From Siphonodentalium dalli (lineage: Eukaryota; Mollusca; Scaphopoda; Gadilida; Siphonodentaliidae), in assembly GCA_032622095.1 (NCBI GenBank), contig CP136066.1, positions 200,406,978-200,470,977 on the forward strand: a DNA stretch of 64,000 nt, in the 5' to 3' direction. The notes under the pieces were generated by a model. It worked only from the letters and a program-made list of their open reading frames with translations. It made no database searches and was not told the origin of the DNA. Both the position numbers and the translations under genes were made by a program. How positions within the stretch are numbered: the first letter of the stretch is position 1; the number at the start of each line of letters is the position of its first letter. Of the stretch, positions 1-64,000 are shown one piece after another.

Positions 1-1090
1 GCAGCGAGTCTCATCCGAGATCTCACATTCTCAACGACACGTGATGTGGAGACCAATATCACTTTACTGTAGCGATAATGCATTTATCATATGACTTTTC
101 GGTCTATGGGAAAGACATTCAGCAAAAATGCTGAAAGCGTGTATGAAGAATAACAAACACGAACGACCCAAACAAAAAACGAGAAATCTAGTAAACGCTA
201 CGACGTCACTTTTTGAAAGGCGCTAGCAACGTCATCGCTGAAAGCACATTTAGTATTCAGCGAAGTAGCGGTGCTAACGGTATAGAGTTTGACACTTTAC
301 TCTGAATTTCCTGGTATTGAAAACCAACAACTGAATAATTGAGTCTTGATTAGACTATTGAGTGAGGGTGTTTTCACTTTCATCTTATCGTTTTCTTAAT
401 ATCATCGAGTGACAGAGGGATTATTTTTTATCGATCCCGGAATGAAGAAAAGTCGCTTGGTGTTCGGAATTCAACGCAATTCACGGAAAAGCTGGAATTT
501 CAAGATATATAATGATGTGACTGATAGAGCGACCGTTTTATCCCTTTTTGTAATTAATGTCGTCACCATGGAATAAACTTGAGTTAACAATGTCATTTTC
601 TGTGATTTGAATAGCACAAATTCTTCGCTTGAAATCACGGTCGATCGCGGAAGAAAATAGAAAAATGCCGTAATTTAGTTAGAAACACACTCATATAAAA
701 ACTAAACATGCATTAATATGAAATCTCCGATCTAAAAATGTTCTGCAATTTGTCTAAAAAACCCTCTTGTATCTGTTGTCAATGAAATATGTTTAAACTT
801 AATGATGTTTGTGCTGGTCGTCAGAAAGAATACAACGTTCTTGTGCGTCCGTGTCACACAAGCGGTGTGTTGTATTGTATTTACATAGTCTGCGTGTGTT
901 ACACTAAATCCTGGTTGGTGATTGGTCAAATTGGATAATGCATCTCATATCAAAATAAAAACTCCCCATAACAGGAACCGATGTCACTCCATGTTGACCT
1001 AGATGACCAAATTTGGTTGATAGAATAACTGAACGTGTTTTAGTACCCGGGTATAGACTATGCGATCGTTAATTTACAGCTAGAATATAT
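1..1090. other. AT-rich DNA, nothing recognised
   Basis: I see no exon, repeat family or RNA gene here. Open frames are short, and their number is what chance predicts at this base composition. Confidence 0.5.
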
Positions 1091-1097
1091 TGAGCTA

Positions 1098-1830
1098 ACT
1101 TACGAACGAACGAACGAATATTTTATTATAGTGACATGTGTGTATAGTGTATAAAACATATCACATACAGGTGATAACAACGTCGAGTAACAAAATAAAA
1201 CACACCGGCAAATAAGGCCTATATATCAGTCACTCTAAACAAAATAATAAAGAAAATTGTTGTGCACATTCATGGGATAGAAAAGGTTTTGCTAAGAAGA
1301 TCTTGTCTTTTTTGATAAGCGCTATGAAGAAATTTAGCTACTTGAAGAGGATACCGATTCATTAACCGCGTAAGCAAGCCGACGTCACTAAATTGTGTCC
1401 GTCTATATTCAATCGCTATGTATGACATCAGTTTTGATCGCTTGGCAGTTAAGGAGAAAGTGTGTCTCGTCTTCAACTTGGCTACAATCACACGCAGAAC
1501 ATTATCTCTTGTCGGAGTCTTCCTTATTATACCTCCCAGTCTCAATATTCAAGGGGAGAACACCCATCGAAATTGTGCCACAATCGATCTTTCAGCTTTT
1601 TATGTGTGTTTAAAGAAAATATAAGTTCTCAATTTAGGTGATTATTTTGTATCTGCAGACAAAGTTTTCTGAAAATGTCTCTTAAGGGCTTCGTGGCACT
1701 CATCAAGATTACACATTCGTCTATCGTCAAATATGTTATTCAGGTTCAGTATATGTGTGATTAATTTAAAGTGGGCAGCCCAACTATCTTTCTTACAGTG
1801 CAGCATGGTATAATATCCAAACTGCAGATA
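1098..1830 (-). pseudogene. non-LTR retrotransposon (LINE) 3' end, ORF2 C-terminus, decayed
   Basis: Read on the minus strand, the segment runs from the region C-terminal of a LINE reverse transcriptase into a 3' UTR and tail. Recognisable pieces lie in alternating frames: KLRTYIFFK, then GVLPLNIETGRY, then CSACDCSQVEDETHFLLNC. That last piece is the Cys/His motif found after the RT domain of many LINEs. The frame closes with the residues LLSKTFSIP and a stop near 1270. A 3' UTR with AATAAA follows, then a tail of (CGTT) units at 1098-1115. Frameshifts and stops show it is dead. Its 3' end (TGTCACTATAATAAA) matches the remnant at 53465-54045, so both belong to one family. The clade cannot be set from this fragment. 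Confidence 0.85.
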
Positions 1831-2155
1831 GATTTAATAGGGAAAAATCAGCTGAGTTTGTAAAAATTAATTATGAAAAAGAAATATAAATATAACAAAT
1901 TAATGTAAGTTTGAGGGTGTTTTATTGAGGTATGTAGCTGTGGCTATTTGGGGCACATTTAGTGCGATCCGATTCATTGTTTACACAATGTGCACAACGA
2001 CCACAGCGCTATACAATAAAACACTCAAACTACACTACTTTCTTACATGCAGTGAAGCCCCTTTGATGTGTTACTGCTTGTACCGAGTTAACTTTGCGAC
2101 AAACCTATACGACACTTATGTTACAACGATGGAATAATAACAGTTAACCGCTAAT
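1831..2155. other. no recognised feature
   Basis: Spacer between a LINE remnant and a palindromic element. I see nothing to annotate. Confidence 0.4.
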
Positions 2156-2836
2156 GGCTGCGGACACACGTATCACAGTAGCGATGGCATAGTAGGTGTG
2201 ACAATTTATTATGGTGCAGTTTGGTGACAACTGGTTGCCATAATTAATATGCCATAGCTAGCTATGTCGCCTGCTGCATATTCGCACAATGAACCCTCCA
2301 AAGTTCGTTATAATCAGCCTTTTTCTTTTGTAGTTCGCTTTGTTTATTCCAGATATTTTCTTGCAGCTGCATTTCCTACAACACAGCTTCATCTGTCCAC
2401 CTGATAATATTAGTGGAATTATGCGTAGAACTAAACGTCGCAAAATAAAAACGTAATAGGGGAACTGTCTTATAATACGCATGAAATTAATATAAGTGGA
2501 TAAACATGAATTGAGATCATATCAACAAAACGTACTGCGGGCATGATATGTGAGTGAATGAGGGATTGCCACTGTCAAACACAATTCTGGACGATCGAAC
2601 GTGCAATTATATATATCGTAGATAACAATGTAGCAAAACGTAATGAGTAGAGTTCAACCTTGGTGAAACGCAATGGGTTAATTGGTCATTGGTTAAGTCG
2701 ACTCATTGTGCGGAAACTCGGCGGGCAACATGGCTATAGCTATGGCACAGAAATATGACGGCCAATTGTACCCAAACTGCATTATAATAAATTGTCACAC
2801 CTACTATGCCATCGCTACTGTGGTACGTGTGTCCGC
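2156..2836. mobile_element. family I palindromic element, copy 1
   Basis: Long inverted repeat beginning GGCTGCGGACACACGTATCA and ending with its complement, slightly truncated on the right. The first of three copies in the window (also 11052-11735 and 16710-17403), all 680-695 bp. The arms share the stretch around CATAGTAGGTGTGACAATTT. No open frame suggests a transposase, so it is non-autonomous. No convincing target-site duplication was found, so the superfamily is open. Confidence 0.8.
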
Positions 2837-2904
2837 TAAAATCAGTTCCAATTGTGAGATAACCGACCTCGGTACAACACGGAGTCTATGATTATTTCCT
2901 GATC

Positions 2905-3205
2905 TTTAAATTTGACTTGACTTGACTTGAAACATATTTTATTTGCATAATATACAAAAGGGATTGGGGCAATAGTTTTTGCAACTTATAACACAATATT
3001 ATAACACACATGTGATCAAGATGACGGTACAAACGTATTTACATGGTGATAAGTTATGAGAGATATAATGTGTAGCGCCTTCCAGAGATGGTCAGACATG
3101 AGGTTGTTTCTTGGCTGAGAAAAAATTTGTGTTTAAAGAATGTCACTGCTTTATGAATGTTTGGTATGAATGATTGACAAGACAAGACAAGACAGACAAG
3201 TGCTA
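2905..3205 (-). mobile_element. probable retrotransposon 3' end with pentamer tails
   Basis: The left edge is three TTGAC units followed by ATTTTATTTGC. Read on the minus strand this is an AAATAAAAT polyadenylation-like context running into a (TCAAG)n tail, the usual form of a LINE 3' end. A second pentamer run (ACAAG units) lies at 3178-3201. No coding remnant is visible, so the assignment rests on tail structure alone. Confidence 0.35.
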
Positions 3206-4537
3206 ATATATTACCTATTCTTAGTACTACTTGTATGTTGGCTGTAAAATATATGGTATATGGTATATTTGATTTGTATTCTATTTTTGTTTTTGATGTG
3301 CTCTGGAAGGCAATACAGCTACTAAATCAGAATGAGATGTTTGAATGGGAAGTTTATCCACATGTGAGGTAAATGCCACACATCAAGTCGAAATTCCGGA
3401 AGTTTTTTTTTATGATGTTTAAATTCGCAAATAAAATAAAATATATATAATAAATATATATGTATTTATCTTTAGATACATCCAGGAGAGTGGAAACGCA
3501 GTAATTTCCTGTATCATTTTTGTTTTAATACATGTTAAAGATGTCCTGTCCGATTTGACACTATTTTATTTTCGGACACAAATGCGAAGGTAACAATCTC
3601 CAAGGCTTCCAGTGACATGGCTAGAGGGTCTCCGATTGGTGTAAACAGTATTTATTCCATATTATTCGTATATTACAAAAAAACAAGACAAAGATTAACA
3701 GTGATATGAAGGGATTCGACAACAAGCTTTAAGCTTTTGGGAGTCGTTTCCGAATGGCTAATGACAAGGTCCATCCTGTGAGAGTGATTTTATAACATTT
3801 CAGATTGTTTCAAGTAGATAGGGGCTTCATGTTTTAAATTGTTGACGTTTCATCGCGTGTACTATAGTCTACTCACATGATGGGCCGGTTCGATAGGTGT
3901 TTCAAGATAAGGTAGTTTCATATGGAATGATTTGGGTTATGTGGGAGTATGTTGGAAGGGTATGGCGGTTGTCAGATGACTATAAAATAGTTTTATATGG
4001 AATTATTTTGTTTATGTGAGAATAGTTTAAGGGGTTAGGATGGATGTCGGGTATGATAAGGAACGTGTTAGGTGGAATGATGAAATATCTTGTTGGCAGT
4101 ACAGGGGATTTTGAGGAGTATGGATAATCTGTTGTGTCAGATTATGCACTGGTTGGGAATCTGACCTTGCTTCTGATCCAACGTCACATCATTAGGGGAC
4201 GCACTTGTATTGTCTATTCTTCTAAGCTGTATAACATTCCGTGATAATAAGTTGCTGTGGTTTTGCCACAGTGTCCAATGTGTAATCCATTAACGTATCA
4301 TATCGTTGACTAACATTAATGCGTTTAATACCAATAAGTGTGGGGCTCAGCGGACAATTATTTGGTGTCGTTTTGCCGTGTCCACCTTAGAATTTCCAAC
4401 TATACCCCCTTATTGGCCCAGTGTGAGATATCAAAATTGCTCATTTCTAACATATAATGGTCTAACTGCAGCCATATTCAGCCCCGGAATGTTTTTTTCT
4501 TTCTCCTGGTGTCTCCCCCATAGTTTTGATTGGCCAC
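3206..4537. other. no recognised feature
   Basis: AT-rich, with no long open frame, known repeat family or conserved motif that I can support. Confidence 0.4.
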
Positions 4538-4559
4538 GGGGGGGGGGGGGGGGGGGGGG
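4538..4559 (+). repeat. poly(G) tract, 22 G
   Basis: An uninterrupted run of 22 G. Such runs can form G-quadruplex structures and often vary in length between individuals and between reads. Any frame crossing it encodes only polyglycine and is not credible. Confidence 0.95.
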
Positions 4560-5155
4560 CAGTGCCCACCGGGCCGATCATGGTTTGTGCACATCTTTTT
4601 AAATCTAAACCTGAACACTGTAAAATCACAGCATCTAGTGTTCTAACTGCAGGAATATTCAGAATCTCTCATCTCCAATGCCATCTCGAGTCCAAAAAAC
4701 AACTCCTCATCTAACGGTATTAGTTGGTATTTTAAACCATTGTTTAAGGTAATTATACCGAATTTATTATTGTCACATATGGATATTTGCATGATTGTAA
4801 ACATACTCGAAACTGTGCTCACTTGGGGAGACTGAATGGGTCATCTCTTGTTGCACATTTTGATAAATATTTTGTCACTGGGAATTGACTTTTCAGGATG
4901 AGCAATTGTGCACGACTTTCAGAATCGACTATAAACACTAATACTGTGATAACAGTCAACACCCGTTCTTGCTTTATGAGTAGTTAGTATTACATTGCAT
5001 GTGTGTTCAATGAACAATATGCTGATAAGTTTGACACTAAACATGCCGTATAATAGCTATTTTTAACGAGATGACCAAAACGAACTGGAGTCCCAACAGG
5101 AAATTGACTCTACTCAGCTTATATTCACGTTATCACTTTGTGACACAGGGAAATC
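4560..5155. other. no recognised feature
   Basis: Short AT-rich spacer up to the target-site duplication of the next element. Confidence 0.4.
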
Positions 5156-5164
5156 AGTTTGACC

Positions 5165-5683
5165 TAGATCGTGCCATGAATCTCTACTCTGGCTAACACC
5201 CGCAGAGATCATATTCCACCAGTATCAAACCTGGGAACTTTTTGAAGTTTTGACAGGGAATCTTATAAAATCGAAAATATAACACAGGGAATATATTTCT
5301 TTGCCATTATCTGTTTCTTAATAATGTACTTCACTGTAGGTGAAAGTTCCAACTCGAAATTTCACGATTTAAGTGACTTTGTGAGCGATTTTTCTTTGCG
5401 TTTCTTACAATTATGGATTTTTTCCTGGGTAATTAATTGAATGTTTATTGCGATAATTGGCTCTCAAAAGTCACAGAAAAGCATGCAATTTTCAGTTGGG
5501 ACCTTCACATATAGTGAAGTACACTATTAAGGAACAGAAAATCATTAAGAAATATATTCCCCGTGTTATTTTTTCGACTTTATAAGATTCCCTGTCAAAA
5601 CTTCAAAAAGTTCCAAGGTTTTATACTGGTGGAATATGATCTCTACGGGCGTTAGTGAGAGTAGATATTCATGGCATGATCGA
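5165..5683. mobile_element. Mutator-like foldback MITE, copy 1, with 9-bp TSD
   Basis: A 519-bp near-palindrome. The left end starts TAGATCGTGCCATGAATCTC and the right end is its complement. It is flanked by the perfect 9-bp direct repeat AGTTTGACC (5156-5164 and 5684-5692). Copies at 14159-14655 and 21384-21821 also have 9-bp duplications. A 9-bp duplication with long inverted repeats fits Mutator-like elements. There is no coding capacity, so it needed a transposase from elsewhere. Confidence 0.9.
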
Positions 5684-5692
5684 AGTTTGACC

Positions 5693-6590
5693 ATGAACTT
5701 ACCGCATGTGACGACTTTCGTTTCCGATCCGCGGAGCACTTCCGGAATGGCGCCCGGGTCTTGTTTCTGAAACTCGTGTGGACTTCCTGGTTATCATTGC
5801 AGCATGCTTGACATAAGCATAAAAACGTCAAGGAGGTAACAATCAATCAAACCGAAACGAAGTAATGGTAATCCAAATTAGTATTCCGATCGCGAGACAA
5901 ACATTTTTGTGAGCTAATTTCGGGTATACAATATCGTGTAAACTGTTCAAAGAATTAACATTCCTTACACAGAGGCCAACATGCTATGTATATGTTACGG
6001 CACAGCCTCTCAGTACACCTTGATTAATTGCACGTCAATTTTGAAACAGACAGCAATAAAACAAGGGCGTATGCTTTGATTTAAGTCGAATTTGAATATC
6101 GTCATTCAGGCTTGCCGACATATAGCGGTATTTTTATGACTCCGTTAGGCCAGCTTTTATATGTTAGTTTACGGATGATTTGTCTTGAAATATGGTAGGA
6201 AAAAACATAGCTGATTTTTGTTTCATCTACCATTTAATACAATTATTGGAGGAGGAGCAGGAGAACAAATCATAAATTGAATCTAAGATATGTCAACATT
6301 AGACGGACAAATGCATTTGCCCAACTAAATATTATATATATCGTACATTCGATTTAGTCTTTGTCTTTAATGGAATGCATAGAACACCACAATGAGCCTG
6401 TATTCCAGAGAGTACAGGTATATACTTCCGATAACCCTTGTACATATGTTCCATGATGGTTATTATTTATTTATTATTTATTTAATTATTTGTACTATTT
6501 ATTTATATTCTTATATCTTCATTATATATGGAGGACAATTAAAGCTATATGATCCATACAATTATAACGAATTGTAGTTCCCTTTAGAAT
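5693..6590. other. no gene; TTAT-rich tract near 6463-6530
   Basis: No exon or repeat family recognised. Around 6463-6530 there is an impure (TTAT)n tract, and 6247-6260 is a short GGA run. Confidence 0.4.
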
Positions 6591-6595
6591 TGTTC

Positions 6596-6800
6596 TGATA
6601 ATAAGTTCAACAAGCGACCTTCATTATTATCTGAACATTTCCCACCAATAAATATGAATCATTCAGAACTTATATTAACTTTTCGTCTGACTGTCGTCTG
6701 CTAATTTATCCCTGACACCCCACCAAATGAATAGTAGACCATTCCAATGTATACTTTTAAAACTGAATGGAAGAAACCATTTAGTATATATAGAAATGGC
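6596..6800. mobile_element. family H element, copy 1
   Basis: Contains the diagnostic inner palindrome GATAATAAGTTCAACAA with complement TTATTATCTGAACA. It also has the flanking block AGACCATTCCAATGTATACT seen at 19.4, 21.25, 29.3 and 61.77 kb. Ends are diffuse, so the boundaries are approximate. Confidence 0.55.
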
Positions 6801-7238
6801 TAAATAATGGAGGAAATAAAACAAGAGCGAACTGTTTCTATTCTGATGATTACTGGTTTGAGGACCCGTAAACGAACATACACAGAGGTGGCCTTATCCG
6901 CTGAATACCGGCCGAACAACAATTTGTTTTTGCCGTATGGAAACTGTTGCACACACGAGCCACATTGTTCTCTTTGGTGTCTGATTGCAATGAAGATTGT
7001 TGCTGAAACCCGGCGTACTTTGATGTACTGTTTCAAAAGATCGAGCGCCCTGGGCGGAACATCGAAATGTACAAACTAGCAAAGTAAAGTGGCGCACGAC
7101 AGCGGCCATAAAATATTACGTCGAAACGTCCACGATGTGACATGCATGCATTAAGAGACTTACGTGAACTTTCACTTACCACAAATTGCACTTAGTGACC
7201 TAAACTTTGATAAATATGAAAACTACATATCAGCTCAT

Positions 7239-7770
7239 TCAAACTGCATATACTTGTGGAAATTCATGTGAAGACGCAAACCATTTTTTCTTCAGTTGTC
7301 CTCTGTACGCAGAATAAAGAAATCGGATGTGGGCTCGTTTGGATGACGTTAACGTGACCATCGTCTCCGAAAAAGATATCTTGTTTGGTGTTCAACACAA
7401 CAGTGAAAAGCTGAATGTGCGCCTGTTTGAGACAGTACAATCATTTATCTCATCGACAGACCGTTTCTCCCAATCTCATAATCACCATAATTATCATAAT
7501 TCTCTCTCATTATAGTTTCTCTTACCCCCAATCTGCGAGACATAGCCACTCCAACAACCACAATTAAACAGCAACTACTGCATTACACCTGAATTAGAAA
7601 CCATCTCCGATACTTATATTTATTAGCAATTGAATGCCAGGGGAGAGGAGCTCCGATATGTTCGACAACTTGTGCCCCGATCCTCTGTGCCCACACATAT
7701 ATCATCATTGTTATATATCACCTGCGTAATATATATTGTATATTGTGGGTCACAATAAATATGTTCAAAT
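7239..7770 (+). pseudogene. LINE 3' end with C-terminal Cys/His motif, decayed
   Basis: The frame reads AYTCGNSCEDANHFFFSCPL and continues about 60 codons after one stop (NRMWARLDDVNV and onward). The Cys-x3-Cys-x5-His-x4-Cys spacing is the post-RT motif of many LINEs. A UTR-like stretch follows, with AATAAA near 7755. It is an old 5'-truncated insertion, separate in sequence from the copy at 1.1 kb. Confidence 0.75.
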
Positions 7771-8538
7771 CATAAGAAAAATCACAAATTAATATCAGCT
7801 ATCCGCAACTCTGAGAAAGACACTGCTTTACACAACGTATAAGCATTTTTTTTGTTGAAATAATGAATAATTTATTCCTTATCCCATATCATAATATGGA
7901 ACATGAGACAAAACATTATTTACAAATATATAGAAAAGTTGATACATGCTAAGAAAACTAAATAGTTTTTCCCACACTTGTTGATGTGTTTATGTATTGG
8001 GCCCCTGCCACGAGGACAATGAGTCCTGATTTCTGAAACGTTCTTTCTATATATGATTAGGGTTCGCGCTTCACATTTGGTAAACAAATAGTTTCATTTT
8101 GTCACAATATTTGGCAAATTTCTTCCCACTCTACACATATGCATTTAAAAATGAAATCATCAACGTCGCGAAAGGCCAATGCCACAGTCTCGTTTTAGTG
8201 GCTTGGTATCAACATGTAATAAACACAAATTACCTTTGACCCTAAATTCGACACCGGGAGCACGATCTGGACCACAACAAAGCGCTTGGTGCAGTAAACT
8301 CGAAACAGATTTCTGGGTAAAAATTAAAAAAATCCTACACTTCCCTTCAACAATAAAATATCGCTAAAGTCCAGCGGTATCTTCGAAAAGGTAAAAAACA
8401 ATGATCCAAAATTCGAGATGGGGAGCACGAATTGTGCCACAACAAACAACTTGGGGCAAAACAAGTTTGATTTTGATTTTTAATCTGAATTTCGAATTTC
8501 AATATAACTTCTCGAACCTGTTAAAGACATATTATGCG
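7771..8538. other. no gene; a degenerate duplication at 8245-8470
   Basis: Two related stretches sharing GGGAGCACGA and CCACAACAAA occur near 8256 and 8420, suggesting an old local duplication. Nothing else is recognised. Confidence 0.35.
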
Positions 8539-8769
8539 CTTGTTCGGGTGCGTGAACCTGATCAGTTAGTATCCAGGCGCTATGCCAACTGGAGGAATGT
8601 AGCATTCTACCAACAACGCCGAAAATCTGAAGGAAATCAACCGTACCACTCCATAGAAAACATTGTCTGAACAAAGCTCAATTGTAAATAGTTACTACTC
8701 GATTCGGGACGCATCTATTGGCGGTAAACTCACGAAAACGAGTAGACCATCGAGAGAAACTGCATTTAA

Positions 8770-9566
8770 TCTCATATATATTTTGAAGACCTCTGTCTGT
8801 ATGTATGTTTGTTTGTTTGTCTGTCTGTTTGTCTGTCTGTCATTTATACAAATCTACGATTCTCGACCGATCCGGACGAAACTTGGTACGTGTGTGTAGT
8901 TTGACCAGGCGGTGAACGTTGTCGTATTGGCGAGCCCGTGCGGTGCCCGCTTCGCGCATGCGCAGACGAGATCTCGGAAACGGGTGGAGCTATCGAATTG
9001 AAATTTGGTATGTGAATGTATCTTGCCCCGGATGCGAATTTTATCGGGTCGCCGAGCCCGTGCGACGCCAGCTTCGCGCATGCGCAGCCGAGATCTCGGC
9101 AACGGGTGGAGCCATCGACTTGAAATTTGGTATGTGAATGTGTCTTGCCCCGGATACGAATTTTATCGGTTCGCCGAGCCCGTGCGACGCCAGCTTCGCG
9201 CATGCGCAGACTAAATCTCGGAAACGGGTGGAGCTATCGACTTGAAATTTGGTATGTGAATGTATCTTGCCCCGGATACGAATTTTATCGGGTCGCCGAG
9301 CCCGTGCGACGCCAGCTTCGCGCATGCGCAGACTAAACCTCGGAAACGGGTGGAGCTATCGACTTGAAATTTGGTATGTGAATGTATCTTGCACCGGATA
9401 CGAATTTTATCGGGTCGCCGAGCCCGTGCGACGCCAGTGTCGCGCATGCGCAGACCAGATCTCGGAAACGGGTAGAGCTATTGACTTGAAATTTCGGGCT
9501 GGGTAGAGCTATCGACTTGAAATTTGGTTTTTGAATAGCCCGGACAACGTCGGGCTCATCGGCTAG
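8770..9566 (+). mobile_element. non-autonomous Helitron, complete, 797 bp
   Basis: It begins TCTCATATATATTTTG and ends with CTAG at 9563-9566. A hairpin lies 10 nt before the end: AGCCCG at 9537-9542 pairs with CGGGCT at 9551-9556. It sits between an A (8769) and a T (9567) with no target-site duplication. Paralogous family K copies show the empty site as an uninterrupted TTAATTAAT-like junction. These are the defining traits of canonical Helitrons. There is no Rep/helicase, so it is non-autonomous. It carries a (TTTG/TCTG) tract at 8805-8840 and a five-copy 122-bp minisatellite. Confidence 0.93.
8900..9480. repeat. 122-bp CpG-rich minisatellite inside the Helitron
   Basis: The core GCGCATGCGCAG recurs at 8954, 9076, 9198, 9320 and 9442, exactly 122 bp apart. 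Each core with its flank fits the NRF-1 consensus YGCGCAYGCGCR. Because 122 is not a multiple of 3, the long open frames on both strands shift at each unit and are not genes. The unit is far richer in CpG than its surroundings. Confidence 0.93.
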
Positions 9567-9825
9567 TTAATGTATATAAGAATGACGGTGCGTGTTGTCA
9601 ATTTGGATATAATATTTGTAAAAATTACTACTTTGAACAAGATTATTCTCCTTTATATTTGATCACCATACCGGAGTGTTTCACATCAATTTAAAGTAAT
9701 CCACGTGAGGCAGGGAGTATATCATTCATATCATATATTATCATGATGGCATACTAGATTGACCAAAGTTAATGGAGATCTACTGGCAGGAGTTGATGGG
9801 ATATTAGGTTTCACCTTGTTTGAAA

Positions 9826-9876
9826 TCGACCCCATATGAAAGCCCCCAGGTGTGATGTGTATTCATATGGGGTCGA
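9826..9876. repeat. 15-bp perfect inverted repeat
   Basis: TCGACCCCATATGAA (9826-9840) is followed 21 nt later by its exact complement (9862-9876). Together they form a simple hairpin in otherwise unassigned sequence. Confidence 0.85.
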
Positions 9877-10124
9877 TAGACGCCATCTTGCTTTTTTTTC
9901 TTGGAACTCTGCCGCCTCAGGCATAATACACAGTATCTTTTTATCGCAACGGAAAGGGATATCTGTCGTCGGAAATAATTTTCTACGACTTTAGAATCAT
10001 AGTACCATGTACTAATACCGGCATCTGTTATATTTGACGAATATTAAAGACGCATAAATCAACTATGAAACTCAATTTGTTTCCAAACTATTGAGCAGAG
10101 AATCAGCTCAGAGCTTATCAAACT

Positions 10125-10880
10125 TAATGCTTGATTTATAGATATAAACTATCTATTAATTTGGAGAAAACTGAATTGATCTTATTTGACACAGCTAGAA
10201 AGATTAAGCGGTACTCTGATATGGGTGTCAGCGGTAATGGGGTGCAAAAGAAACCAGTCAAGTACCGGGGGCAATAGTGGACCAGTTTGAAATGGGAACC
10301 TATGGACGAAATTGCTATTGGAAAAATTAATTCCAAATTAAAGTTTCTATACCAGAAAGCAAAGTATCTAAATGAAAGAATGTCGTAAACTTCTTGTAAA
10401 TGCACTCATTCAATCATTCAATGCCATTTCGATTACTACAGCGATTCCTGGTACTCAAGTCTTACTGGTAGATCGAAGAAGCTTCTCAAAACAGACTGAT
10501 CAGATTCATTCTCAATTTAAATAATATATACCACATAGGCCTTTCAGAATTTGCTGTAGTGCAGTGGCTCCCATTGCAGGACAGGGTGAGCTTTGGTATG
10601 TTGGCGATGGTGCTAAATTTGTCAAGGGCTCTGCGCTACCTTACCTGGATGAAAATTTAACTATGGCAATGTTAATTCCATTGCTCATAACAGACACGCT
10701 TCGGAAATTCGAAAAATTCAACCCCATCAGTCATAGCATTTGGTCATAATAGTTTCTTCTATACAGGTAATATACTGTGGAATGGGCTCAATAATGTATA
10801 TCATACATCTTCTGATATCAAACAATGAAAGTATTATATACAGCATCAATTACTAGAAAATGTGAAGAAAAATTAACTTA
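10125..10880 (+). pseudogene. LINE reverse transcriptase C-terminal region, decayed
   Basis: Several frames together retrace a LINE polymerase after its active site. In order they give LSINLEKTELILFDTARK (RT thumb border), KINSKLKFLYQKAKYLNERM, then HFDYYSDSWYSSLT, HIGLSEFAVVQWLPLQDRV, and SFFYTGNILWNGL near 10755-10800. This order and these motifs are typical of L2/CR1-like LINEs. Multiple frameshifts and stops make it a pseudogene. The catalytic YADD block would lie upstream but is not visible. Confidence 0.88.
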
Positions 10881-11051
10881 ATCCACTTAACTTCTATGTT
10901 ATTAATTGGGTCAAATGGACTTTGTACTTCATTGTGTCTAAAAATTCCGGAGTTACTTATACTCTAATACCATTTTCTGTCAGAATGAGCTTTCCAAGCT
11001 ATACTGATCAGAGCACATGTATCTTCTCAACTTAATAAAACGTTCCGTAAT

Positions 11052-11735
11052 GGCTGCGGACACACGTACCACAGTAGCGATGGCATAGTAGGTGTGACAA
11101 TTTATTATTGTGCAGTTTGGTGACAATTGGTCGTCATATTTCTGTACCATAGCTAGTAATGAGTTTCCGCACAATGTGTTGAATGGATAAATTAACCCAT
11201 TGCGTTTCACCAAGGTTGATATCTACTCATTACGTTTTGCTACATTGTATTCTCTACGATATATATATTTGCACGATCAATCGTCCATAATTGTGTTTGA
11301 CCGTGGCAATCCCTCATTCACTCACATATCATGCACGTAGTACGGTTTGTTGATATGATCACAATTCATGTTTATCCACTTATATTAATTTCATGCGTAT
11401 TATAAGACAGTTCCCCAATTGCGTTTTTTATGTTGCGACGTTTAGTTCTACGTATAATTCTGCTAATATTATCATGTGGGCCGATGAAGCTGTGTCGGAA
11501 CTGTTGTAGTAAATGCATCTGCCAGAAAGTATTTGGAATAAACAAAGCGAACTATACAAGGACCAAAAACAAGAAATAGGCTGATTATAACGAACTTCGG
11601 ATGACTCATTGTGCGGGCGACATAGCTTGCTATGGCATATTAATTGTGACAACCAATTGTCACCAAACTCCACCATAAAAATTTGCCAAACCTACTATGC
11701 CATCGCTACTGTGATTCGTGCGTCAATCCGCAGCC
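11052..11735. mobile_element. family I palindromic element, copy 2
   Basis: Same ends and arms as 2156-2836, with inverted arms around a central AT-rich part. The flanks give no clear duplication. About 684 bp. Confidence 0.85.
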
Positions 11736-11739
11736 AATC

Positions 11740-12490
11740 TCAGAAATGCAGAATAACTTATAACTTATAATAATTAGTATTGGTTTTCACTTTAATAAGT
11801 GATACACATGTATACATATCGATTTTTTAACGAAGTTGCTTTAATTTATCTGGTTGGGATTTTTCAGTGTTTTCCCCCCACTCATGTGGCTGAGAGCCCC
11901 AAGGGGGCCGCAATGGAATTAATTTATCATTCATTTGAACAGTGTTGGCGCTATCCTCAATGACTCTCATGCGCATGTTTGCTTTACTATCGAACTATCC
12001 GCCGCCAGCCTCAGTCTTAAAATTCCGAAACGGTCACAAAACTAAACTCTTGCCGCAGCAAGCAACTAATTTAATAGAGTGACGCTTCTTGAAGTGGAAC
12101 TAGAATCCACATTTAAAAAATGTCGGTGGATTAGCTCCGAGGGGAAAAGTTCCTTGGCGAGAAAAGATAATAATACTGTACGTAATATGGCAATCATTTT
12201 TTGTATAAATAGTCATGCATGTGGAGTCTACCGGGGCCCCGTTGTTGTGGAAGGGGTCTAAGTATTGTTATGCTGCTGATTTTTGTGCAGAAAGTGGAGT
12301 GGCTGTGGAAATGAAATATTTTAATTTAGAAAAAAATACCGAAATCAATCTTTTTGTTTTTACCAAAATGGTGAATGACGTGTTGTTCTAATGGAAAATT
12401 TACAACTTTAAGTTCAAATAGGCCTAAACCATCTTAAAGTTAACGCTCCCGCAAATGGAAAATAATTGGTTGTTTGTAACTTACAGATAA
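11740..12490. other. no recognised feature
   Basis: A slightly GC-richer stretch at 11940-12260 holds a 60-codon frame without family resemblance. I see no splice-site or motif support. Confidence 0.35.
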
Positions 12491-12497
12491 ATAAACT

Positions 12498-12765
12498 TAA
12501 CCCTTTCTATGCTAATTGGATTCTCCCATTCAGTTAAAATGGGATTGGGATGGTTCATTATTCACTTGGGGGGATACTAAGGTGATGAAAGTAAACGACA
12601 GAGAAATAAAAGTGCAGAAGGAGCCCTATTTATTGAGGGAAATGCTTAGATAATAAGTTCAACAAGTTTGTTGAACTTATTGTCTGTTTCTTCGATAACT
12701 ACTCGTCGATGATGCTTTAGTATATAAATGGTTAATAGTATACGGGGAAGAAAGGTTACAAGAAC
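12498..12765. mobile_element. family H element, copy 2
   Basis: Begins TTAACCCTTTCTATGC and carries the inner palindrome AATAAGTTCAACAA / TTGTTGAACTTATT at 12651-12683. The right end is degenerate. TTAA occurs at the left edge and near the right edge. Confidence 0.6.
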
Positions 12766-12861
12766 CTGTGGTAGTTTACCTCTAACAGTTCGTAATTATA
12801 AACCTATTCCGACGTTCCGGAAGCCACATAAACGACGTTAACCCTTTACCAAACAGAACGG

Positions 12862-12936
12862 CCCTGTGCCAATGCATTCTCTTATATATGCGAGTCGACC
12901 ATAGGTCGCCTCGCATATATAAGAGAATGCTTTGGC
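12862..12936. repeat. family A hairpin
   Basis: Near-perfect palindrome: CCAATGCATTCTCTTATATA pairs with its complement, with loop ATA between CGACC and GGTCG. About 16 copies occur in the window. Here one stem base differs (GCTTTGG). Confidence 0.9.
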
Positions 12937-13014
12937 TTAACACATTAAAAATTATAAAATTGTTAAAAAATGTAAGAAAATATTGTAAAAAGTGTTTAAA
13001 AAAGATTTTGTTTA

Positions 13015-13090
13015 GGCCAATGCATTCTCTTATATATGCGAGGCGACCTATGGTCGGCTCGCATATATAAGAGAATGCATTGGCACAGGG
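13015..13090. repeat. family A hairpin, inverted partner
   Basis: Reverse-oriented copy of the 12862-12936 hairpin, ending GGCACAGGG. Confidence 0.9.
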
Positions 13091-13264
13091 CATAACCGTA
13101 ACCATCACAATGTGGTCAATGAGCCGGTTCCAATGATATCCATATTTGTATGGTTTTATTGAGACAGACCCAAGATAATTTAGGCTGTTGCAGCTTTATT
13201 TGGCCGTTTTTGTCCGTTTTTGGCCGGTTTGTTGGGAAAAGGGTTCAACTCAATGGTTGGCTTG

Positions 13265-13440
13265 TCCTCTTCTTTCATAAGTAGCGATCACACCACGTAT
13301 GTCCACCGTGAATGTACCAATGTCGTGTTTTATAGTTTTATGGTGCCCATATTCAGAATGAGCAATGGGTGATGCCACAGTGTCCTGTTTTATGGTGCCC
13401 ATATTCAGAATGAGCAATGAGTGATGCCACAGTGTCCTGG
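13265..13440. repeat. short direct repeats, about 53 bp
   Basis: The block TGGTGCCCATATTCAGAATG repeats at 13341 and 13394. The first part (ATCACACCACGTATG) recurs at 13874. Confidence 0.75.
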
Positions 13441-13460
13441 GCCCAAAAACAAGGTACCCT

Positions 13461-13935
13461 GCCTTGCTCGCCGGAAGCTTATATTATGCTAATGATGAAC
13501 AGACAGTCTGCCGTAGGAGCAGTTTTAGCCTCGGTACAACACCACATAATGCGCACGAGTGTAGACTATAAACGATATCTGATCCTACTGATGATAACAT
13601 AGGTTTTGATATGCGATCTTTATCTGTTTTTAGTGATTTCATATGAAGGGTAATAAACTCTATAAAGAATGTCCCTTTACTTAAATAACGGCGATTTGTG
13701 TGAGAAATTACAACTCCACAATAGATCAACTATTAAAACACTTCTTGGGGGAGGTTTGGGGTACGCTCTTTAAAACACTTCTTCAAATATCTCCGTCATT
13801 TAGTTAATAACAATATTTTCTTATTTTAGGAGGATCACATATTGTTTGATATCTACACCAGTGCGCGTGGCCTGATCACACCACGTATGCCCACCATAAA
13901 TGTACCACCGTCGTGTTTTATAGTGCCACCATGCT
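13461..13935. other. no recognised feature
   Basis: Apart from the partial direct repeat near 13874, nothing is recognised. Confidence 0.35.
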
Positions 13936-13937
13936 AT

Positions 13938-15045
13938 GTTACGTGGTCGTGCTAATTTCTTATGTAATTGGTTGGTCCTGCAAATTTACTATGATGTTTT
14001 GGAGGCGCATGCTGATTTGCCATGTTGGTGTAGGGCAAACCTATTCTGATAAGAAAAAGTACCGTTATTTTTATTTGCATTTTCGCTATATTTGGCTAAG
14101 TTGAATGAATTTAGGAAAAGCCATATGTGTATAAATCATTCAACAATATGCATATAGTTAGATCATACCATGGATCTCTATACTGGCTAACGCCCGTAGA
14201 GATCAAATTCGACCAGTAAAACCTGGGAAGTTTTAGTGTTAAAGTTAAAAAAACAATGCAGGGAATATATTGTTTTGTTAATACGTGTTCCCCAATAATC
14301 TACTTCACATTAAGGGGTGGTCCCAGCTCAAGATTACATTCTTTTCTGTGACTTTTGTAATCCGATATCGCAATAAACATTGAATTAATTACCCAGGATA
14401 AATTCCATAATTGCAAGCGACGCAAGAGAAATCGCCCGCAATGTCACTTAAATCGTACAATTTCGAGTTGGGACCTTCACCTACAGCGACGAACATTATT
14501 GAAGAACAGGTAAAAACTAAGAAATATATTCCCCGCGATATTTTTTCAACTTTATAACGTTCTCTGTCAAAACTTAAAAAAGTTCCCAGGTTTTGTACTG
14601 TTGGAATATGATATCTACGGGCGTTAGCGAGAGTGGTGATTCATGGCATGATCTATCATATAGTAAAATGTTATCATAATGGTTGTGTTTGTTGTTGCAA
14701 ACCGATCACAATTTAGATGATTATACATGTCGATTTACAATCACCAGCGCAACCATTATTAAATTATGTTAAAATATATATGTTATTGACTGTTTCATGC
14801 CGGCACTGGCTTTTTTCAAAATCGCTCGGATTAGTCAAACATCCAGAAAATGACAACTTCAAAAAACTAATGGTACTTTTACTTAACAGCATCAGTTTGC
14901 CCTACCAACATCATAGCAATTCAGCAGGACTGCCAGCAGCATAGCATACTAGCAGTGCCCATCAACAAGATAGCAATTCAGCAGTTCCCATCAACATCAT
15001 ATTATAGCACATGCGCGGGACTACTTAACCAGGGGTGGGTCAAAC
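13938..15045. mobile_element. family L foldback element, copy 1, interrupted
   Basis: The left arm (ACGTGGTCGTGCTAATTTCT) and the right arm near 14995-15040 (ATAGCACATGCGCGGGACTA) match the inverted arms of the copy at 37806-38150. A Mutator-like element (14159-14655) is nested inside. Confidence 0.6.
14159..14655. mobile_element. Mutator-like foldback MITE, copy 2
   Basis: 497 bp. Ends TAGATCATACCATGGATCTC and GGCATGATCTA. Flanks GCATATAGT (14150-14158) and TCATATAGT (14656-14664) match at 8 of 9 positions. Nested inside a family L element. Confidence 0.87.
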
Positions 15046-15695
15046 TCTGATCAGATAGTACTGATATAATGCTATATAGTGTTGGTAAAAGTTGTTCCTG
15101 TTGGTTTAGCTATATGCTATTGGAAAAAGTGTGTTTAAAGTGGTAATGTACGCCATTTTCAATAAATTAACGATCTAATATCGATAATATATAGAAAAAT
15201 AAGTAATTTGAGTCGAAGATGTATTCTGTGAACGATCAGGTTAATATGTTATCTTAAAATCAAAGTTAATAATTTGATATAAATTTAATTTATGGCTGGA
15301 GCGATAAATTAAAGTACGAATGTTCGTGTACCAGACGCGATCAAATTAATTAAAGGACAGTGGATTGGTGAACGCACGGCACACATGATCGTGCAAAACA
15401 GTATGTTGATACGGGGAGTAAACTCAAGACACTAACAGACTAGACTAGTGACTATACAGTAACTTAAATGAGTATGTGGGGCTATTATGCATATAATATA
15501 ACTTTTATTTTATACATTTGCTTGAAAACTGTACAAAAATTATTCGAAAACGAAAATTTGTATTTTCGCATTCCGACTAATTTGCTATCTGTAACATTAC
15601 TTCGTACTCAACAGACTTTCAAATAATGGACAAATGGTTACCTTATTCTACGACCCAGAGACTATAGAAATCAACAACAACATTTGAGTACAGTA
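15046..15695. other. no recognised feature
   Basis: AT-rich with no supported structure. Confidence 0.4.
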
Positions 15696-15701
15696 TCCCT
15701 T

Positions 15702-16168
15702 TAAAGATGCATAATCCGATTAATAAGCGCCCCTTAGTTACTATTTATTTGGTTTCGGTGGTACTACATATTTGGTTTGAGTCGAGGAACCAACCTATCA
15801 AAGCTCAGAGTTATTAGATATTGATTTTTTAAATCTATTATTTTTGACCATCGAGACTTAATAGTGGCCCAGTAAAAAGTCGACGATCCGACGCTATATG
15901 ACCAAATTGCGGATGAAGATGGATAACTCTAAAATCAAGAGGCTTTGTGTTGATAATAAGGCCAAATTTCGTCGAACAACATGTTGATGGATAACACGTT
16001 TCGGGCAATTTTATATTATAGTTGACAGCGATTAGCATTATTTTTGGGCAATTAATCGATTCTGATCATTGAAGCAGCATTTCTAATAAAGCAGTTGTTG
16101 TTGTTGTCGACGTCGCTGTTGGAATCTGATTATATGCGGACCATCAAATCGGATTGAGTACCTTTAAC
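15702..16168. mobile_element. family C TTAA element, copy 1
   Basis: Left end TTAAAGATGCATAATCCGAT; right end ATCGGATTGAGTACCTTTAA. Interior landmarks are a block near GAGTCGAGGAACC and a GTTGTTGTTG run near 16094. At least eight full or partial copies occur in the window. No coding capacity. Confidence 0.85.
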
Positions 16169-16329
16169 AAAAGGGGCTAACAATAACAATAAATACTGTC
16201 AATATTCTCCAATTCAGTTCCTTGGTCTTTGGTATAGATAAAACATTTTCAAGGAAAATCCAATATCAGGGAACTATGGTGATGCATTCTCACTCAGTTA
16301 TTGTTGGTATGAATTCAATATATATATAA

Positions 16330-16650
16330 TTTGATTTGGTTGAGTGCTCCAACGCGCGCCGACTTGCCATGCATGAATTTGTATGTGACCATGAAACATA
16401 TAACAATGCGTGTTGACCAGAGGTCAATCGAGTGATGATGGCGTTGTTGCATGACAGGAGATTTGCAGAGTTATTGGGCAAGAAAAGTAATCGAGGCGAC
16501 ATGCCTTTATGTAGCCATTATTGATTGTATTTTGTCATTCAGGGGTGCCGGGTAGACGGGCATTATAGGCCACGGCACTCCACACAATACACATATAAAT
16601 TAACTTATATTATATTGTATTAATGTATAATGTATTGTATTGTGAAATAA
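16330..16650 (+). pseudogene. unidentified decayed coding fragment with 3' tail
   Basis: One frame reads VECSNARRLAMHEFVCDHE, has one stop, then RVMMALLHDRRFAELLGKK. It ends shortly before an AT-rich tail with GAAATAAAATATT near 16640. The composition looks protein-coding and the tail suggests a retrotransposed sequence. I do not recognise the family. Confidence 0.35.
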
Positions 16651-16709
16651 AATATTATCCTATTAATATTATCCTAACTGTGCCATAATAACTGTAGAGG
16701 ACAATTACT

Positions 16710-17403
16710 GGCTGCGGACACACGTATCACAGTAGCGATGACATAGTAGGTGTGCCAATTATATATGGTGGAGTTTGGTGACAATTGGTTGTCATAATTA
16801 ATATACCATAGCTAGCTATGTCGCCCGCTGCATATTCGCACAGTGGGTCCTCCAAAGTTCGTTATAATCAGCATTTTTCTTGTTGTTTTGTTCTTGTATA
16901 GTTCGCTTTGTTTATTCCAGATACTTTATCGCAGCTGCATTCCCCCCAACAGTTCCAACATAGCTTCATTGGCCCACATGATAATATTAGCGGAATTATG
17001 CGGAGAACTAAACGTCGCAAAATAAAAACCGCAATTGTGGAACTGTCTTAATACGCATGACATTTATATAAGTGGATAAACATGAATTGAGATCATATCA
17101 ACAAAACGTGCTGCATGCATGGTATGTGAGTGAATGAGGGATTTCCACGATAAAACACAATTCTGGACGATCGATCGTGCAATTATATATATCGTAGAGA
17201 CTACGCAAAACGTAATGAGTAGATATCAACCTTGGTGAAACGCAATTGGTTAATTTGTCGAGTCGATTCATTGTGCGGAAACTCAGCGCGCAACATGGCG
17301 AGCTATGGCACAGAAATATGACGACCAATTGTCATCAAACTGCACTATAATAAATTGTCACACCTACAATTCCATCGCTACTGTGGTACGTGTGTCCGCA
17401 GCC
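16710..17403. mobile_element. family I palindromic element, copy 3
   Basis: 694 bp with both ends intact (GGCTGCGGACACACG and its complement CGTGTGTCCGCAGCC). This is the best reference copy of the family. Confidence 0.87.
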
Positions 17404-19065
17404 ATTGTCACCAAAATATAGCATAATAATACGACACACTTATTGTAGCAACTAAGTTAACTTAATTAAGGACTATAATTATATACTCATTTTTGGGGGG
17501 GAAATACCGGATAAACTTCAATGTATAGATATATTTAAATAATCATAACTAATATGTGCCTTTTACTTCTTGGCTAATCAATATCAATTATATAATATAT
17601 CTGAAGAAAATTGTATCTGCATGCCCAAATTGGCAATCTCCAATTTCAAGTTGCCTATCTCTGAGGTAAACTTGTGCTTGGGTGGAAACATGTAGAGAAT
17701 AATTTGAGTGTCAGTCAGACATTTTATTTACATGTATACGAAAGGTTATTCCAGCATATACACACGATATACACACGATAAAACAATTGGGTATAGTTAA
17801 TTTACATGGACGTATGCAGGCTAACAACACATTTCTTGCAATAAACAAGAAGGCACACGTAAACGTTCACACGAAATATCAATATTTGTCCTTGGAAACT
17901 TAGCATCGTGTTGAGGGGAGGAAGTTATTTTAGATGACGCATATTACCCCGACTAAACCGGATAGTCCTGTTGTCGAGAGGTAATGGTAGATCATGTGTG
18001 TGACTTGCTCGTTGACCGGGACACGCAGACAAGCTGAGAGGTGGGATCAAGTTAGGCTATTCGCTGTTGTCGAAATCCACGATGACGTCATCTTTAGCAC
18101 TATTTTATGGACACGTCGTGTTGGTGTAGATGTAGAAATGCATGAGTTAGATATTACTCCTAACGGTTAATTGAATTTACTTCCCTGAATCGTCCGAATA
18201 ATAATCAAAACTGCTGAGTCTTGTTATGTGTTTTTTTCACGATGGTGAACAAATGCCTCATACACAACGATTGTCTTAATATGTAACTGTATTGCCTCAG
18301 AATTCAGATCCAATATTCCCGGGTTTTTGCCGTTATCTCCGAGAAAATCCTAACCAAGGCAATGAACACACAACAGCACAAGCTCCAGAGAATCAATTGT
18401 CCGAAATGCTCCTAGATTCGTAGTCAGGCATATCATTTGTCATATGCATTGCCCCAGGTTTTGCTGAAAATATATTTTTTTCAAAAATCACATCACTGTA
18501 AACAACACAAATAAGATGTTACAACGACATTCAATATAATGTACTTCTATGTCTGTTCAAATGTGCTGTATATTCCATTCTTTGTTTATCGCCAAATAAA
18601 ATATAAATCAATAAAATATCAATAAACAAAAAAAAATAACACTGTTGGGATTTAATCTCCTCTTGACCCACAAAAAGACTATTTGGTAAATACGAAATCA
18701 CTTTATGTTGGGTTCGCTTGTGATTACGTCATTTAATTCAAGTCTATGTTCGAAGAGTGGAAGGTATTTCTAGACTTCCATGGTGCGCAATGATTGTTAC
18801 TAAATAGGGTCAAACGGAATTCTAGAACGCAGCGTACGTGCCATCAAATCAAATAGAAATATTGGAACGCCTATGTGTGATGAAATACATAGAATTGTTC
18901 CCCTTAGATGCAAAATGAAATGTTAAATGGTGGTTATGCGAAATAAAATATTTTATCTGTATCATCATAATTACCACAACCGCCATCTCTATTTTGGGAA
19001 CGAAACCACGATTAGTTCCCTCTTAACTTACATAATTACACATTAACTCTTTATTTGTACTAAAC
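17404..19065. other. no recognised feature
   Basis: 1.6 kb of AT-rich sequence. An A-rich stretch with several AATAAA near 18590-18640 could be an old 3' end on the plus strand, but no coding remnant precedes it. Confidence 0.4.
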
Positions 19066-19066
19066 T

Positions 19067-19162
19067 AGCTGTAACATGCTTCGGGGCCGTTATTCAGCGT
19101 CGGGGAGGCATTCGTCGCGTCACGCACATGACAGACAGATCCTACTCTTTTATATATATTGG
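19067..19162 (-). mobile_element. possible short Helitron remnant
   Basis: Opens CTAGCTGTAACATGCTTCGG and ends in GACAGACAGAT and TTTTATATATATT. Read on the minus strand this repeats the order seen in the 8770-9566 Helitron: AT-rich start, GACAGAC-type tract, CTAG end. No clear terminal hairpin, so this is tentative. Confidence 0.3.
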
Positions 19163-19189
19163 TCATATTATTATGCCACTTCAATATCT

Positions 19190-19342
19190 CCTCGGGCAAA
19201 TCGGTTAATATTGGACTTATTTCGTTCTGATATAAGCAGATAGTGGACTTATACCCGTTATTCTTTTATTTATTTGGATGGCGCGGGGCATAGCGAAAAC
19301 ACATCTATAAAGAGCGTATAGCTGGTGCTGAGTTATACCCAC
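19190..19342. mobile_element. family P repeat, copy 1
   Basis: Shares CTCGGGCAAATCGGTTAATA, GGACTTATACCCGTTATTC, ATGGCGCGGG and ATAAAGAGCGT with 21822-21965 and 24690-24838. Class unknown. Confidence 0.6.
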
Positions 19343-19374
19343 AGTGCACAGCTTTTCTTCTGCCTGCCTGAACA

Positions 19375-19452
19375 TCCCTCCACATGAATATTAGACAATT
19401 CCAATGTATACTTCCATAACAAGATGGGAGAATCAATTTAAAAAAGAAAGGG
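19375..19452. mobile_element. family H fragment
   Basis: Carries AATATTAGACAATTCCAATG and the following block of family H, but not the inner palindrome. Confidence 0.5.
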
Positions 19453-19697
19453 TTGAAGTCAAACATATGTTTCCCGTGTATTATGGTCTAATCGAAAGTA
19501 TTTTTGCAAATTGTCTCCCTTTTCTTTAAATACTTTTCTTCGTTTACTTCTGCCATTGCGTGTTTTGAACGTATACTTATTAGACATGACTAATAAACTT
19601 ACATTGGTCGCCATAGGAATGGATCTCGCCCGTGAAGCATTGCGTTCCTGTGAATAAATAACGTCATATAAGGTACAATACAACTCATTTATATCAG

Positions 19698-19893
19698 TTA
19701 ACCCTTCCATGACTGGAGCTTCCTGATTTTTACGAAAACCCTGTGCCAATGCATTATTGTATATATATGCGAATTTCCCATAGTGAGCCTCGCATATATA
19801 AGAGAATGCTATGGTCTAACAATATTTACATTGACCTCATTATCCATGATAGTTAATGCTGCACCAGCGCAGCTCCCGTCATTGAAGGGTTAA
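19698..19893. mobile_element. TTAA-bounded MITE (type E2) with one family A hairpin
   Basis: Left end TTAACCCTTCCATGACTGGA; right end TCATTGAAGGGTTAA. The terminal TTAA is intact on both sides. The single degenerate hairpin lies at 19738-19816. These termini differ from type E1 although the hairpin is shared. Confidence 0.8.
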
Positions 19894-20242
19894 TCGGGTG
19901 CACGTATTACACTGATCGTGGCAGTCACTGGACACAATCAGAAGTTGCTTCGCAAGCCCTTTTGTTAGTTTCATGTGTGGAACACATGAGTAGGATATAT
20001 TTATGTTCTGGTATACTAAGCGTACTATTGGTAGTTTTATGATGTAAAATCGGATGGATATCTTTAAGGTTTTCTAATGGTAGAGTATTTCAGGGTTAAT
20101 CCAACTTGAATGAGATAGAATAATAAATGCACGGCCGCGTTACTTACTTGTTAACGTTATCCAGATCCGTCTTGAAATAATGTCTATCTAACCAGTTTCC
20201 GTCAAATCTGAAAAGTTAATTACGAAAGTAAGGTACAATCCA

Positions 20243-20488
20243 TAGGGAGTCACGCATATATAATAGAATACAATGGCCTAACAATATTTACCTTGACCTT
20301 GTAGGTCATTATATTCTCTAATATATGCGAGAATACATTGGTCAAACAATATTGCCTTGATCTTGTAATCCAGAGTATTATCTTATATGTGAGATGCTCC
20401 CTATGGGAGAGTAGCATATATAAAAGAATAAACTGACACAGGATCATTAAAACTGCACCAGCGCAGCTCCCGACATGAAAGGGTTAAT
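20243..20488. mobile_element. degenerate E2-like element with family A hairpin pieces
   Basis: The right end GCTCCCGACATGAAAGGGTT is type E2. Hairpin fragments lie at 20250-20277, 20306-20340 and 20380-20430. No matching left TTAA end was found. Confidence 0.55.
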
Positions 20489-20695
20489 ATCATCTTGAAC
20501 CTTGATGTCGACCCGGGTTTCATATGAATAGGTAAGATATTGTAACAACAAGCTCGCGCGACGTTACTGTCTAGCAATAGGTCAGCTTGGTCACATGGTT
20601 TTCCGACGGTGTCCGATCAAATTATCCGTATCTAAATAGACAACTAACTGATCTTGCTTAAACATTTGTCGGTTTGGGTTGAACATATTCTGTGC

Positions 20696-20845
20696 AATCC
20701 TTGAAATAGGATGCCTGTCATTTGCAGAATGAGGTTCCCAAAGGGTCAATTTGGTGATGCTAGCCCGCTATGCGGGGTAGCATCACTAAATTATCCATCT
20801 GGGGACCTCATTCTGCAAATGACAGACACACTATTTCAAGGCTTG
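20696..20845. mobile_element. family G foldback MITE, copy 1
   Basis: 150-bp palindrome from CCTTGAAATAGGATGCCTGT to its complement. Flanks ATTCTGTGC (20687-20695) and ATTCTGTGT (20846-20854) match at 8 of 9 positions, fitting a Mutator-like 9-bp duplication. Copies at 24421 and 55290. Confidence 0.85.
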
Positions 20846-21021
20846 ATTCTGTGTCCATATTGCTCTTAGGTGGATGAGAACACAATCGTGTTTAGAAGAA
20901 CAGACGAACAAGAGCGACAGTATGGGGTTTAAAACCTGATGCAAAACTTGGAGGACATGGAAAGTCATCTTATAAAAGAGTTATTGTTTTGTTTTACTTA
21001 GATGTTGACATGAGCAATAGG

Positions 21022-21316
21022 TTAAACCTTTCTATATTAAAGCATCATACGTGAGTATAGTTATCCCATGGGAAATGTTCAGATAATAAGTTCAACAATC
21101 CATTGGTCTCTCGTATATCTCCGTAGGTCCCATAGGTCCCATAGGTCGTTTGTTGAACTTATTATCTGAACATTTCCCATCAATGAATAATTGTGAATCC
21201 TTCTGCTCTTCTGTCTGCCATCTGCTTTTATCACTTGAACATCTCTCCAAATAAATAATAGACCTTTCCAATATATACTTTTATGAGTGAATGGGATAAT
21301 CCATTTATAGAAAAGG
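21022..21316. mobile_element. family H element, copy 3
   Basis: Starts TTAAACCTTTCTATATTAAA and ends ATTTATAGAAAAGG. The inner inverted repeat GATAATAAGTTCAACAA / TTGTTGAACTTATTATC is at 21092-21162. TTAA is present on the left only. Confidence 0.65.
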
Positions 21317-21383
21317 TATGTGATATTCGGGTTGATAATTCCTCATATCATCCCGAATCAATACAATAAGTCAACATATCCTC

Positions 21384-21821
21384 TAGATCATGCCATGCAT
21401 CTCTACTCTGTCTAACGCCCGTATAGATCTCTACTCTGTCTAACGTCTAACGCCCGTAGATATCTCTACTCTGTCTAACGTCTAACGCCCGTAGAGATAA
21501 TATTCCACCAGTACAAAACCAAGGAACTTTGGCCGCTTACGATCTAATCTGCAGACTTTGGGTGACAGGGAATAAAATAAATATTTATCGCGGAATCGGG
21601 TGTCAAAAGTCACGTACATAATGTAATCTCGAGCTGGGAACTTCACGTACGGGTGAATAAATTATTAAGCAACAGGTATTAACAAAGAAATACATTCCCC
21701 GCGTTATTTTTCCGACTTTATAAGGTTCCTTGTCAAAACTTTAAAAAGTTCCCGGGTTTTGTACTGTTGGAATATGATCTCTACGGGCGTTAGACAGAGT
21801 AGAGATTCGTGACATGATCTA
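21384..21821. mobile_element. Mutator-like foldback MITE, copy 3
   Basis: 438 bp, flanked by the perfect 9-bp repeat CATATCCTC (21375-21383 and 21822-21830). It landed in a family P repeat; uninterrupted P copies at 19.19 and 24.69 kb show one version of the target. The left arm contains three extra copies of the TCTCTACTCTGTCTAACG block. Confidence 0.92.
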
Positions 21822-21965
21822 CATATCCTCGTGCAAATAGGTTCATATTGGACTGATTTCATTCCAAAATAAGCTGATTATGAGCTTATATCCGATATTC
21901 CGTTGAATGGCGCGGGCTGCAGTGGAAACACATTATAAAGAGCGTGAATCTGGTAAGTCGTGTCG
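21822..21965. mobile_element. family P repeat, copy 2
   Basis: Continues CATATCCTCGTGCAAATAGG, with ATGGCGCGGGC and ATTATAAAGAGCGTG in the same order as the other copies. Its left side was split by the Mutator-like element. Confidence 0.65.
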
Positions 21966-21989
21966 ATGAATAAAGATAGATTCAATAAT

Positions 21990-22111
21990 GCCAATATGGG
22001 CTTATTTCGTATGGAGATAGTCCCATATTGGACTGTTTCACAAACCACGTTATATGTCCATATGGAGCGTATAATTGAGGTTAAATGACGTCAATATGGG
22101 CTTATTTCGTA
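21990..22111. repeat. 99-bp tandem array, left part
   Basis: One unit (TATGGAGATAGTCCCATATT through GGCTTATTTCG) before the inserted element at 22112. The array resumes at 23586. Confidence 0.9.
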
Positions 22112-22380
22112 CACTCACAGAAATCGGGGTCCTTATAGCGACTATATAGTGCCTATCGTAGCTATAGTGCCTATCTATGTAACACATATTGGTTATTGGG
22201 GTGATATATTAGCTATATCGTAGATAGTGCCTATAGCGTGGAACTTATATCGCATTCAGGATAAACCAAATTACGCCCACCTGTTATTTGACAGACGCAC
22301 CCGCCAGAGGGCATATTCGCAGGCGGCGTATCTAATTTTTCGAGCAGCCATTTTTAATCGAAGAATTAAGACAAAGTAAA

Positions 22381-22480
22381 ATGGACGCTTCCAATGACTC
22401 TGTTGAACTTTGGACGGAAGATGCTGTTGAGAAATGGCTGGACGACGCGGGATTGTCTGAATTAAAATCGGCATTTAGAG
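22381..22480 (+). CDS. candidate first exon, N-terminal half of a SAM domain
   Basis: ATG at 22381 opens 33 codons plus one base, ending at a donor AGAG|GTTAGT at 22480. The residues WTEDAVEKWLDDAGLSELKS fit the start of a SAM domain (W-x-x-x-x-V-x-x-W-L, then G-L). SAM domains mediate protein oligomerisation. The sequence before the ATG is GC-richer than its surroundings, as a captured promoter or 5' UTR would be. It lies entirely inside the family F element, so it is probably a captured fragment rather than a resident gene. The retained intron implies capture at DNA level. Whether it is transcribed is unknown. Confidence 0.45.
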
Positions 22481-22723
22481 GTTAGTATTAGCACCACATT
22501 TGTTGGAAATTATTATCATTATATCAACATCAAATGATAAACACACACACACCGTCACCATTACTTCAATAATAATCCAACCTCTTGTTAATTTTGTTTT
22601 CAAATTAACCAGCGAAGTATTTTGTTCTCATTCCACAAAGTTGAGTTCCAGAACATTGACACTTGAATTAAAAAAATTATTGAACTTTATTTAACTTTTT
22701 TAATTCTTCTTTTCAGCTCTTAG

Positions 22724-22813
22724 CAGAGATGAACAATCAGAGGTCTGCAAATGTGGATGAGTCGGTGAAGATGAGTTTATCAGACCTCCGTTATAAAATA
22801 TTGAATAAAGCAA
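22724..22813 (+). pseudogene. candidate second SAM exon, cut by the palindromic array
   Basis: Preceded by a pyrimidine-rich tract and two possible acceptors (TTTCAG ending 22716, CTCTTAG ending 22723). With the second acceptor the frame joins exon 1 in phase and reads through VDESVKMSLSDLRYKILNK, which resembles the last helix of a SAM domain. The middle of the domain is missing and the frame runs into the 72-bp array, so the copy is broken. The other acceptor gives a stop after about 14 codons. Confidence 0.35.
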
Positions 22814-23560
22814 GCTATATATTACCTAAAGTTAGGGACTATATAATACCTATTTGCTTTATAGCTACTATATCATAGCTAATTAGGTACCATATAATAT
22901 CTAATTAGGTACTTTATAGTAGCTATATCATGTATAGGTACTATATAGTGCCTAAAGTTAGGCACTATATAATACCTAATTGCTGTATAGCTACTATATA
23001 GTAGCTAATTAGGTACAATATCATATCTAATTAGGTTCTTTATAGTAGCTATATCATATAGGCACTATATAGCACCTAAGTTAGGCACTATATAATACCT
23101 AATTATGTACGTTATAGTAGCTATATCATATAGGCACTATATAGCACCTAAGTTAGGCACTATATAATACCTAATTAGGTGCGTTATAGTAGCTATATCA
23201 TATAGGCACTATATAGCACCTAAGTTAGGCACTATATAATACCTAATTAGGTGCGTTATAGTAGCTATATCATATAGGCACTATATAGTACCTAAAGTTA
23301 GGCACTATATAATACCTAATTAAGTACGTTATAGTAGCTATATCATATAGGCACTATATAGCACCTAAGTTAGGCACTATATAATACCTAATTAGGTGCG
23401 TTATAGTAGCTATATCGTATAGGCACTATATAGTACCTAAAGTTAGGCACTATATAATACCTAATTAGGTACGTTATAGTAGCTATATATTATAGACACT
23501 ATATAGTACCTAAACTTAGGCACTAACCCAGTGGCAAGGATAGTGCCTATATAGGTACTA
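22814..23560. repeat. 72-bp palindrome-rich tandem array
   Basis: The phrase TATAATACCTAATTAGGTGC recurs every 72 bp (for example at 23098, 23170 and 23242). Units consist of self-complementary blocks such as GGCACTATATAGTACC. About ten units. Confidence 0.92.
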
Positions 23561-23585
23561 TATAGTAGCTGTATTTTTAAGAGTG

Positions 23586-23880
23586 TATGGAGATAGTCCC
23601 ATATTGGACTGTTTTAAAATCCACGTTATATGTCCGTATAGAGCGTATGTTGAGGTTAAATGACGTCAATATGAGCTTATTTCGTATGGAGATAGTCCCA
23701 TATTGGACTGTTTCACAAACCACGTTATAGGTCCATATAGAGCGTATATTGAGGTTAAATGACGTCAATATGGGCTTATTTCGTATGGAGATAGTCCCAT
23801 ATTGGACTGTTTTAAAATCCACGTTATATGTCCATATATAGCGTATGTTGAGGTTAAATGACGTCAATATGAGCTTATTT
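23586..23880. repeat. 99-bp tandem array, right part
   Basis: Three units starting TATGGAGATAGTCCCATATT at 23586, 23685 and 23784. Alternate units differ (TTTTAAAATCCACG versus TTTCACAAACCACG), so a two-unit period is visible. Confidence 0.92.
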
Positions 23881-23961
23881 CGTGCTCATTACAAGAAGCC
23901 CGTTATGTAGCGCTGTATGCTTATTTTCATGAGATCAGGCTGAATAAATGTATAACAACAC

Positions 23962-24361
23962 TCACTTCTTCTTAGGGGCATATTCGGCACCTTGTCTTGA
24001 GAGGCTGTAGTGCTCGATGTTATCTAGAGGTTCTCGGTGCGATTGACTGCGATCAGGGTATGGAAGGGAGCTGGGGCTCATAACAAGCCTGTCATCATAT
24101 GACCTGGTTCTATCCAGGCCTTCATAACGCTCCACCCTGTCTTCATACGGTCGCTCTACAATCCGCTCGAATCTCTCCACGCGATCATTCATTGGTCTCT
24201 CTATCCTCTCATATCTTTCCGTACGGTCTTCCATTGGTCTCTCCATCCTCTCAATTCTTTCTTCGTATTGTCTTGGTCTTTCCATTACTTCGTATGAACG
24301 GGGTGGTCTTTCTATTTCTTGAACATATGTCCTCACTCTTTCCGGCTCTCGAATATACGAA
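23962..24361 (-). CDS. exon: charged repeat cytoplasmic tail, probable last exon
   Basis: The acceptor is TTTCAG just right of 24361. The frame continues exactly from the previous exon: two bases CG plus the first T give Arg. It encodes 132 residues. Roughly residues 20-70 of the exon are four diverged 14-15-residue repeats of the form ERIERPMNDRVERF, rich in Glu, Arg, Pro, Asp and Tyr. They probably form an extended, highly charged region. The frame ends AEYAPKKK then TGA at 23962-23964. The same bases also read AAGAA|GTGAGT, an excellent splice donor, and I see no AATAAA just downstream on this strand. This may therefore be an internal exon. A family G element lies 57 bp before the acceptor. 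Confidence 0.82.
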
Positions 24362-24420
24362 CTGAAATTCAACATAAGCTTTTCGTTTAACATATATAAA
24401 CATTAAGCATGAGTATACAC

Positions 24421-24649
24421 AAGCCTTGAAATAGGGTGTCTGTCGTTTTCAGAATGGGGCCACCAGTGGGTGAATTTAGTGATGCTATCCCGCATAGCGG
24501 GCTAGCATCACCAAATTCACCCTCTGGGAACCTCATTCTGCTGATGTGTAAGCAGAAGGAGGTCCCCAGAGGGTGTGCAGGCTAGCATCACCAAATTCAC
24601 CCTCTGGGGACCTCATTCTGCAAATGACAGACACCCTATTTCAAGGCTT
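24421..24649. mobile_element. family G foldback MITE, copy 2, with 10-bp TSD
   Basis: 229 bp. Ends AAGCCTTGAAATAGGGTGTC and its complement, flanked by a perfect GAGTATACAC repeat (24411-24420 and 24650-24659). A one-sided internal duplication sits near the middle. Located in an intron of the sushi gene. Confidence 0.92.
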
Positions 24650-24689
24650 GAGTATACACTGTGACCTGTCAATCTATTTTATATTAGGA

Positions 24690-24838
24690 CAGCATATCAT
24701 CGTGCAAATAAGTTCATATTGGACCTATATGTATTCATATAGGTTCATATTGGACTTATTTGATTTTAAAATAAGCCCATATAATGGACTTATACCCGTT
24801 ATTCCGTTTTATGGCGCGAGCATCTGGTAAGTCTATGT
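24690..24838. mobile_element. family P repeat, copy 3
   Basis: Uninterrupted version: ATATCATCGTGCAAATAAG, then GGACTTATACCCGTTATTCC, then ATGGCGCGAGC. It shows the pre-insertion target of the Mutator-like copy 3. Confidence 0.65.
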
Positions 24839-25222
24839 AGGTTCATAGGCGACAATTGCAAATGTGTCATTATCGATATTAGAAATAAACTATATTATGT
24901 TTGTTATTATGTTGTTTATGATATATATGTTCGTTATTTTCAATTGTTCAGCTGCCACAAATTGGTGTATTGGAATACATATATCTATCTATCTATAGAT
25001 CGTACTTCAGATTTAAATAATGCCGATATGGGTTTATTTGCGTGTTTGAAATAAGTTCATAGGAAGCTTATTTCCAGAATAACAGGCTGATTAGGGACAG
25101 ACTAATGTGTTCTAGTTGTGGGCTGACATCCAACCCGAGCTCTTAATCAACACAAAAAGATAGTCTTTTTATTTAAAGGGGTATTGTGCCCTAAATCCGG
25201 TCATTTATGAGACCATCTCCTT

Positions 25223-25617
25223 TTAACACTTTCAGTGCCAGGGGCCGATCTCATCGGCCCTAATTTACGGTCTGTAAAATCAGCGAATTTAATAACAAAC
25301 TGGATAAAACCTTAGGGGCATGTTATAACTCAAAACTATCAACACGTATTCATAGTAATAATTTTGATGCCCATGAAAAACTTAAGATTCCCTGGCACTA
25401 AACCTACAAAATAAGTCTGTTAAAGAATATAAGAAAAGATTATTAAAATTGTAAAAAATTGTAAAAAATAATAACAAATGATGAAAAATTGTTAGGCCAA
25501 TGAATTATCTTATATATATGCGAGTCGAACTATGGTCGACTCGCATATATAAGAGAATGCATTGGCACAGGGTATATGGGTTGATACAATAATCGGACCT
25601 GGCACTGAAAGGGTTAA
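25223..25617. mobile_element. TTAA-bounded MITE (type E3) nested in family B
   Basis: Left end TTAACACTTTCAGTGCCAGG; right end CCTGGCACTGAAAGGGTTAA. Perfect TTAA on both sides. One family A hairpin at 25495-25572. The termini differ from types E1, E2 and E4. Confidence 0.88.
25495..25572. repeat. family A hairpin
   Basis: Ends GGCACAGGG. The stem carries GAATTATC instead of GCATTCTC on one side. Confidence 0.85.
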
Positions 25618-26032
25618 ACTCAACATAATATATGCAACAAATGAATAATTACCACTTTGTTTGCATCGTTCATAGAGCACATGAGTGTTCTCTGCAGTAG
25701 TTCATGGCTCGAATTAATTCATTTGTTGCATATATTTTGTTGTATATAAAAGGAGATGGTCCCATAAATGGCCGGATTCAGTGTACAGTCCCCCTTTTAA
25801 GATTTTGGTCCGTTACAATTCATTCTGCATTATTCTAAGAAACCGATTGACCCATATTTATTTGGAAATTGGCCAGATCAAATCCACAGAAATAGTAACA
25901 AACAAAAGTCTTATATAAACAATGTTAGATTTATTGACATTATACATACGTGACCGAACATAAACAATTAGGAGCGCAATCATTGAATGTGTCATAACCA
26001 CAAATGTTTTACTTAATTGAATTTACTTTAAC

Positions 26033-26310
26033 GTTGGGCGTAACTTGTAAGTCACTTTGGGCGAACTCCGTGTCGTAGTTAAGGTCGAGGTGGTGGTCTC
26101 GTGGGGTAATCACATACAGACCGGTAAAGTTGGGCGTAATTTGTACAGTAGTGAGGTGGATTGATGGGTTTAGTCTATACTCACCGTTCACGTTGGGCGT
26201 AATTTGTACTGTAGTGATGTGGATTGATGAGTTTAGTCTGTACTCACCATTCACGTTGGGCGTAATTTGTACTGTAGTGATGTGGATTGATGTGTTTAGT
26301 CTCTACTTAC
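26033..26310 (-). repeat. tandem duplication of an exon-intron boundary (63 bp units)
   Basis: On the minus strand, the end of the neighbouring exon plus its donor (CCCAACGTGAACG|GTAAGT) is followed in the intron by two more copies about 63 bp apart. Each has its own GTGAGT donor (CAACGTGAATG|GTGAGT and CAACGTGAACG|GTGAGT). A still more diverged copy at 26033-26123 includes exon-like bases encoding a proline-rich stretch, now with a stop. The array is built from the splice donor itself. Confidence 0.85.
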
Positions 26311-26463
26311 CGTTCACGTTGGGCGTACTCAGGTTGCGGTGGTGGTCTGGTGGGTCTATCCTCTGGGATGTAGCTGTGTCCTGGTAAGACTGGATATTTC
26401 CTGTCGTCATAGTATTCATCTCGTCTATATCCTTGGTTATTGTAAGGAACCATGTCCTTAGAT
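26311..26463 (-). CDS. exon: proline-rich juxtamembrane cytoplasmic segment
   Basis: 153 nt between acceptor TCTCCAG and donor GTAAGT at 26310-26305. It joins the membrane exon by completing GC|A (Ala) and leaves CG for the next exon. It encodes about 51 residues, including GYRRDEYYDDRKYPVLPGHS and RPTRPPPQPEYAQRER. The RPPPQP stretch matches the PxxP type of SH3 ligand and several tyrosines sit in acidic context, so adaptor binding is possible; that is inference. A TA-flanked transposon ends 22 bp before this exon's acceptor, and the donor is triplicated in the following intron. Confidence 0.9.
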
Positions 26464-26532
26464 CTGGAGATACATTCAAATACATATGTGACCCGCCATA
26501 TCAAATCCAGTCGTAATTCGGGATTTTTTTTA

Positions 26533-26608
26533 CCCTGTGCCAATGCATTCTCTTATATATGCGAGTCGACCATAGGTCGCCTCGCATATATAAGAGAATG
26601 CATTGGCC
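26533..26608. repeat. family A hairpin
   Basis: Perfect-stem copy beginning CCCTGTGCCAATGCATTCTC. Confidence 0.92.
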
Positions 26609-26823
26609 TAACAATTTTTATCATGTTTTTAAAATAAATGTTTCTTACAATTTTTAGGATGTAAAATAAAAAACATCCATTACCCTGCAGGGAGCCCCAC
26701 ACATATATAGAAGCATATAGAAGAGTGTCGTCTGCTCATGTTTGTCTGGGGCTCTGTATGGGTGAAATTATAAAATTGTTAAAGAATACAAGAACAAATT
26801 ATTAAAATTGTAAAAAATTGTTA

Positions 26824-26899
26824 GGCCAATGCATTCTCTTATATATGCGAGGCGACCTATGGTCGACTCGCATATATAAGAGAATGCATTGGCACAGGG
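26824..26899. repeat. family A hairpin, inverted partner
   Basis: Opposite orientation to 26533-26608, ending GGCACAGGG. Confidence 0.92.
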
Positions 26900-26947
26900 T
26901 AAAAAAAATCCCGACTTACGACTGGATTTGATATGGCGGGTCACATC

Positions 26948-27052
26948 TTAGGCTGTATGTGAGCTGTCAGCCATTCGACTATTACTAGTCACAATACAGA
27001 TTATATATTAGGCTACATGTGAGCTGTCAGCCATTCGACTGTTACTAGTCAC
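26948..27052. repeat. two-copy direct repeat, about 58 bp
   Basis: GTGAGCTGTCAGCCATTCGA occurs at 26959 and 27018. Confidence 0.85.
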
Positions 27053-27059
27053 TTCTTTT

Positions 27060-27740
27060 TTGTAATGGATTCACGCAAAACCTTGAGGACGTAATCGGCG
27101 GAAATATTGGTGTATTCTTCTCTTTTTTGTTCTTCTTTTTTTTATTGAGAATAGAGAATAACAAAGGAAGAAGACAAAATGCATGCACGCAATCATTCTC
27201 TCAATCCAGGTCATGGAAAAGCGTAACTCTTCCATGCCCTGACCTACTTTCTTGCTTGTGACATGTAATTATAAAATATTAAAGGCACATACTGTGTTCA
27301 GAAATTGTTTACAGATCCTATATATTACCTTGACATATTATTGTCCGAAAAGGGCTTTCTTTAGCAAAACAATTGTGATAGATAATACTAAATTAATATT
27401 TTGTCATCAGAAGATCTTTAAATTTCGCTAAAGTGGTCGATTGTAATATTTAAGATTTGCAGAATCAGAGTTCCAAACACTATGTGCAGCTTTAATTAAT
27501 TTAAGTTCTGAGGTTACCATAACTAATATAATTAGTAAACTTAACCACATTGAAACTGTATTGTAAATATTGAAAATATTGGTTCGACGACAATCGGAAA
27601 ATACACAACGCTCGCTTCGTTTGCGTTTCGGACTGTGGCTGAAAACTGCTGTGATGTGGTTTATTCTGTCAGAAATATATAACTAGAATAAAGTTGCAGG
27701 CTTATATCAAAATGACAAGTTACTTCGTGGTCTTCGGAAG
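27060..27740. other. no gene; small hairpin at 27209-27243
   Basis: GGTCATGGAA and TTCCATG...TGACC form a weak hairpin. Otherwise this is intronic AT-rich sequence. Confidence 0.35.
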
Positions 27741-27745
27741 GAACT

Positions 27746-28172
27746 TAAAGGTACTCAACCCGATAAAACTCCTCTCAATTACTATTTCAATGGCTTCGGG
27801 GGTCAAAAATATTTTATTCGAGTCGAGGAAGTCACCCATCAAAGCTCAGATTTGTTAGATATCGATTTTAGAAATCTATTATTTTTCATTATCGGGAATA
27901 CTATATGGCCCAGAACGTTGTCTGTTTGAATAGATTCGGAGAACACATCCAGAGCAGATTACGGCAGTTAGTAGTACTGATCTCGAGTTTATAACAAATT
28001 TCAAAAATCAATATCTAATAACTCTGAGCTTTGTTTGATGGGTTCCTCGACTCGAATCAAATTTTTTTTACCCCCAAAGCCAAAGAAATAGTAATATAGG
28101 ACCCTCCGATCGGATTGTTGTTGTTGGAATCTGTTGAGATGGGGACCCTCTTTACGGGTTGAGTACCTTTAA
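27746..28172. mobile_element. family C TTAA element, copy 2
   Basis: Left end TTAAAGGTACTCAACCCGAT; right end GGGTTGAGTACCTTTAA. Long inverted arms through the GAGTCGAGGAA block make this copy a foldback. Confidence 0.85.
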
Positions 28173-28433
28173 CTTGTTCTATAACAGAATGTTTGTCCTA
28201 ATTCATCTAATTCGCAGCACTAACTTTCAGTTTTCTTTGATCTTTGAATTTATTCAACTACTCATTTTCGCTTTTCTCCTTAAAACGTGTCACATGCATT
28301 CGACGTATCCGTTGTCGTATTTAAGGGGAGGTCATGTGACCAATTTTGAATGGGGATTTCCATGCAAATTTCCGGAGCAAATTTTATGTATGAAGTAGTT
28401 GTTCGGAAACTTCGGGAATCACTGCTTTTTTTA

Positions 28434-28508
28434 CCCTGTGCCAATGCATTCTCTTATATATGCGAGTCGACCATAGGTCGCCTCGCATATATAAGAGAAT
28501 GCATTGGC
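28434..28508. repeat. family A hairpin
   Basis: Perfect-stem copy. Its partner is at 28715-28790, with the same CCCGCAGGGAGCCCCACA core between them. Confidence 0.9.
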
Positions 28509-28714
28509 ATAACAATTTTTATCATGTTTTTTAAATAAATGTTTCTCACAATTTTTAGGACGTAAAATAAAAAAACATCCATTACCCGCAGGGAGCCCCA
28601 CAAATATATAGAAGCATATAGAAGAGTGTCGTCTGCTCATGTTTGTCTGGGGCTCTGTGTGGGTGAAATTATAAAATTGTTAAAGAATACAAGAACAAAT
28701 TATTAAAATTATTA

Positions 28715-28790
28715 GGCCAATGCATTCTCTTATATATGCGAGGCGACCTATGGTCGACTCGCATATATAAGAGAATGCATTGGCACAGAG
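28715..28790. repeat. family A hairpin, inverted partner
   Basis: Ends GGCACAGAG, followed by TAAAAAAAATCCCGACTT as in the family R copies. Confidence 0.9.
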
Positions 28791-29225
28791 TAAAAAAAAT
28801 CCCGACTTCAACATTGAACAGTGATAACGTTTTAACTGGCAGGTGCGCTAGGTAAATTATAAATTTTTGCAATAAATACACTTTTGAATTTTTTTTGCTG
28901 GAATTACATCACACGACCTACATTTGAAATATCCATATAAAATTCAAAAATAAATACACCAACACTATAATGGGACATGTTACATGCGGATACCACACCA
29001 AGTCACACACAGACGTATGTGCAACTCTGTAACTTTTCCTCCGCAGATTTGCATGGAAATCCCCATTATAAATTGCATGGTCACTTGACCCCCCCCCCCC
29101 TTAATTTGAACCACAAATGTGTCTATAGTTCGGGAAAGAAATGTAGCTTAGGATAATTGCAAATCAATGGCATCAATTGCTGCAAATTTATAGAAAGGGG
29201 CCAAATTCATACGCTGAGATCAGTT

Positions 29226-29470
29226 ATAACCCTTTCTAAATACAAAGTGGATTATCCCACCGAGTTATAAGAAGATATATTGGAATGGTCTATTATTCAT
29301 TTGGAGGGATATGTTCAGGAAAAATGAGCAGATGACAGAGATACGAAAAGATAATAGAAGTGCAGCAGGATTACTACTAACTGATGGGCAAATGTTCACA
29401 TAATAAGTTCAACAAACGACAGGTGGTCGTTTGTTGAATTTATTATCTGAACATTCCATAATGGATATAC
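29226..29470. mobile_element. family H element, copy 4 (reverse)
   Basis: Contains AACCCTTTCTAAATAC, ATTGGAATGGTCTATTATTC and the inner palindrome AACAAACGAC / GTCGTTTGTT at 29412-29436. Confidence 0.6.
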
Positions 29471-29885
29471 ATAATCGTCATTCGTCAATGAGTAGTTCGT
29501 ATAGAGAGGGCTTAACTAAACAGGTAATCAATGTGAACTTTTGCGATATGAGACATTTTTGGGAATTATTGCGGGTAACGAGTTGGCTCAATATATACCT
29601 GTTGTAATCCGAAACTATGGAATCTTCTTTGTATTCGATAATGGACCTGAAATTAACACATACATTTAAGATATGCACTTACGCGCATGTACAAAGGTAG
29701 TCAAAGTTGATATTGGCAATGTATTTTAATACATCAAATGCCGTCAGCCAATGAAATCGCTTCTATAAAAAAAACTCAATTGACAGTGTATTGTTTGAAA
29801 CATATTACCCACTGCATGTATGTCATATATGTATTGAGATTTGCATATACTCTGCTCTATTTTGTAATGCCATGTCATGAAGAAC
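29471..29885. other. no recognised feature
   Basis: Intronic sequence without supported structure. Confidence 0.35.
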
Positions 29886-30150
29886 ATTAACATTTCTTCG
29901 GCTTCGGGGGTAAAACAATATTTGATTCGAGTCGAGGAACTCACCATTCAAAGCTCAGAGTTATCAGATATAGATTTTTGAAGAAAAAAAATCACCAAAT
30001 TGCGTTGAACAAAATGTTGATATATAAATATAGTTTTGGCAATTTTATACTATATAGTTGACAGTGGTTAGCAATATCATTTTTGAAAATTTATCGATCC
30101 TGATAACTGAAGCGATATTTCAAGAAATGTTGTTGTTGTTGTTGTACGAC
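29886..30150. mobile_element. family C fragment
   Basis: Carries CGGCTTCGGGGGTAAAACAA, the GAGTCGAGGAAC block and a (GTT)n run, without clear TTAA ends. Confidence 0.6.
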
Positions 30151-30845
30151 ATACCTTGGTTGAGCTGAATTCGGATCATTGGTTACCCTCGGAAGCTGGG
30201 GTGACTGGGATACGTTAACGACCCTCGGAATAGCAAATGAATTCATCCTCACGTCACCCAGTACGTGTAGGTTCCGAATGAACTTTCACGACAGTATCTT
30301 TATGTTTAGGACGTGGTTTGACTTTGTATACATATCCACATTCCATATCGTCGACTTAATGTCATGCAAATCCTAATGACAAATTATTGTTCTGGATTCA
30401 TTGCTAGTATGCGCTCTGCTGCATATGAATGGCCGGATACAAGTTGCTTTGTGTAATTATATATATGGAGTATACTCCGTGCCAGTCCTGGTGACGATAG
30501 TCACGACCCCATCACTGAATGAGTACCTCTTCAGGAGACTCCATTCTAATAGAGTCATTATAGACCTTAAGTTATCGGAATTTCATAGATGTAGATTGAT
30601 AGCGAGTATATGTGGCCAATTAATTTTGAGGTTCGTGTCATAATTAGGAAACTCGGTCGAGCGATCGATCGCATTAAGTCCACTTGATCCACCTAATAAT
30701 CAGTTTATTGCAAAATCTATGATTTAACATAGAACATGCGAAATATATATCCATTATCAGGCAACTATAATGGCCATACTATTATACTCATGCCACGTCC
30801 ATAATACATATATTATGTATATGTTATGCAAGGTTTGCGCTGCCG
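30151..30845. other. no recognised feature
   Basis: Intronic. Open frames of 65-80 codons are within chance expectation and have no splice-phase link to the sushi gene. Confidence 0.35.
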
Positions 30846-30849
30846 CCTG

Positions 30850-30906
30850 TCAAATGAAAAAATAATTCACATTGGGCAATATTTAATTAATTATTTTCAT
30901 TTGCAA
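30850..30906. repeat. imperfect hairpin
   Basis: AAATGAAAAAATAATT pairs with AATTATTTTCATTT across a short AT-rich loop. Confidence 0.7.
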
Positions 30907-30964
30907 AAGGTTTTCGCTACTGAGTTCTTATGTATGCAAGAAAGTATAGACTATTTCTTTTAAA

Positions 30965-31016
30965 AAATTACTGGAGCTTCCTGAAGTTTTGCGAAAACCC
31001 TGTGCCAATGAATTAT

Positions 31017-31081
<65 letters not shown>

Positions 31082-31215
31082 GAGTCTCCCATATATGAGA
31101 GAATACATTGGCTTAAAAATATTTACCTTGACCTTGTTAGCCAGTGCATTCTCTTATATATATGAAGCTCCATATGGGCTCGCATATATAAGCGAATTCA
31201 CTGCCACATGATTTG
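30965..31215. mobile_element. degenerate element with two family A hairpins and a (TA)31 expansion
   Basis: CTGGAGCTTCCTGAAGTTTT near the left resembles the interior of type E2. The first hairpin (31002-31111) has its TATATA core expanded to (TA)31 at 31019-31080. The second lies at 31139-31206. Terminal TTAA is not intact. Confidence 0.65.
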
Positions 31216-31398
31216 TAATGCTACACAAATGTTGTTGATATTATTTTGTGGTTAATAAGGCCAACATGTTGCTCTGTTCGCTTAGTATATATATTTATAT
31301 CGCGGAAGTCCACCAAATGTGGGTAACATATCGCCGTAGCAGCGATCTTCGCGTCACCAAGGGAGGTAAACCCTGCATGGAGTTTAGCATGTACTTAC

Positions 31399-31558
31399 GC
31401 TCTTCGTCGCCGCCTCCGATGGTCGAGACAGAGAGCCACGATGATGATGGCCAGGACTATGAGAACCAGACATGCTATGCCCACCGTGACCCCGACGATG
31501 AGTTTCTGTTTTTCAGTTAGAGCCATCCCGCTGTCTTCTGGTTCGTCAACAGCTTTCG
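31399..31558 (-). CDS. exon: stalk and transmembrane segment
   Basis: 160 nt. The acceptor ATCATAG precedes 31558 and the donor GTAAGT follows 31399. Reading: AKAVDEPEDSGMALTEKQK (acidic stalk), then about 25 hydrophobic residues from LIVGVTVGIACL through AIIIVALCL, then DHRRRRRR. The arginine cluster directly after the span is a strong stop-transfer signal. It places the N-terminal sushi domain outside and the C-terminus in the cytoplasm. Phase agrees with both neighbours: G|CG gives Ala at the start and GC|A gives Ala at the end. Confidence 0.93.
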
Positions 31559-31904
31559 CTATGATTGAAATATGGTTTATGTATTAATAAATTATAAATA
31601 TGTTTCATGGATCCCAATTGCATATAATAATTGAAAAAAACTATTGAACTAAATACCATATGACTTGCCGACAAATTTCATGAGTTTTTAATATTAATTT
31701 TTATCGGGAAACACTGTTTAAAAGCAACTGCACAATTTGAAGACGTGACAAATCACTGCACTGTTTTCTATTTAATAGATAGAGCACGGCTTGGTGTTCA
31801 CTACTCCGGTATAGTGCCCAGTGGGGTGGGTATAGTTCACGAATCGAAGCGAGTTAATGATCAGGGGACCTCAATTTTCCAGAAATATAATCCAGTATGT
31901 CACA

Positions 31905-32406
31905 TTAAAGGCACGGTTGGCCTTAGTTGTCGAAAATATTCATATTTGTTCCAAACACCATAAACAGACAAACATTAAAACGCATACAGTTTCGTTCATA
32001 TATACCATTACCATCGCGTAAACAGCATGCTATCATAAAGACTTACTATATTTTACATAAGCAAGAGCCTGATTATGTTACAGAAGACAACACAGTGTCA
32101 CTGGCTAATCACACACAAATGATATAAACGCTCTTTATTACTTCCATATCAGGAATTCAGCAACAAAGAACGCTCTTTATGTTTACCATCATAATATAAA
32201 CAAACACCAGAAAAGTAACTTGTTATGCTTTTATTTACATAACAATGGTCAAACAAATGACAATAACATACTGTTTATGCGATATTTCTTATTTGTATAC
32301 GGACAAAGTCTGTCTAAATTTTGATGTTCTATCTGTTTGTGGCGGTTTTTGATGGGTGGAAATATTTTCACAGGATACCCACCGCCAAGGCCAACCGTAC
32401 CTTTAA
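31905..32406. mobile_element. family D TTAA element, copy 1
   Basis: Left end TTAAAGGCACGGTTGGCC; right end GGCCAACCGTACCTTTAA. Other copies at 42312-42697, 44527-44914 and the window edge. Its right TTAA (32403-32406) is also the left TTAA of family B copy 2. Confidence 0.87.
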
Positions 32407-32750
32407 AGGTGTATACCGTACACTAAATCCGGCCATTTATGGGACCATCTCCTTTTATACTCAACAGAATATATACAACAATTGAATGAATTTGAGCCAC
32501 GGATTAGTGCAAAATGCACTCTATGAACGACGTAAACAACATGGTAATTATAATGAAAATGAATTTATTACTCCAGCCGTTTATTCATTTTCATTACAAT
32601 TACCATGCTGTTTGCATCATTCATAGAGCACGTGAGTGTATTTTGCACTAATCCGTGGCTCAAATGCATTCAATTGTTGTATATAGTCTGTTGAGTATAA
32701 AAGGAGATGGTCACATAAATGGTCGGATTTAGTGTACAGTACCCCTTTAA
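32403..32750. mobile_element. family B foldback element, copy 2 (intact)
   Basis: 348-bp palindrome with arms from AAAGGTGTATACCGTACACT inward through GGACCATCTCCTTTTATACT. It shares a TTAA with family D on the left and with type E4 on the right. Confidence 0.88.
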
Positions 32751-33083
32751 CCTCTTCGCTGCTATGACGTCCGTAACTATTACGGACGTAAAAGTGCACG
32801 CCGTGTGCTATATGGTCCGTAGGTACTACGGACCTACTTCAGCACACTAGCAGTAGGCCATTATACATAACTGGAACTCAGAGATTGGTGCATCAGAATA
32901 ACTGTATCTCCAAGTTTCTAACAGTGTATGATGTTCCACGATTGTGAACGATAATAGTCTTTCAACCGAGTCAGTTTTATGGTTCTTGTGGTATTCCCGT
33001 TATAGTTTCCCATTGGAAAATGACAATAACGTCAACAGCCCAGCACACGACGTCATAACGTCATTTAGCAGCGAAGGGGTTAA
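32747..33083. mobile_element. TTAA-bounded MITE (type E4)
   Basis: Left end TTAACCTCTTCGCTGCTATG; right end TTTAGCAGCGAAGGGGTTAA. Near the left end it holds nested palindromes ACGTCCGTAACTATTACGGA and GGTCCGTAGGTACTACGGAC. No coding capacity. Confidence 0.88.
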
Positions 33084-34178
33084 GAATCATCTTCTTGCCT
33101 GACATCTTGTTGCTGTGGGGGATTATTACTGGCTGTGCATGTAGAACTAATCCTATGATTACCGGGAATGATGTTATGGTCACTCAACATGTTGTCTGTT
33201 TGTTGTGTTGTTGACAATGAACATTGGGTTTTGGTTCTTTTGTGACAATTATACCTGATTTGGTGAGATCATGTGTATCGGAGGAGATTTGAAGTTTCAT
33301 CGTCTTTAATTGGGATTAAATTCCTAATTTTTAGGTTCAACTATGGTGTTGATATTGCATGCATATACAACAGTTTAGTGGAATATGCATGGCTCTGTGC
33401 CCTAAGGTTGTTGGTCCGAAACAAAAACCTTTTCACCATCACATAATTTCTGCACATCAACTTGTTTGAACCTCACCCGCTCTGGTCATAAACCCGTCCA
33501 GTTTCGTCGAGAACGCGTAATGTCAGCACCGGTGTTTTTAAATTTAATTAAACGACAAGTAACCAATACAAATCGCACATCAGTGACATCACCAGATTAA
33601 TTTATGTCCTTCTCGTAACGCGCGTAACAATCCTTAAAGTACTGATTTATTGATGATTGATTGAATGATTGATTGATTGATTGTCGTTTTAATCGATGTG
33701 CCATATCACCGACCAATAACATAATCATGTGCAAAAAAGATCACAGCGAAGCAACTGTGCAGATAAAATTAATGCGATTCTTCTCGGCAACATCAGCACA
33801 TTTCTTTCTTTCGAGAATGACACTTGGGCACAGTTAATTGTATTATCTTACGCTTTTCTGAACTACGGCTCACAGCTCATATATACGAATTCGCTTGGTC
33901 ATGGACAGACACATTCGTGAAACGACTCAAATCGCAGCTGAAAGCTAAAGCTGAGAATGTGCATTACAATATGAAAAGGACATGTATAATAACTCTCGAT
34001 GTTTGAGAACGGTGACCTGACACTTATTGTGTCCATCGCATCACAAATAGCGTGTACATGCAGTGTACAATTTTTTCTCTTTTTTCCCCCACTTCTTTGT
34101 AAATAATCAAATTTACAGATACCATGTATTGGCAATATTATCGACAGGGCATAATACTTTTGCAAAGGAGGTCAATAA
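33084..34178. other. no gene; (TTGA)n tract at 33652-33690
   Basis: The TTGATTGATTGATTG tract could be a minus-strand LINE tail, but no LINE coding motif follows. The 60-codon frames around 33730-34000 have no recognisable domain. Confidence 0.35.
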
Positions 34179-34224
34179 GTAAATAAATAAATAAAAAAAA
34201 TAAAATAAAATAAAAAAAAAATAA
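34179..34224. repeat. A-rich low-complexity tract
   Basis: AAATAAATAAATAAAAAAAA-type sequence, 22 bp from the sushi exon donor. Confidence 0.9.
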
Positions 34225-34245
34225 TATGCTGTACGTATAGCTAAC

Positions 34246-34455
34246 CTTTGCAGAAGGGTTCTTTGTTGAAATCCCACTGAGATGTTGTCAGACAGCGTAT
34301 AATCTGATTCCCCTGGAGTTCGAACCCGTTACGACAGTTGATCTCAACGACGGTGCCAGGTCTCCTTGAATCTGTCGACACTAATGTGTTCCCGAATGTC
34401 TCGAGTGTTATGATAGACGACGTTGTGTTGAAAGCATTCTCGAGGCGCGGACACT
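34246..34455 (-). CDS. exon: complete sushi (CCP) domain
   Basis: 210 nt between acceptor TATTTTGCAG and donor AAAG|GTTAGC. It encodes ECPRLENAFNTTSS, then GTVVEINCRNGFELQGNQ, then IIRCLTTSQW and EPFCK. Four cysteines in sushi order, the conserved Gly and Phe before the second half, and the single Trp between Cys3 and Cys4 are all present. Length (about 60 residues from Cys1 to Cys4) is normal. Sushi modules are extracellular protein-binding units found in complement regulators, selectins and adhesion receptors. Starting and ending in phase 1 is usual for such shuffled domain exons. The next exon upstream was not found. Confidence 0.95.
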
Positions 34456-34611
34456 CTGCAAAATAACAAATAAATCCGTTCAGGGCTCTATACTATAAAA
34501 CTATAGGTTGGACTGTCATATTGGGAATAAGGATATATACCCACTTTGTATGTATGCTTTAATTGTCAACGCTGTAAATTAATGCAGAACATGGATATAT
34601 ACAATGGGGTC

Positions 34612-34975
34612 ACTTACATCATCATCCTCATCACCATTATCATCATCTTCATCGTCATCATCATCGTCGTCGTCATTATCATCATCATTACCATCATCAT
34701 TATTATTTTTATCACCATTATTATCATCATTATCATCACCATCATCATCTTCATCATCATCATTATCTTCAACATCATCGTCGTCATCACCATCACCATC
34801 ATCGTCATCATCAACACCATCAGTATCATCTTCTTCATCGTCATCAGCCGTACCATCACCACGTCGACATTTTGTCGCCGTATTTATCAATCTTCGTCAT
34901 CGTCCATCGTCATCATTTTCCCATCATCAGCATCGTCGACGTTATTATCGTCGTCGTCAATTGTCATCATTGTAG
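34612..34975. repeat. (ATC)n-type compound microsatellite
   Basis: About 360 bp of impure CATCAT/TCATCG triplets. It gives long polyserine, polyisoleucine or polyaspartate frames on both strands, which I treat as artefacts. Intronic or upstream of the sushi exon. Confidence 0.93.
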
Positions 34976-35059
34976 TCGCTGTCATCTTTAACCTCATCAC
35001 CCCCACAGCAAAAGATAGCCATATCAACATAATTGTTTTTCTTAATAAAAAACACGCAA

Positions 35060-35345
35060 TGAATACCAGGTCGGACAAGAATATGCAAGTTGAGAAAAAT
35101 TTCTCCGAAAAGTGGAAAACTCCACTAAAAAAGAGTCTGACAGACGTCATAATCGTAGTTGCACAGGTTCCCATGGTACTAAATATCTGTGCCAAGTTTC
35201 ATAATAATGGACCGAAAAATGTAGGAATACAAGCTCGCACATAGGTGCGTCCATGGATGGACGGACATACACACTGACATACAGACGGGCATATGGACAA
35301 TAAGCTAAATACTATATAACCCAATAACCTCGCTACGGGGGTATA
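35060..35345. repeat. unclassified repeat with GGACGGACATAC tract
   Basis: The order TGTGCCAAGTTTCATAATAA, then TGGACGGACATACACACTGA, then ACTATATAACCC resembles short mobile elements that contain an AAACTTGGTAC-type block, as in the 8.77-kb Helitron. No CTAG terminus is present, so the class stays open. Confidence 0.3.
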
Positions 35346-35388
35346 ATTACAAATACGGTGATTTGAGCCGTGTAGCATCGATTATTTA

Positions 35389-35843
35389 AAGGTACCCAAT
35401 CCAATCAGAGGGTCCCTATATCATCAAGATACAACAATAACAACATTTCTTCAAAATACGCTTTAGTTATCAGAATCGATTAATTCCAAAAAATAATGCT
35501 AACCACTGTCAACTATTGTATTCAATTTCCCAAAATGTGTTATTGATCAACAGTTTGTTCAACGACATATGGCCGTCTTATCACTTGAGTATTCACGAAA
35601 TTTTGCCGTATTACTACTTGTTTTAGAGATATCCATCTTCATCCGCAATTTTGACCGAGACCATCCATTTGACGGCGTGTTTCTGGGCCACAAACAATTG
35701 AAATAACAAACTTCAAAAATTGGTATGTGATCACTCTGAGCTTTGACGGGTGGGTTCCTCGACTTGAATCAAATATTGTTTACTTCCGAAGCCAAATAAA
35801 TCGTAATTTAGAAGCGTTAAATCGATTGTGTACCTTTAATAAT
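35389..35843. mobile_element. family C TTAA element, copy 3 (reverse)
   Basis: Left TTAAAGGTACCCAATCCAAT; right ATTGTGTACCTTTAA. The interior blocks occur in reverse order relative to the 15.7-kb copy. Confidence 0.85.
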
Positions 35844-36925
35844 GTACGCGAATTTTTGTAAATCACCAGAATATAGGCTAATTGAGTACTATCGACATCA
35901 AAAGACGTCTACATGGTCTGTTCTCCCACAAATGCAAAGAGTTTGTAAATAAATTAATCCCAGTAAATAGATGGCTCGACGAAAAGATAAAATAAATCAT
36001 TTCTCGTCGACGCATGTTGTAAAGTAAGAATTATCGACATATACTAAATCTCAATCAATAATGAAACAAATAAACTGGTAGAAAATCGGTCGAATACTAT
36101 GAAACACAAATGTTGTATTTCCTACAAAATTATCAATATAGTAATAAAGCCGATAATCAATTATACATACCAGATTTATCTGAAAGTTATCACGAATGAG
36201 AGCATGCACCCACACAAGTCAGAACGTTTAAGGTAAGCCATTGATGATGTTATTAAACACCAAACGATGACATAATATTAACAATTCAACCAATAAAAAC
36301 CAACCCAGTCCACACACCTGTGTGAGGCGCCGTGTTTGTATTTATTGTTCCCCGAGGTGAAATCTCGGCAATAATCAAATAATACACACCCTAATTTTAT
36401 TAACCATTTCGAACTAAGATATTAGTTGTTATAATGATATTAGCCAATCTACATATGTAGGAGACTATAATATCGCCATAACGGGTCACAGTATGATTTT
36501 ATCCAATTCAACGGACGCGACCCGTGACGAAATAAGTGTGCAATTAACGTTACCGTCTACGATGCAATCATTCTAAAAATCTTGTTCCCACTAATGTGAA
36601 TTTATACGTGTATACCTACTAGTACAAGTACGCCTTATTCGTCATGCACTAGCAATGCATATATTATGATTATCTAGAAAGCGAAGATCGTAAAGATCAC
36701 CATTGTCAGGATTAACCCTGTCTATACTAAATCTATTTTCACACTCAGTTATAAAAGTATATGCAGTCGAATAATAACTATAAATTTTAACCAACAGAAA
36801 ACAAAGTAACATTCTTATTGGAAATGTTCGGCCAAATGGACTTCTTCCGCCAAAACAAGTCATACAGGTACATGTATCATTAATATTAATGTTGACTCCA
36901 ATTTAACAAGTCCGTTCAATAGTCA
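35844..36925. other. no recognised feature
   Basis: A 73-codon minus-strand frame near 36642-36863 has a hydrophobic start, but its exits do not give phase 1 for joining to the sushi exon. Not called. Confidence 0.4.
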
Positions 36926-36930
36926 CACAT

Positions 36931-37190
36931 TTGTTACGTTGTTATTTGTTGGATCAGTATGAAGTCCCTTTGGGCTAGATTATCTATTGTATTACAAAAT
37001 AACTGTTTGTATTCTTAGTGTTTCGCGTTACGTTGTTATTTGTTGGATCATTATGAAGTCCCTTTGGGCTAAACTATATCTATTGTATTACAAAGTAACT
37101 GTTTGTATTATTAGTGTTTCGTGTTACGTTGTTATTGGTTGGATCATTATGAAGTCCCTTTGGGCTAGACTATAACTATTGTATTATAAA
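36931..37190. repeat. three-copy tandem repeat, about 95 bp
   Basis: TACGTTGTTATTTGTTGGAT recurs at 36935, 37029 and 37125, with ATGAAGTCCCTTTGGGCTA in each unit. Confidence 0.92.
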
Positions 37191-37271
37191 TTTGAAATAA
37201 TAGTTTTTATTGTCAAATCATCGGGAGTTAGTTTTGAGCGCATGTATGTAAACTCTAACGACATAGTATGT

Positions 37272-37630
37272 ACTTATTCGGGTGCGTGAAACTAATAAGT
37301 TAGTATTCAGGCACTATGCCAGCTGGAGGAATATAGCATTCTAGTAACATCGCCGAACATTTCAAACAAATCGACCTCACCACTCCTTATAAAACATTGT
37401 CAGAACTACGCGCAGTTGTAAATATTTACTTCTCGATTCGGGACGCAACTATCTGCGATAAGCTAACAAAAACGATTTCGACATCGAAAAATTATGTATT
37501 TAATTAATCTATAAGAATGGCGGTGTTTGTTGTCAATTTTGATATAACTTTTGTAAAAATTACTACTTTGAGCAAGATTATTCTCCATTTATATTTTATC
37601 ACCCTACCGGAATGTTTCACATCACTTTAA
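37272..37630. mobile_element. family K element, copy 2 (uninterrupted)
   Basis: Provides the empty-site comparison for the Helitron in copy 1; the junction reads GTATTTAATTAATCTATAAG here. Confidence 0.85.
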
Positions 37631-37805
37631 TGTTGGTGTGACAATCACGTCAAACGTCTAATTATATAAGGGCATGGTGAATAATTGAAGCAATGAACAC
37701 CCATACTGAGTTCGTGCCTCCATGTATAAGATATGTATATTTATTTATCTCCATGAAGCCACGAAATGTCTATCGTTCGACTAGGTATACAGCGAATTCA
37801 CCCCT

Positions 37806-38150
37806 GGTCGCGTGGTCCTGCTAATGTGTTATGATGTTGGGAGTCCAGCTGAATTGCTATGATGCTGGTAGGGCAAACTGATGCCGTTACTAAAAAGGAC
37901 CTATTATTTTTTTCTGAAGATGTCATTTTCGCGGTGTTTGGCTAATCCGAGCGATTTGAGAGAAAAAAAAAACCAGCGCATGTATGCAACATTTAAGAAC
38001 ATATATATTAAAAAAAACAAGTAATAATGGTTGCGCTGGTGTTTGCGAAAATGGCAACTTTAGAAACAATAATGGTACTTTTTCATTACAGCATTTATCA
38101 GGACCTACCAGCATCATGGCACATTACCAGGACCACTTGACCAGGGGTGG
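37806..38150. mobile_element. family L foldback element, copy 2
   Basis: Arms CGTGGTCCTGCTAATGTGTT and GGCACATTACCAGGACCACT are inverted copies, with an inner pair ACCAGCGCATG / GGTTGCGCTGGT. It overlaps the left edge of the segmental duplication. Confidence 0.8.
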
Positions 38151-39051
38151 AATTGTGCCGAGTCGTAAGTTAATCAGAAACATATCGAAACAGTTATGTA
38201 GCCTACAACTTATAATAAATAAGATTCAAACAACAAATATGTGTGAATTAATTGAGACATGGTCGATGCATGGCCATTTCGCAGTCTGGACTCCTCGACC
38301 TATATGACCTCTGGGGCCTAGATCTCGGGTGTAATTAGAATTAATTTTTCGCGGAATGATATATCCAGATCTGGAAGAAAAGTATCACCACCGTACAGCC
38401 GACGTCCGCATAAAATGGTCCGATTACTTGTATTGTTATAACTTATTGACGATTTATTCGATCTAATAATTATGTATGCATGGTTCATGATCTTTGATCA
38501 CAAATTATCCTGAAACATGGACCAATCATCCTATTTGAATGCCGTTGGTAGCACCGATTCACGGTTTCTGTTATCGACAACGCCGGCACATCGTCGACGC
38601 ACCATTGTTGAATGTTGTCACCTCGCAACAATAGCGCTATTTGTCGTGTCTGGAACATTCAATTTAGGCCACGCGGTAATTTCATTCATATATATATTTT
38701 ATAGACTATTCTATATCATTGTTGTAAAACAAAACTTAAATAATGCTTAAATAATTAATATTAAATGTAAATGTTTTCGTACCCACGAATCGACGAAATA
38801 CAACTAAATTCAAAAATGCGCGCCTATCCTTGACCCAGTCACCCAGCTCAAAATAACGTGATACAGTTCGAGCCAACCATATGTATGGCGTTGCATTGAA
38901 GCTGAGTCTGAAACGGAACGGAATCTGACATTTGTTCGCGCTCACTGAAGCAAGCGCATTTGAACCAATGAACGCTCATAAACTGAGTCCGTGCCTCCAT
39001 GCATATGATGTATATTGAAGAAAAGGAAGGGCGTTCGAGCGATATGAGATC
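37845..39051. repeat. segmental duplication, block A copy 1
   Basis: Nearly identical to 42940-44141, with a few substitutions and A-run length changes. It ends at ATATGAGATC. Confidence 0.95.
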
Positions 39052-39829
39052 TAGTCCGCAAATCTGACTTTTATTATCAGAGCATGGCTCCATAAAAGTC
39101 AGCCAGGTATATCACTGAAAGCAGTACTCCGTCACCAATCATTGGTATGGACATTTACTCGACTTTTCACAAGCGATAACACACACTAAAAAATATTATT
39201 TAACAACCAAAACTCCCACATACTTGTAGATCAGAGCTTCTAGTACATTTCTAGTGTGTTGTCAATGCATGTTTAAGATGTTAGTCGTGTCATTCTTCGC
39301 ATAAAGCGAGAGCATATTTCTACCGCCTCGAACTTTCAGCCATTTTGTATTTGCAAAAATCCGTCAAAACAGTGAATTAGGAATCGGAAACGGAACGAAC
39401 ATAATTGGATTCCGGCTATAACATGTTCTTGTTTGTTTCGAGTTTATTTTCGATTCAAATATTTATAAACATGAGAAATAAACTTAATGATTATATATGT
39501 ATATATGCATGTAACCATTTCATAATCACCATCGTCATCATCCGACATCAACATATTATTATTAAAATCATCATCGCCATGATATCATCATAATATATCA
39601 TCAAATCAATTTTGTTCAAGGGCGTGGCTAAAGTGTCTTATTAAGTGTCCAAATTATTATTCCAACCTCTTTCCATCCTAATTGAGTGAGAATTTTCCAA
39701 ATTGACACCTTAACTTACCAACTGTCGTCAAATTGTAATATAAGGTAGCCATACGGTCACTTATCGGCGTAGGTAATCGGCTTTAACTAATTGACGACTC
39801 TAAGACTATAATATTCAGATAGTGATGGG

Positions 39830-40913
39830 CGGTTAACCGAGAAAACAACTCAGTTTCGATTTTTAACAATAAACCGAAAACCGACCCACGCGATTCTGCT
39901 CAAACCGATATTACGTTTTTTTGTTATGTTTATTTTTCACTTAAATCAACTTATTATACCTCCCCAGGTACTTATTAGTTGATATTGTTATCAAATTATC
40001 GGCCTCATTGATCAATATTATATCGGAATGTGTCCATTTCGTCTCAGATATGTGTTGTTATAATATCGTATAGGCGACTGTTTTTGTTCTTTTTCAAAAC
40101 ATATGGCCGAACAAAATAACGAACATGGTTCAACAAAAAGCCCTGTTTGGAGTTATTTTACGCGTCTAACTGGAGACGACTGCAAAAAAAATGTCGCTGC
40201 TTAATATGTCATAAAAACGTCGCTTAAACCAGAGTCCGGCTAACTATATGAATGCCGAACGTACACAAGTCCAAATAAGGCGATAATCGCCAACCAAAAA
40301 AATGGAAGCGTCTGCTAACTCGAAAACTTAAGTAAATGGTATGAACACTTTGGTCGTCTGGACATTCCGATGTGACGTAATCTGGTAGAAGTTTGCAGCC
40401 ATTGTGCAGCTTGTAAAATATGTCGCAACATCACACACATCAAAGCGATCACACCGCAGTCATTGAATGTGGGTCAATCATACACGTGTCAATAATTGTT
40501 ACACAGTCAGGTCAAGGACGCCCACTGTTTGTGAATTTGCTGCTGTTTGTGGTTGAATTCTCAGACACTAATCAATGCATATAATATGATAAATATGTTT
40601 TAAACATGTCAGAAAGGGATAAACAGTGAAGATGGGGGTGTTTATTTTTTAAAATACCGAATTGTATCATCTTATATATCGCGTTGGATTCAGTTTGCGT
40701 CGGCATTTTGTCCCGTTGTTTACCTGTGATCGCATTTCCTTCCTAAAAAATTGAACGTTATTGGGACATTATTGACTCTAATTGCGGTTACTTTGAAAGT
40801 ATATTCATTTCAGTATAATTTCACTATCTAGTAAAAAAAACGAACCGAAACCGATGTTTTTTCTCCCAGAAAAACCGAAACCGAACATAAAAAATCAAAA
40901 CCGCCCATCTCTA
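39830..40913 (+). mobile_element. decayed hAT transposon
   Basis: Ends TAGTGATGGGCGGTT and AACCGCCCATCTCTA form hAT-type terminal repeats. Subterminal AACCGA-type motifs repeat on both sides. No clear 8-bp duplication was seen. 1,084 bp. Confidence 0.8.
40103..40220 (+). pseudogene. hAT transposase N-terminus with BED zinc finger, frameshifted
   Basis: ATG at 40103 opens MAEQNNEHGSTKSPVWSYFT, continuing to GDDCKK. A frame change in the run of eight A (about 40184-40191) then leads into CRCLICHKN. The SPVWSYF start and Cys-x2-Cys pair are the first half of a BED zinc finger, the DNA-binding domain of hAT transposases. Everything after it is unreadable, so the catalytic RNase H-like domain is gone. 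Only the fragment is described. Confidence 0.8.
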
Positions 40914-41862
40914 ATCGGTTTCGACTCCATATTGTCGCTAATGCTTTGTCAACGTTATTGGCACGTAAATCTTATGTAAGCATAGCGATGGCGACGTGGT
41001 CGGAACTTGGGCGTTTGATACCGAGACCACTATTTGAATATTAATGTGTGTTCCAGAACGAAAAAATTGACAAATTTGTGAATTTAAAAACAGTTCAAAC
41101 GTTAGTGTATTCCATGCCTCAGCCCGGACATATATACAAAATTTCATTAATATCCATTGAGAAACAACGGTCCAAACATATAACACCCCGTTTACACATT
41201 TTATTTGGAGCCGGCCACGGCCTTGGCTTACACTTTATATTGTGTCCCCGCACATATCGCCACGCCCTTGGTCATTGTTTCTTTGAAATCAAACTCCATT
41301 GTTTATTAAAACTTAAAATTCAAAAATGATTTGTTGCTGTTGCTTTCACTCGGTCGATCGTTCCCGTAATTATCTGATCTTCTTTCCGGTTATGTAGTTG
41401 AAAGTTCGTTCCGCCTTTTCCGTTCCGTCAATTTACTACAGATCAAGTTTTAAATGTTGACAAATTAACGGTCTCGGATTTATCTCAAAGTTCGGATTAT
41501 ATTTCAAGAGTCAGGTATTGTACACAATGACTTCGTAATCTGCCACTATCACTTGACCTTACAACATAATGGTAGCAGATAAAACCATCTAGTTATATGT
41601 GAATTTGGTGATTGAAATGAGGCGGGGTAGTGTCTATTTTTTCCCGAAATAGTTTTTCGGCAAGCAGTCTACCATGTATTTTTAAAACAACTACAAATGT
41701 CACATTTTTATTTTTTTCGTCGGGTAGCTTGTTGATACTCACTCAGAACAGATTAGTCTTCAACATAATTTATATACAATGTTTGTATTTTCATGTTATA
41801 AGTGGGAACAAAATTCATAATAATGGAAAAGCACTTGGAGGTCGTGAATAAAGCTACGGCGG

Positions 41863-41903
41863 CCCAACTATTCGAGAGCGTCTAGCTCTGTTTGAATAGT
41901 TGG
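41863..41903. repeat. 41-nt strong hairpin
   Basis: CCCAACTATTC (41863-41873) pairs with GAATAGTTGGG (41893-41903). Inner GAGAGC / GCTCT extends the stem. Confidence 0.85.
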
Positions 41904-41914
41904 GTTCACCAACT

Positions 41915-42939
41915 ATATGAGATCATGCAATGAATATCCACTATAACGGGCGTCAGCCACATATAGCTGCATGGCAAGGTCTAGAGCGGTATGAGCAATC
42001 CAGTCCATGTGTCACTGAGATTTGTATTGTATATAGTGTCGTATCGTATACTGTGCACCAGACGCAGCTTCTATAAAGACATGTTACACAAAGTCCTCTC
42101 AGTCAATTTATAATTATCAGATAACACAGAAATCATTTATAGCATTTTCCTTTCAATTAAGGCGTTATTTTGTTAATGGAAATATGCATTGGGTCGGAAA
42201 GATGTAGGCTGGAAAGGTGAACGCCATTCACGAATACAATATAATGCACGTAAAATTATGAAATTATTTTGAATATAATTGTAATAAAATGATTGTGTTT
42301 ATTTTCGTTTAAAGGCACGGACGGTGTTCATATTTGTTCAAATCGCCATCAACAGAAGGAATATTAAAAAAAAAATATATTTGTTCACGGCATATGCCAA
42401 ACATAATCAGCGCGTAAATAGTATATTGTCGTCAAGACGTACGATGGTGTACGAAAACAAGAGCCTGCTCGTGTTGCAGAAGTTGTGCTTCTGTTTACAT
42501 AACACAGCGCAATTATATTGGTTAATCACAAACAAACGATATAAACGCTCTTTACATTTTCCATATCAGGAAAACAGTAACAAATAACGCTCTTTATGTT
42601 TACCATATCCGGATATAAACAAAAGCCAGGTAACGTAACGTCGGAGGTGAATATTTTAACAGCATACCCACCGCCAACGCCGCCCGAATCTTTAATTCAT
42701 AGCAAAGTATATATGGTCTAGCAGCGTGAATTTAGTTACTTATTCCTTATTCCTTATTCAAAAAATTTGGGGAAATGTGGCAAATGACCATGGCAACGTC
42801 TTAAGTAGGGCGAGACAAAACTTCCTGTGAATTTTTTTTTTCTAAAACAAGTTCCAAAATGCACGAAATTAGGCAAAGTCCGAAAATGAACGGAAATTGG
42901 CCGAAACAAGTGCGGTGCCATAAATGGCCACCTCGGCCA
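41915..42939. repeat. segmental duplication, block B copy 1
   Basis: Matches 44132-45156. It includes a family D element and the first 221 bp of the giant foldback element, then breaks off into block A copy 2. Confidence 0.95.
42312..42697. mobile_element. family D TTAA element, copy 2
   Basis: Left TTTAAAGGCACGGACGGTGT; right CCGCCCGAATCTTTAA. Shares GTTCAAATCGCCATCAAC with the window-edge copy. Confidence 0.8.
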
Positions 42940-44141
42940 CCAGCTGAATTGCTATGATGCTGGTAGGGCAAACTGATGCCGTTACTAAAAAGGACCTATT
43001 ATTTTTTTCTGAAGATGTCATTTTCGCGGTGTTTGGCTAATCCGAGCGATTTGAGAAAAAAACCAGCGCATGTATGCAACATTTAAGAACATATATATTA
43101 AAAAAAACAAGTAATAATGGTTGCGCTGGTGTTTGCGAAAATGGCAACTTTAGAAACAATAATGGTACTTTTTCATAACAGCATTTATCAGGACCTACCA
43201 GCATCATGGCACATTACCAGGACCACTTGACCAGGGGTGGAATTGTGCCGAGTCGTAAGTTAATCAGAAACATATCGAAACAGTTATGTAGCCTACAACT
43301 TATAATAAATAAGATTCAAACAACAAATATGTGTGAATTAATTGAGACATGGTCGATGCATGGCCATTTCGCAGTCTGGACTCCTCGACCTATATGACCT
43401 CTGGTGCCTAGATCTCGGGTGTAATTAGAATTAATTTTTCGAGGAATGATATATCCAGATCTGGAAGAAATGTATCACCACTGTACAGCCGACGTCCGCA
43501 TAAAATAGTCCGATTACTTGTATTGTTATAACTTATTGACGATTTATTCGATCTAATAATTATGTATGCATGGTTCATGATCTTTGATCACAAATTATCC
43601 TGAAACATGGACCAATCATCCTATTTGAATGCCGTTGGTAGCACCGATTCACGGTTTCTGTTATCGACAACGCCGGCACATCGTCGACGCACCATTGTTG
43701 AATGTTGTCACCTCGCAACAATAGCGCTATTTGTCGTGTCTAGAACATTCAATTTAGGCCACGCGGTAATTTCATTCATATATATATTTTATAGACTATT
43801 CTATATCATTGTTGTAAAACAAAACTTAAATAATGCTTAAATAATTAATATTAAATGTAAATGTTTTCGTACCCACGAATCGACGAAATACAACTAAATT
43901 CAAAAATGCGCGCCTATCCTTGACCCAGTCACCCAGCTAAAAATAACGTGATACAGTTCGAGCCAACCATATGTATGGCGTTGCATTGAAGCTGAGTCTG
44001 AAACGGAACGGAATCTGACATTTGTTCGCGCTCACTGAAGCAAGCGCATTTGAACCAATGAACGCTCATAAACTGAGTCCGTGCCTCCATGCATATGATG
44101 TATATTGAAGAAAAGGAAGGGCGTTCGAGCGATATGAGATC
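42940..44141. repeat. segmental duplication, block A copy 2
   Basis: Second copy, joined directly to block B with no 2.86-kb block between them. Confidence 0.95.
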
Positions 44142-45156
44142 ATGCAATGAATATCCACTATAACGGGCGTCAGCCACATATAGCTGCATGGCAAGGTCTA
44201 GAGCGGTATGAGCAATCCAGTCCATGTGTCACTGAGATTTGTATTGTATATAGTGTCGTATCGTATACTGTGCACCAGACGCAGCTTCTATAAAGACATG
44301 TTACACAAAGTCCTCTCAGTCAATTTATAATTATCAGATAACACAGAAATCATTTATAGCATTTTCCTTTCAATTAAGGCGTTATTTTGTTAATGGAAAT
44401 ATGCATTGGGTCGGAAAGATGTAGGCTGGAAAGGTGAACGCCATTCACGAATACAATATAATGCACGTAAAATTATGAAATTATTTTGAATATAATTGTA
44501 ATAAAATGATTGTGTTTATTTTCGTTTAAAGGCACGGACGGTGTTCATATTTGTTCAAATCGCCATCAACAGAAGGAATATTAAAAAAAATATATATTTG
44601 TTCACGGCATATGCCAAACATAATCAGCGCGTAAATAGTATATTGTCGTCAAGACGTACGATGGTGTACGAAAACAAGAGCCTGCTCGTGTTGCAGAAGT
44701 TGTGCTTCTGTTTACATAACACAGCGCAATTATATTGGTTAATCACAAACAAACGATATAAACGCTCTTTACATTTTCCATATCAGGAAAACAGTAACAA
44801 ATAACGCTCTTTATGTTTACCATATCCGGATATAAACAAAAGCCAGGTAACGTAACGTCGGAGGTGAATATTTTAACAGCATACCCACCGCCAACGCCGC
44901 CCGAATCTTTAATTCATAGCAAAGTATATATGGTCTAGCAGCGTGAATTTAGTTACTTATTCCTTATTCCTTATTCAAAAAATTTGGGGAAATGTGGCAA
45001 ATGACCATGGCAACGTCTTAAGTAGGGCGAGACAAAACTTCCTGTGAATTTTTTTTTTCGAAAAAAAATTCAAAAATGCACGAAATTAGGCAAAGTCCGA
45101 AAATGAACGGAAATTGGCCGAAACAAGTGCGGGGCCATAAATGGCCACCTCGGCCA
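44132..45156. repeat. segmental duplication, block B copy 2
   Basis: Near-identical to 41915-42939, then continues into the full giant foldback element. Confidence 0.95.
44527..44914. mobile_element. family D TTAA element, copy 3
   Basis: Duplicate of 42312-42697 inside block B copy 2. Confidence 0.8.
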
Positions 45157-45616
45157 AAATATTTGGGCCGAACAAAATTTGGGTCGAGTCCGAAAAAGTG
45201 GGTCGAATCCAAGTTTTCGCTCTGCTCGGTCGGGAAAATTTCGGAAAATGTGGCAAACTGTCACATATTAAAAAATGGCCACCTGGGCCGAACTTTTTGA
45301 GCCGAAAAATATTTGGGCAAAATCACCATGGCATCGTCTTTTTCTGTGTCGAATTTTATTTTTAATTCCCGATCTGTCTCGAAAATATGCGAGGTCTGAA
45401 TATTTTGTCTTAGGTAAAGTCCAAGCCGAAGATATTTTCGGTCGTCCCAAAAGGGGATTCCCACTCCGCTCGACAAAATCGGGGACAGTGTGGTAAATGA
45501 CCGGGTAGTATTTACATAAGCCTGAGCTCAACACGGTATCATAAATGCGCTATATAAATTAACCCGTTATTAGCTGGCCAAACATTGTAAATGAGCATAA
45601 ATTTTTATAATTCAAT

Positions 45617-45934
45617 TTGCATGACTGTGTGACTGTGGCACAGCATGTTTTGATGATTATCGACATTTCGAATTCAGTCGCTAGGCCACGTGCACACCAT
45701 TGTCAGTTTTACGGTCGGGAATTAAAATATCATGGAGCTCAACCGTTAATTTCAATTGGCATTCACGCCACCGGTTGTATACACCCCGACCCCAACATTG
45801 TTTCCACTCTTTGTGAAGTTATCGGGTACAATAACAAGTTTGTTTCTTCTAGAAAACATACGTCGTGCGGATCATATGTGACGGAATTCAACACCAATCT
45901 GACAGACCTTTTCTTTCCACGCTGGTTAGGTTAG
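45617..45934 (+). other. 105-codon open frame, unassigned
   Basis: The longest frame in the element core without simple repeats. It contains GIHATGCIHPDPNIVSTLCE. I recognise no family. Chance alone predicts several frames this long in the window, so coding is unproven. Confidence 0.15.
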
Positions 45935-46205
45935 AGGCAACTTGTGTTGACACTGTCATGCAGAAATACAAACGATAATGTATACTTTGATGTATTGACA
46001 ATTGTGTCGTTGTTTCACATAAAAAAAAAGGTTCAACGGCTAACACAGTATGGGTCTTATCAGATTGGTGTCCATGGTGTGTCGGTTAGAGGGCCTTTAT
46101 TGAACGTTCACGCTCGTCACACATTCACCACATGGCGATACTTTTATTTTTTAAATAATAAAACAAATTATTTCAGTAACATATCAATAAAATAAATTGA
46201 AATTT

Positions 46206-46562
46206 TGGGACTAAGTGTACGTTCAGACGACCACGATATAATCGTAAGTTGAAAGATTTCCGTCGTAGGAAGTAACCGATAGTTCAACTGCGCATGTTCA
46301 CGTCAAAATCGTAGGTCATAAAATAATATCAAGCGCTGTTTGATTTTAGATACGAAATCGTGGCGTATCATTGGATACCTCCACTTGCGACGTAATTGCA
46401 GCCATATGTACGTAAAAATCGTAACTGGAAATGATCGTAGGGTAGTCAATCACATGCTTTAGAACAACCTACGATATCATAATGTACCACGACATCGCAA
46501 TCGCGTAAACAAACTATCCACGATCTCGACGGCCCGATTCCTCCACTTACGATTTATCCAAT
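46206..46562. mobile_element. family N element
   Basis: Begins GTGTACGTTCAGACGACCAC and ends in CCACTTACGATTTATCC, a partial complement. A fused fragment of both ends sits at 49006-49050. Confidence 0.55.
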
Positions 46563-46573
46563 TATGGCCGAAG

Positions 46574-46916
46574 GGGGCACTCTCACCAAAAAAAGCGCTG
46601 AATGGTACACAGGGTTTGGAAAATGTGCTGAAGGTTACACAGGGTTTGTGATCGGCACTGACACCATTTCTAAAACTGTATTTCTGATAGTCTGAAGCGC
46701 ATTAGCAGTTTGTTTCCTCTTCATTTTAATGTTCATTGGATGATTGGAACGTAAACAATCATTCTCTAACAGAAGTCATGCAGAAACAAATACTAAACGT
46801 CATTTTAAATGAGATTTCAAAACCTGTGTACCCTTCGGAACATTTTAAAACCCCGTGTACACTTCAGCACATTTTGAAAATCCTGTGTACCCTTCAGAAC
46901 GTTTGTTTGGTGAGAG
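46574..46916. repeat. inverted repeat with ACACAGGGTTT units
   Basis: CTCTCACCAAAAAAAGCGCT and two GTACACAGGGTTTGG-like units on the left face their complements (AACCTGTGTACCCTTC and others) on the right. Confidence 0.75.
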
Positions 46917-47687
46917 TAACCAATTCAGCCCAATTATGTGTATACGGACGCTGTCTAGTTCATTGGTGTCTGTCTCAAATCCGCTAGTGCAGTGACCGAC
47001 AATATGGTTATTCTTAACCATTATGGACAAACTACATTCAATTTTGAATTACGTTTATGCACTTTATCTGGAATTATATTATTTTCCGGTATATAGTTAT
47101 GGATTGTTCGATTAATACTGCTGTCAGTGTCGTTAATGGATATATTTGTTCGATCAACAAGGCTGAATATAGCAAATTTACTCACACTCACACCAAATTC
47201 AGAAAACTAAACAGCATAATAATTTTAAATACAAACCCACATGCCACGAGCATGTATATACGGATCTTCTATATGTGGCAGACACCTTTATTTGCGATAT
47301 CAACTGTTTTGACAGTTGTTCCACTGATACCAACTCGGGATATTACTTAGTTTGTTCGTGTACTCAAGTACAATATTTTTTGTTAGGATTTATTATAATA
47401 ACAATCGATTATAGTGAAGAATAATACTCTAATTAAGAACATGCCTGTATTCAATAACGCCTCCAACACTCTCAAATAAAGCAATTGATTTAGGTACCCC
47501 ATGGAACCAAAAGCCGCGATAGTACCAGACAGTTTGGTACTATAAGCCTTTAGAGCCTGTTTAGCATTATAGAACCACATGAGTTGGTACTCCACAGAGG
47601 GCCAATCGTTGGCTCCATGCTGATTGGTGAGACCGTGGGTGCGTCAATATCGAGTGCCGTGTGCAAACGATTAAATTAAAGTGAAAA

Positions 47688-47738
47688 ATGGCCGCCCGTC
47701 GACTCGCGGTCGTAGATCTGTCGGATTATTTCATTTAG
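47688..47738 (+). other. short ATG-initiated frame in family F copy 2
   Basis: ATG in a good context (GTGAAAAATGG) opens MAARRLAVVDLSDYFI, then a stop. It sits where copy 1 holds its SAM exon. No family is recognised and no clear donor is seen. Confidence 0.2.
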
Positions 47739-48071
47739 CACTATGCAAGGGAGTCTTTGTGGTTTTGTACTTAATTGGATGTTTAAACGCGGCAGCATAA
47801 TTTGGAATCTAACATGTAACATTGTTAAATTTGCCGGTATCAGGGCTGTTTTGTTCTCTGGAGTATCAAATTGCTGGATCTATGCGTAGTACCTAAATAC
47901 TTCAGAGTACCTGTCTTGATATTTTGGTTCTTCAGATAATATATAGGGCGTATCATGAAAGCATCTATTTCTTAGCACCTCATATCGTGAGCGCCATGGC
48001 TTCGGTGACATAAATGCGGGGTGGGTATTATATGCACAATGCCCGGGTAGAACTTAAATAATTATTAGGTA

Positions 48072-48205
48072 ATCCAGAGTACCAACAATTTGGTACTCTA
48101 GAGTACCAAGAAGTTGGTACTCCAGAGTACCAAACATTTTGGTACTCTAGAGTACCTAAACGTTTGGTACTCCAGAGTACCAAAAAGTTGGTACTCCCCC
48201 TGGGA
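48072..48205. repeat. palindromic tandem repeats, GGTACTCCAGAGTACC type
   Basis: Five units of about 30 bp, each containing a palindrome such as TTGGTACTCTAGAGTACC. Confidence 0.9.
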
Positions 48206-49049
48206 CAAAGCTTAGTACCTACATAGGTACTCTGAAGTACCTATATTTTTAAGAGTGAAGAGAACAACAATCTAACATTTTGACACCAAAAAAAGGGCAT
48301 TTTTCAACTCGCCCCGAATATTGTCGGAAACTCAGGGTTTGTTCTATTGTTTATAGTGTTAGTGATTGCCTTGGTATATCGCAACAGCCATTACATGCTA
48401 GCTGAGACGTATATGTTGAGTCTATTTTTCTTGTGATTATTATGTAAGTTTCCCTTCAAAGTCAGGTGAGTTTTCTTTCGAACCACATATATGTTGTTGT
48501 CATGTTGATCCATCACGTTAAGGACTATATATACTAATTTTAGAGTAGGTAGTAGTAGCATGCCTCCTTGACAACACAGGATTATTTACTGCAAAGGTCA
48601 CTTTTTACAGAAATATAAACAGTAAAATACTTAGTTCAAAATAATATAAAATCTACTGGCAGTATTGACAACAAATTCCTCTGTAGAAAACCAAACTGGG
48701 TTAATATAAAATATTTTCACATGAGAACTTGTGTAAACATTATTTAAATTTATCTTATTTGGCCAAAACTTGAGGCACATAATTAATTGTGATAGGTATA
48801 TACAATTTCTTTACACTTTGATAATCCAATAGTTCTCCGGAATTGAGTACATACATTCATTAACATTGAGAAACATATAAATGCTGATGATCGATATGTT
48901 ATATTATTTGTATTCATATGAAAGTGTTATGTTTCCGTTTATACATGCATAGCCGCACCAGAAGCCGATGGCCGGTATATCTTATTTTGAAATAAAAGGA
49001 TCCTTAGTGTACGTTCAGACGACCACGATTCAATCGTAAGTGGCGGAAT

Positions 49050-51063
49050 CGGGCCCGTCGGCCAATTTCCGTTCATTTTCGGACTTTGCCTAATTTCGTG
49101 CCACATTTCCCCCAATTTTCCTGACCGAGCAGAGCGGGAATTTCTATTTGACCCACTTTATGGGACTCGACCCAAAAACTTTTCAGCCCAAAAAGTTCGG
49201 TCCAGGTGGCCATTTTTTAATATGTGACAGTTTGCCACATTTTCCGAAATTTTCCCGACCGAGCAGAGCGAAAACTGGGATTCGACCCACTTTTTCGGAT
49301 TCGACCCAAATTTTGTTCGGCCCAAAATATTTGGCCGAGGTGGCCATTTATGGCACCGCACTTGTTTCGGCCAATTTCCGTTCATTTTCGGACTTTGCCT
49401 AATTTCGTGCATTTTGGAAAAAAAAATTCGAATTTTATTTTTCACAGGAAGTTTTGTCTCGCCCTACTTAAGACGTTGCCATGGTCATTTGCCACATTTC
49501 CACATATTTTCCTGACCGAGCAGAGCGGGAATTTCTATTTGACCCACTTTATGGGACTCGACCCAAAAACTTTTCACCCCAAAAAGTTCGACCCAGGTGG
49601 CCATTTTTTAATATGTGACAGTTTGCCACATTTTCCGAAATTTTCCCGACCGAGCAGAGCGAAAACTGGGATTCGACCCACTTTTTCGGACTCGACCCAA
49701 TTTTGTTTCGGCCCAAATATTTTGGCCGAGGTGGCCATTTATGGCCCCTTACTTGTTTCGGCCAATTTCCGTTCATTTTCGGACTTTGCCTAATTTCGTG
49801 CATTTTGGAACTTTTTTTCGAAAAAAAAAAATTCACAGGAAGTTTTGTCTCGCCCTACTTAAGACGTTGCCATGGTCATTTGCCAAATTTTCCTGACCAA
49901 GCAGAGCGGGAATTTCTATTTGACCCACTTTATGGGACTCGACCCAAAAACTTTTCAGCCCAAAAAGTTCGGTCCAGGTGGCCATTTTTTAATATGTGAC
50001 AGTTTGCCACATTTTCAGAAATTTTCCCGACCGAGCAGAGCGAAAACTGGGATTCGACCCACTTTTTCGGACTCGACCCAATTTTTTTCGGCCCAAATAT
50101 TTTGGCCGAGGTGGCCATTTATGGCCCCGCACTTGTTTCGGCCAATTTCCGTTCATTTTCGGACTTTGCCTAATTTCGTGCATTTTGGAACTTTTTTTCG
50201 AAATATTTTTTTCACAGGAAGTTTTGTCTCGCCCTACTTAAGATGTTGCCATGGTCATTTGCCACATTTCCCCAAATTTTCCTGACCGAGCAGAGCGGGA
50301 ATTTCTATTTGACCCACTTTATGGGACTCGACCCAAAAACTTTTCAGCCCAAAAAGTTCGGCCCAGGTGGCCATTTTTTAATATGTGACAGTTTGCCACA
50401 TTTTCAGAAATTTTCCCGACCGAGCAGAGCGAAAACTGGGATTCGACCCACTTTTTCGGACTCGACCCAATTTTGTTTCGGCCCAAATATTTTGGCTGAG
50501 GTGGCCATTTATGGCCCCGCACTTGTTTCGGCCAATTTCCGTTCATTTTCGGACTTTGCCTAATTTCGTGCATTTTGGAACTTTTTTTCGAAAAAAAAAA
50601 TTCACAGGAAGTTTTGTCTCGCCCTACTTAAGACGTTGTCATGGTCATTTGCCACATTTCCCCAAATTTTCCTGACCGAGCAGAGCGGGAATTTCTATTT
50701 GACCCACTTTATGGGACTCGACCCAAAAACATTTCAGCCCAAAAAGTTCGGCCCAGGTGGCCATTTTTTAATATGTGACAGTTTGCCACATTTTCCGAAA
50801 TTTTCCCGACCGAGCAGAGCGAAAACTGGGATTCGACCCACTTTTTCGGACTCGACCCAAATTTTGTTTCGGCCCAAAATATTTGGCCGAGGTGGCCATT
50901 TATGGCACCGCACTTGTTTCGGCCAATTTCCGTTCATTTTCGGACTTTGCCTAATTTCGTGCATTTTGGAACTTGTTTTCGAAATTATTTTTTTTACAGG
51001 AAGTTTTGTCTCGCCCTACTTAAGACGTTGCCATGGTCATTTGCCACATTTCCCCAATTTTTT
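49050..51063. repeat. 390-bp higher-order satellite, five units
   Basis: GAGCGGGAATTTCTATTTGA recurs at 49132, 49523, 49904, 50293 and 50683 (381-391 bp apart). Each unit contains three related sub-repeats of about 130 bp sharing CCGAGCAGAGCG, GGTGGCCAT and GCCACATTT blocks. Long frames on both strands are by-products of the array. Confidence 0.93.
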
Positions 51064-51112
51064 TGAATAAGGAATAAGGAATAAGTAACTAAATTCACGC
51101 TGCTATATGGTC

Positions 51113-53464
51113 TAAAGATATTTTCCGCGACAAAAAGTGACATTGCTTCATAGAACACATACCTTTAGTTCCTTATAACTCCGAGAAAATATGCACATAA
51201 TGACTAATTTTTAGTATAATCGGGCGTGATAAATTATAATCTTTATTCACACATGCACACTCATGGCATGTCACATCTACATGTGAACAATAGACCATTG
51301 ATGTGTCCATTCATTCATTCAATCGTTCTTGAATCAACGCTATAGCGATTAGCTTTTTCTTCAAATGCACCCATGCACGCACATGAATGTAATGTAAATA
51401 TAAACCTAGTTCGTTTTAACAAACGTCGAATTCCCATTGATCACGCTGTATATTGGGTATGTGCATTATATTCGTCAGTGTTAAAACATGCAGTGTTCTT
51501 ATTTAACAATACATAATTTCCAGCAACTGCACGTGGGCAACCTGGGAGGGGGTGCTGTACTTCGAATCTATACCGCGCCATTATCTTTGGCATAGGTCCC
51601 ATCAAGCATGTTTTATTTTCTACAGAAATGTTAGGTGTAATTAAATATATGTCGTTTAGCTTCTTCGTAAATTGTGTCACTGTGTATTGCCCCTTTTGTT
51701 TGCCCACACAAACACTTTATGTTACCCATTTAAAAAAAATGAAATTGACAATTTTCAACACAAAAACAGACCATGACAGAGCTAATGTCAGTACATAAGC
51801 CTCTTCCACCCAATCGAGCTATGTCAGAGCTGAGCAATATTTGAAATAGAAAAAAGTTATCGTAGCAATTTAAAAATATGTCTTACAGACGCAAGAATTC
51901 AAGGAACAGAACAATCGGGCTATTTTCCTATAACCACATAGCCCTTAAAAGAAGAAAATATGACATCGAAAAAAAACACCAACCGCAATTTTTTCGTACA
52001 CTTTTCATCTATTTATTGACCATTCAGCGTCCAGAATTGTATTATGCTGATCCTATATTGGGGGTTCCAGGGAAATCAGTCTACTAATTTGTATTTGGTG
52101 AATTATAATCTGTACGTTTTCTATACCAGAAAATAGTTACGAACTTGCCAAGCCACCACCAAGTCCGCCCGCTTTATACACCTACTACTACATTAATTAC
52201 ATAAACTAAGACACCGTCGACCCCATCCTGCCACAAAAGTCAAAATACCACACCCACATACACCATATGATCAAACTGTGACATTGTGAACTTCATAATT
52301 ACATGTGATGGCCCCCGTCCCCAAACAACTACCAAACTCGGAAGCTAGCGTCACGAGTCGGCATGCATACTTACCATGCATCCTTACTATTAAATCGCGA
52401 GTTCTCTCCATCTAGAACATCACCGATATCAAGTACACATAAACATTGACAAAATCCTGCGAACTTTAAGTGTTCTTGCTTTTAGAACCGGCTGTTTACT
52501 GTTCACAACGAGCATCAGGTCACGCTAACACATGACCCATTTCCAGACGCGAACAGTTGGTCAACAATTAAGGGGGTTATCCACATCCAAATCTACATAA
52601 CTTAGCTATGTCATTGCCTGGCAAATGTTAATTACAACACCCCACCCACCCCAAGTGTAACGGATTGCTCATTCTTTTAAAATAATATCCATCCCGAGTA
52701 CCCTATTTGAACATATATATACCCTCGCTTAAAAACCCCAATTCTCCCATTGAAACTTGTATGCTTATTTTGTGCACTTATGAATACGTCACCAAGCCTA
52801 TAGTATGCACCTGAGACTGATCCATGTCTTATATTGATGAGAATCCTGACACACCTCAAAGGGCAACAACTGCCAGAAAGTCCAAACTTTTGATCAGTGA
52901 AACAACCCATGTGAGTTGAAATAACAATGCATAAAGTGGCCGTTGGAATTTCTACAATCGCTTGAACCACGGCCGCCATAGATTATCGAAAACAAACGTG
53001 TGCCTCGGGCTAAACGAAGTGGCCTCGGGCTAAAACACTTTAACTTGAGACATGTCATGGCATCAGCCCTCACTTTATATTTCTTTTGTTACTGATCTCA
53101 CGTAACGTCCATTCAAATCCAGGACCAAAAGACGTACTAACAATATCTACAATATCTATTTTATTGTCCACTACAATTTTCGGAGTTTATACGACACAAG
53201 CTTGAATCGTGCACATTATTGAAGAATACGAATGCGTCCTTCACTGAGATACACCTTCTCAAACCACCAAATTCTAATCCCATGCATACTTGTCATTGCC
53301 CATCCGGCGCGACTAAACAGAGGACAAGCGTTGGGTCAAGCAAGGTTTCTCATCGGTCACTTTCTGAGCTTCAGTTTGATGACGGTGTGTTACGGTTCGA
53401 AGTAAATGACCGATACAAACTCATAGTTTGTGTGAAGATCGGAACGCGAATGCACAACTAACAA
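51113..53464. other. no supported feature
   Basis: Two frames of 88 and 100 codons on the minus strand (51441-51707 and 52677-52979) have no recognisable domain and are within chance expectation. A 17-bp duplication (CTCGGGCTAAA) lies near 53005-53035. Confidence 0.35.
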
Positions 53465-54045
53465 CTTGGAGTCGCTGCTGTCTTTACTATACCTAGCATT
53501 ATCGCTAAACCCCTCTATTGCCGTAGTCGGAGACTTGAATTGTGACCTCCTTAAGCCGACCGGTCAACCACAGGATATCATGGACGAGCTGACACTAAAT
53601 AATGTCATCGACGGGACGCCTCGCGTGGTCTGAACAACTCGCACGATGATTGGACCGACGATTATTATCTCCGATACCGTATCGGCCTTAATCCGTCAAC
53701 GCTTGAGCCCGGTGTAGTCTGATCGTTGACATAAAAATGCAGGCTCAACCCAGGACAATTTTTTAGTAAAGCGTGTTTGGTATCAAAACATGTGCAAATG
53801 GGTGTTTTGCCCGAGTCGTAAATTAGAGTGCCCTGTAGATGCGGAAGAACATACTCATTTCTTGCAACAAATTGGTGACATTCATTTCTGACTTTCCTTC
53901 TGGTGGTGATACCATGACATATTTCATTATTTAGTTTTCTTTAAAATCTGTACATTAATTATTATACAATGTAATTATCAGTATAAGTGACTTATAAGAT
54001 GTTAACTATACATATATGTCACTATAATAAATACATATCATTCAT
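53465..54045 (+). pseudogene. LINE remnant: endonuclease fragment fused to 3' end
   Basis: 53490-53640 reads SIAVVGDLNCDLLKPTGQPQ, then MDELTLNNVIDGTPRVV and a stop. This is the GDxN motif region of an APE-type LINE endonuclease. A C-terminal Cys/His piece (LECPVDAEEHTHFLQQ) and a 3' UTR ending TGTCACTATAATAAA and ATTCATTCA follow directly. The RT domain between them has been lost, so it is an internally deleted copy. Its 3' end matches the 1.1-kb remnant. Confidence 0.85.
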
Positions 54046-54560
54046 TCACCCAATGGATCATGTTTACTGCTGTGTTAATGTATATCCACTTGAAGATTTC
54101 AAAACCTGTCAAGTCCTTTTAATTATTTTGGATCAGTGCAGACCGACTCACATATGTTATGCGTCAGAAGGTGTGCGCATGCGTGAATCAGTATTTAATC
54201 CATCTGCCCCCACGATGCGTGATTTCTGAGGTGATATTGAAGTCACGGTATGATTATATGCATTCATACTCGCTGTCGTGGAACGGTAGCTTCAAAAAGC
54301 GGGGAGTCGCCCATGAATTTCGGTCTATGAATGTTAAGAATAAAATTTCAAAGGGCTATCCACCTAAATGTGTGATATGCAAAATTAAGTTCGTAAGTAT
54401 AGTTCTATAAATAATTATATGTATGTTTAAAAGGCTGCGAGCAATGACCCTTTGTGTTGTAAAATGAATTTTCGAACCGAACAAATTTTACAGTTACAAA
54501 CAGATCTGATTCGTCATCGAAAGTTTAAACAACGTTTAAACCTGGTTTTGCAGTAATATA
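54046..54560. other. no recognised feature
   Basis: Spacer between the LINE remnant and a family C element. Confidence 0.35.
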
Positions 54561-54566
54561 TACCAT

Positions 54567-54972
54567 GTTTTTAAAGTTACACAATCCGAGTAGATGGTCC
54601 AAATAGCATCAGATTCCAACAACAATATTTATTGAAGTGTCGCTTCAGTTATCAGAATCGATTAATTGCCAAAACAATAATGCTAACCACTGTCAACTAT
54701 AGTGTACAATTGTCCAAAAAGTGTTATATATCAACATTTTGTCAATGCAATTTATTATCGAGAGTATGTCGGTCGGCATTTGTCGAATATTTGTTTGCCA
54801 GGCAGCCAGATATTCGAAATGGTGAGAAATAACAGATTTAAAAACTCGGAATCTGATAACTCTGCGTTTTATGATGCTGGGTGGGTACCTCAACTAAAAT
54901 CTAATATTTTGTTTTACCACCGAAGCCTAAGAAATAGTAACTTAGGGCGTTAAATCTCATTATGTATCTTTT
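54567..54972. mobile_element. family C element, copy 4 (reverse, diverged)
   Basis: Left TTTAAAGTTACACAATCCGA, then ATTCCAACAACAA and the ATCAGAATCGATTAATT block. The right end is degenerate. Confidence 0.75.
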
Positions 54973-55289
54973 CCAGATAAAAAAAGCTGAATAACTATAG
55001 AACGGAAATCCCGAGAAAAAAAAACCATCGAACGTTCAATTGAATTAGAATGCCCTGCCGTACTGTATTATTGTAGAGTCTGACTGCAGGCCCATGGGGG
55101 GGGATAACACATATACCAATACTACACTAGTGATAAGGTTCACATGTAAGTCTGATTTTTGGCAATTAATTTGGGCATTATTGTATCTTTTACCATTTAA
55201 CTCGACAAAATAAATGGAATCTAACTCGAAATTTCATATTGAAAACTTGCAAATTTTACTTGACTTTTCAGGACTTTTGGGGGTAAAAC

Positions 55290-55542
55290 CTAGCCTTGAA
55301 ATAGGGTGTCTGTCATTTGCAGAATGAGGTCCACAGAGGGTGAATTTAGTGATGCTACCCCGCATAGCGGGCTAGCATCACACAATTCACCCTCTGAGAA
55401 CCTCGTTCTGCTTACTCTTCAGCAGAATGAGGTCCCCAGAGGGTGAATTTGGTGATGCTAACCCGCTATGTGGGGTAGCATCACTAAATTCACCCTGTGG
55501 GGACCTCATTCTGCAAATGACAGACACCCTATTTCAAGGGTT
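55290..55542. mobile_element. family G foldback MITE, copy 3, with 9-bp TSD
   Basis: 253 bp, flanked by a perfect GGGTAAAAC (55281-55289 and 55543-55551). Two stacked palindromes share GGTGATGCTA / TAGCATCAC arms. Confidence 0.93.
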
Positions 55543-55551
55543 GGGTAAAAC

Positions 55552-56205
55552 GGGTCGTCCTGTCTGGGTGTCCGCCTAATATCCTCAATAATTATAAAAA
55601 AATGTCAACTCAGCCGAATATCTCCCAGTGTATCTTATAGACCACAAAATGTCCTTATTTTTATATATAACTTGAGAGAGTCATTTGAAGCGAAGTCCAC
55701 ATATTCATTATGAAATCGAGCAGCCAGAACTAGTTGGGATGGAAGCCCGCTGTCAGCAGTTGTCGTTTTCGGTGCCACCATTCTACGTGGATCGTGGACC
55801 TTGGCCCAACGTTATCAAAATGGTACCACTTAATTCTTCCGTGGTCGCCCTCTACCCAAAAGGTTGTCATATATAATCTGTGAACTACGTTACAGTAGTG
55901 TCGACTAGTGTCCAGATGTTTAGAACTCGAGCCGCCATCATTACGAACATTTAATTTATATATCGGCTGTCAGTCTTTGTGAATGGTGTTGTACCTGGTT
56001 GTATGGGGTTTCACTGGTATAGCCTAACTATATTTTATTAGGCATGTGAATCTTTCACCGCAAGCTGAACGGGGATATACAAGGTTTTATCTAGTTGGCC
56101 ATAAAACTGTCAGAAGCATCCGGCGACAAGGAACTAAAATAACTTGGATAACTTTGTGTTCGTGACTCGGCACAATGTTACCAGGAGTTAAAGATGCGCA
56201 TTCCG
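55552..56205. other. unassigned; moderately GC-rich frames at 55685-55876
   Basis: The stretch 55690-55870 is less AT-rich than its flanks and has plausible-looking frames on both strands (plus: MEARCQQLSFSVPPFYVDRG; minus: WVEGDHGRIKWYHFDNVG). I recognise neither, and they cannot both be coding. It may be a decayed gene or transposon fragment. Confidence 0.2.
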
Positions 56206-56208
56206 ATT

Positions 56209-56465
56209 TATCCATTACCCTGCAGGGAGCCCCACACATATATAGAAGCAAATAGAAGAGTGTCGTCTGCTCATGTTTGTCTGGGGCTCTGTATGGGTGA
56301 AATTATAAAATTGTTAAGGATTATAAGAAAAAATTATTAAAATTGTAAAAAATTGTAAAAAATAATAACAAATGATAACAAATTGTTAGGCCAATGCATT
56401 CTCTTATATATGCGAGGCGACCTATGGTCGACTCGCATATATAAGAGAATGCATTGGCACAGGGT
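56209..56465. mobile_element. truncated hairpin element
   Basis: Starts in the middle at CCATTACCCTGCAGGGAGCC and ends with one family A hairpin (56389-56464). The left hairpin is missing. It lies between two family C ends. Confidence 0.7.
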
Positions 56466-56813
56466 ATTAAAGGTACTCAATCCGATCAGACCCTCCTAAA
56501 TTACTATTTCTTTGGCTTCAGGGGTAAAACATATTTTATTCGAGTCGAGGAACCCACCGATCAAAGCTCAGAGTTATTAGATGTTTGAAATCTGTTAATT
56601 TTCACCACCTGGAATATTTGGCGGCCTGGCAAATATTAGACGAATACCAAACGCCATACGCTCGATACCAAAATGTTGATATATAACACTTAGTGGTCAG
56701 CATTATTTGCTGTCAATTAATCGATTCTGATAACTGAAACGGCATTTCAAGATATTGTGTTGTTGTTGGATCTGATTATATTGGGACCATCGAATCGTGT
56801 TGTGTACCTTTAA
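56466..56813. mobile_element. family C TTAA element, copy 5
   Basis: Left TTAAAGGTACTCAATCCGAT; right TTGTGTACCTTTAA. Shorter interior than the 15.7-kb copy. Confidence 0.85.
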
Positions 56814-57384
56814 TGTTCTGAAAAATCCAAATCGATGCGCGTTACGGTTCTTTCCTTTCTAAACTTGCAATTCGTTTAATTTCGCAGATTCGCACGTTAT
56901 TGCGGCATCTTCGATATTCAGATAACAAGCCACATATGTTAGCTATCAGGAAGCAGGTACATATCTGACAATTGAGTCTTAAAGATGTTCAAATCCCTAA
57001 ATCACATTATGTAAAAAAAATATTATATAGTGTATAAATTGACCTTTGAAAGAGGAAGCTCCAAAATAATGTATTATCAACTAATCCGCGGCCAAATAAA
57101 CTGTGAACACTATCTTTATGTTATTAGTAAATTAATCTCGATGTTGGAGGGGTGATAACTCGATCTCCTGGTGTTGAATAATAATTTAAAAAATCTATAT
57201 TCAACATGGTGGTGGCGGTTTTTTATCAACACCTCACTATTTACGATCATGAATCACGGCAACACCCCATGAATCATCGGAAACCACCGCGAACAGTCTA
57301 TATTTGCACAAAATGTCAATAGAAGTTTGAACAAGACAAGTCAAGACAATTATCGATATTTAGTTAATACTGTTATAAAGTAAA

Positions 57385-57645
57385 TACCAATGGCTTAATG
57401 GTGTAAAAATTATTTGAATCGAGTCGAGGAACCCGCCCATCAAAGTTCAGAGTGATCAGATATCGATTTTTCAAATTTTTTATTTCTCGAGATATGTAAT
57501 TGTTTCCGCCTGAAAAAATTCGTAAAGGCGACGGTCACGGACCAAATTGCTGATGAAGATGGATAACTCGCTGCATTTCAAAAAATGTTGGTGTTGGAAT
57601 CTGATGATGTGGGGACCATTGAATCGGATTGAGTATCTTTAAATT
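57385..57645. mobile_element. family C fragment, copy 6
   Basis: Contains AATCGAGTCGAGGAACCCGC and the right end ATCGGATTGAGTATCTTTAA. The left TTAA end is lost. Confidence 0.7.
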
Positions 57646-57654
57646 ATTATATGT

Positions 57655-58175
57655 GATTGTCGATGTTTTTGACGATTCTCAGTGGTTTGTTGTGATTCTC
57701 TGTGTTTTGTGACGATTCTCCGTGGTTTGTGGTGATTCTCGCTGGTTCGTGGTGATTCTCGGTGTTTTGTGTCAATTTTCAATGGTTCCTGGTGATTCTC
57801 GGTGTTTTGTGTCAATTCTCAATGGTTCGTGGTGATTCTCGGTGGTTCGTGGTAATTTTCGGTGTTTTGTGACGATTCTCGGTGGTTCGCAGTGATTCTC
57901 GGTGTTGTTTGGCGATTCTCTGTGGTTCACTGTGATTCTCGGTGGTTCTCGCTGATTCTCGGCGTTTCGGGTGATTCTCGGTGATTTTCGGTGGTGATTC
58001 TCGGTGATTCTCGGTGATTCTCAGTGGTTCGCGGTGATTCTAAGTGGTTCGCGGTGCATGATTCTCAGTGGTTCGCGGTGATTTTCAGTGGTTCGCGGTG
58101 ATTATCAGTGGTTCGTGGTGATTCTCAGTGGTTCATTGTGATTCTCTGTGGTTCATGTTGATTCTTGGTGAGCCC
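57655..58175. repeat. 20-bp minisatellite
   Basis: About 25 variable units of the form GTGGTTCGTGGTGATTCTCG. Strand-asymmetric (G and T rich on the plus strand). Confidence 0.93.
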
Positions 58176-58745
58176 TAGTCAGTCTCAGGGATTGCTGTCC
58201 TGTCGATTCATATTAATCCGCTCCACGCCCACACCACTTCGCCGTGGATCACCGTAAAAACACCACCGTGAATCCCAGTTATCCACAGTGGGCGTATAGT
58301 CGGTGTCCCACCGGTGTTGAGTGTTTTTATTATCGCACACTCTTTACGTTATGTACATATTTCGTATGACTTTTCTAATAAACTTACAGCCTGGTTGATG
58401 CAAGTTTGTTCATCATAATTATCGGTGCGCAGAGAAAGGGCTTACCGCGTCAGATGGTTAACCACAACATAAACAATTTACTTCAATTTAATACTAGAAT
58501 TCAACTCACCCATCGTGTGTGTTGATTTCTTAATCTGGCGTGCGAATAACTCCGAAATAACGATGCGAAATAACGAGTAGCCAATTAATCCGATTTGTGT
58601 GACAATATAGGTACTTTATTATCAACTAGTAAACTGGTTGATACCAATTCGGTCCTCGTATCCGGGAACATGTCGTCTCATTGTGGGGCTGAAACTGCTT
58701 ACCACTACATATCGTAGGCAATACATAAATACCGGATTTAATCGA
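58176..58745. other. no recognised feature
   Basis: No supported exon or repeat family. Confidence 0.35.
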
Positions 58746-58749
58746 CCAA

Positions 58750-58872
58750 GATCAAATACAAATACTTTTATTAGTTTGTGAGGTGAATTACCCAAAATGA
58801 AAAGAACGTCTATCAGGTTCTCGGGAATGTGGATTATGTTCCAAATACAAATACAAATACTTTTATCACCAT
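58750..58872 (-). mobile_element. two adjacent minus-strand retrotransposon tails
   Basis: ATCAAATACAAATACTTTTA at about 58751 and AATACAAATACAAATACTTT at about 58843 are the same 3' tail, (GTATTT)n on the minus strand. This suggests two insertions or a tandem event. Confidence 0.45.
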
Positions 58873-59575
58873 TATACAATGGCATTTCAAGAAAAAAATA
58901 CAGCATGATTATACACTGGCTGCCCTTCCCAATAATAACAAAGCACATAAACATGAAAATGGCAAAAGTATGTGTACGATGCAAACAGAGCCACCAGTCA
59001 GGGATGGGGTTGAGGCTACCAGACTAGTGTACATGTATACACGACAAATTTAACGCATTCGTTAAAATTGGCAAGCATGCACCGCTACAAATTCATCGAT
59101 TATCGACGTAGTGTTAATGATATACATTTTATTAGAGCACAGTCCCATTGTTGCAGTCGTTCCCTGGTTTTTGGTAAAGCACACCAATTCCCAAGGCTGG
59201 CGAAGGAATAATTCAGTGATTATCTCATTGTTAGGCACACGCAACTCATAACAGACAATTCGCACGGGCGCTTCAAAATGGGGCCTGTCGTGTTGTTTCA
59301 GACATATTTATTCAGTCAACGGCGATCAGTTCATGTTAATGACGTTGTTGGGCGTGGCTAACCCACTATTGTGTCCAATCGCGGTCAGCTCACGGATTGT
59401 GCGTCGTGGTCAAAACACGCTCAATGGTACATTTCCAGTTGATTGCATTATGTGGGATCAATTGTGCTCTAAGACGGTCAGAGCACGCGAATAGTTATTT
59501 ACCAGAATAAATCTCGTCTTCGACTCGATTGATTCTGGTCAAGAACAGTTCTTGTGCTCTAACCATTACTTATGG
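58873..59575. other. no recognised feature
   Basis: A 67-codon minus-strand frame near 59062-59265 has no recognisable domain. Confidence 0.35.
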
Positions 59576-59576
59576 A

Positions 59577-59932
59577 CTTGTTCGGGTTCGTGAAATTGAC
59601 AAGTTAGTACTCAGGCGCTATGCCAACCTGGGGAATGTAGCATTCTACTAACATCGCCGAATATTTCATCGATATTGGTCATACCACTCCATAGAAAACA
59701 TCGTCTGAACTACGTTCAATTGTAAATATTTACATCTCGATTCGGGACGCAACTATCGACGATAAACACACACAAATGATTTCGCCATCGAGAATCATTG
59801 CATCTAATTAATATATAAGAATGACGGCATGTCAATTTTGATTAATAATCGTAAAAAAATAACTACTTTGAGCAAGATTATTCTCACTTTCTATTTGATC
59901 ACCCTATACCGGAGTGTTTCACATCACTTTAA
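59577..59932. mobile_element. family K element, copy 3
   Basis: Uninterrupted. It gives CATCTAATTAATATATAAGA at the position where copy 1 received the Helitron. Confidence 0.85.
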
Positions 59933-60068
59933 ATATATGGATGCATTAATTCAGTAACTGCATATTGCTCGTATGTCGATTGGGGTTGAATCAGTGCATG
60001 GGAGTTGCGCCTGGGAGGGATGCTGTATCGCGGGAGATGGAGGGGTGTGTAGGTTGTTTGCGGGGGTA

Positions 60069-60105
60069 GAGAGGTATTCATCATCATCATCATCATCATC
60101 GTCGA
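60069..60105. repeat. (ATC)n microsatellite
   Basis: Eight ATC units followed by GTCG. Confidence 0.95.
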
Positions 60106-60139
60106 ATAAGGGGATTAAGTCGCAATGACTTCTACCCCG

Positions 60140-60497
60140 TTAACCCTTTACCCAACAAACCGGCCAAAATCGGCCAAATAAAGCTTCAACAGCTTCGGTC
60201 TGTCTCAATAGAACCATACAAATATGGATATCATTGGAACCGGCTCCTTGACCACATTGTGATAGTTACAGTTATGCCCTGTGCCAATGCATTCTCTTAT
60301 ATATACGAGTCGACCATAGGTCGCCTCGCATATATAAGAGAATGCATTGGCATTTGTTCTTACAGTCTTTAACAATTTTATAATATTTAATGTGTTAAGC
60401 CAATGCATTCTCTTATATATGCGAGGCGACCTATGGTCGACTCGCATATATAAGAGAATGCATTGGCACATGGCCCTTCTGTTGGGTAAAGGGTTAA
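60140..60497. mobile_element. TTAA-bounded MITE (type E1), copy 2, with two family A hairpins
   Basis: Left TTAACCCTTTACCCAACAAA; right TTGGGTAAAGGGTTAA. Both TTAA are intact and the terminal repeat is about 18 bp. Hairpins at 60277-60351 and 60399-60473. This is the cleanest E1 copy. Confidence 0.92.
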
Positions 60498-60609
60498 TAT
60501 ATAGAGTTATGGTATTGAATTATAGTAATTCGAGTTTGTAAGCTGGGTACGATATGATTTATTAGTCGTAGTTGTATTTGTTCTGGTCCCAGAAAATGTT
60601 GTCAAATTG

Positions 60610-60943
60610 TTCTTTGAACGTCTTCAAATTTCCCAAAACGTGTTATTTATCAACATTTTGTTCAACGAAATATGGCCGTATTATCACTTGAGTATCACGA
60701 AATTTGGCCGTATTACCACTTGTTTTTAGAGTTATCCATCTTCATCCTCAATTTTTACCGAGACCATACGTTTGAAAGCGTGTTTCTGTGCCACAAACAA
60801 TTGAAATAACAAACTTAAAAAATCGATATCTGATCACTCTGAGCTTTGATGGGTAGGTTCCTCGACTCGAATCAAATATTTTTACCCCCGAAGCCAAAGA
60901 AATAGTAATTTAGGGGTGTTTACTCGGATTTAGTATCTTTAAA
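60610..60943. mobile_element. family C element, copy 7 (reverse)
   Basis: Contains CATTTTGTTCAACGAAATAT, the GGTTCCTCGACTCGAATCAA block and the right end TAGTATCTTTAA. Confidence 0.75.
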
Positions 60944-61041
60944 CAAGATGACGGGGGAATATATACATGATGAGGTTGCATCAATTGTGTGTAAAGAGTG
61001 TGTGATAGCCCGGTTTCATATTTGTATATTTCGAGCGTTCT

Positions 61042-61181
61042 GTCGGTCATATCTCTCTATCTATCTATCTACTTATCTCCCTCTCTCTATCTCTCTCGCA
61101 ATCTCTATCTCTTACCCCCTCCCTCTCCCCCTCTCTCTATCTCTCTCGCAATCTCTATCTCTTACCCCCCCCCCCCCTCTC

Positions 61182-61246
<65 letters not shown>

Positions 61247-61261
61247 CTCTCTCCTCTCTCT

Positions 61262-61300
<39 letters not shown>

Positions 61301-61329
61301 CTCTCTCCTCTCTCCTCTCTCCTCTCTCT

Positions 61330-61371
<42 letters not shown>
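61042..61371. repeat. (CT)n low-complexity tract, about 330 bp
   Basis: Nearly pure pyrimidine on the plus strand, with short C runs. It gives artefactual Ser/Leu or Arg/Glu frames. Confidence 0.95.
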
Positions 61372-61373
<2 letters not shown>

Positions 61374-61562
61374 GCATTTATTTACTCAATATTGTCTTTT
61401 TCTGCATTCTGCATAAGACTCGGTGGCCGGATATGATGTGAACTAACTATACGTGAGAAGTAAACACTCATTAGTTTCACCTGCATGTGCATGGCGATGC
61501 TACCGAAATGTGTCTGTAAATACCATTCAATTAGCTCACAAGAATCAATCATGGAGGTACTT

Positions 61563-61675
61563 GAAGGCAAATTCATGGCTCAAATTCATTCATTGGTTGC
61601 ATACATACTGTTGAGTATAATATGAGATGATCCCATAAATTGCTGGATTTAGTGTGCAGTACCGTTTTTAAGATT
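61563..61675. mobile_element. family B fragment, right half
   Basis: CATGGCTCAAATTCATTCAT to GTGTGCAGTACCGTTTTTAA matches the right arm of the 32.4-kb copy. Confidence 0.75.
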
Positions 61676-61734
61676 TCCTACTAAAATAAACGATTCCTTC
61701 TGCACTTGTATTAATGTATTATCTATCGTCTGCT

Positions 61735-61800
61735 TACATTTCCTGAAAACCCCTCCTGATAAATAATAGACCATTCCGACGTATATAGAAAGTGTATATT
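61735..61800. mobile_element. family H fragment
   Basis: Contains CCCTCCTGATAAATAATAGA and ACCATTCCGACGTATAT. Confidence 0.5.
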
Positions 61801-62216
61801 GCTTGCTGCCAAGTCATCATATCGGACCGTGAACCAGTTGACTATAATTGTGTTGCTGAAAGTGTTTATCACGACACATATTAAGGGCGTGCGCCAATGC
61901 ATTATCTCTTTCTTTACTAAATGGATCACCCCATCAGTTATACGTTGGAGTGGTCAATTTTTCAACAGGATGGATGTTCAGGAAATATAATCAGACGACA
62001 GGCAGAGGAACATATTATGAATGTGTAGATGCTGTATAATAATTTGCGATGTAGATCATAGACCTATAGCAGATCGTATATTGTCGCGCTGCATTGAAAC
62101 AACTAAACAGTTGCAGTGTGTGGCTAATATAACATCAAATGTGTCTCAGTTGTGTGACTACACATAAGTATATCACTAACAGTGTCGAAAATATTTTATT
62201 TGAATATATGTGACCC

Positions 62217-62647
62217 GCCATATCAAATCCAGTCGTAAGTCGGGATTGTTTTACCATGTGCCAATGCATTCTCTTATATATGCGAGTCGACCATAGGTCG
62301 CCTCGCATATATAAGAGAATGCATTGGCCTAACAATTGTTTACAATTTTAATAATTTTTTCTTGTATTCTTTAACAATTTTATAATTTCACCCATACAGA
62401 GCCCCAGACAAACATGAGCAGACGACACTCTTCTATATGCTTCTATATATGTGTGGGGCTCCCTGCAGGGTAATGGATGTTTTTTATTGTATGTCCTAAA
62501 AATTGTAAGAAACATTTATTTAAAAAAAAAGATAAAATATTGTTAGGCCAATGCATTCCATCGGTCGCCTCGCATATATAAGAGAATGCATTGGCACAGG
62601 GTACAAAATCCCGTCTTACGACTGGATTTGATATGGCGGGTCACATA
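62217..62647. mobile_element. family R MITE with family A hairpins, copy 2, TA-flanked
   Basis: Ends TATGTGACCCGCCATATCAA and its complement, with TA at 62215-62216 and 62648-62649. One full hairpin (62253-62328) and one missing part of an arm (62545-62602). The core is inverted relative to the 26.5-kb copy. Confidence 0.88.
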
Positions 62648-62649
62648 TA

Positions 62650-63945
62650 TAATAGCATTTACAGAAACCTTGCTATTAATTTGACTCACCCATTGCCATG
62701 ATTGCTGTTTTAAAGTTTTCCGACCAATATATCCGAAATGAACGAGTGCTAGCCCGACCGGTGCGAGAATAACACCAGTTTGAAGTGGTCTCTTGAGTCC
62801 TTCAGTTGGTAGCACGAAAAGTAAAGATAAGATAACCCTCTCTGTTTGAGATGCTCGTATCCCTCAAACAAAACAGCAAACAATAGTGAAATTTACAGAG
62901 TGTGAATTTCGCTATATCCTGTACATATTTACTCCAACTGAGAGATGCTGGTAAGTACTACAAGATCCTAAGAAAACATTAAAATCTCCGATGTTCGCGA
63001 GTTATCCCTCCGTCCACCGTGCTGATGGCGCACACGAAATTATTTTCTACATCCAAAGAACCGTGTCACTTTGCGTGATGAATAATAATCCAAGGTGATA
63101 AAAGTCACATTTTGACGTATGTTGGCTTGGTTAAGTTTAACCAGAAGCTAAAACAATAACTCAGGCAATAAAAAGTTAGAAGTGTAAATCCACGAACGAG
63201 CAAGGAATTGCACAGATGCTACCGATCGGGCTTAGCTTTCCCCAAATGAAGAAATCTTGAAACACCGGTTGCGCGTGACATCTGGCCACGTGAATAATTT
63301 ACATCACGTTGACTCTGGCTCTCCGAAGTCACCAGCGTCGCACATCTGGCATTATTAACCGATTATCTTGCCGATTTTGCTCATCAAAATTGCGAATTTG
63401 GAAAGTGGTCGCCATCTTAAAGTATATGTATTTGTTTTTAAATTAGTTTGACTGTTTTTGTTTGTATTTGATAATAATTAAACTCGCAAGTTCCAGAGTT
63501 AAAGGTGAATAATAGGTTTAATTCAGCCGACCGTGACCAGCAAGTCATGCGAGCGACGACGAAGAAAATTCATGCATGTCGAGTTTATATTTAATTTCAT
63601 TTCAGCATCAGTGATTTTGAAATATGTCATATACAATGTGAACACTACTCTAATTCTATAGGCACTGAGCCTGTTAAAAGTACTACAGCTTTGTACGGGG
63701 TCATGACCCCAAACTCTTTATGAATTGGTCATTCAGAATATCAATGTATGACACTTTCATCACTTCAAACGCGTTCCTTTCGAAATACATCCAATGTATG
63801 TTAATCAACAAAATAGTAATGAAGATTTTCGCATCAGGTTCTTAGTTTATAGTTGTTCAGATTATCGCAAAACCTGCTCAGGATTATGTTTCTATCCTCC
63901 ATTAGGCTCCATACTGATCTTCCGCATATTATTAAAGTGAATCAT
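62650..63945. other. no supported gene; possible minus-strand start near 63413
   Basis: The complement of 63405-63419 reads AAGATGGCGACCA, a YY1-like and start-codon-like context opening a 28-codon frame (MATTFQIRNFDEQNRQDNRL). It is not obviously spliced to anything. A CACGTG E-box lies at 63289. Too weak to call. Confidence 0.2.
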
Positions 63946-63947
63946 AA

Positions 63948-64000
63948 AGGCACGGGCGGCGTTCGTTGCAGAAATATTCTTATTTGTTCAAATCGCCATC
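63948..64000. mobile_element. family D element, left end, cut by the window edge
   Basis: TAAAGGCACGGGCGGCGTTC, then GTTCAAATCGCCATC, as in the 42.3-kb copy. Confidence 0.7.

Follow-up and report, generated by a model that had tools for sequence, protein, structure and literature searches.

Nested MITEs are short elements, present in many copies and bounded by inverted ends, and the host elements described here are of the same kind, likewise with TTAA duplications. What differs from ordinary MITE nesting is that one cassette is common to several host families, and that each end of this cassette is a 69-bp palindrome, with no target duplication of its own seen. The transposases of the piggyBac group have been reported to bind subterminal palindromes via paired C-terminal domains, and inhibitory subterminal sequences have been reported for piggyBat (PMC11707139). 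The likeness of our locus to piggyBac and piggyBat lies in TTAA duplications (in the host elements H1, H2, H3, and H5) and in palindromes tens of bases inside the tip; however, the palindromes given in the portion of that report considered here are short (19 bp in piggyBac, and bp 107–120 for one in piggyBat), whereas ours are 69 bp long, are paired, and occur also in the non-TTAA element H4 (PMC11707139). Mitochondrial GC clusters and double-hairpin elements are small palindromic repeats, single or double, reported to resemble transposable elements, and GC clusters are reported to merge and shuffle (PMC4478555; PMC2800124). As described in the parts of these sources drawn on here, those elements are organellar and the GC clusters are GC-rich with AG or ACT flanks (PMC4478555; PMC2800124), unlike the present hairpins, whose hosts are DNA transposons and whose cores are AT-rich. 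Finally, MADE1 is an 80-bp palindromic MITE and the origin of hsa-mir-548; it is likewise a near-perfect palindrome, with two 37-bp arms and able to fold into an RNA hairpin, but in the account drawn on here the palindrome is the whole element (PMC1784062), whereas here two hairpins bound a cassette within another element and are known from DNA alone.

The DNA analyzed is a 64,000-nt window from Siphonodentalium dalli (GCA_032622095.1, CP136066.1, positions 200,406,978–200,470,977 of the forward strand), and all coordinates below are those of the window. A preliminary description had reported a recurrent hairpin in it, which an ungapped scan and a listing of flanks within the window confirm. 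The hairpin is a palindrome of 69 bp rather than the 75 bp originally given, a figure that counts part of the CCCTGTG tails; the 3-nt loop (ATA or TAT) was correctly described, the arms measure 33 bp instead of the slightly short ~31 bp, and there is one constant mismatch. Twelve young hairpins were found (10 intact, one imperfect, and one truncated), and together with ~6 decayed relatives they give ~18 copies, against about 16 in the earlier estimate. A tight-hairpin scan (arm score of at least 18, loop of at most 12, simple repeats skipped) returned 18 hairpins in the window, 10 of them belonging to the 69-bp family, against 0, 0, and 0 in three first-order Markov sequences. The inverted pairing is also borne out, since left hairpins have the loop ATA and right ones TAT. 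At the mismatch, the arm adjoining CCCTGTG has T in nine of the 10 intact hairpins and C in the right hairpin of cassette A, and the inner arm has G in all 10. Mutual differences among these 10 amount to three private changes only, so no hairpin lineage tracks a host family; by the same token, they share no variant from which a tree could be built.

The single hairpin, taken as the reused unit in the preliminary description, is rejected as the mobile unit, since each of the five full young loci retains both hairpins together with a related spacer and an identical outer edge; what the loci share is the pair with its spacer. This cassette of ~200–370 bp consists of CCCTGTG, a palindrome, an AT-rich spacer, an inverted palindrome, and CACAGGG, and thus has terminal inverted repeats (CCCTGTGCC...GGCACAGGG) in addition to the inverted hairpins. 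The five loci are cassette A (12862..13090; hairpins at 12868–12936 and 13016–13084), with hairpins, spacer, and both edges, within the TTAA element H1; K60 (60277..60473; hairpins at 60283–60351 and 60399–60467) in the second copy of H1; K26 (26533..26899; hairpins at 26539–26607 and 26825–26893) in the first copy of H4; K28 (28434..28790; hairpins at 28440–28508 and 28716–28784) in H5, with a small fragment from the outer part of H4 at its right; and K62 (62254..62601) in the second copy of H4, with a full hairpin at 62260–62328 and a truncated one at 62547–62595 whose inner arm is mostly deleted and whose G-type arm lies on the outside. Two half cassettes, each of spacer, hairpin, and CACAGGG, look like truncated cassettes: K25 (25418..25572) in H2, whose imperfect hairpin (25496–25566) has T at the mismatch in both arms, and K56 (56206..56464; hairpin at 56390–56458), which has a TTAA tip of H6 on either side, an H6-like tip on the left at 56188 and a complete H6 at 56467–56813. 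The CCCTGTG/CACAGGG edge, with single-base variants, stands against differing flanks in H1, H2, H3, H4/H5, and K56. The cassette is accordingly found in at least five contexts, TTAA-flanked H1, H2, H3, and H5 and non-TTAA H4, with K56 as a sixth, and all 10 cassette loci in the window are inside or abut another repeat.

Among the hosts, H1 is present in two copies inverted with respect to each other. The first (12838..13248) runs from TTAACCCTTTACC... to ...AAAGGGTTCAA and has TTAA at one end plus TTCAA, its right TTAA being apparently mutated; the second (60140..60497) has TTAA at both ends and CCCTTTACCCAACA tips. H2 (25223..25617) has TTAA with C(A/C)CTTTCAGTGCCAGG tips. Three copies of H3 carry decayed cassettes: K19 (19698..19893, TTAACCCTTCCATGACTGGAGC...) with one hairpin (19745–19815); K20 (20245..20487, only the right end recognized) with three hairpins in a row (20245–20437), the first with one recognizable arm and the middle one without its center; and K31 (30967..31211, part of the left side recognized) with a hairpin bearing a TA expansion, a spacer, and another hairpin (31004–31205). 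H4 occurs in two mutually inverted copies (26486..26946 and 62206..62648) with an outer repeat of ~46 bp (ATGTGACCCGCCATATCAAATCCAGTCGTAA...), and H5 (28321..29104) has TTAA with GGGGAGGTCATGTGACC tips and 61-bp end repeats that are 82% identical. Within H1 the cassette occupies the same position in each copy, and the two H4 copies carry it at sites that correspond. TTAA target duplications at both ends are seen in the K60 copy of H1, H2, the K19 copy of H3, and H5, and TTAA at one end in K20; none was found at the K31 copy of H3, and none is shown flanking H4. A scan for TTAA elements, which misses the cassette-A copy of H1 and H5 and has two rows overlapping in K19, gave 10 rows at a match of at least 13/16 versus 0 or 1 in 20 Markov controls. 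Applied to the real sequence with other tetramers, it gave 5 for AATT, 49 for TATA, 23 for ATAT, and 0 for TTTA, ATTA, and TAAT, the TATA and ATAT counts supposedly coming from TA runs. The tips of H1, H2, and H3 begin TTAA-C(C/A)CTT (CCCTTTACCCAACA, C(A/C)CTTTCAGTGCCAGG, and CCCTTCCATGAC), a CCCTT-like form that we take to be the typical signature of the piggyBac superfamily, and with their TTAA duplications these three elements are putative piggyBac-like MITEs. The termini had been described as unrelated, which is accurate for the outer repeat of H4 but not for H1, H2, and H3, which share this tip.

Divergence in the hairpins and at other aligned sites was counted with an affine-gap pairwise aligner in nine comparisons, which are non-independent because copies are reused and in which the spacers are AT-rich. 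Between host families, hairpins diverge less than spacers: 2/138 vs. 11/86 for A/K26 (p = 0.00063), 2/138 vs. 13/93 for A/K28 (p = 0.00019), 1/138 vs. 7/61 for K60/K26 (p = 0.0012), and 1/138 vs. 8/61 for K60/K28 (p = 0.00038). Within groups, this holds less clearly or not at all: the two H1 cassettes, A and K60, gave 3/138 vs. 18/222 (p = 0.02), and the difference was not significant for K26/K28 (0/138 vs. 7/243, p = 0.052), K26/K62 (1/120 vs. 13/320, p = 0.13), K62/K28 (2/118 vs. 13/240, p = 0.16), or K25/K56 (4/69 vs. 5/85, p = 1). For K62, with its truncated second hairpin, comparison with the H1 copies gave 27/133 vs. 26/86 (p = 0.11) and 30/135 vs. 19/61 (p = 0.21) with MAFFT, in alignments that are misaligned there. 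In the old H3 copies the hairpins have decayed, with 23 to 27 of 33 arm sites matching in nine of nine arms. Conservation in eight of these arms (the ninth, of 34 nt, being excluded) is 86% in the core, 71% in the outer part, and 44% next to the loop, the core figure being biased because the arms were found via the core. A CTCCC stem beside the loop, once considered common to the old H3 hairpins, proved too strong a claim: it occurs in three of the nine arms, all in K20, the other six vary, and young arms have CGACC. The overall pattern is better explained by a site that stays conserved while transposon lineages are active, or by homogenization between copies, than by a small RNA selected by the host.

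The reading that we tentatively prefer, with close to an even chance of being right, is that the cassette represents a non-autonomous DNA-transposon core that has become nested in miniature elements of other families, for the most part TTAA (piggyBac-like) MITEs. The cassette would have entered its hosts by transposition, by a transposase of a type that can only be surmised, and would then have been carried along as those hosts moved and multiplied. Each palindrome would consist of a single DNA site present twice in opposite orientations, a probable binding site for a transposase, so that there would be four sites per cassette; the site would be kept while a lineage is still mobile and would decay after its death. 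Observed in favor of nesting are the paired architecture, the shared edge, the TTAA duplications of the hosts, the multiple cassette-bearing copies of H1, H3, and H4, the decay in H3, and the conservation of hairpins between families. It is slightly weakened by the target sites, as no duplication of the cassette beyond chance was found in any of the six copies examined, using exact edges with free offsets and comparing with random controls. When both edges could shift by 4 bases, flanking direct repeats reached at most 3 in A, 5 in K60, 0 in K26, 3 in K62, 0 in K28, and 0 in K31, and a repeat of at least 5 occurred in 176 of 2000 random site pairs; the best flanking 8-mer match (6/8, in A) was equaled by 483 of 2000 random pairs. 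Because no duplication of constant length was found in these copies, we call the cassette only a MITE-like core; the TA flanking it in H4 and H5 is uninformative, as an inverted repeat ending in TA gives TA automatically. No empty host site was seen in the window. This lack of a duplication is expected if hairpins or cassettes are instead exchanged between elements by recombination, in which palindromes cause breaks or stalled replication, and repair templated by a second copy homogenizes the hairpins and may splice a cassette into a new host without target duplication. We consider this possible, though on balance improbable. Near-identity of hairpins across hosts with differing spacers agrees with it, as do the stub of H4 sequence beside K28 within H5, the loss of hairpin centers in K62, K20, and F2_24, and the arm types of K62 and K25, which are what arm exchange would produce. 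However, all 10 intact hairpins still have the arm mismatch (T vs. G in nine, C vs. G in one), so exchange between arms must be rare, and self-correction of the palindrome is for the same reason disfavored as the source of the high identity; moreover, a sharp shared edge such as CCCTGTG is more usual where an element ends, and the old H3 hairpins escaped homogenization. A bolder form, in which the hairpin pair is a mobile module passing between different transposon types by palindrome-provoked recombination without target duplication, so that each recipient family gains a common set of recognition sites in a modular exchange of cis parts, is in our estimate unlikely.

Simple descent of all hosts from a single TTAA MITE that already bore the hairpin, with rapid turnover of its outer ends, would account for the tip common to H1, H2, and H3 and for the presence of the cassette in all seven H1, H3, and H4 copies recognized in the window (BLAST E ≤ 0.001, among the matches listed), but we regard it as decidedly unlikely. 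The tips of H1, H2, and H3 diverge past their first ~10 bases, H5 starts TTAA-GGGG, H4 shows no TTAA, and the distance from cassette to nearest TTAA, taken from coordinates, varies (20 bases in H1, 41 in H2, 37 in H3, and 109 in H5). The ends are normally the most conserved part of an element. The earlier argument against simple descent of one MITE is supported, in that the families sharing the hairpin, TTAA elements and H4 alike, are hard to derive in this way. Least probable is selection of the hairpin in the organism, as a small-RNA source or as a bidirectional promoter. Folded as RNA, both intact K26 hairpins reach −54.3 kcal/mol, where shuffled sequences average −13.6 and −14.3, and MADE1 offers a precedent as the source of hsa-mir-548 in the account cited above (PMC1784062). 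The motif TATATAAG is, as previously noted, present in both arms in both directions and is enriched (33 occurrences on both strands of the window vs. ~6.7 expected from base composition), but 23 of the 33 lie inside young hairpins, so that the enrichment is mostly a by-product of hairpin repetition. Nothing positive was found for the earlier suggestion of host selection for a small RNA: old host copies contain decayed hairpins, the arm mismatch is unrepaired, and Rfam gave 0 matches in the window at the gathering score.

A second, unrelated double-hairpin family, F2, is present in the window, so the design recurs. All three copies, one of which has a single hairpin, are flanked by perfect 8-bp target duplications (ATTCTGTG, AGTATACA, and GGTAAAAC). 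In at least one proper MITE, then, paired hairpins belong to the element itself; the length of the duplication suggests a hAT-like superfamily. No transposase gene was identified in the window, Pfam gave nothing at cut-off for nine open frames, and ARAGORN in its bacterial setting found no tRNA. Exact patterns of the hairpin core matched nothing in either viral_contigs or genome_contigs; the H4 end had 0 matches in viral_contigs and 8 in bacterial records, about the number estimated by chance for 18 bases. An F2 19-mer occurred in two viral contigs, which match F2 over 19–20 bases only. Six sequence strings from the hairpin, H4, and F2 were absent from the literature searched, a scope apart from subscription journals and repeat databases, and none of the titles listed from that literature describes the paired-hairpin arrangement.

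On the likely reading, then, other MITEs carry a double-palindrome MITE core nested inside them. The paired palindromes and their spacer look like selfish DNA riding in other selfish DNA, and the window analyses gave no sign of a benefit to the organism from the hairpin segment. This is a compact case of modular evolution in gene-less transposons, with one double-palindrome core in several hosts and an unrelated family of the same design nearby. If ordinary nesting is true, the result is chiefly a good annotation; were an exchange of cores between families to be shown, it would have implications for the ways in which MITEs gain new vehicles and palindromes persist despite their instability.

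The hairpin that the preliminary description had counted about 16 times was confirmed in the window, where 12 copies are young and about six more have decayed. Its consensus arm, GCCAATGCATTCTCTTATATATGCGAG[T/G]CGACC, spans 33 bases and is followed by ATA or TAT and then by the other arm; at the arm mismatch, 9 of the 10 intact hairpins carry T in the outer arm and all 10 carry G in the inner arm. In the window, 18 hairpins are both tight and long, 10 of which belong to this cassette hairpin family; three Markov controls yielded no such hairpins. The cassette itself, whose two edges read CCCTGTG and CACAGGG apart from single-base variants, contains the hairpin pair at five loci, namely A (12862-13090), K26, K28, K60, and K62, the second hairpin being truncated in K62. 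K25 and K56 each have a single hairpin and part of the spacer, and K19, K20, and K31 are decayed. Hairpin number per cassette varies, because K20 has three in succession and K19 has one.

Judged by BLAST similarity, the spacers of the cassettes are related to one another: K26 matches both K62 and K28 at approximately 96%, K25 matches K56 at 94% over 80 bases, and copy A matches K26 at 82% over 55 bases. The spacer at 26675-26765, with equivalents in K28, K62, and K56, contains CCCTGCAGGGAGCCCCAC...GTCTGGGGCTCTGTATGGG, which may represent either a small insertion or a cassette end that has collapsed (TACCCTG/CAGGG). The hairpin center is missing in K62, K20, and one copy of a second MITE family, F2 (F2_24); K62 has a G-type arm on the outside, and both arms of K25 are T-type. 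Hairpin-mediated deletion and arm exchange would be expected to leave such traces, each of which is a single case.

The host MITEs had been described as having unrelated termini, which holds for H4 and H5 and is overstated for H1-H3. H1 (A and K60, with the cassette at an identical position) starts with TTAACCCTTTACC, H2 (K25) with TTAAC(A/C)CTTTCAGTGCCAGG, H3 (K19, K20, and K31) with TTAACCCTTCCATGAC or similar, and H5 (K28) with TTAAGGGGAGGTCATGTGACC; TTAA is found at each end of K60, H2, K19, and H5. H4 (K26 and K62) has an outer repeat of approximately 46 bp, ATGTGACCCGCCATATC..., without TTAA. K56 is flanked at 56188 by a tip resembling H6 and on the other side by a complete H6 element (56467-56813). 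H6 is a frequent TTAA MITE with AGGTACTCAATCCGAT-like ends, and its copies include 56467-56813, 27745-28172, and 35386-35839; these three contain none of the listed hairpins. When each host flank was compared with the window by BLAST (maximum E 0.001; up to 14 matches per query, a number reached for one H3 and one H6 query), all seven recognized H1, H3, and H4 copies carry the cassette, with no cassette-free copies among the matches listed; H2 and H5 were each recognized once.

Embedding of the cassette, as the core of a gene-less transposon, in other MITEs that then carried it along is the most likely origin, with a presumed step of entry into each host. The main weakness of this reading is that the cassette, unlike its hosts and F2, has no visible target duplication, since its flanking repeats are at chance level and the F2 control is positive. 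With edges movable by up to 4 bases and repeats below 3 ignored, the longest perfect flanking direct repeats were 3 (A), 5 (K60), 0 (K26), 3 (K62), 0 (K28), and 0 (K31) bases, and random site pairs treated identically gave at least 5 bases in 176 of 2000 cases. The best 8-mer agreement was 6/8, in A (CAGAACGG/CATAACCG), and at least 6/8 was reached by 483 of 2000 random pairs. The same test on three F2 copies returned repeats of 8, 11, and 9 bases.

The foremost competing explanation is recombination between copies. By affine-gap pairwise alignment (nine comparisons, overlapping in the copies used), hairpin sites differ less than other aligned sites between H1 copies and K26/K28 (2/138 vs. 11/86, 2/138 vs. 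13/93, 1/138 vs. 7/61, and 1/138 vs. 8/61, with p-values of 0.0002-0.0012) and between A and K60 within H1 (3/138 vs. 18/222, p = 0.02). The contrast is non-significant in the other four (K26/K62, 0.13; K26/K28, 0.052; K62/K28, 0.16; K25/K56, 1), with K25/K56 showing no difference whatever, and H1 against K62, aligned only by MAFFT with the truncated K62 hairpin misaligned, shows no significant difference. Hairpins are unprotected in old copies, because in nine H3 arms no more than 23 to 27 of the 33 sites agree with the young arm. The divergence together with this decay fits a site important in moving lineages, or recent homogenization, rather than selection on resident copies. A role of the hairpin as RNA is improbable, although the computed fold of both K26 hairpins would be very stable (-54.3 kcal/mol) and MADE1 demonstrates that miRNA genes can arise from palindromic MITEs (PMC1784062).

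All these statements on hairpin, cassette, and hosts derive from a single 64-kb window, which looks eukaryote-like and repeat-rich (GC 37.9% over 64,000 bases). Its longest stop-to-stop frame is 237 codons and of low complexity, and a Pfam search of nine open frames gave no match at cut-off. Repeats of at least 300 bases with 100% (rounded) identity lie a few kb apart (41915-42214 and 44132-44431; 37966-38265 and 43056-43355), reflecting recent duplication or an assembly effect. There are also a tandem array of five units of approximately 390 bases with partly open frames (49036-51054), a tandem repeat with a 122-bp unit (8878-9494), and a minisatellite with steps of 10 or 20 bases (57626-58211).

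Two further MITE families bear hairpins. F2, hAT-like and of the same double-hairpin design (20695-20845, 24420-24650, and 55290-55543), has ends close to CAAGCCTTGAAATAGGGTGTCTGTC, loops of ATA/TAT, and perfect 8-bp target duplications in all three copies (ATTCTGTG, AGTATACA, and GGTAAAAC); a single hairpin is present in one copy and a pair in each of the other two, of which one has lost a hairpin center. F4 (12497-12735, 21015-21330, and 29225-29520) has TTAACCCTTTCTA-like ends, with exact TTAA on both sides only in the first copy, and its central hairpin differs from that of the cassette, being built on AATAAGTTCAACAA. Hairpins are therefore a common component of MITEs in this region. Within the embedded cassette, the palindromes are best seen as putative paired inverted protein sites in DNA; in piggyBac and piggyBat, paired C-terminal domains are reported to bind subterminal palindromes (PMC11707139).
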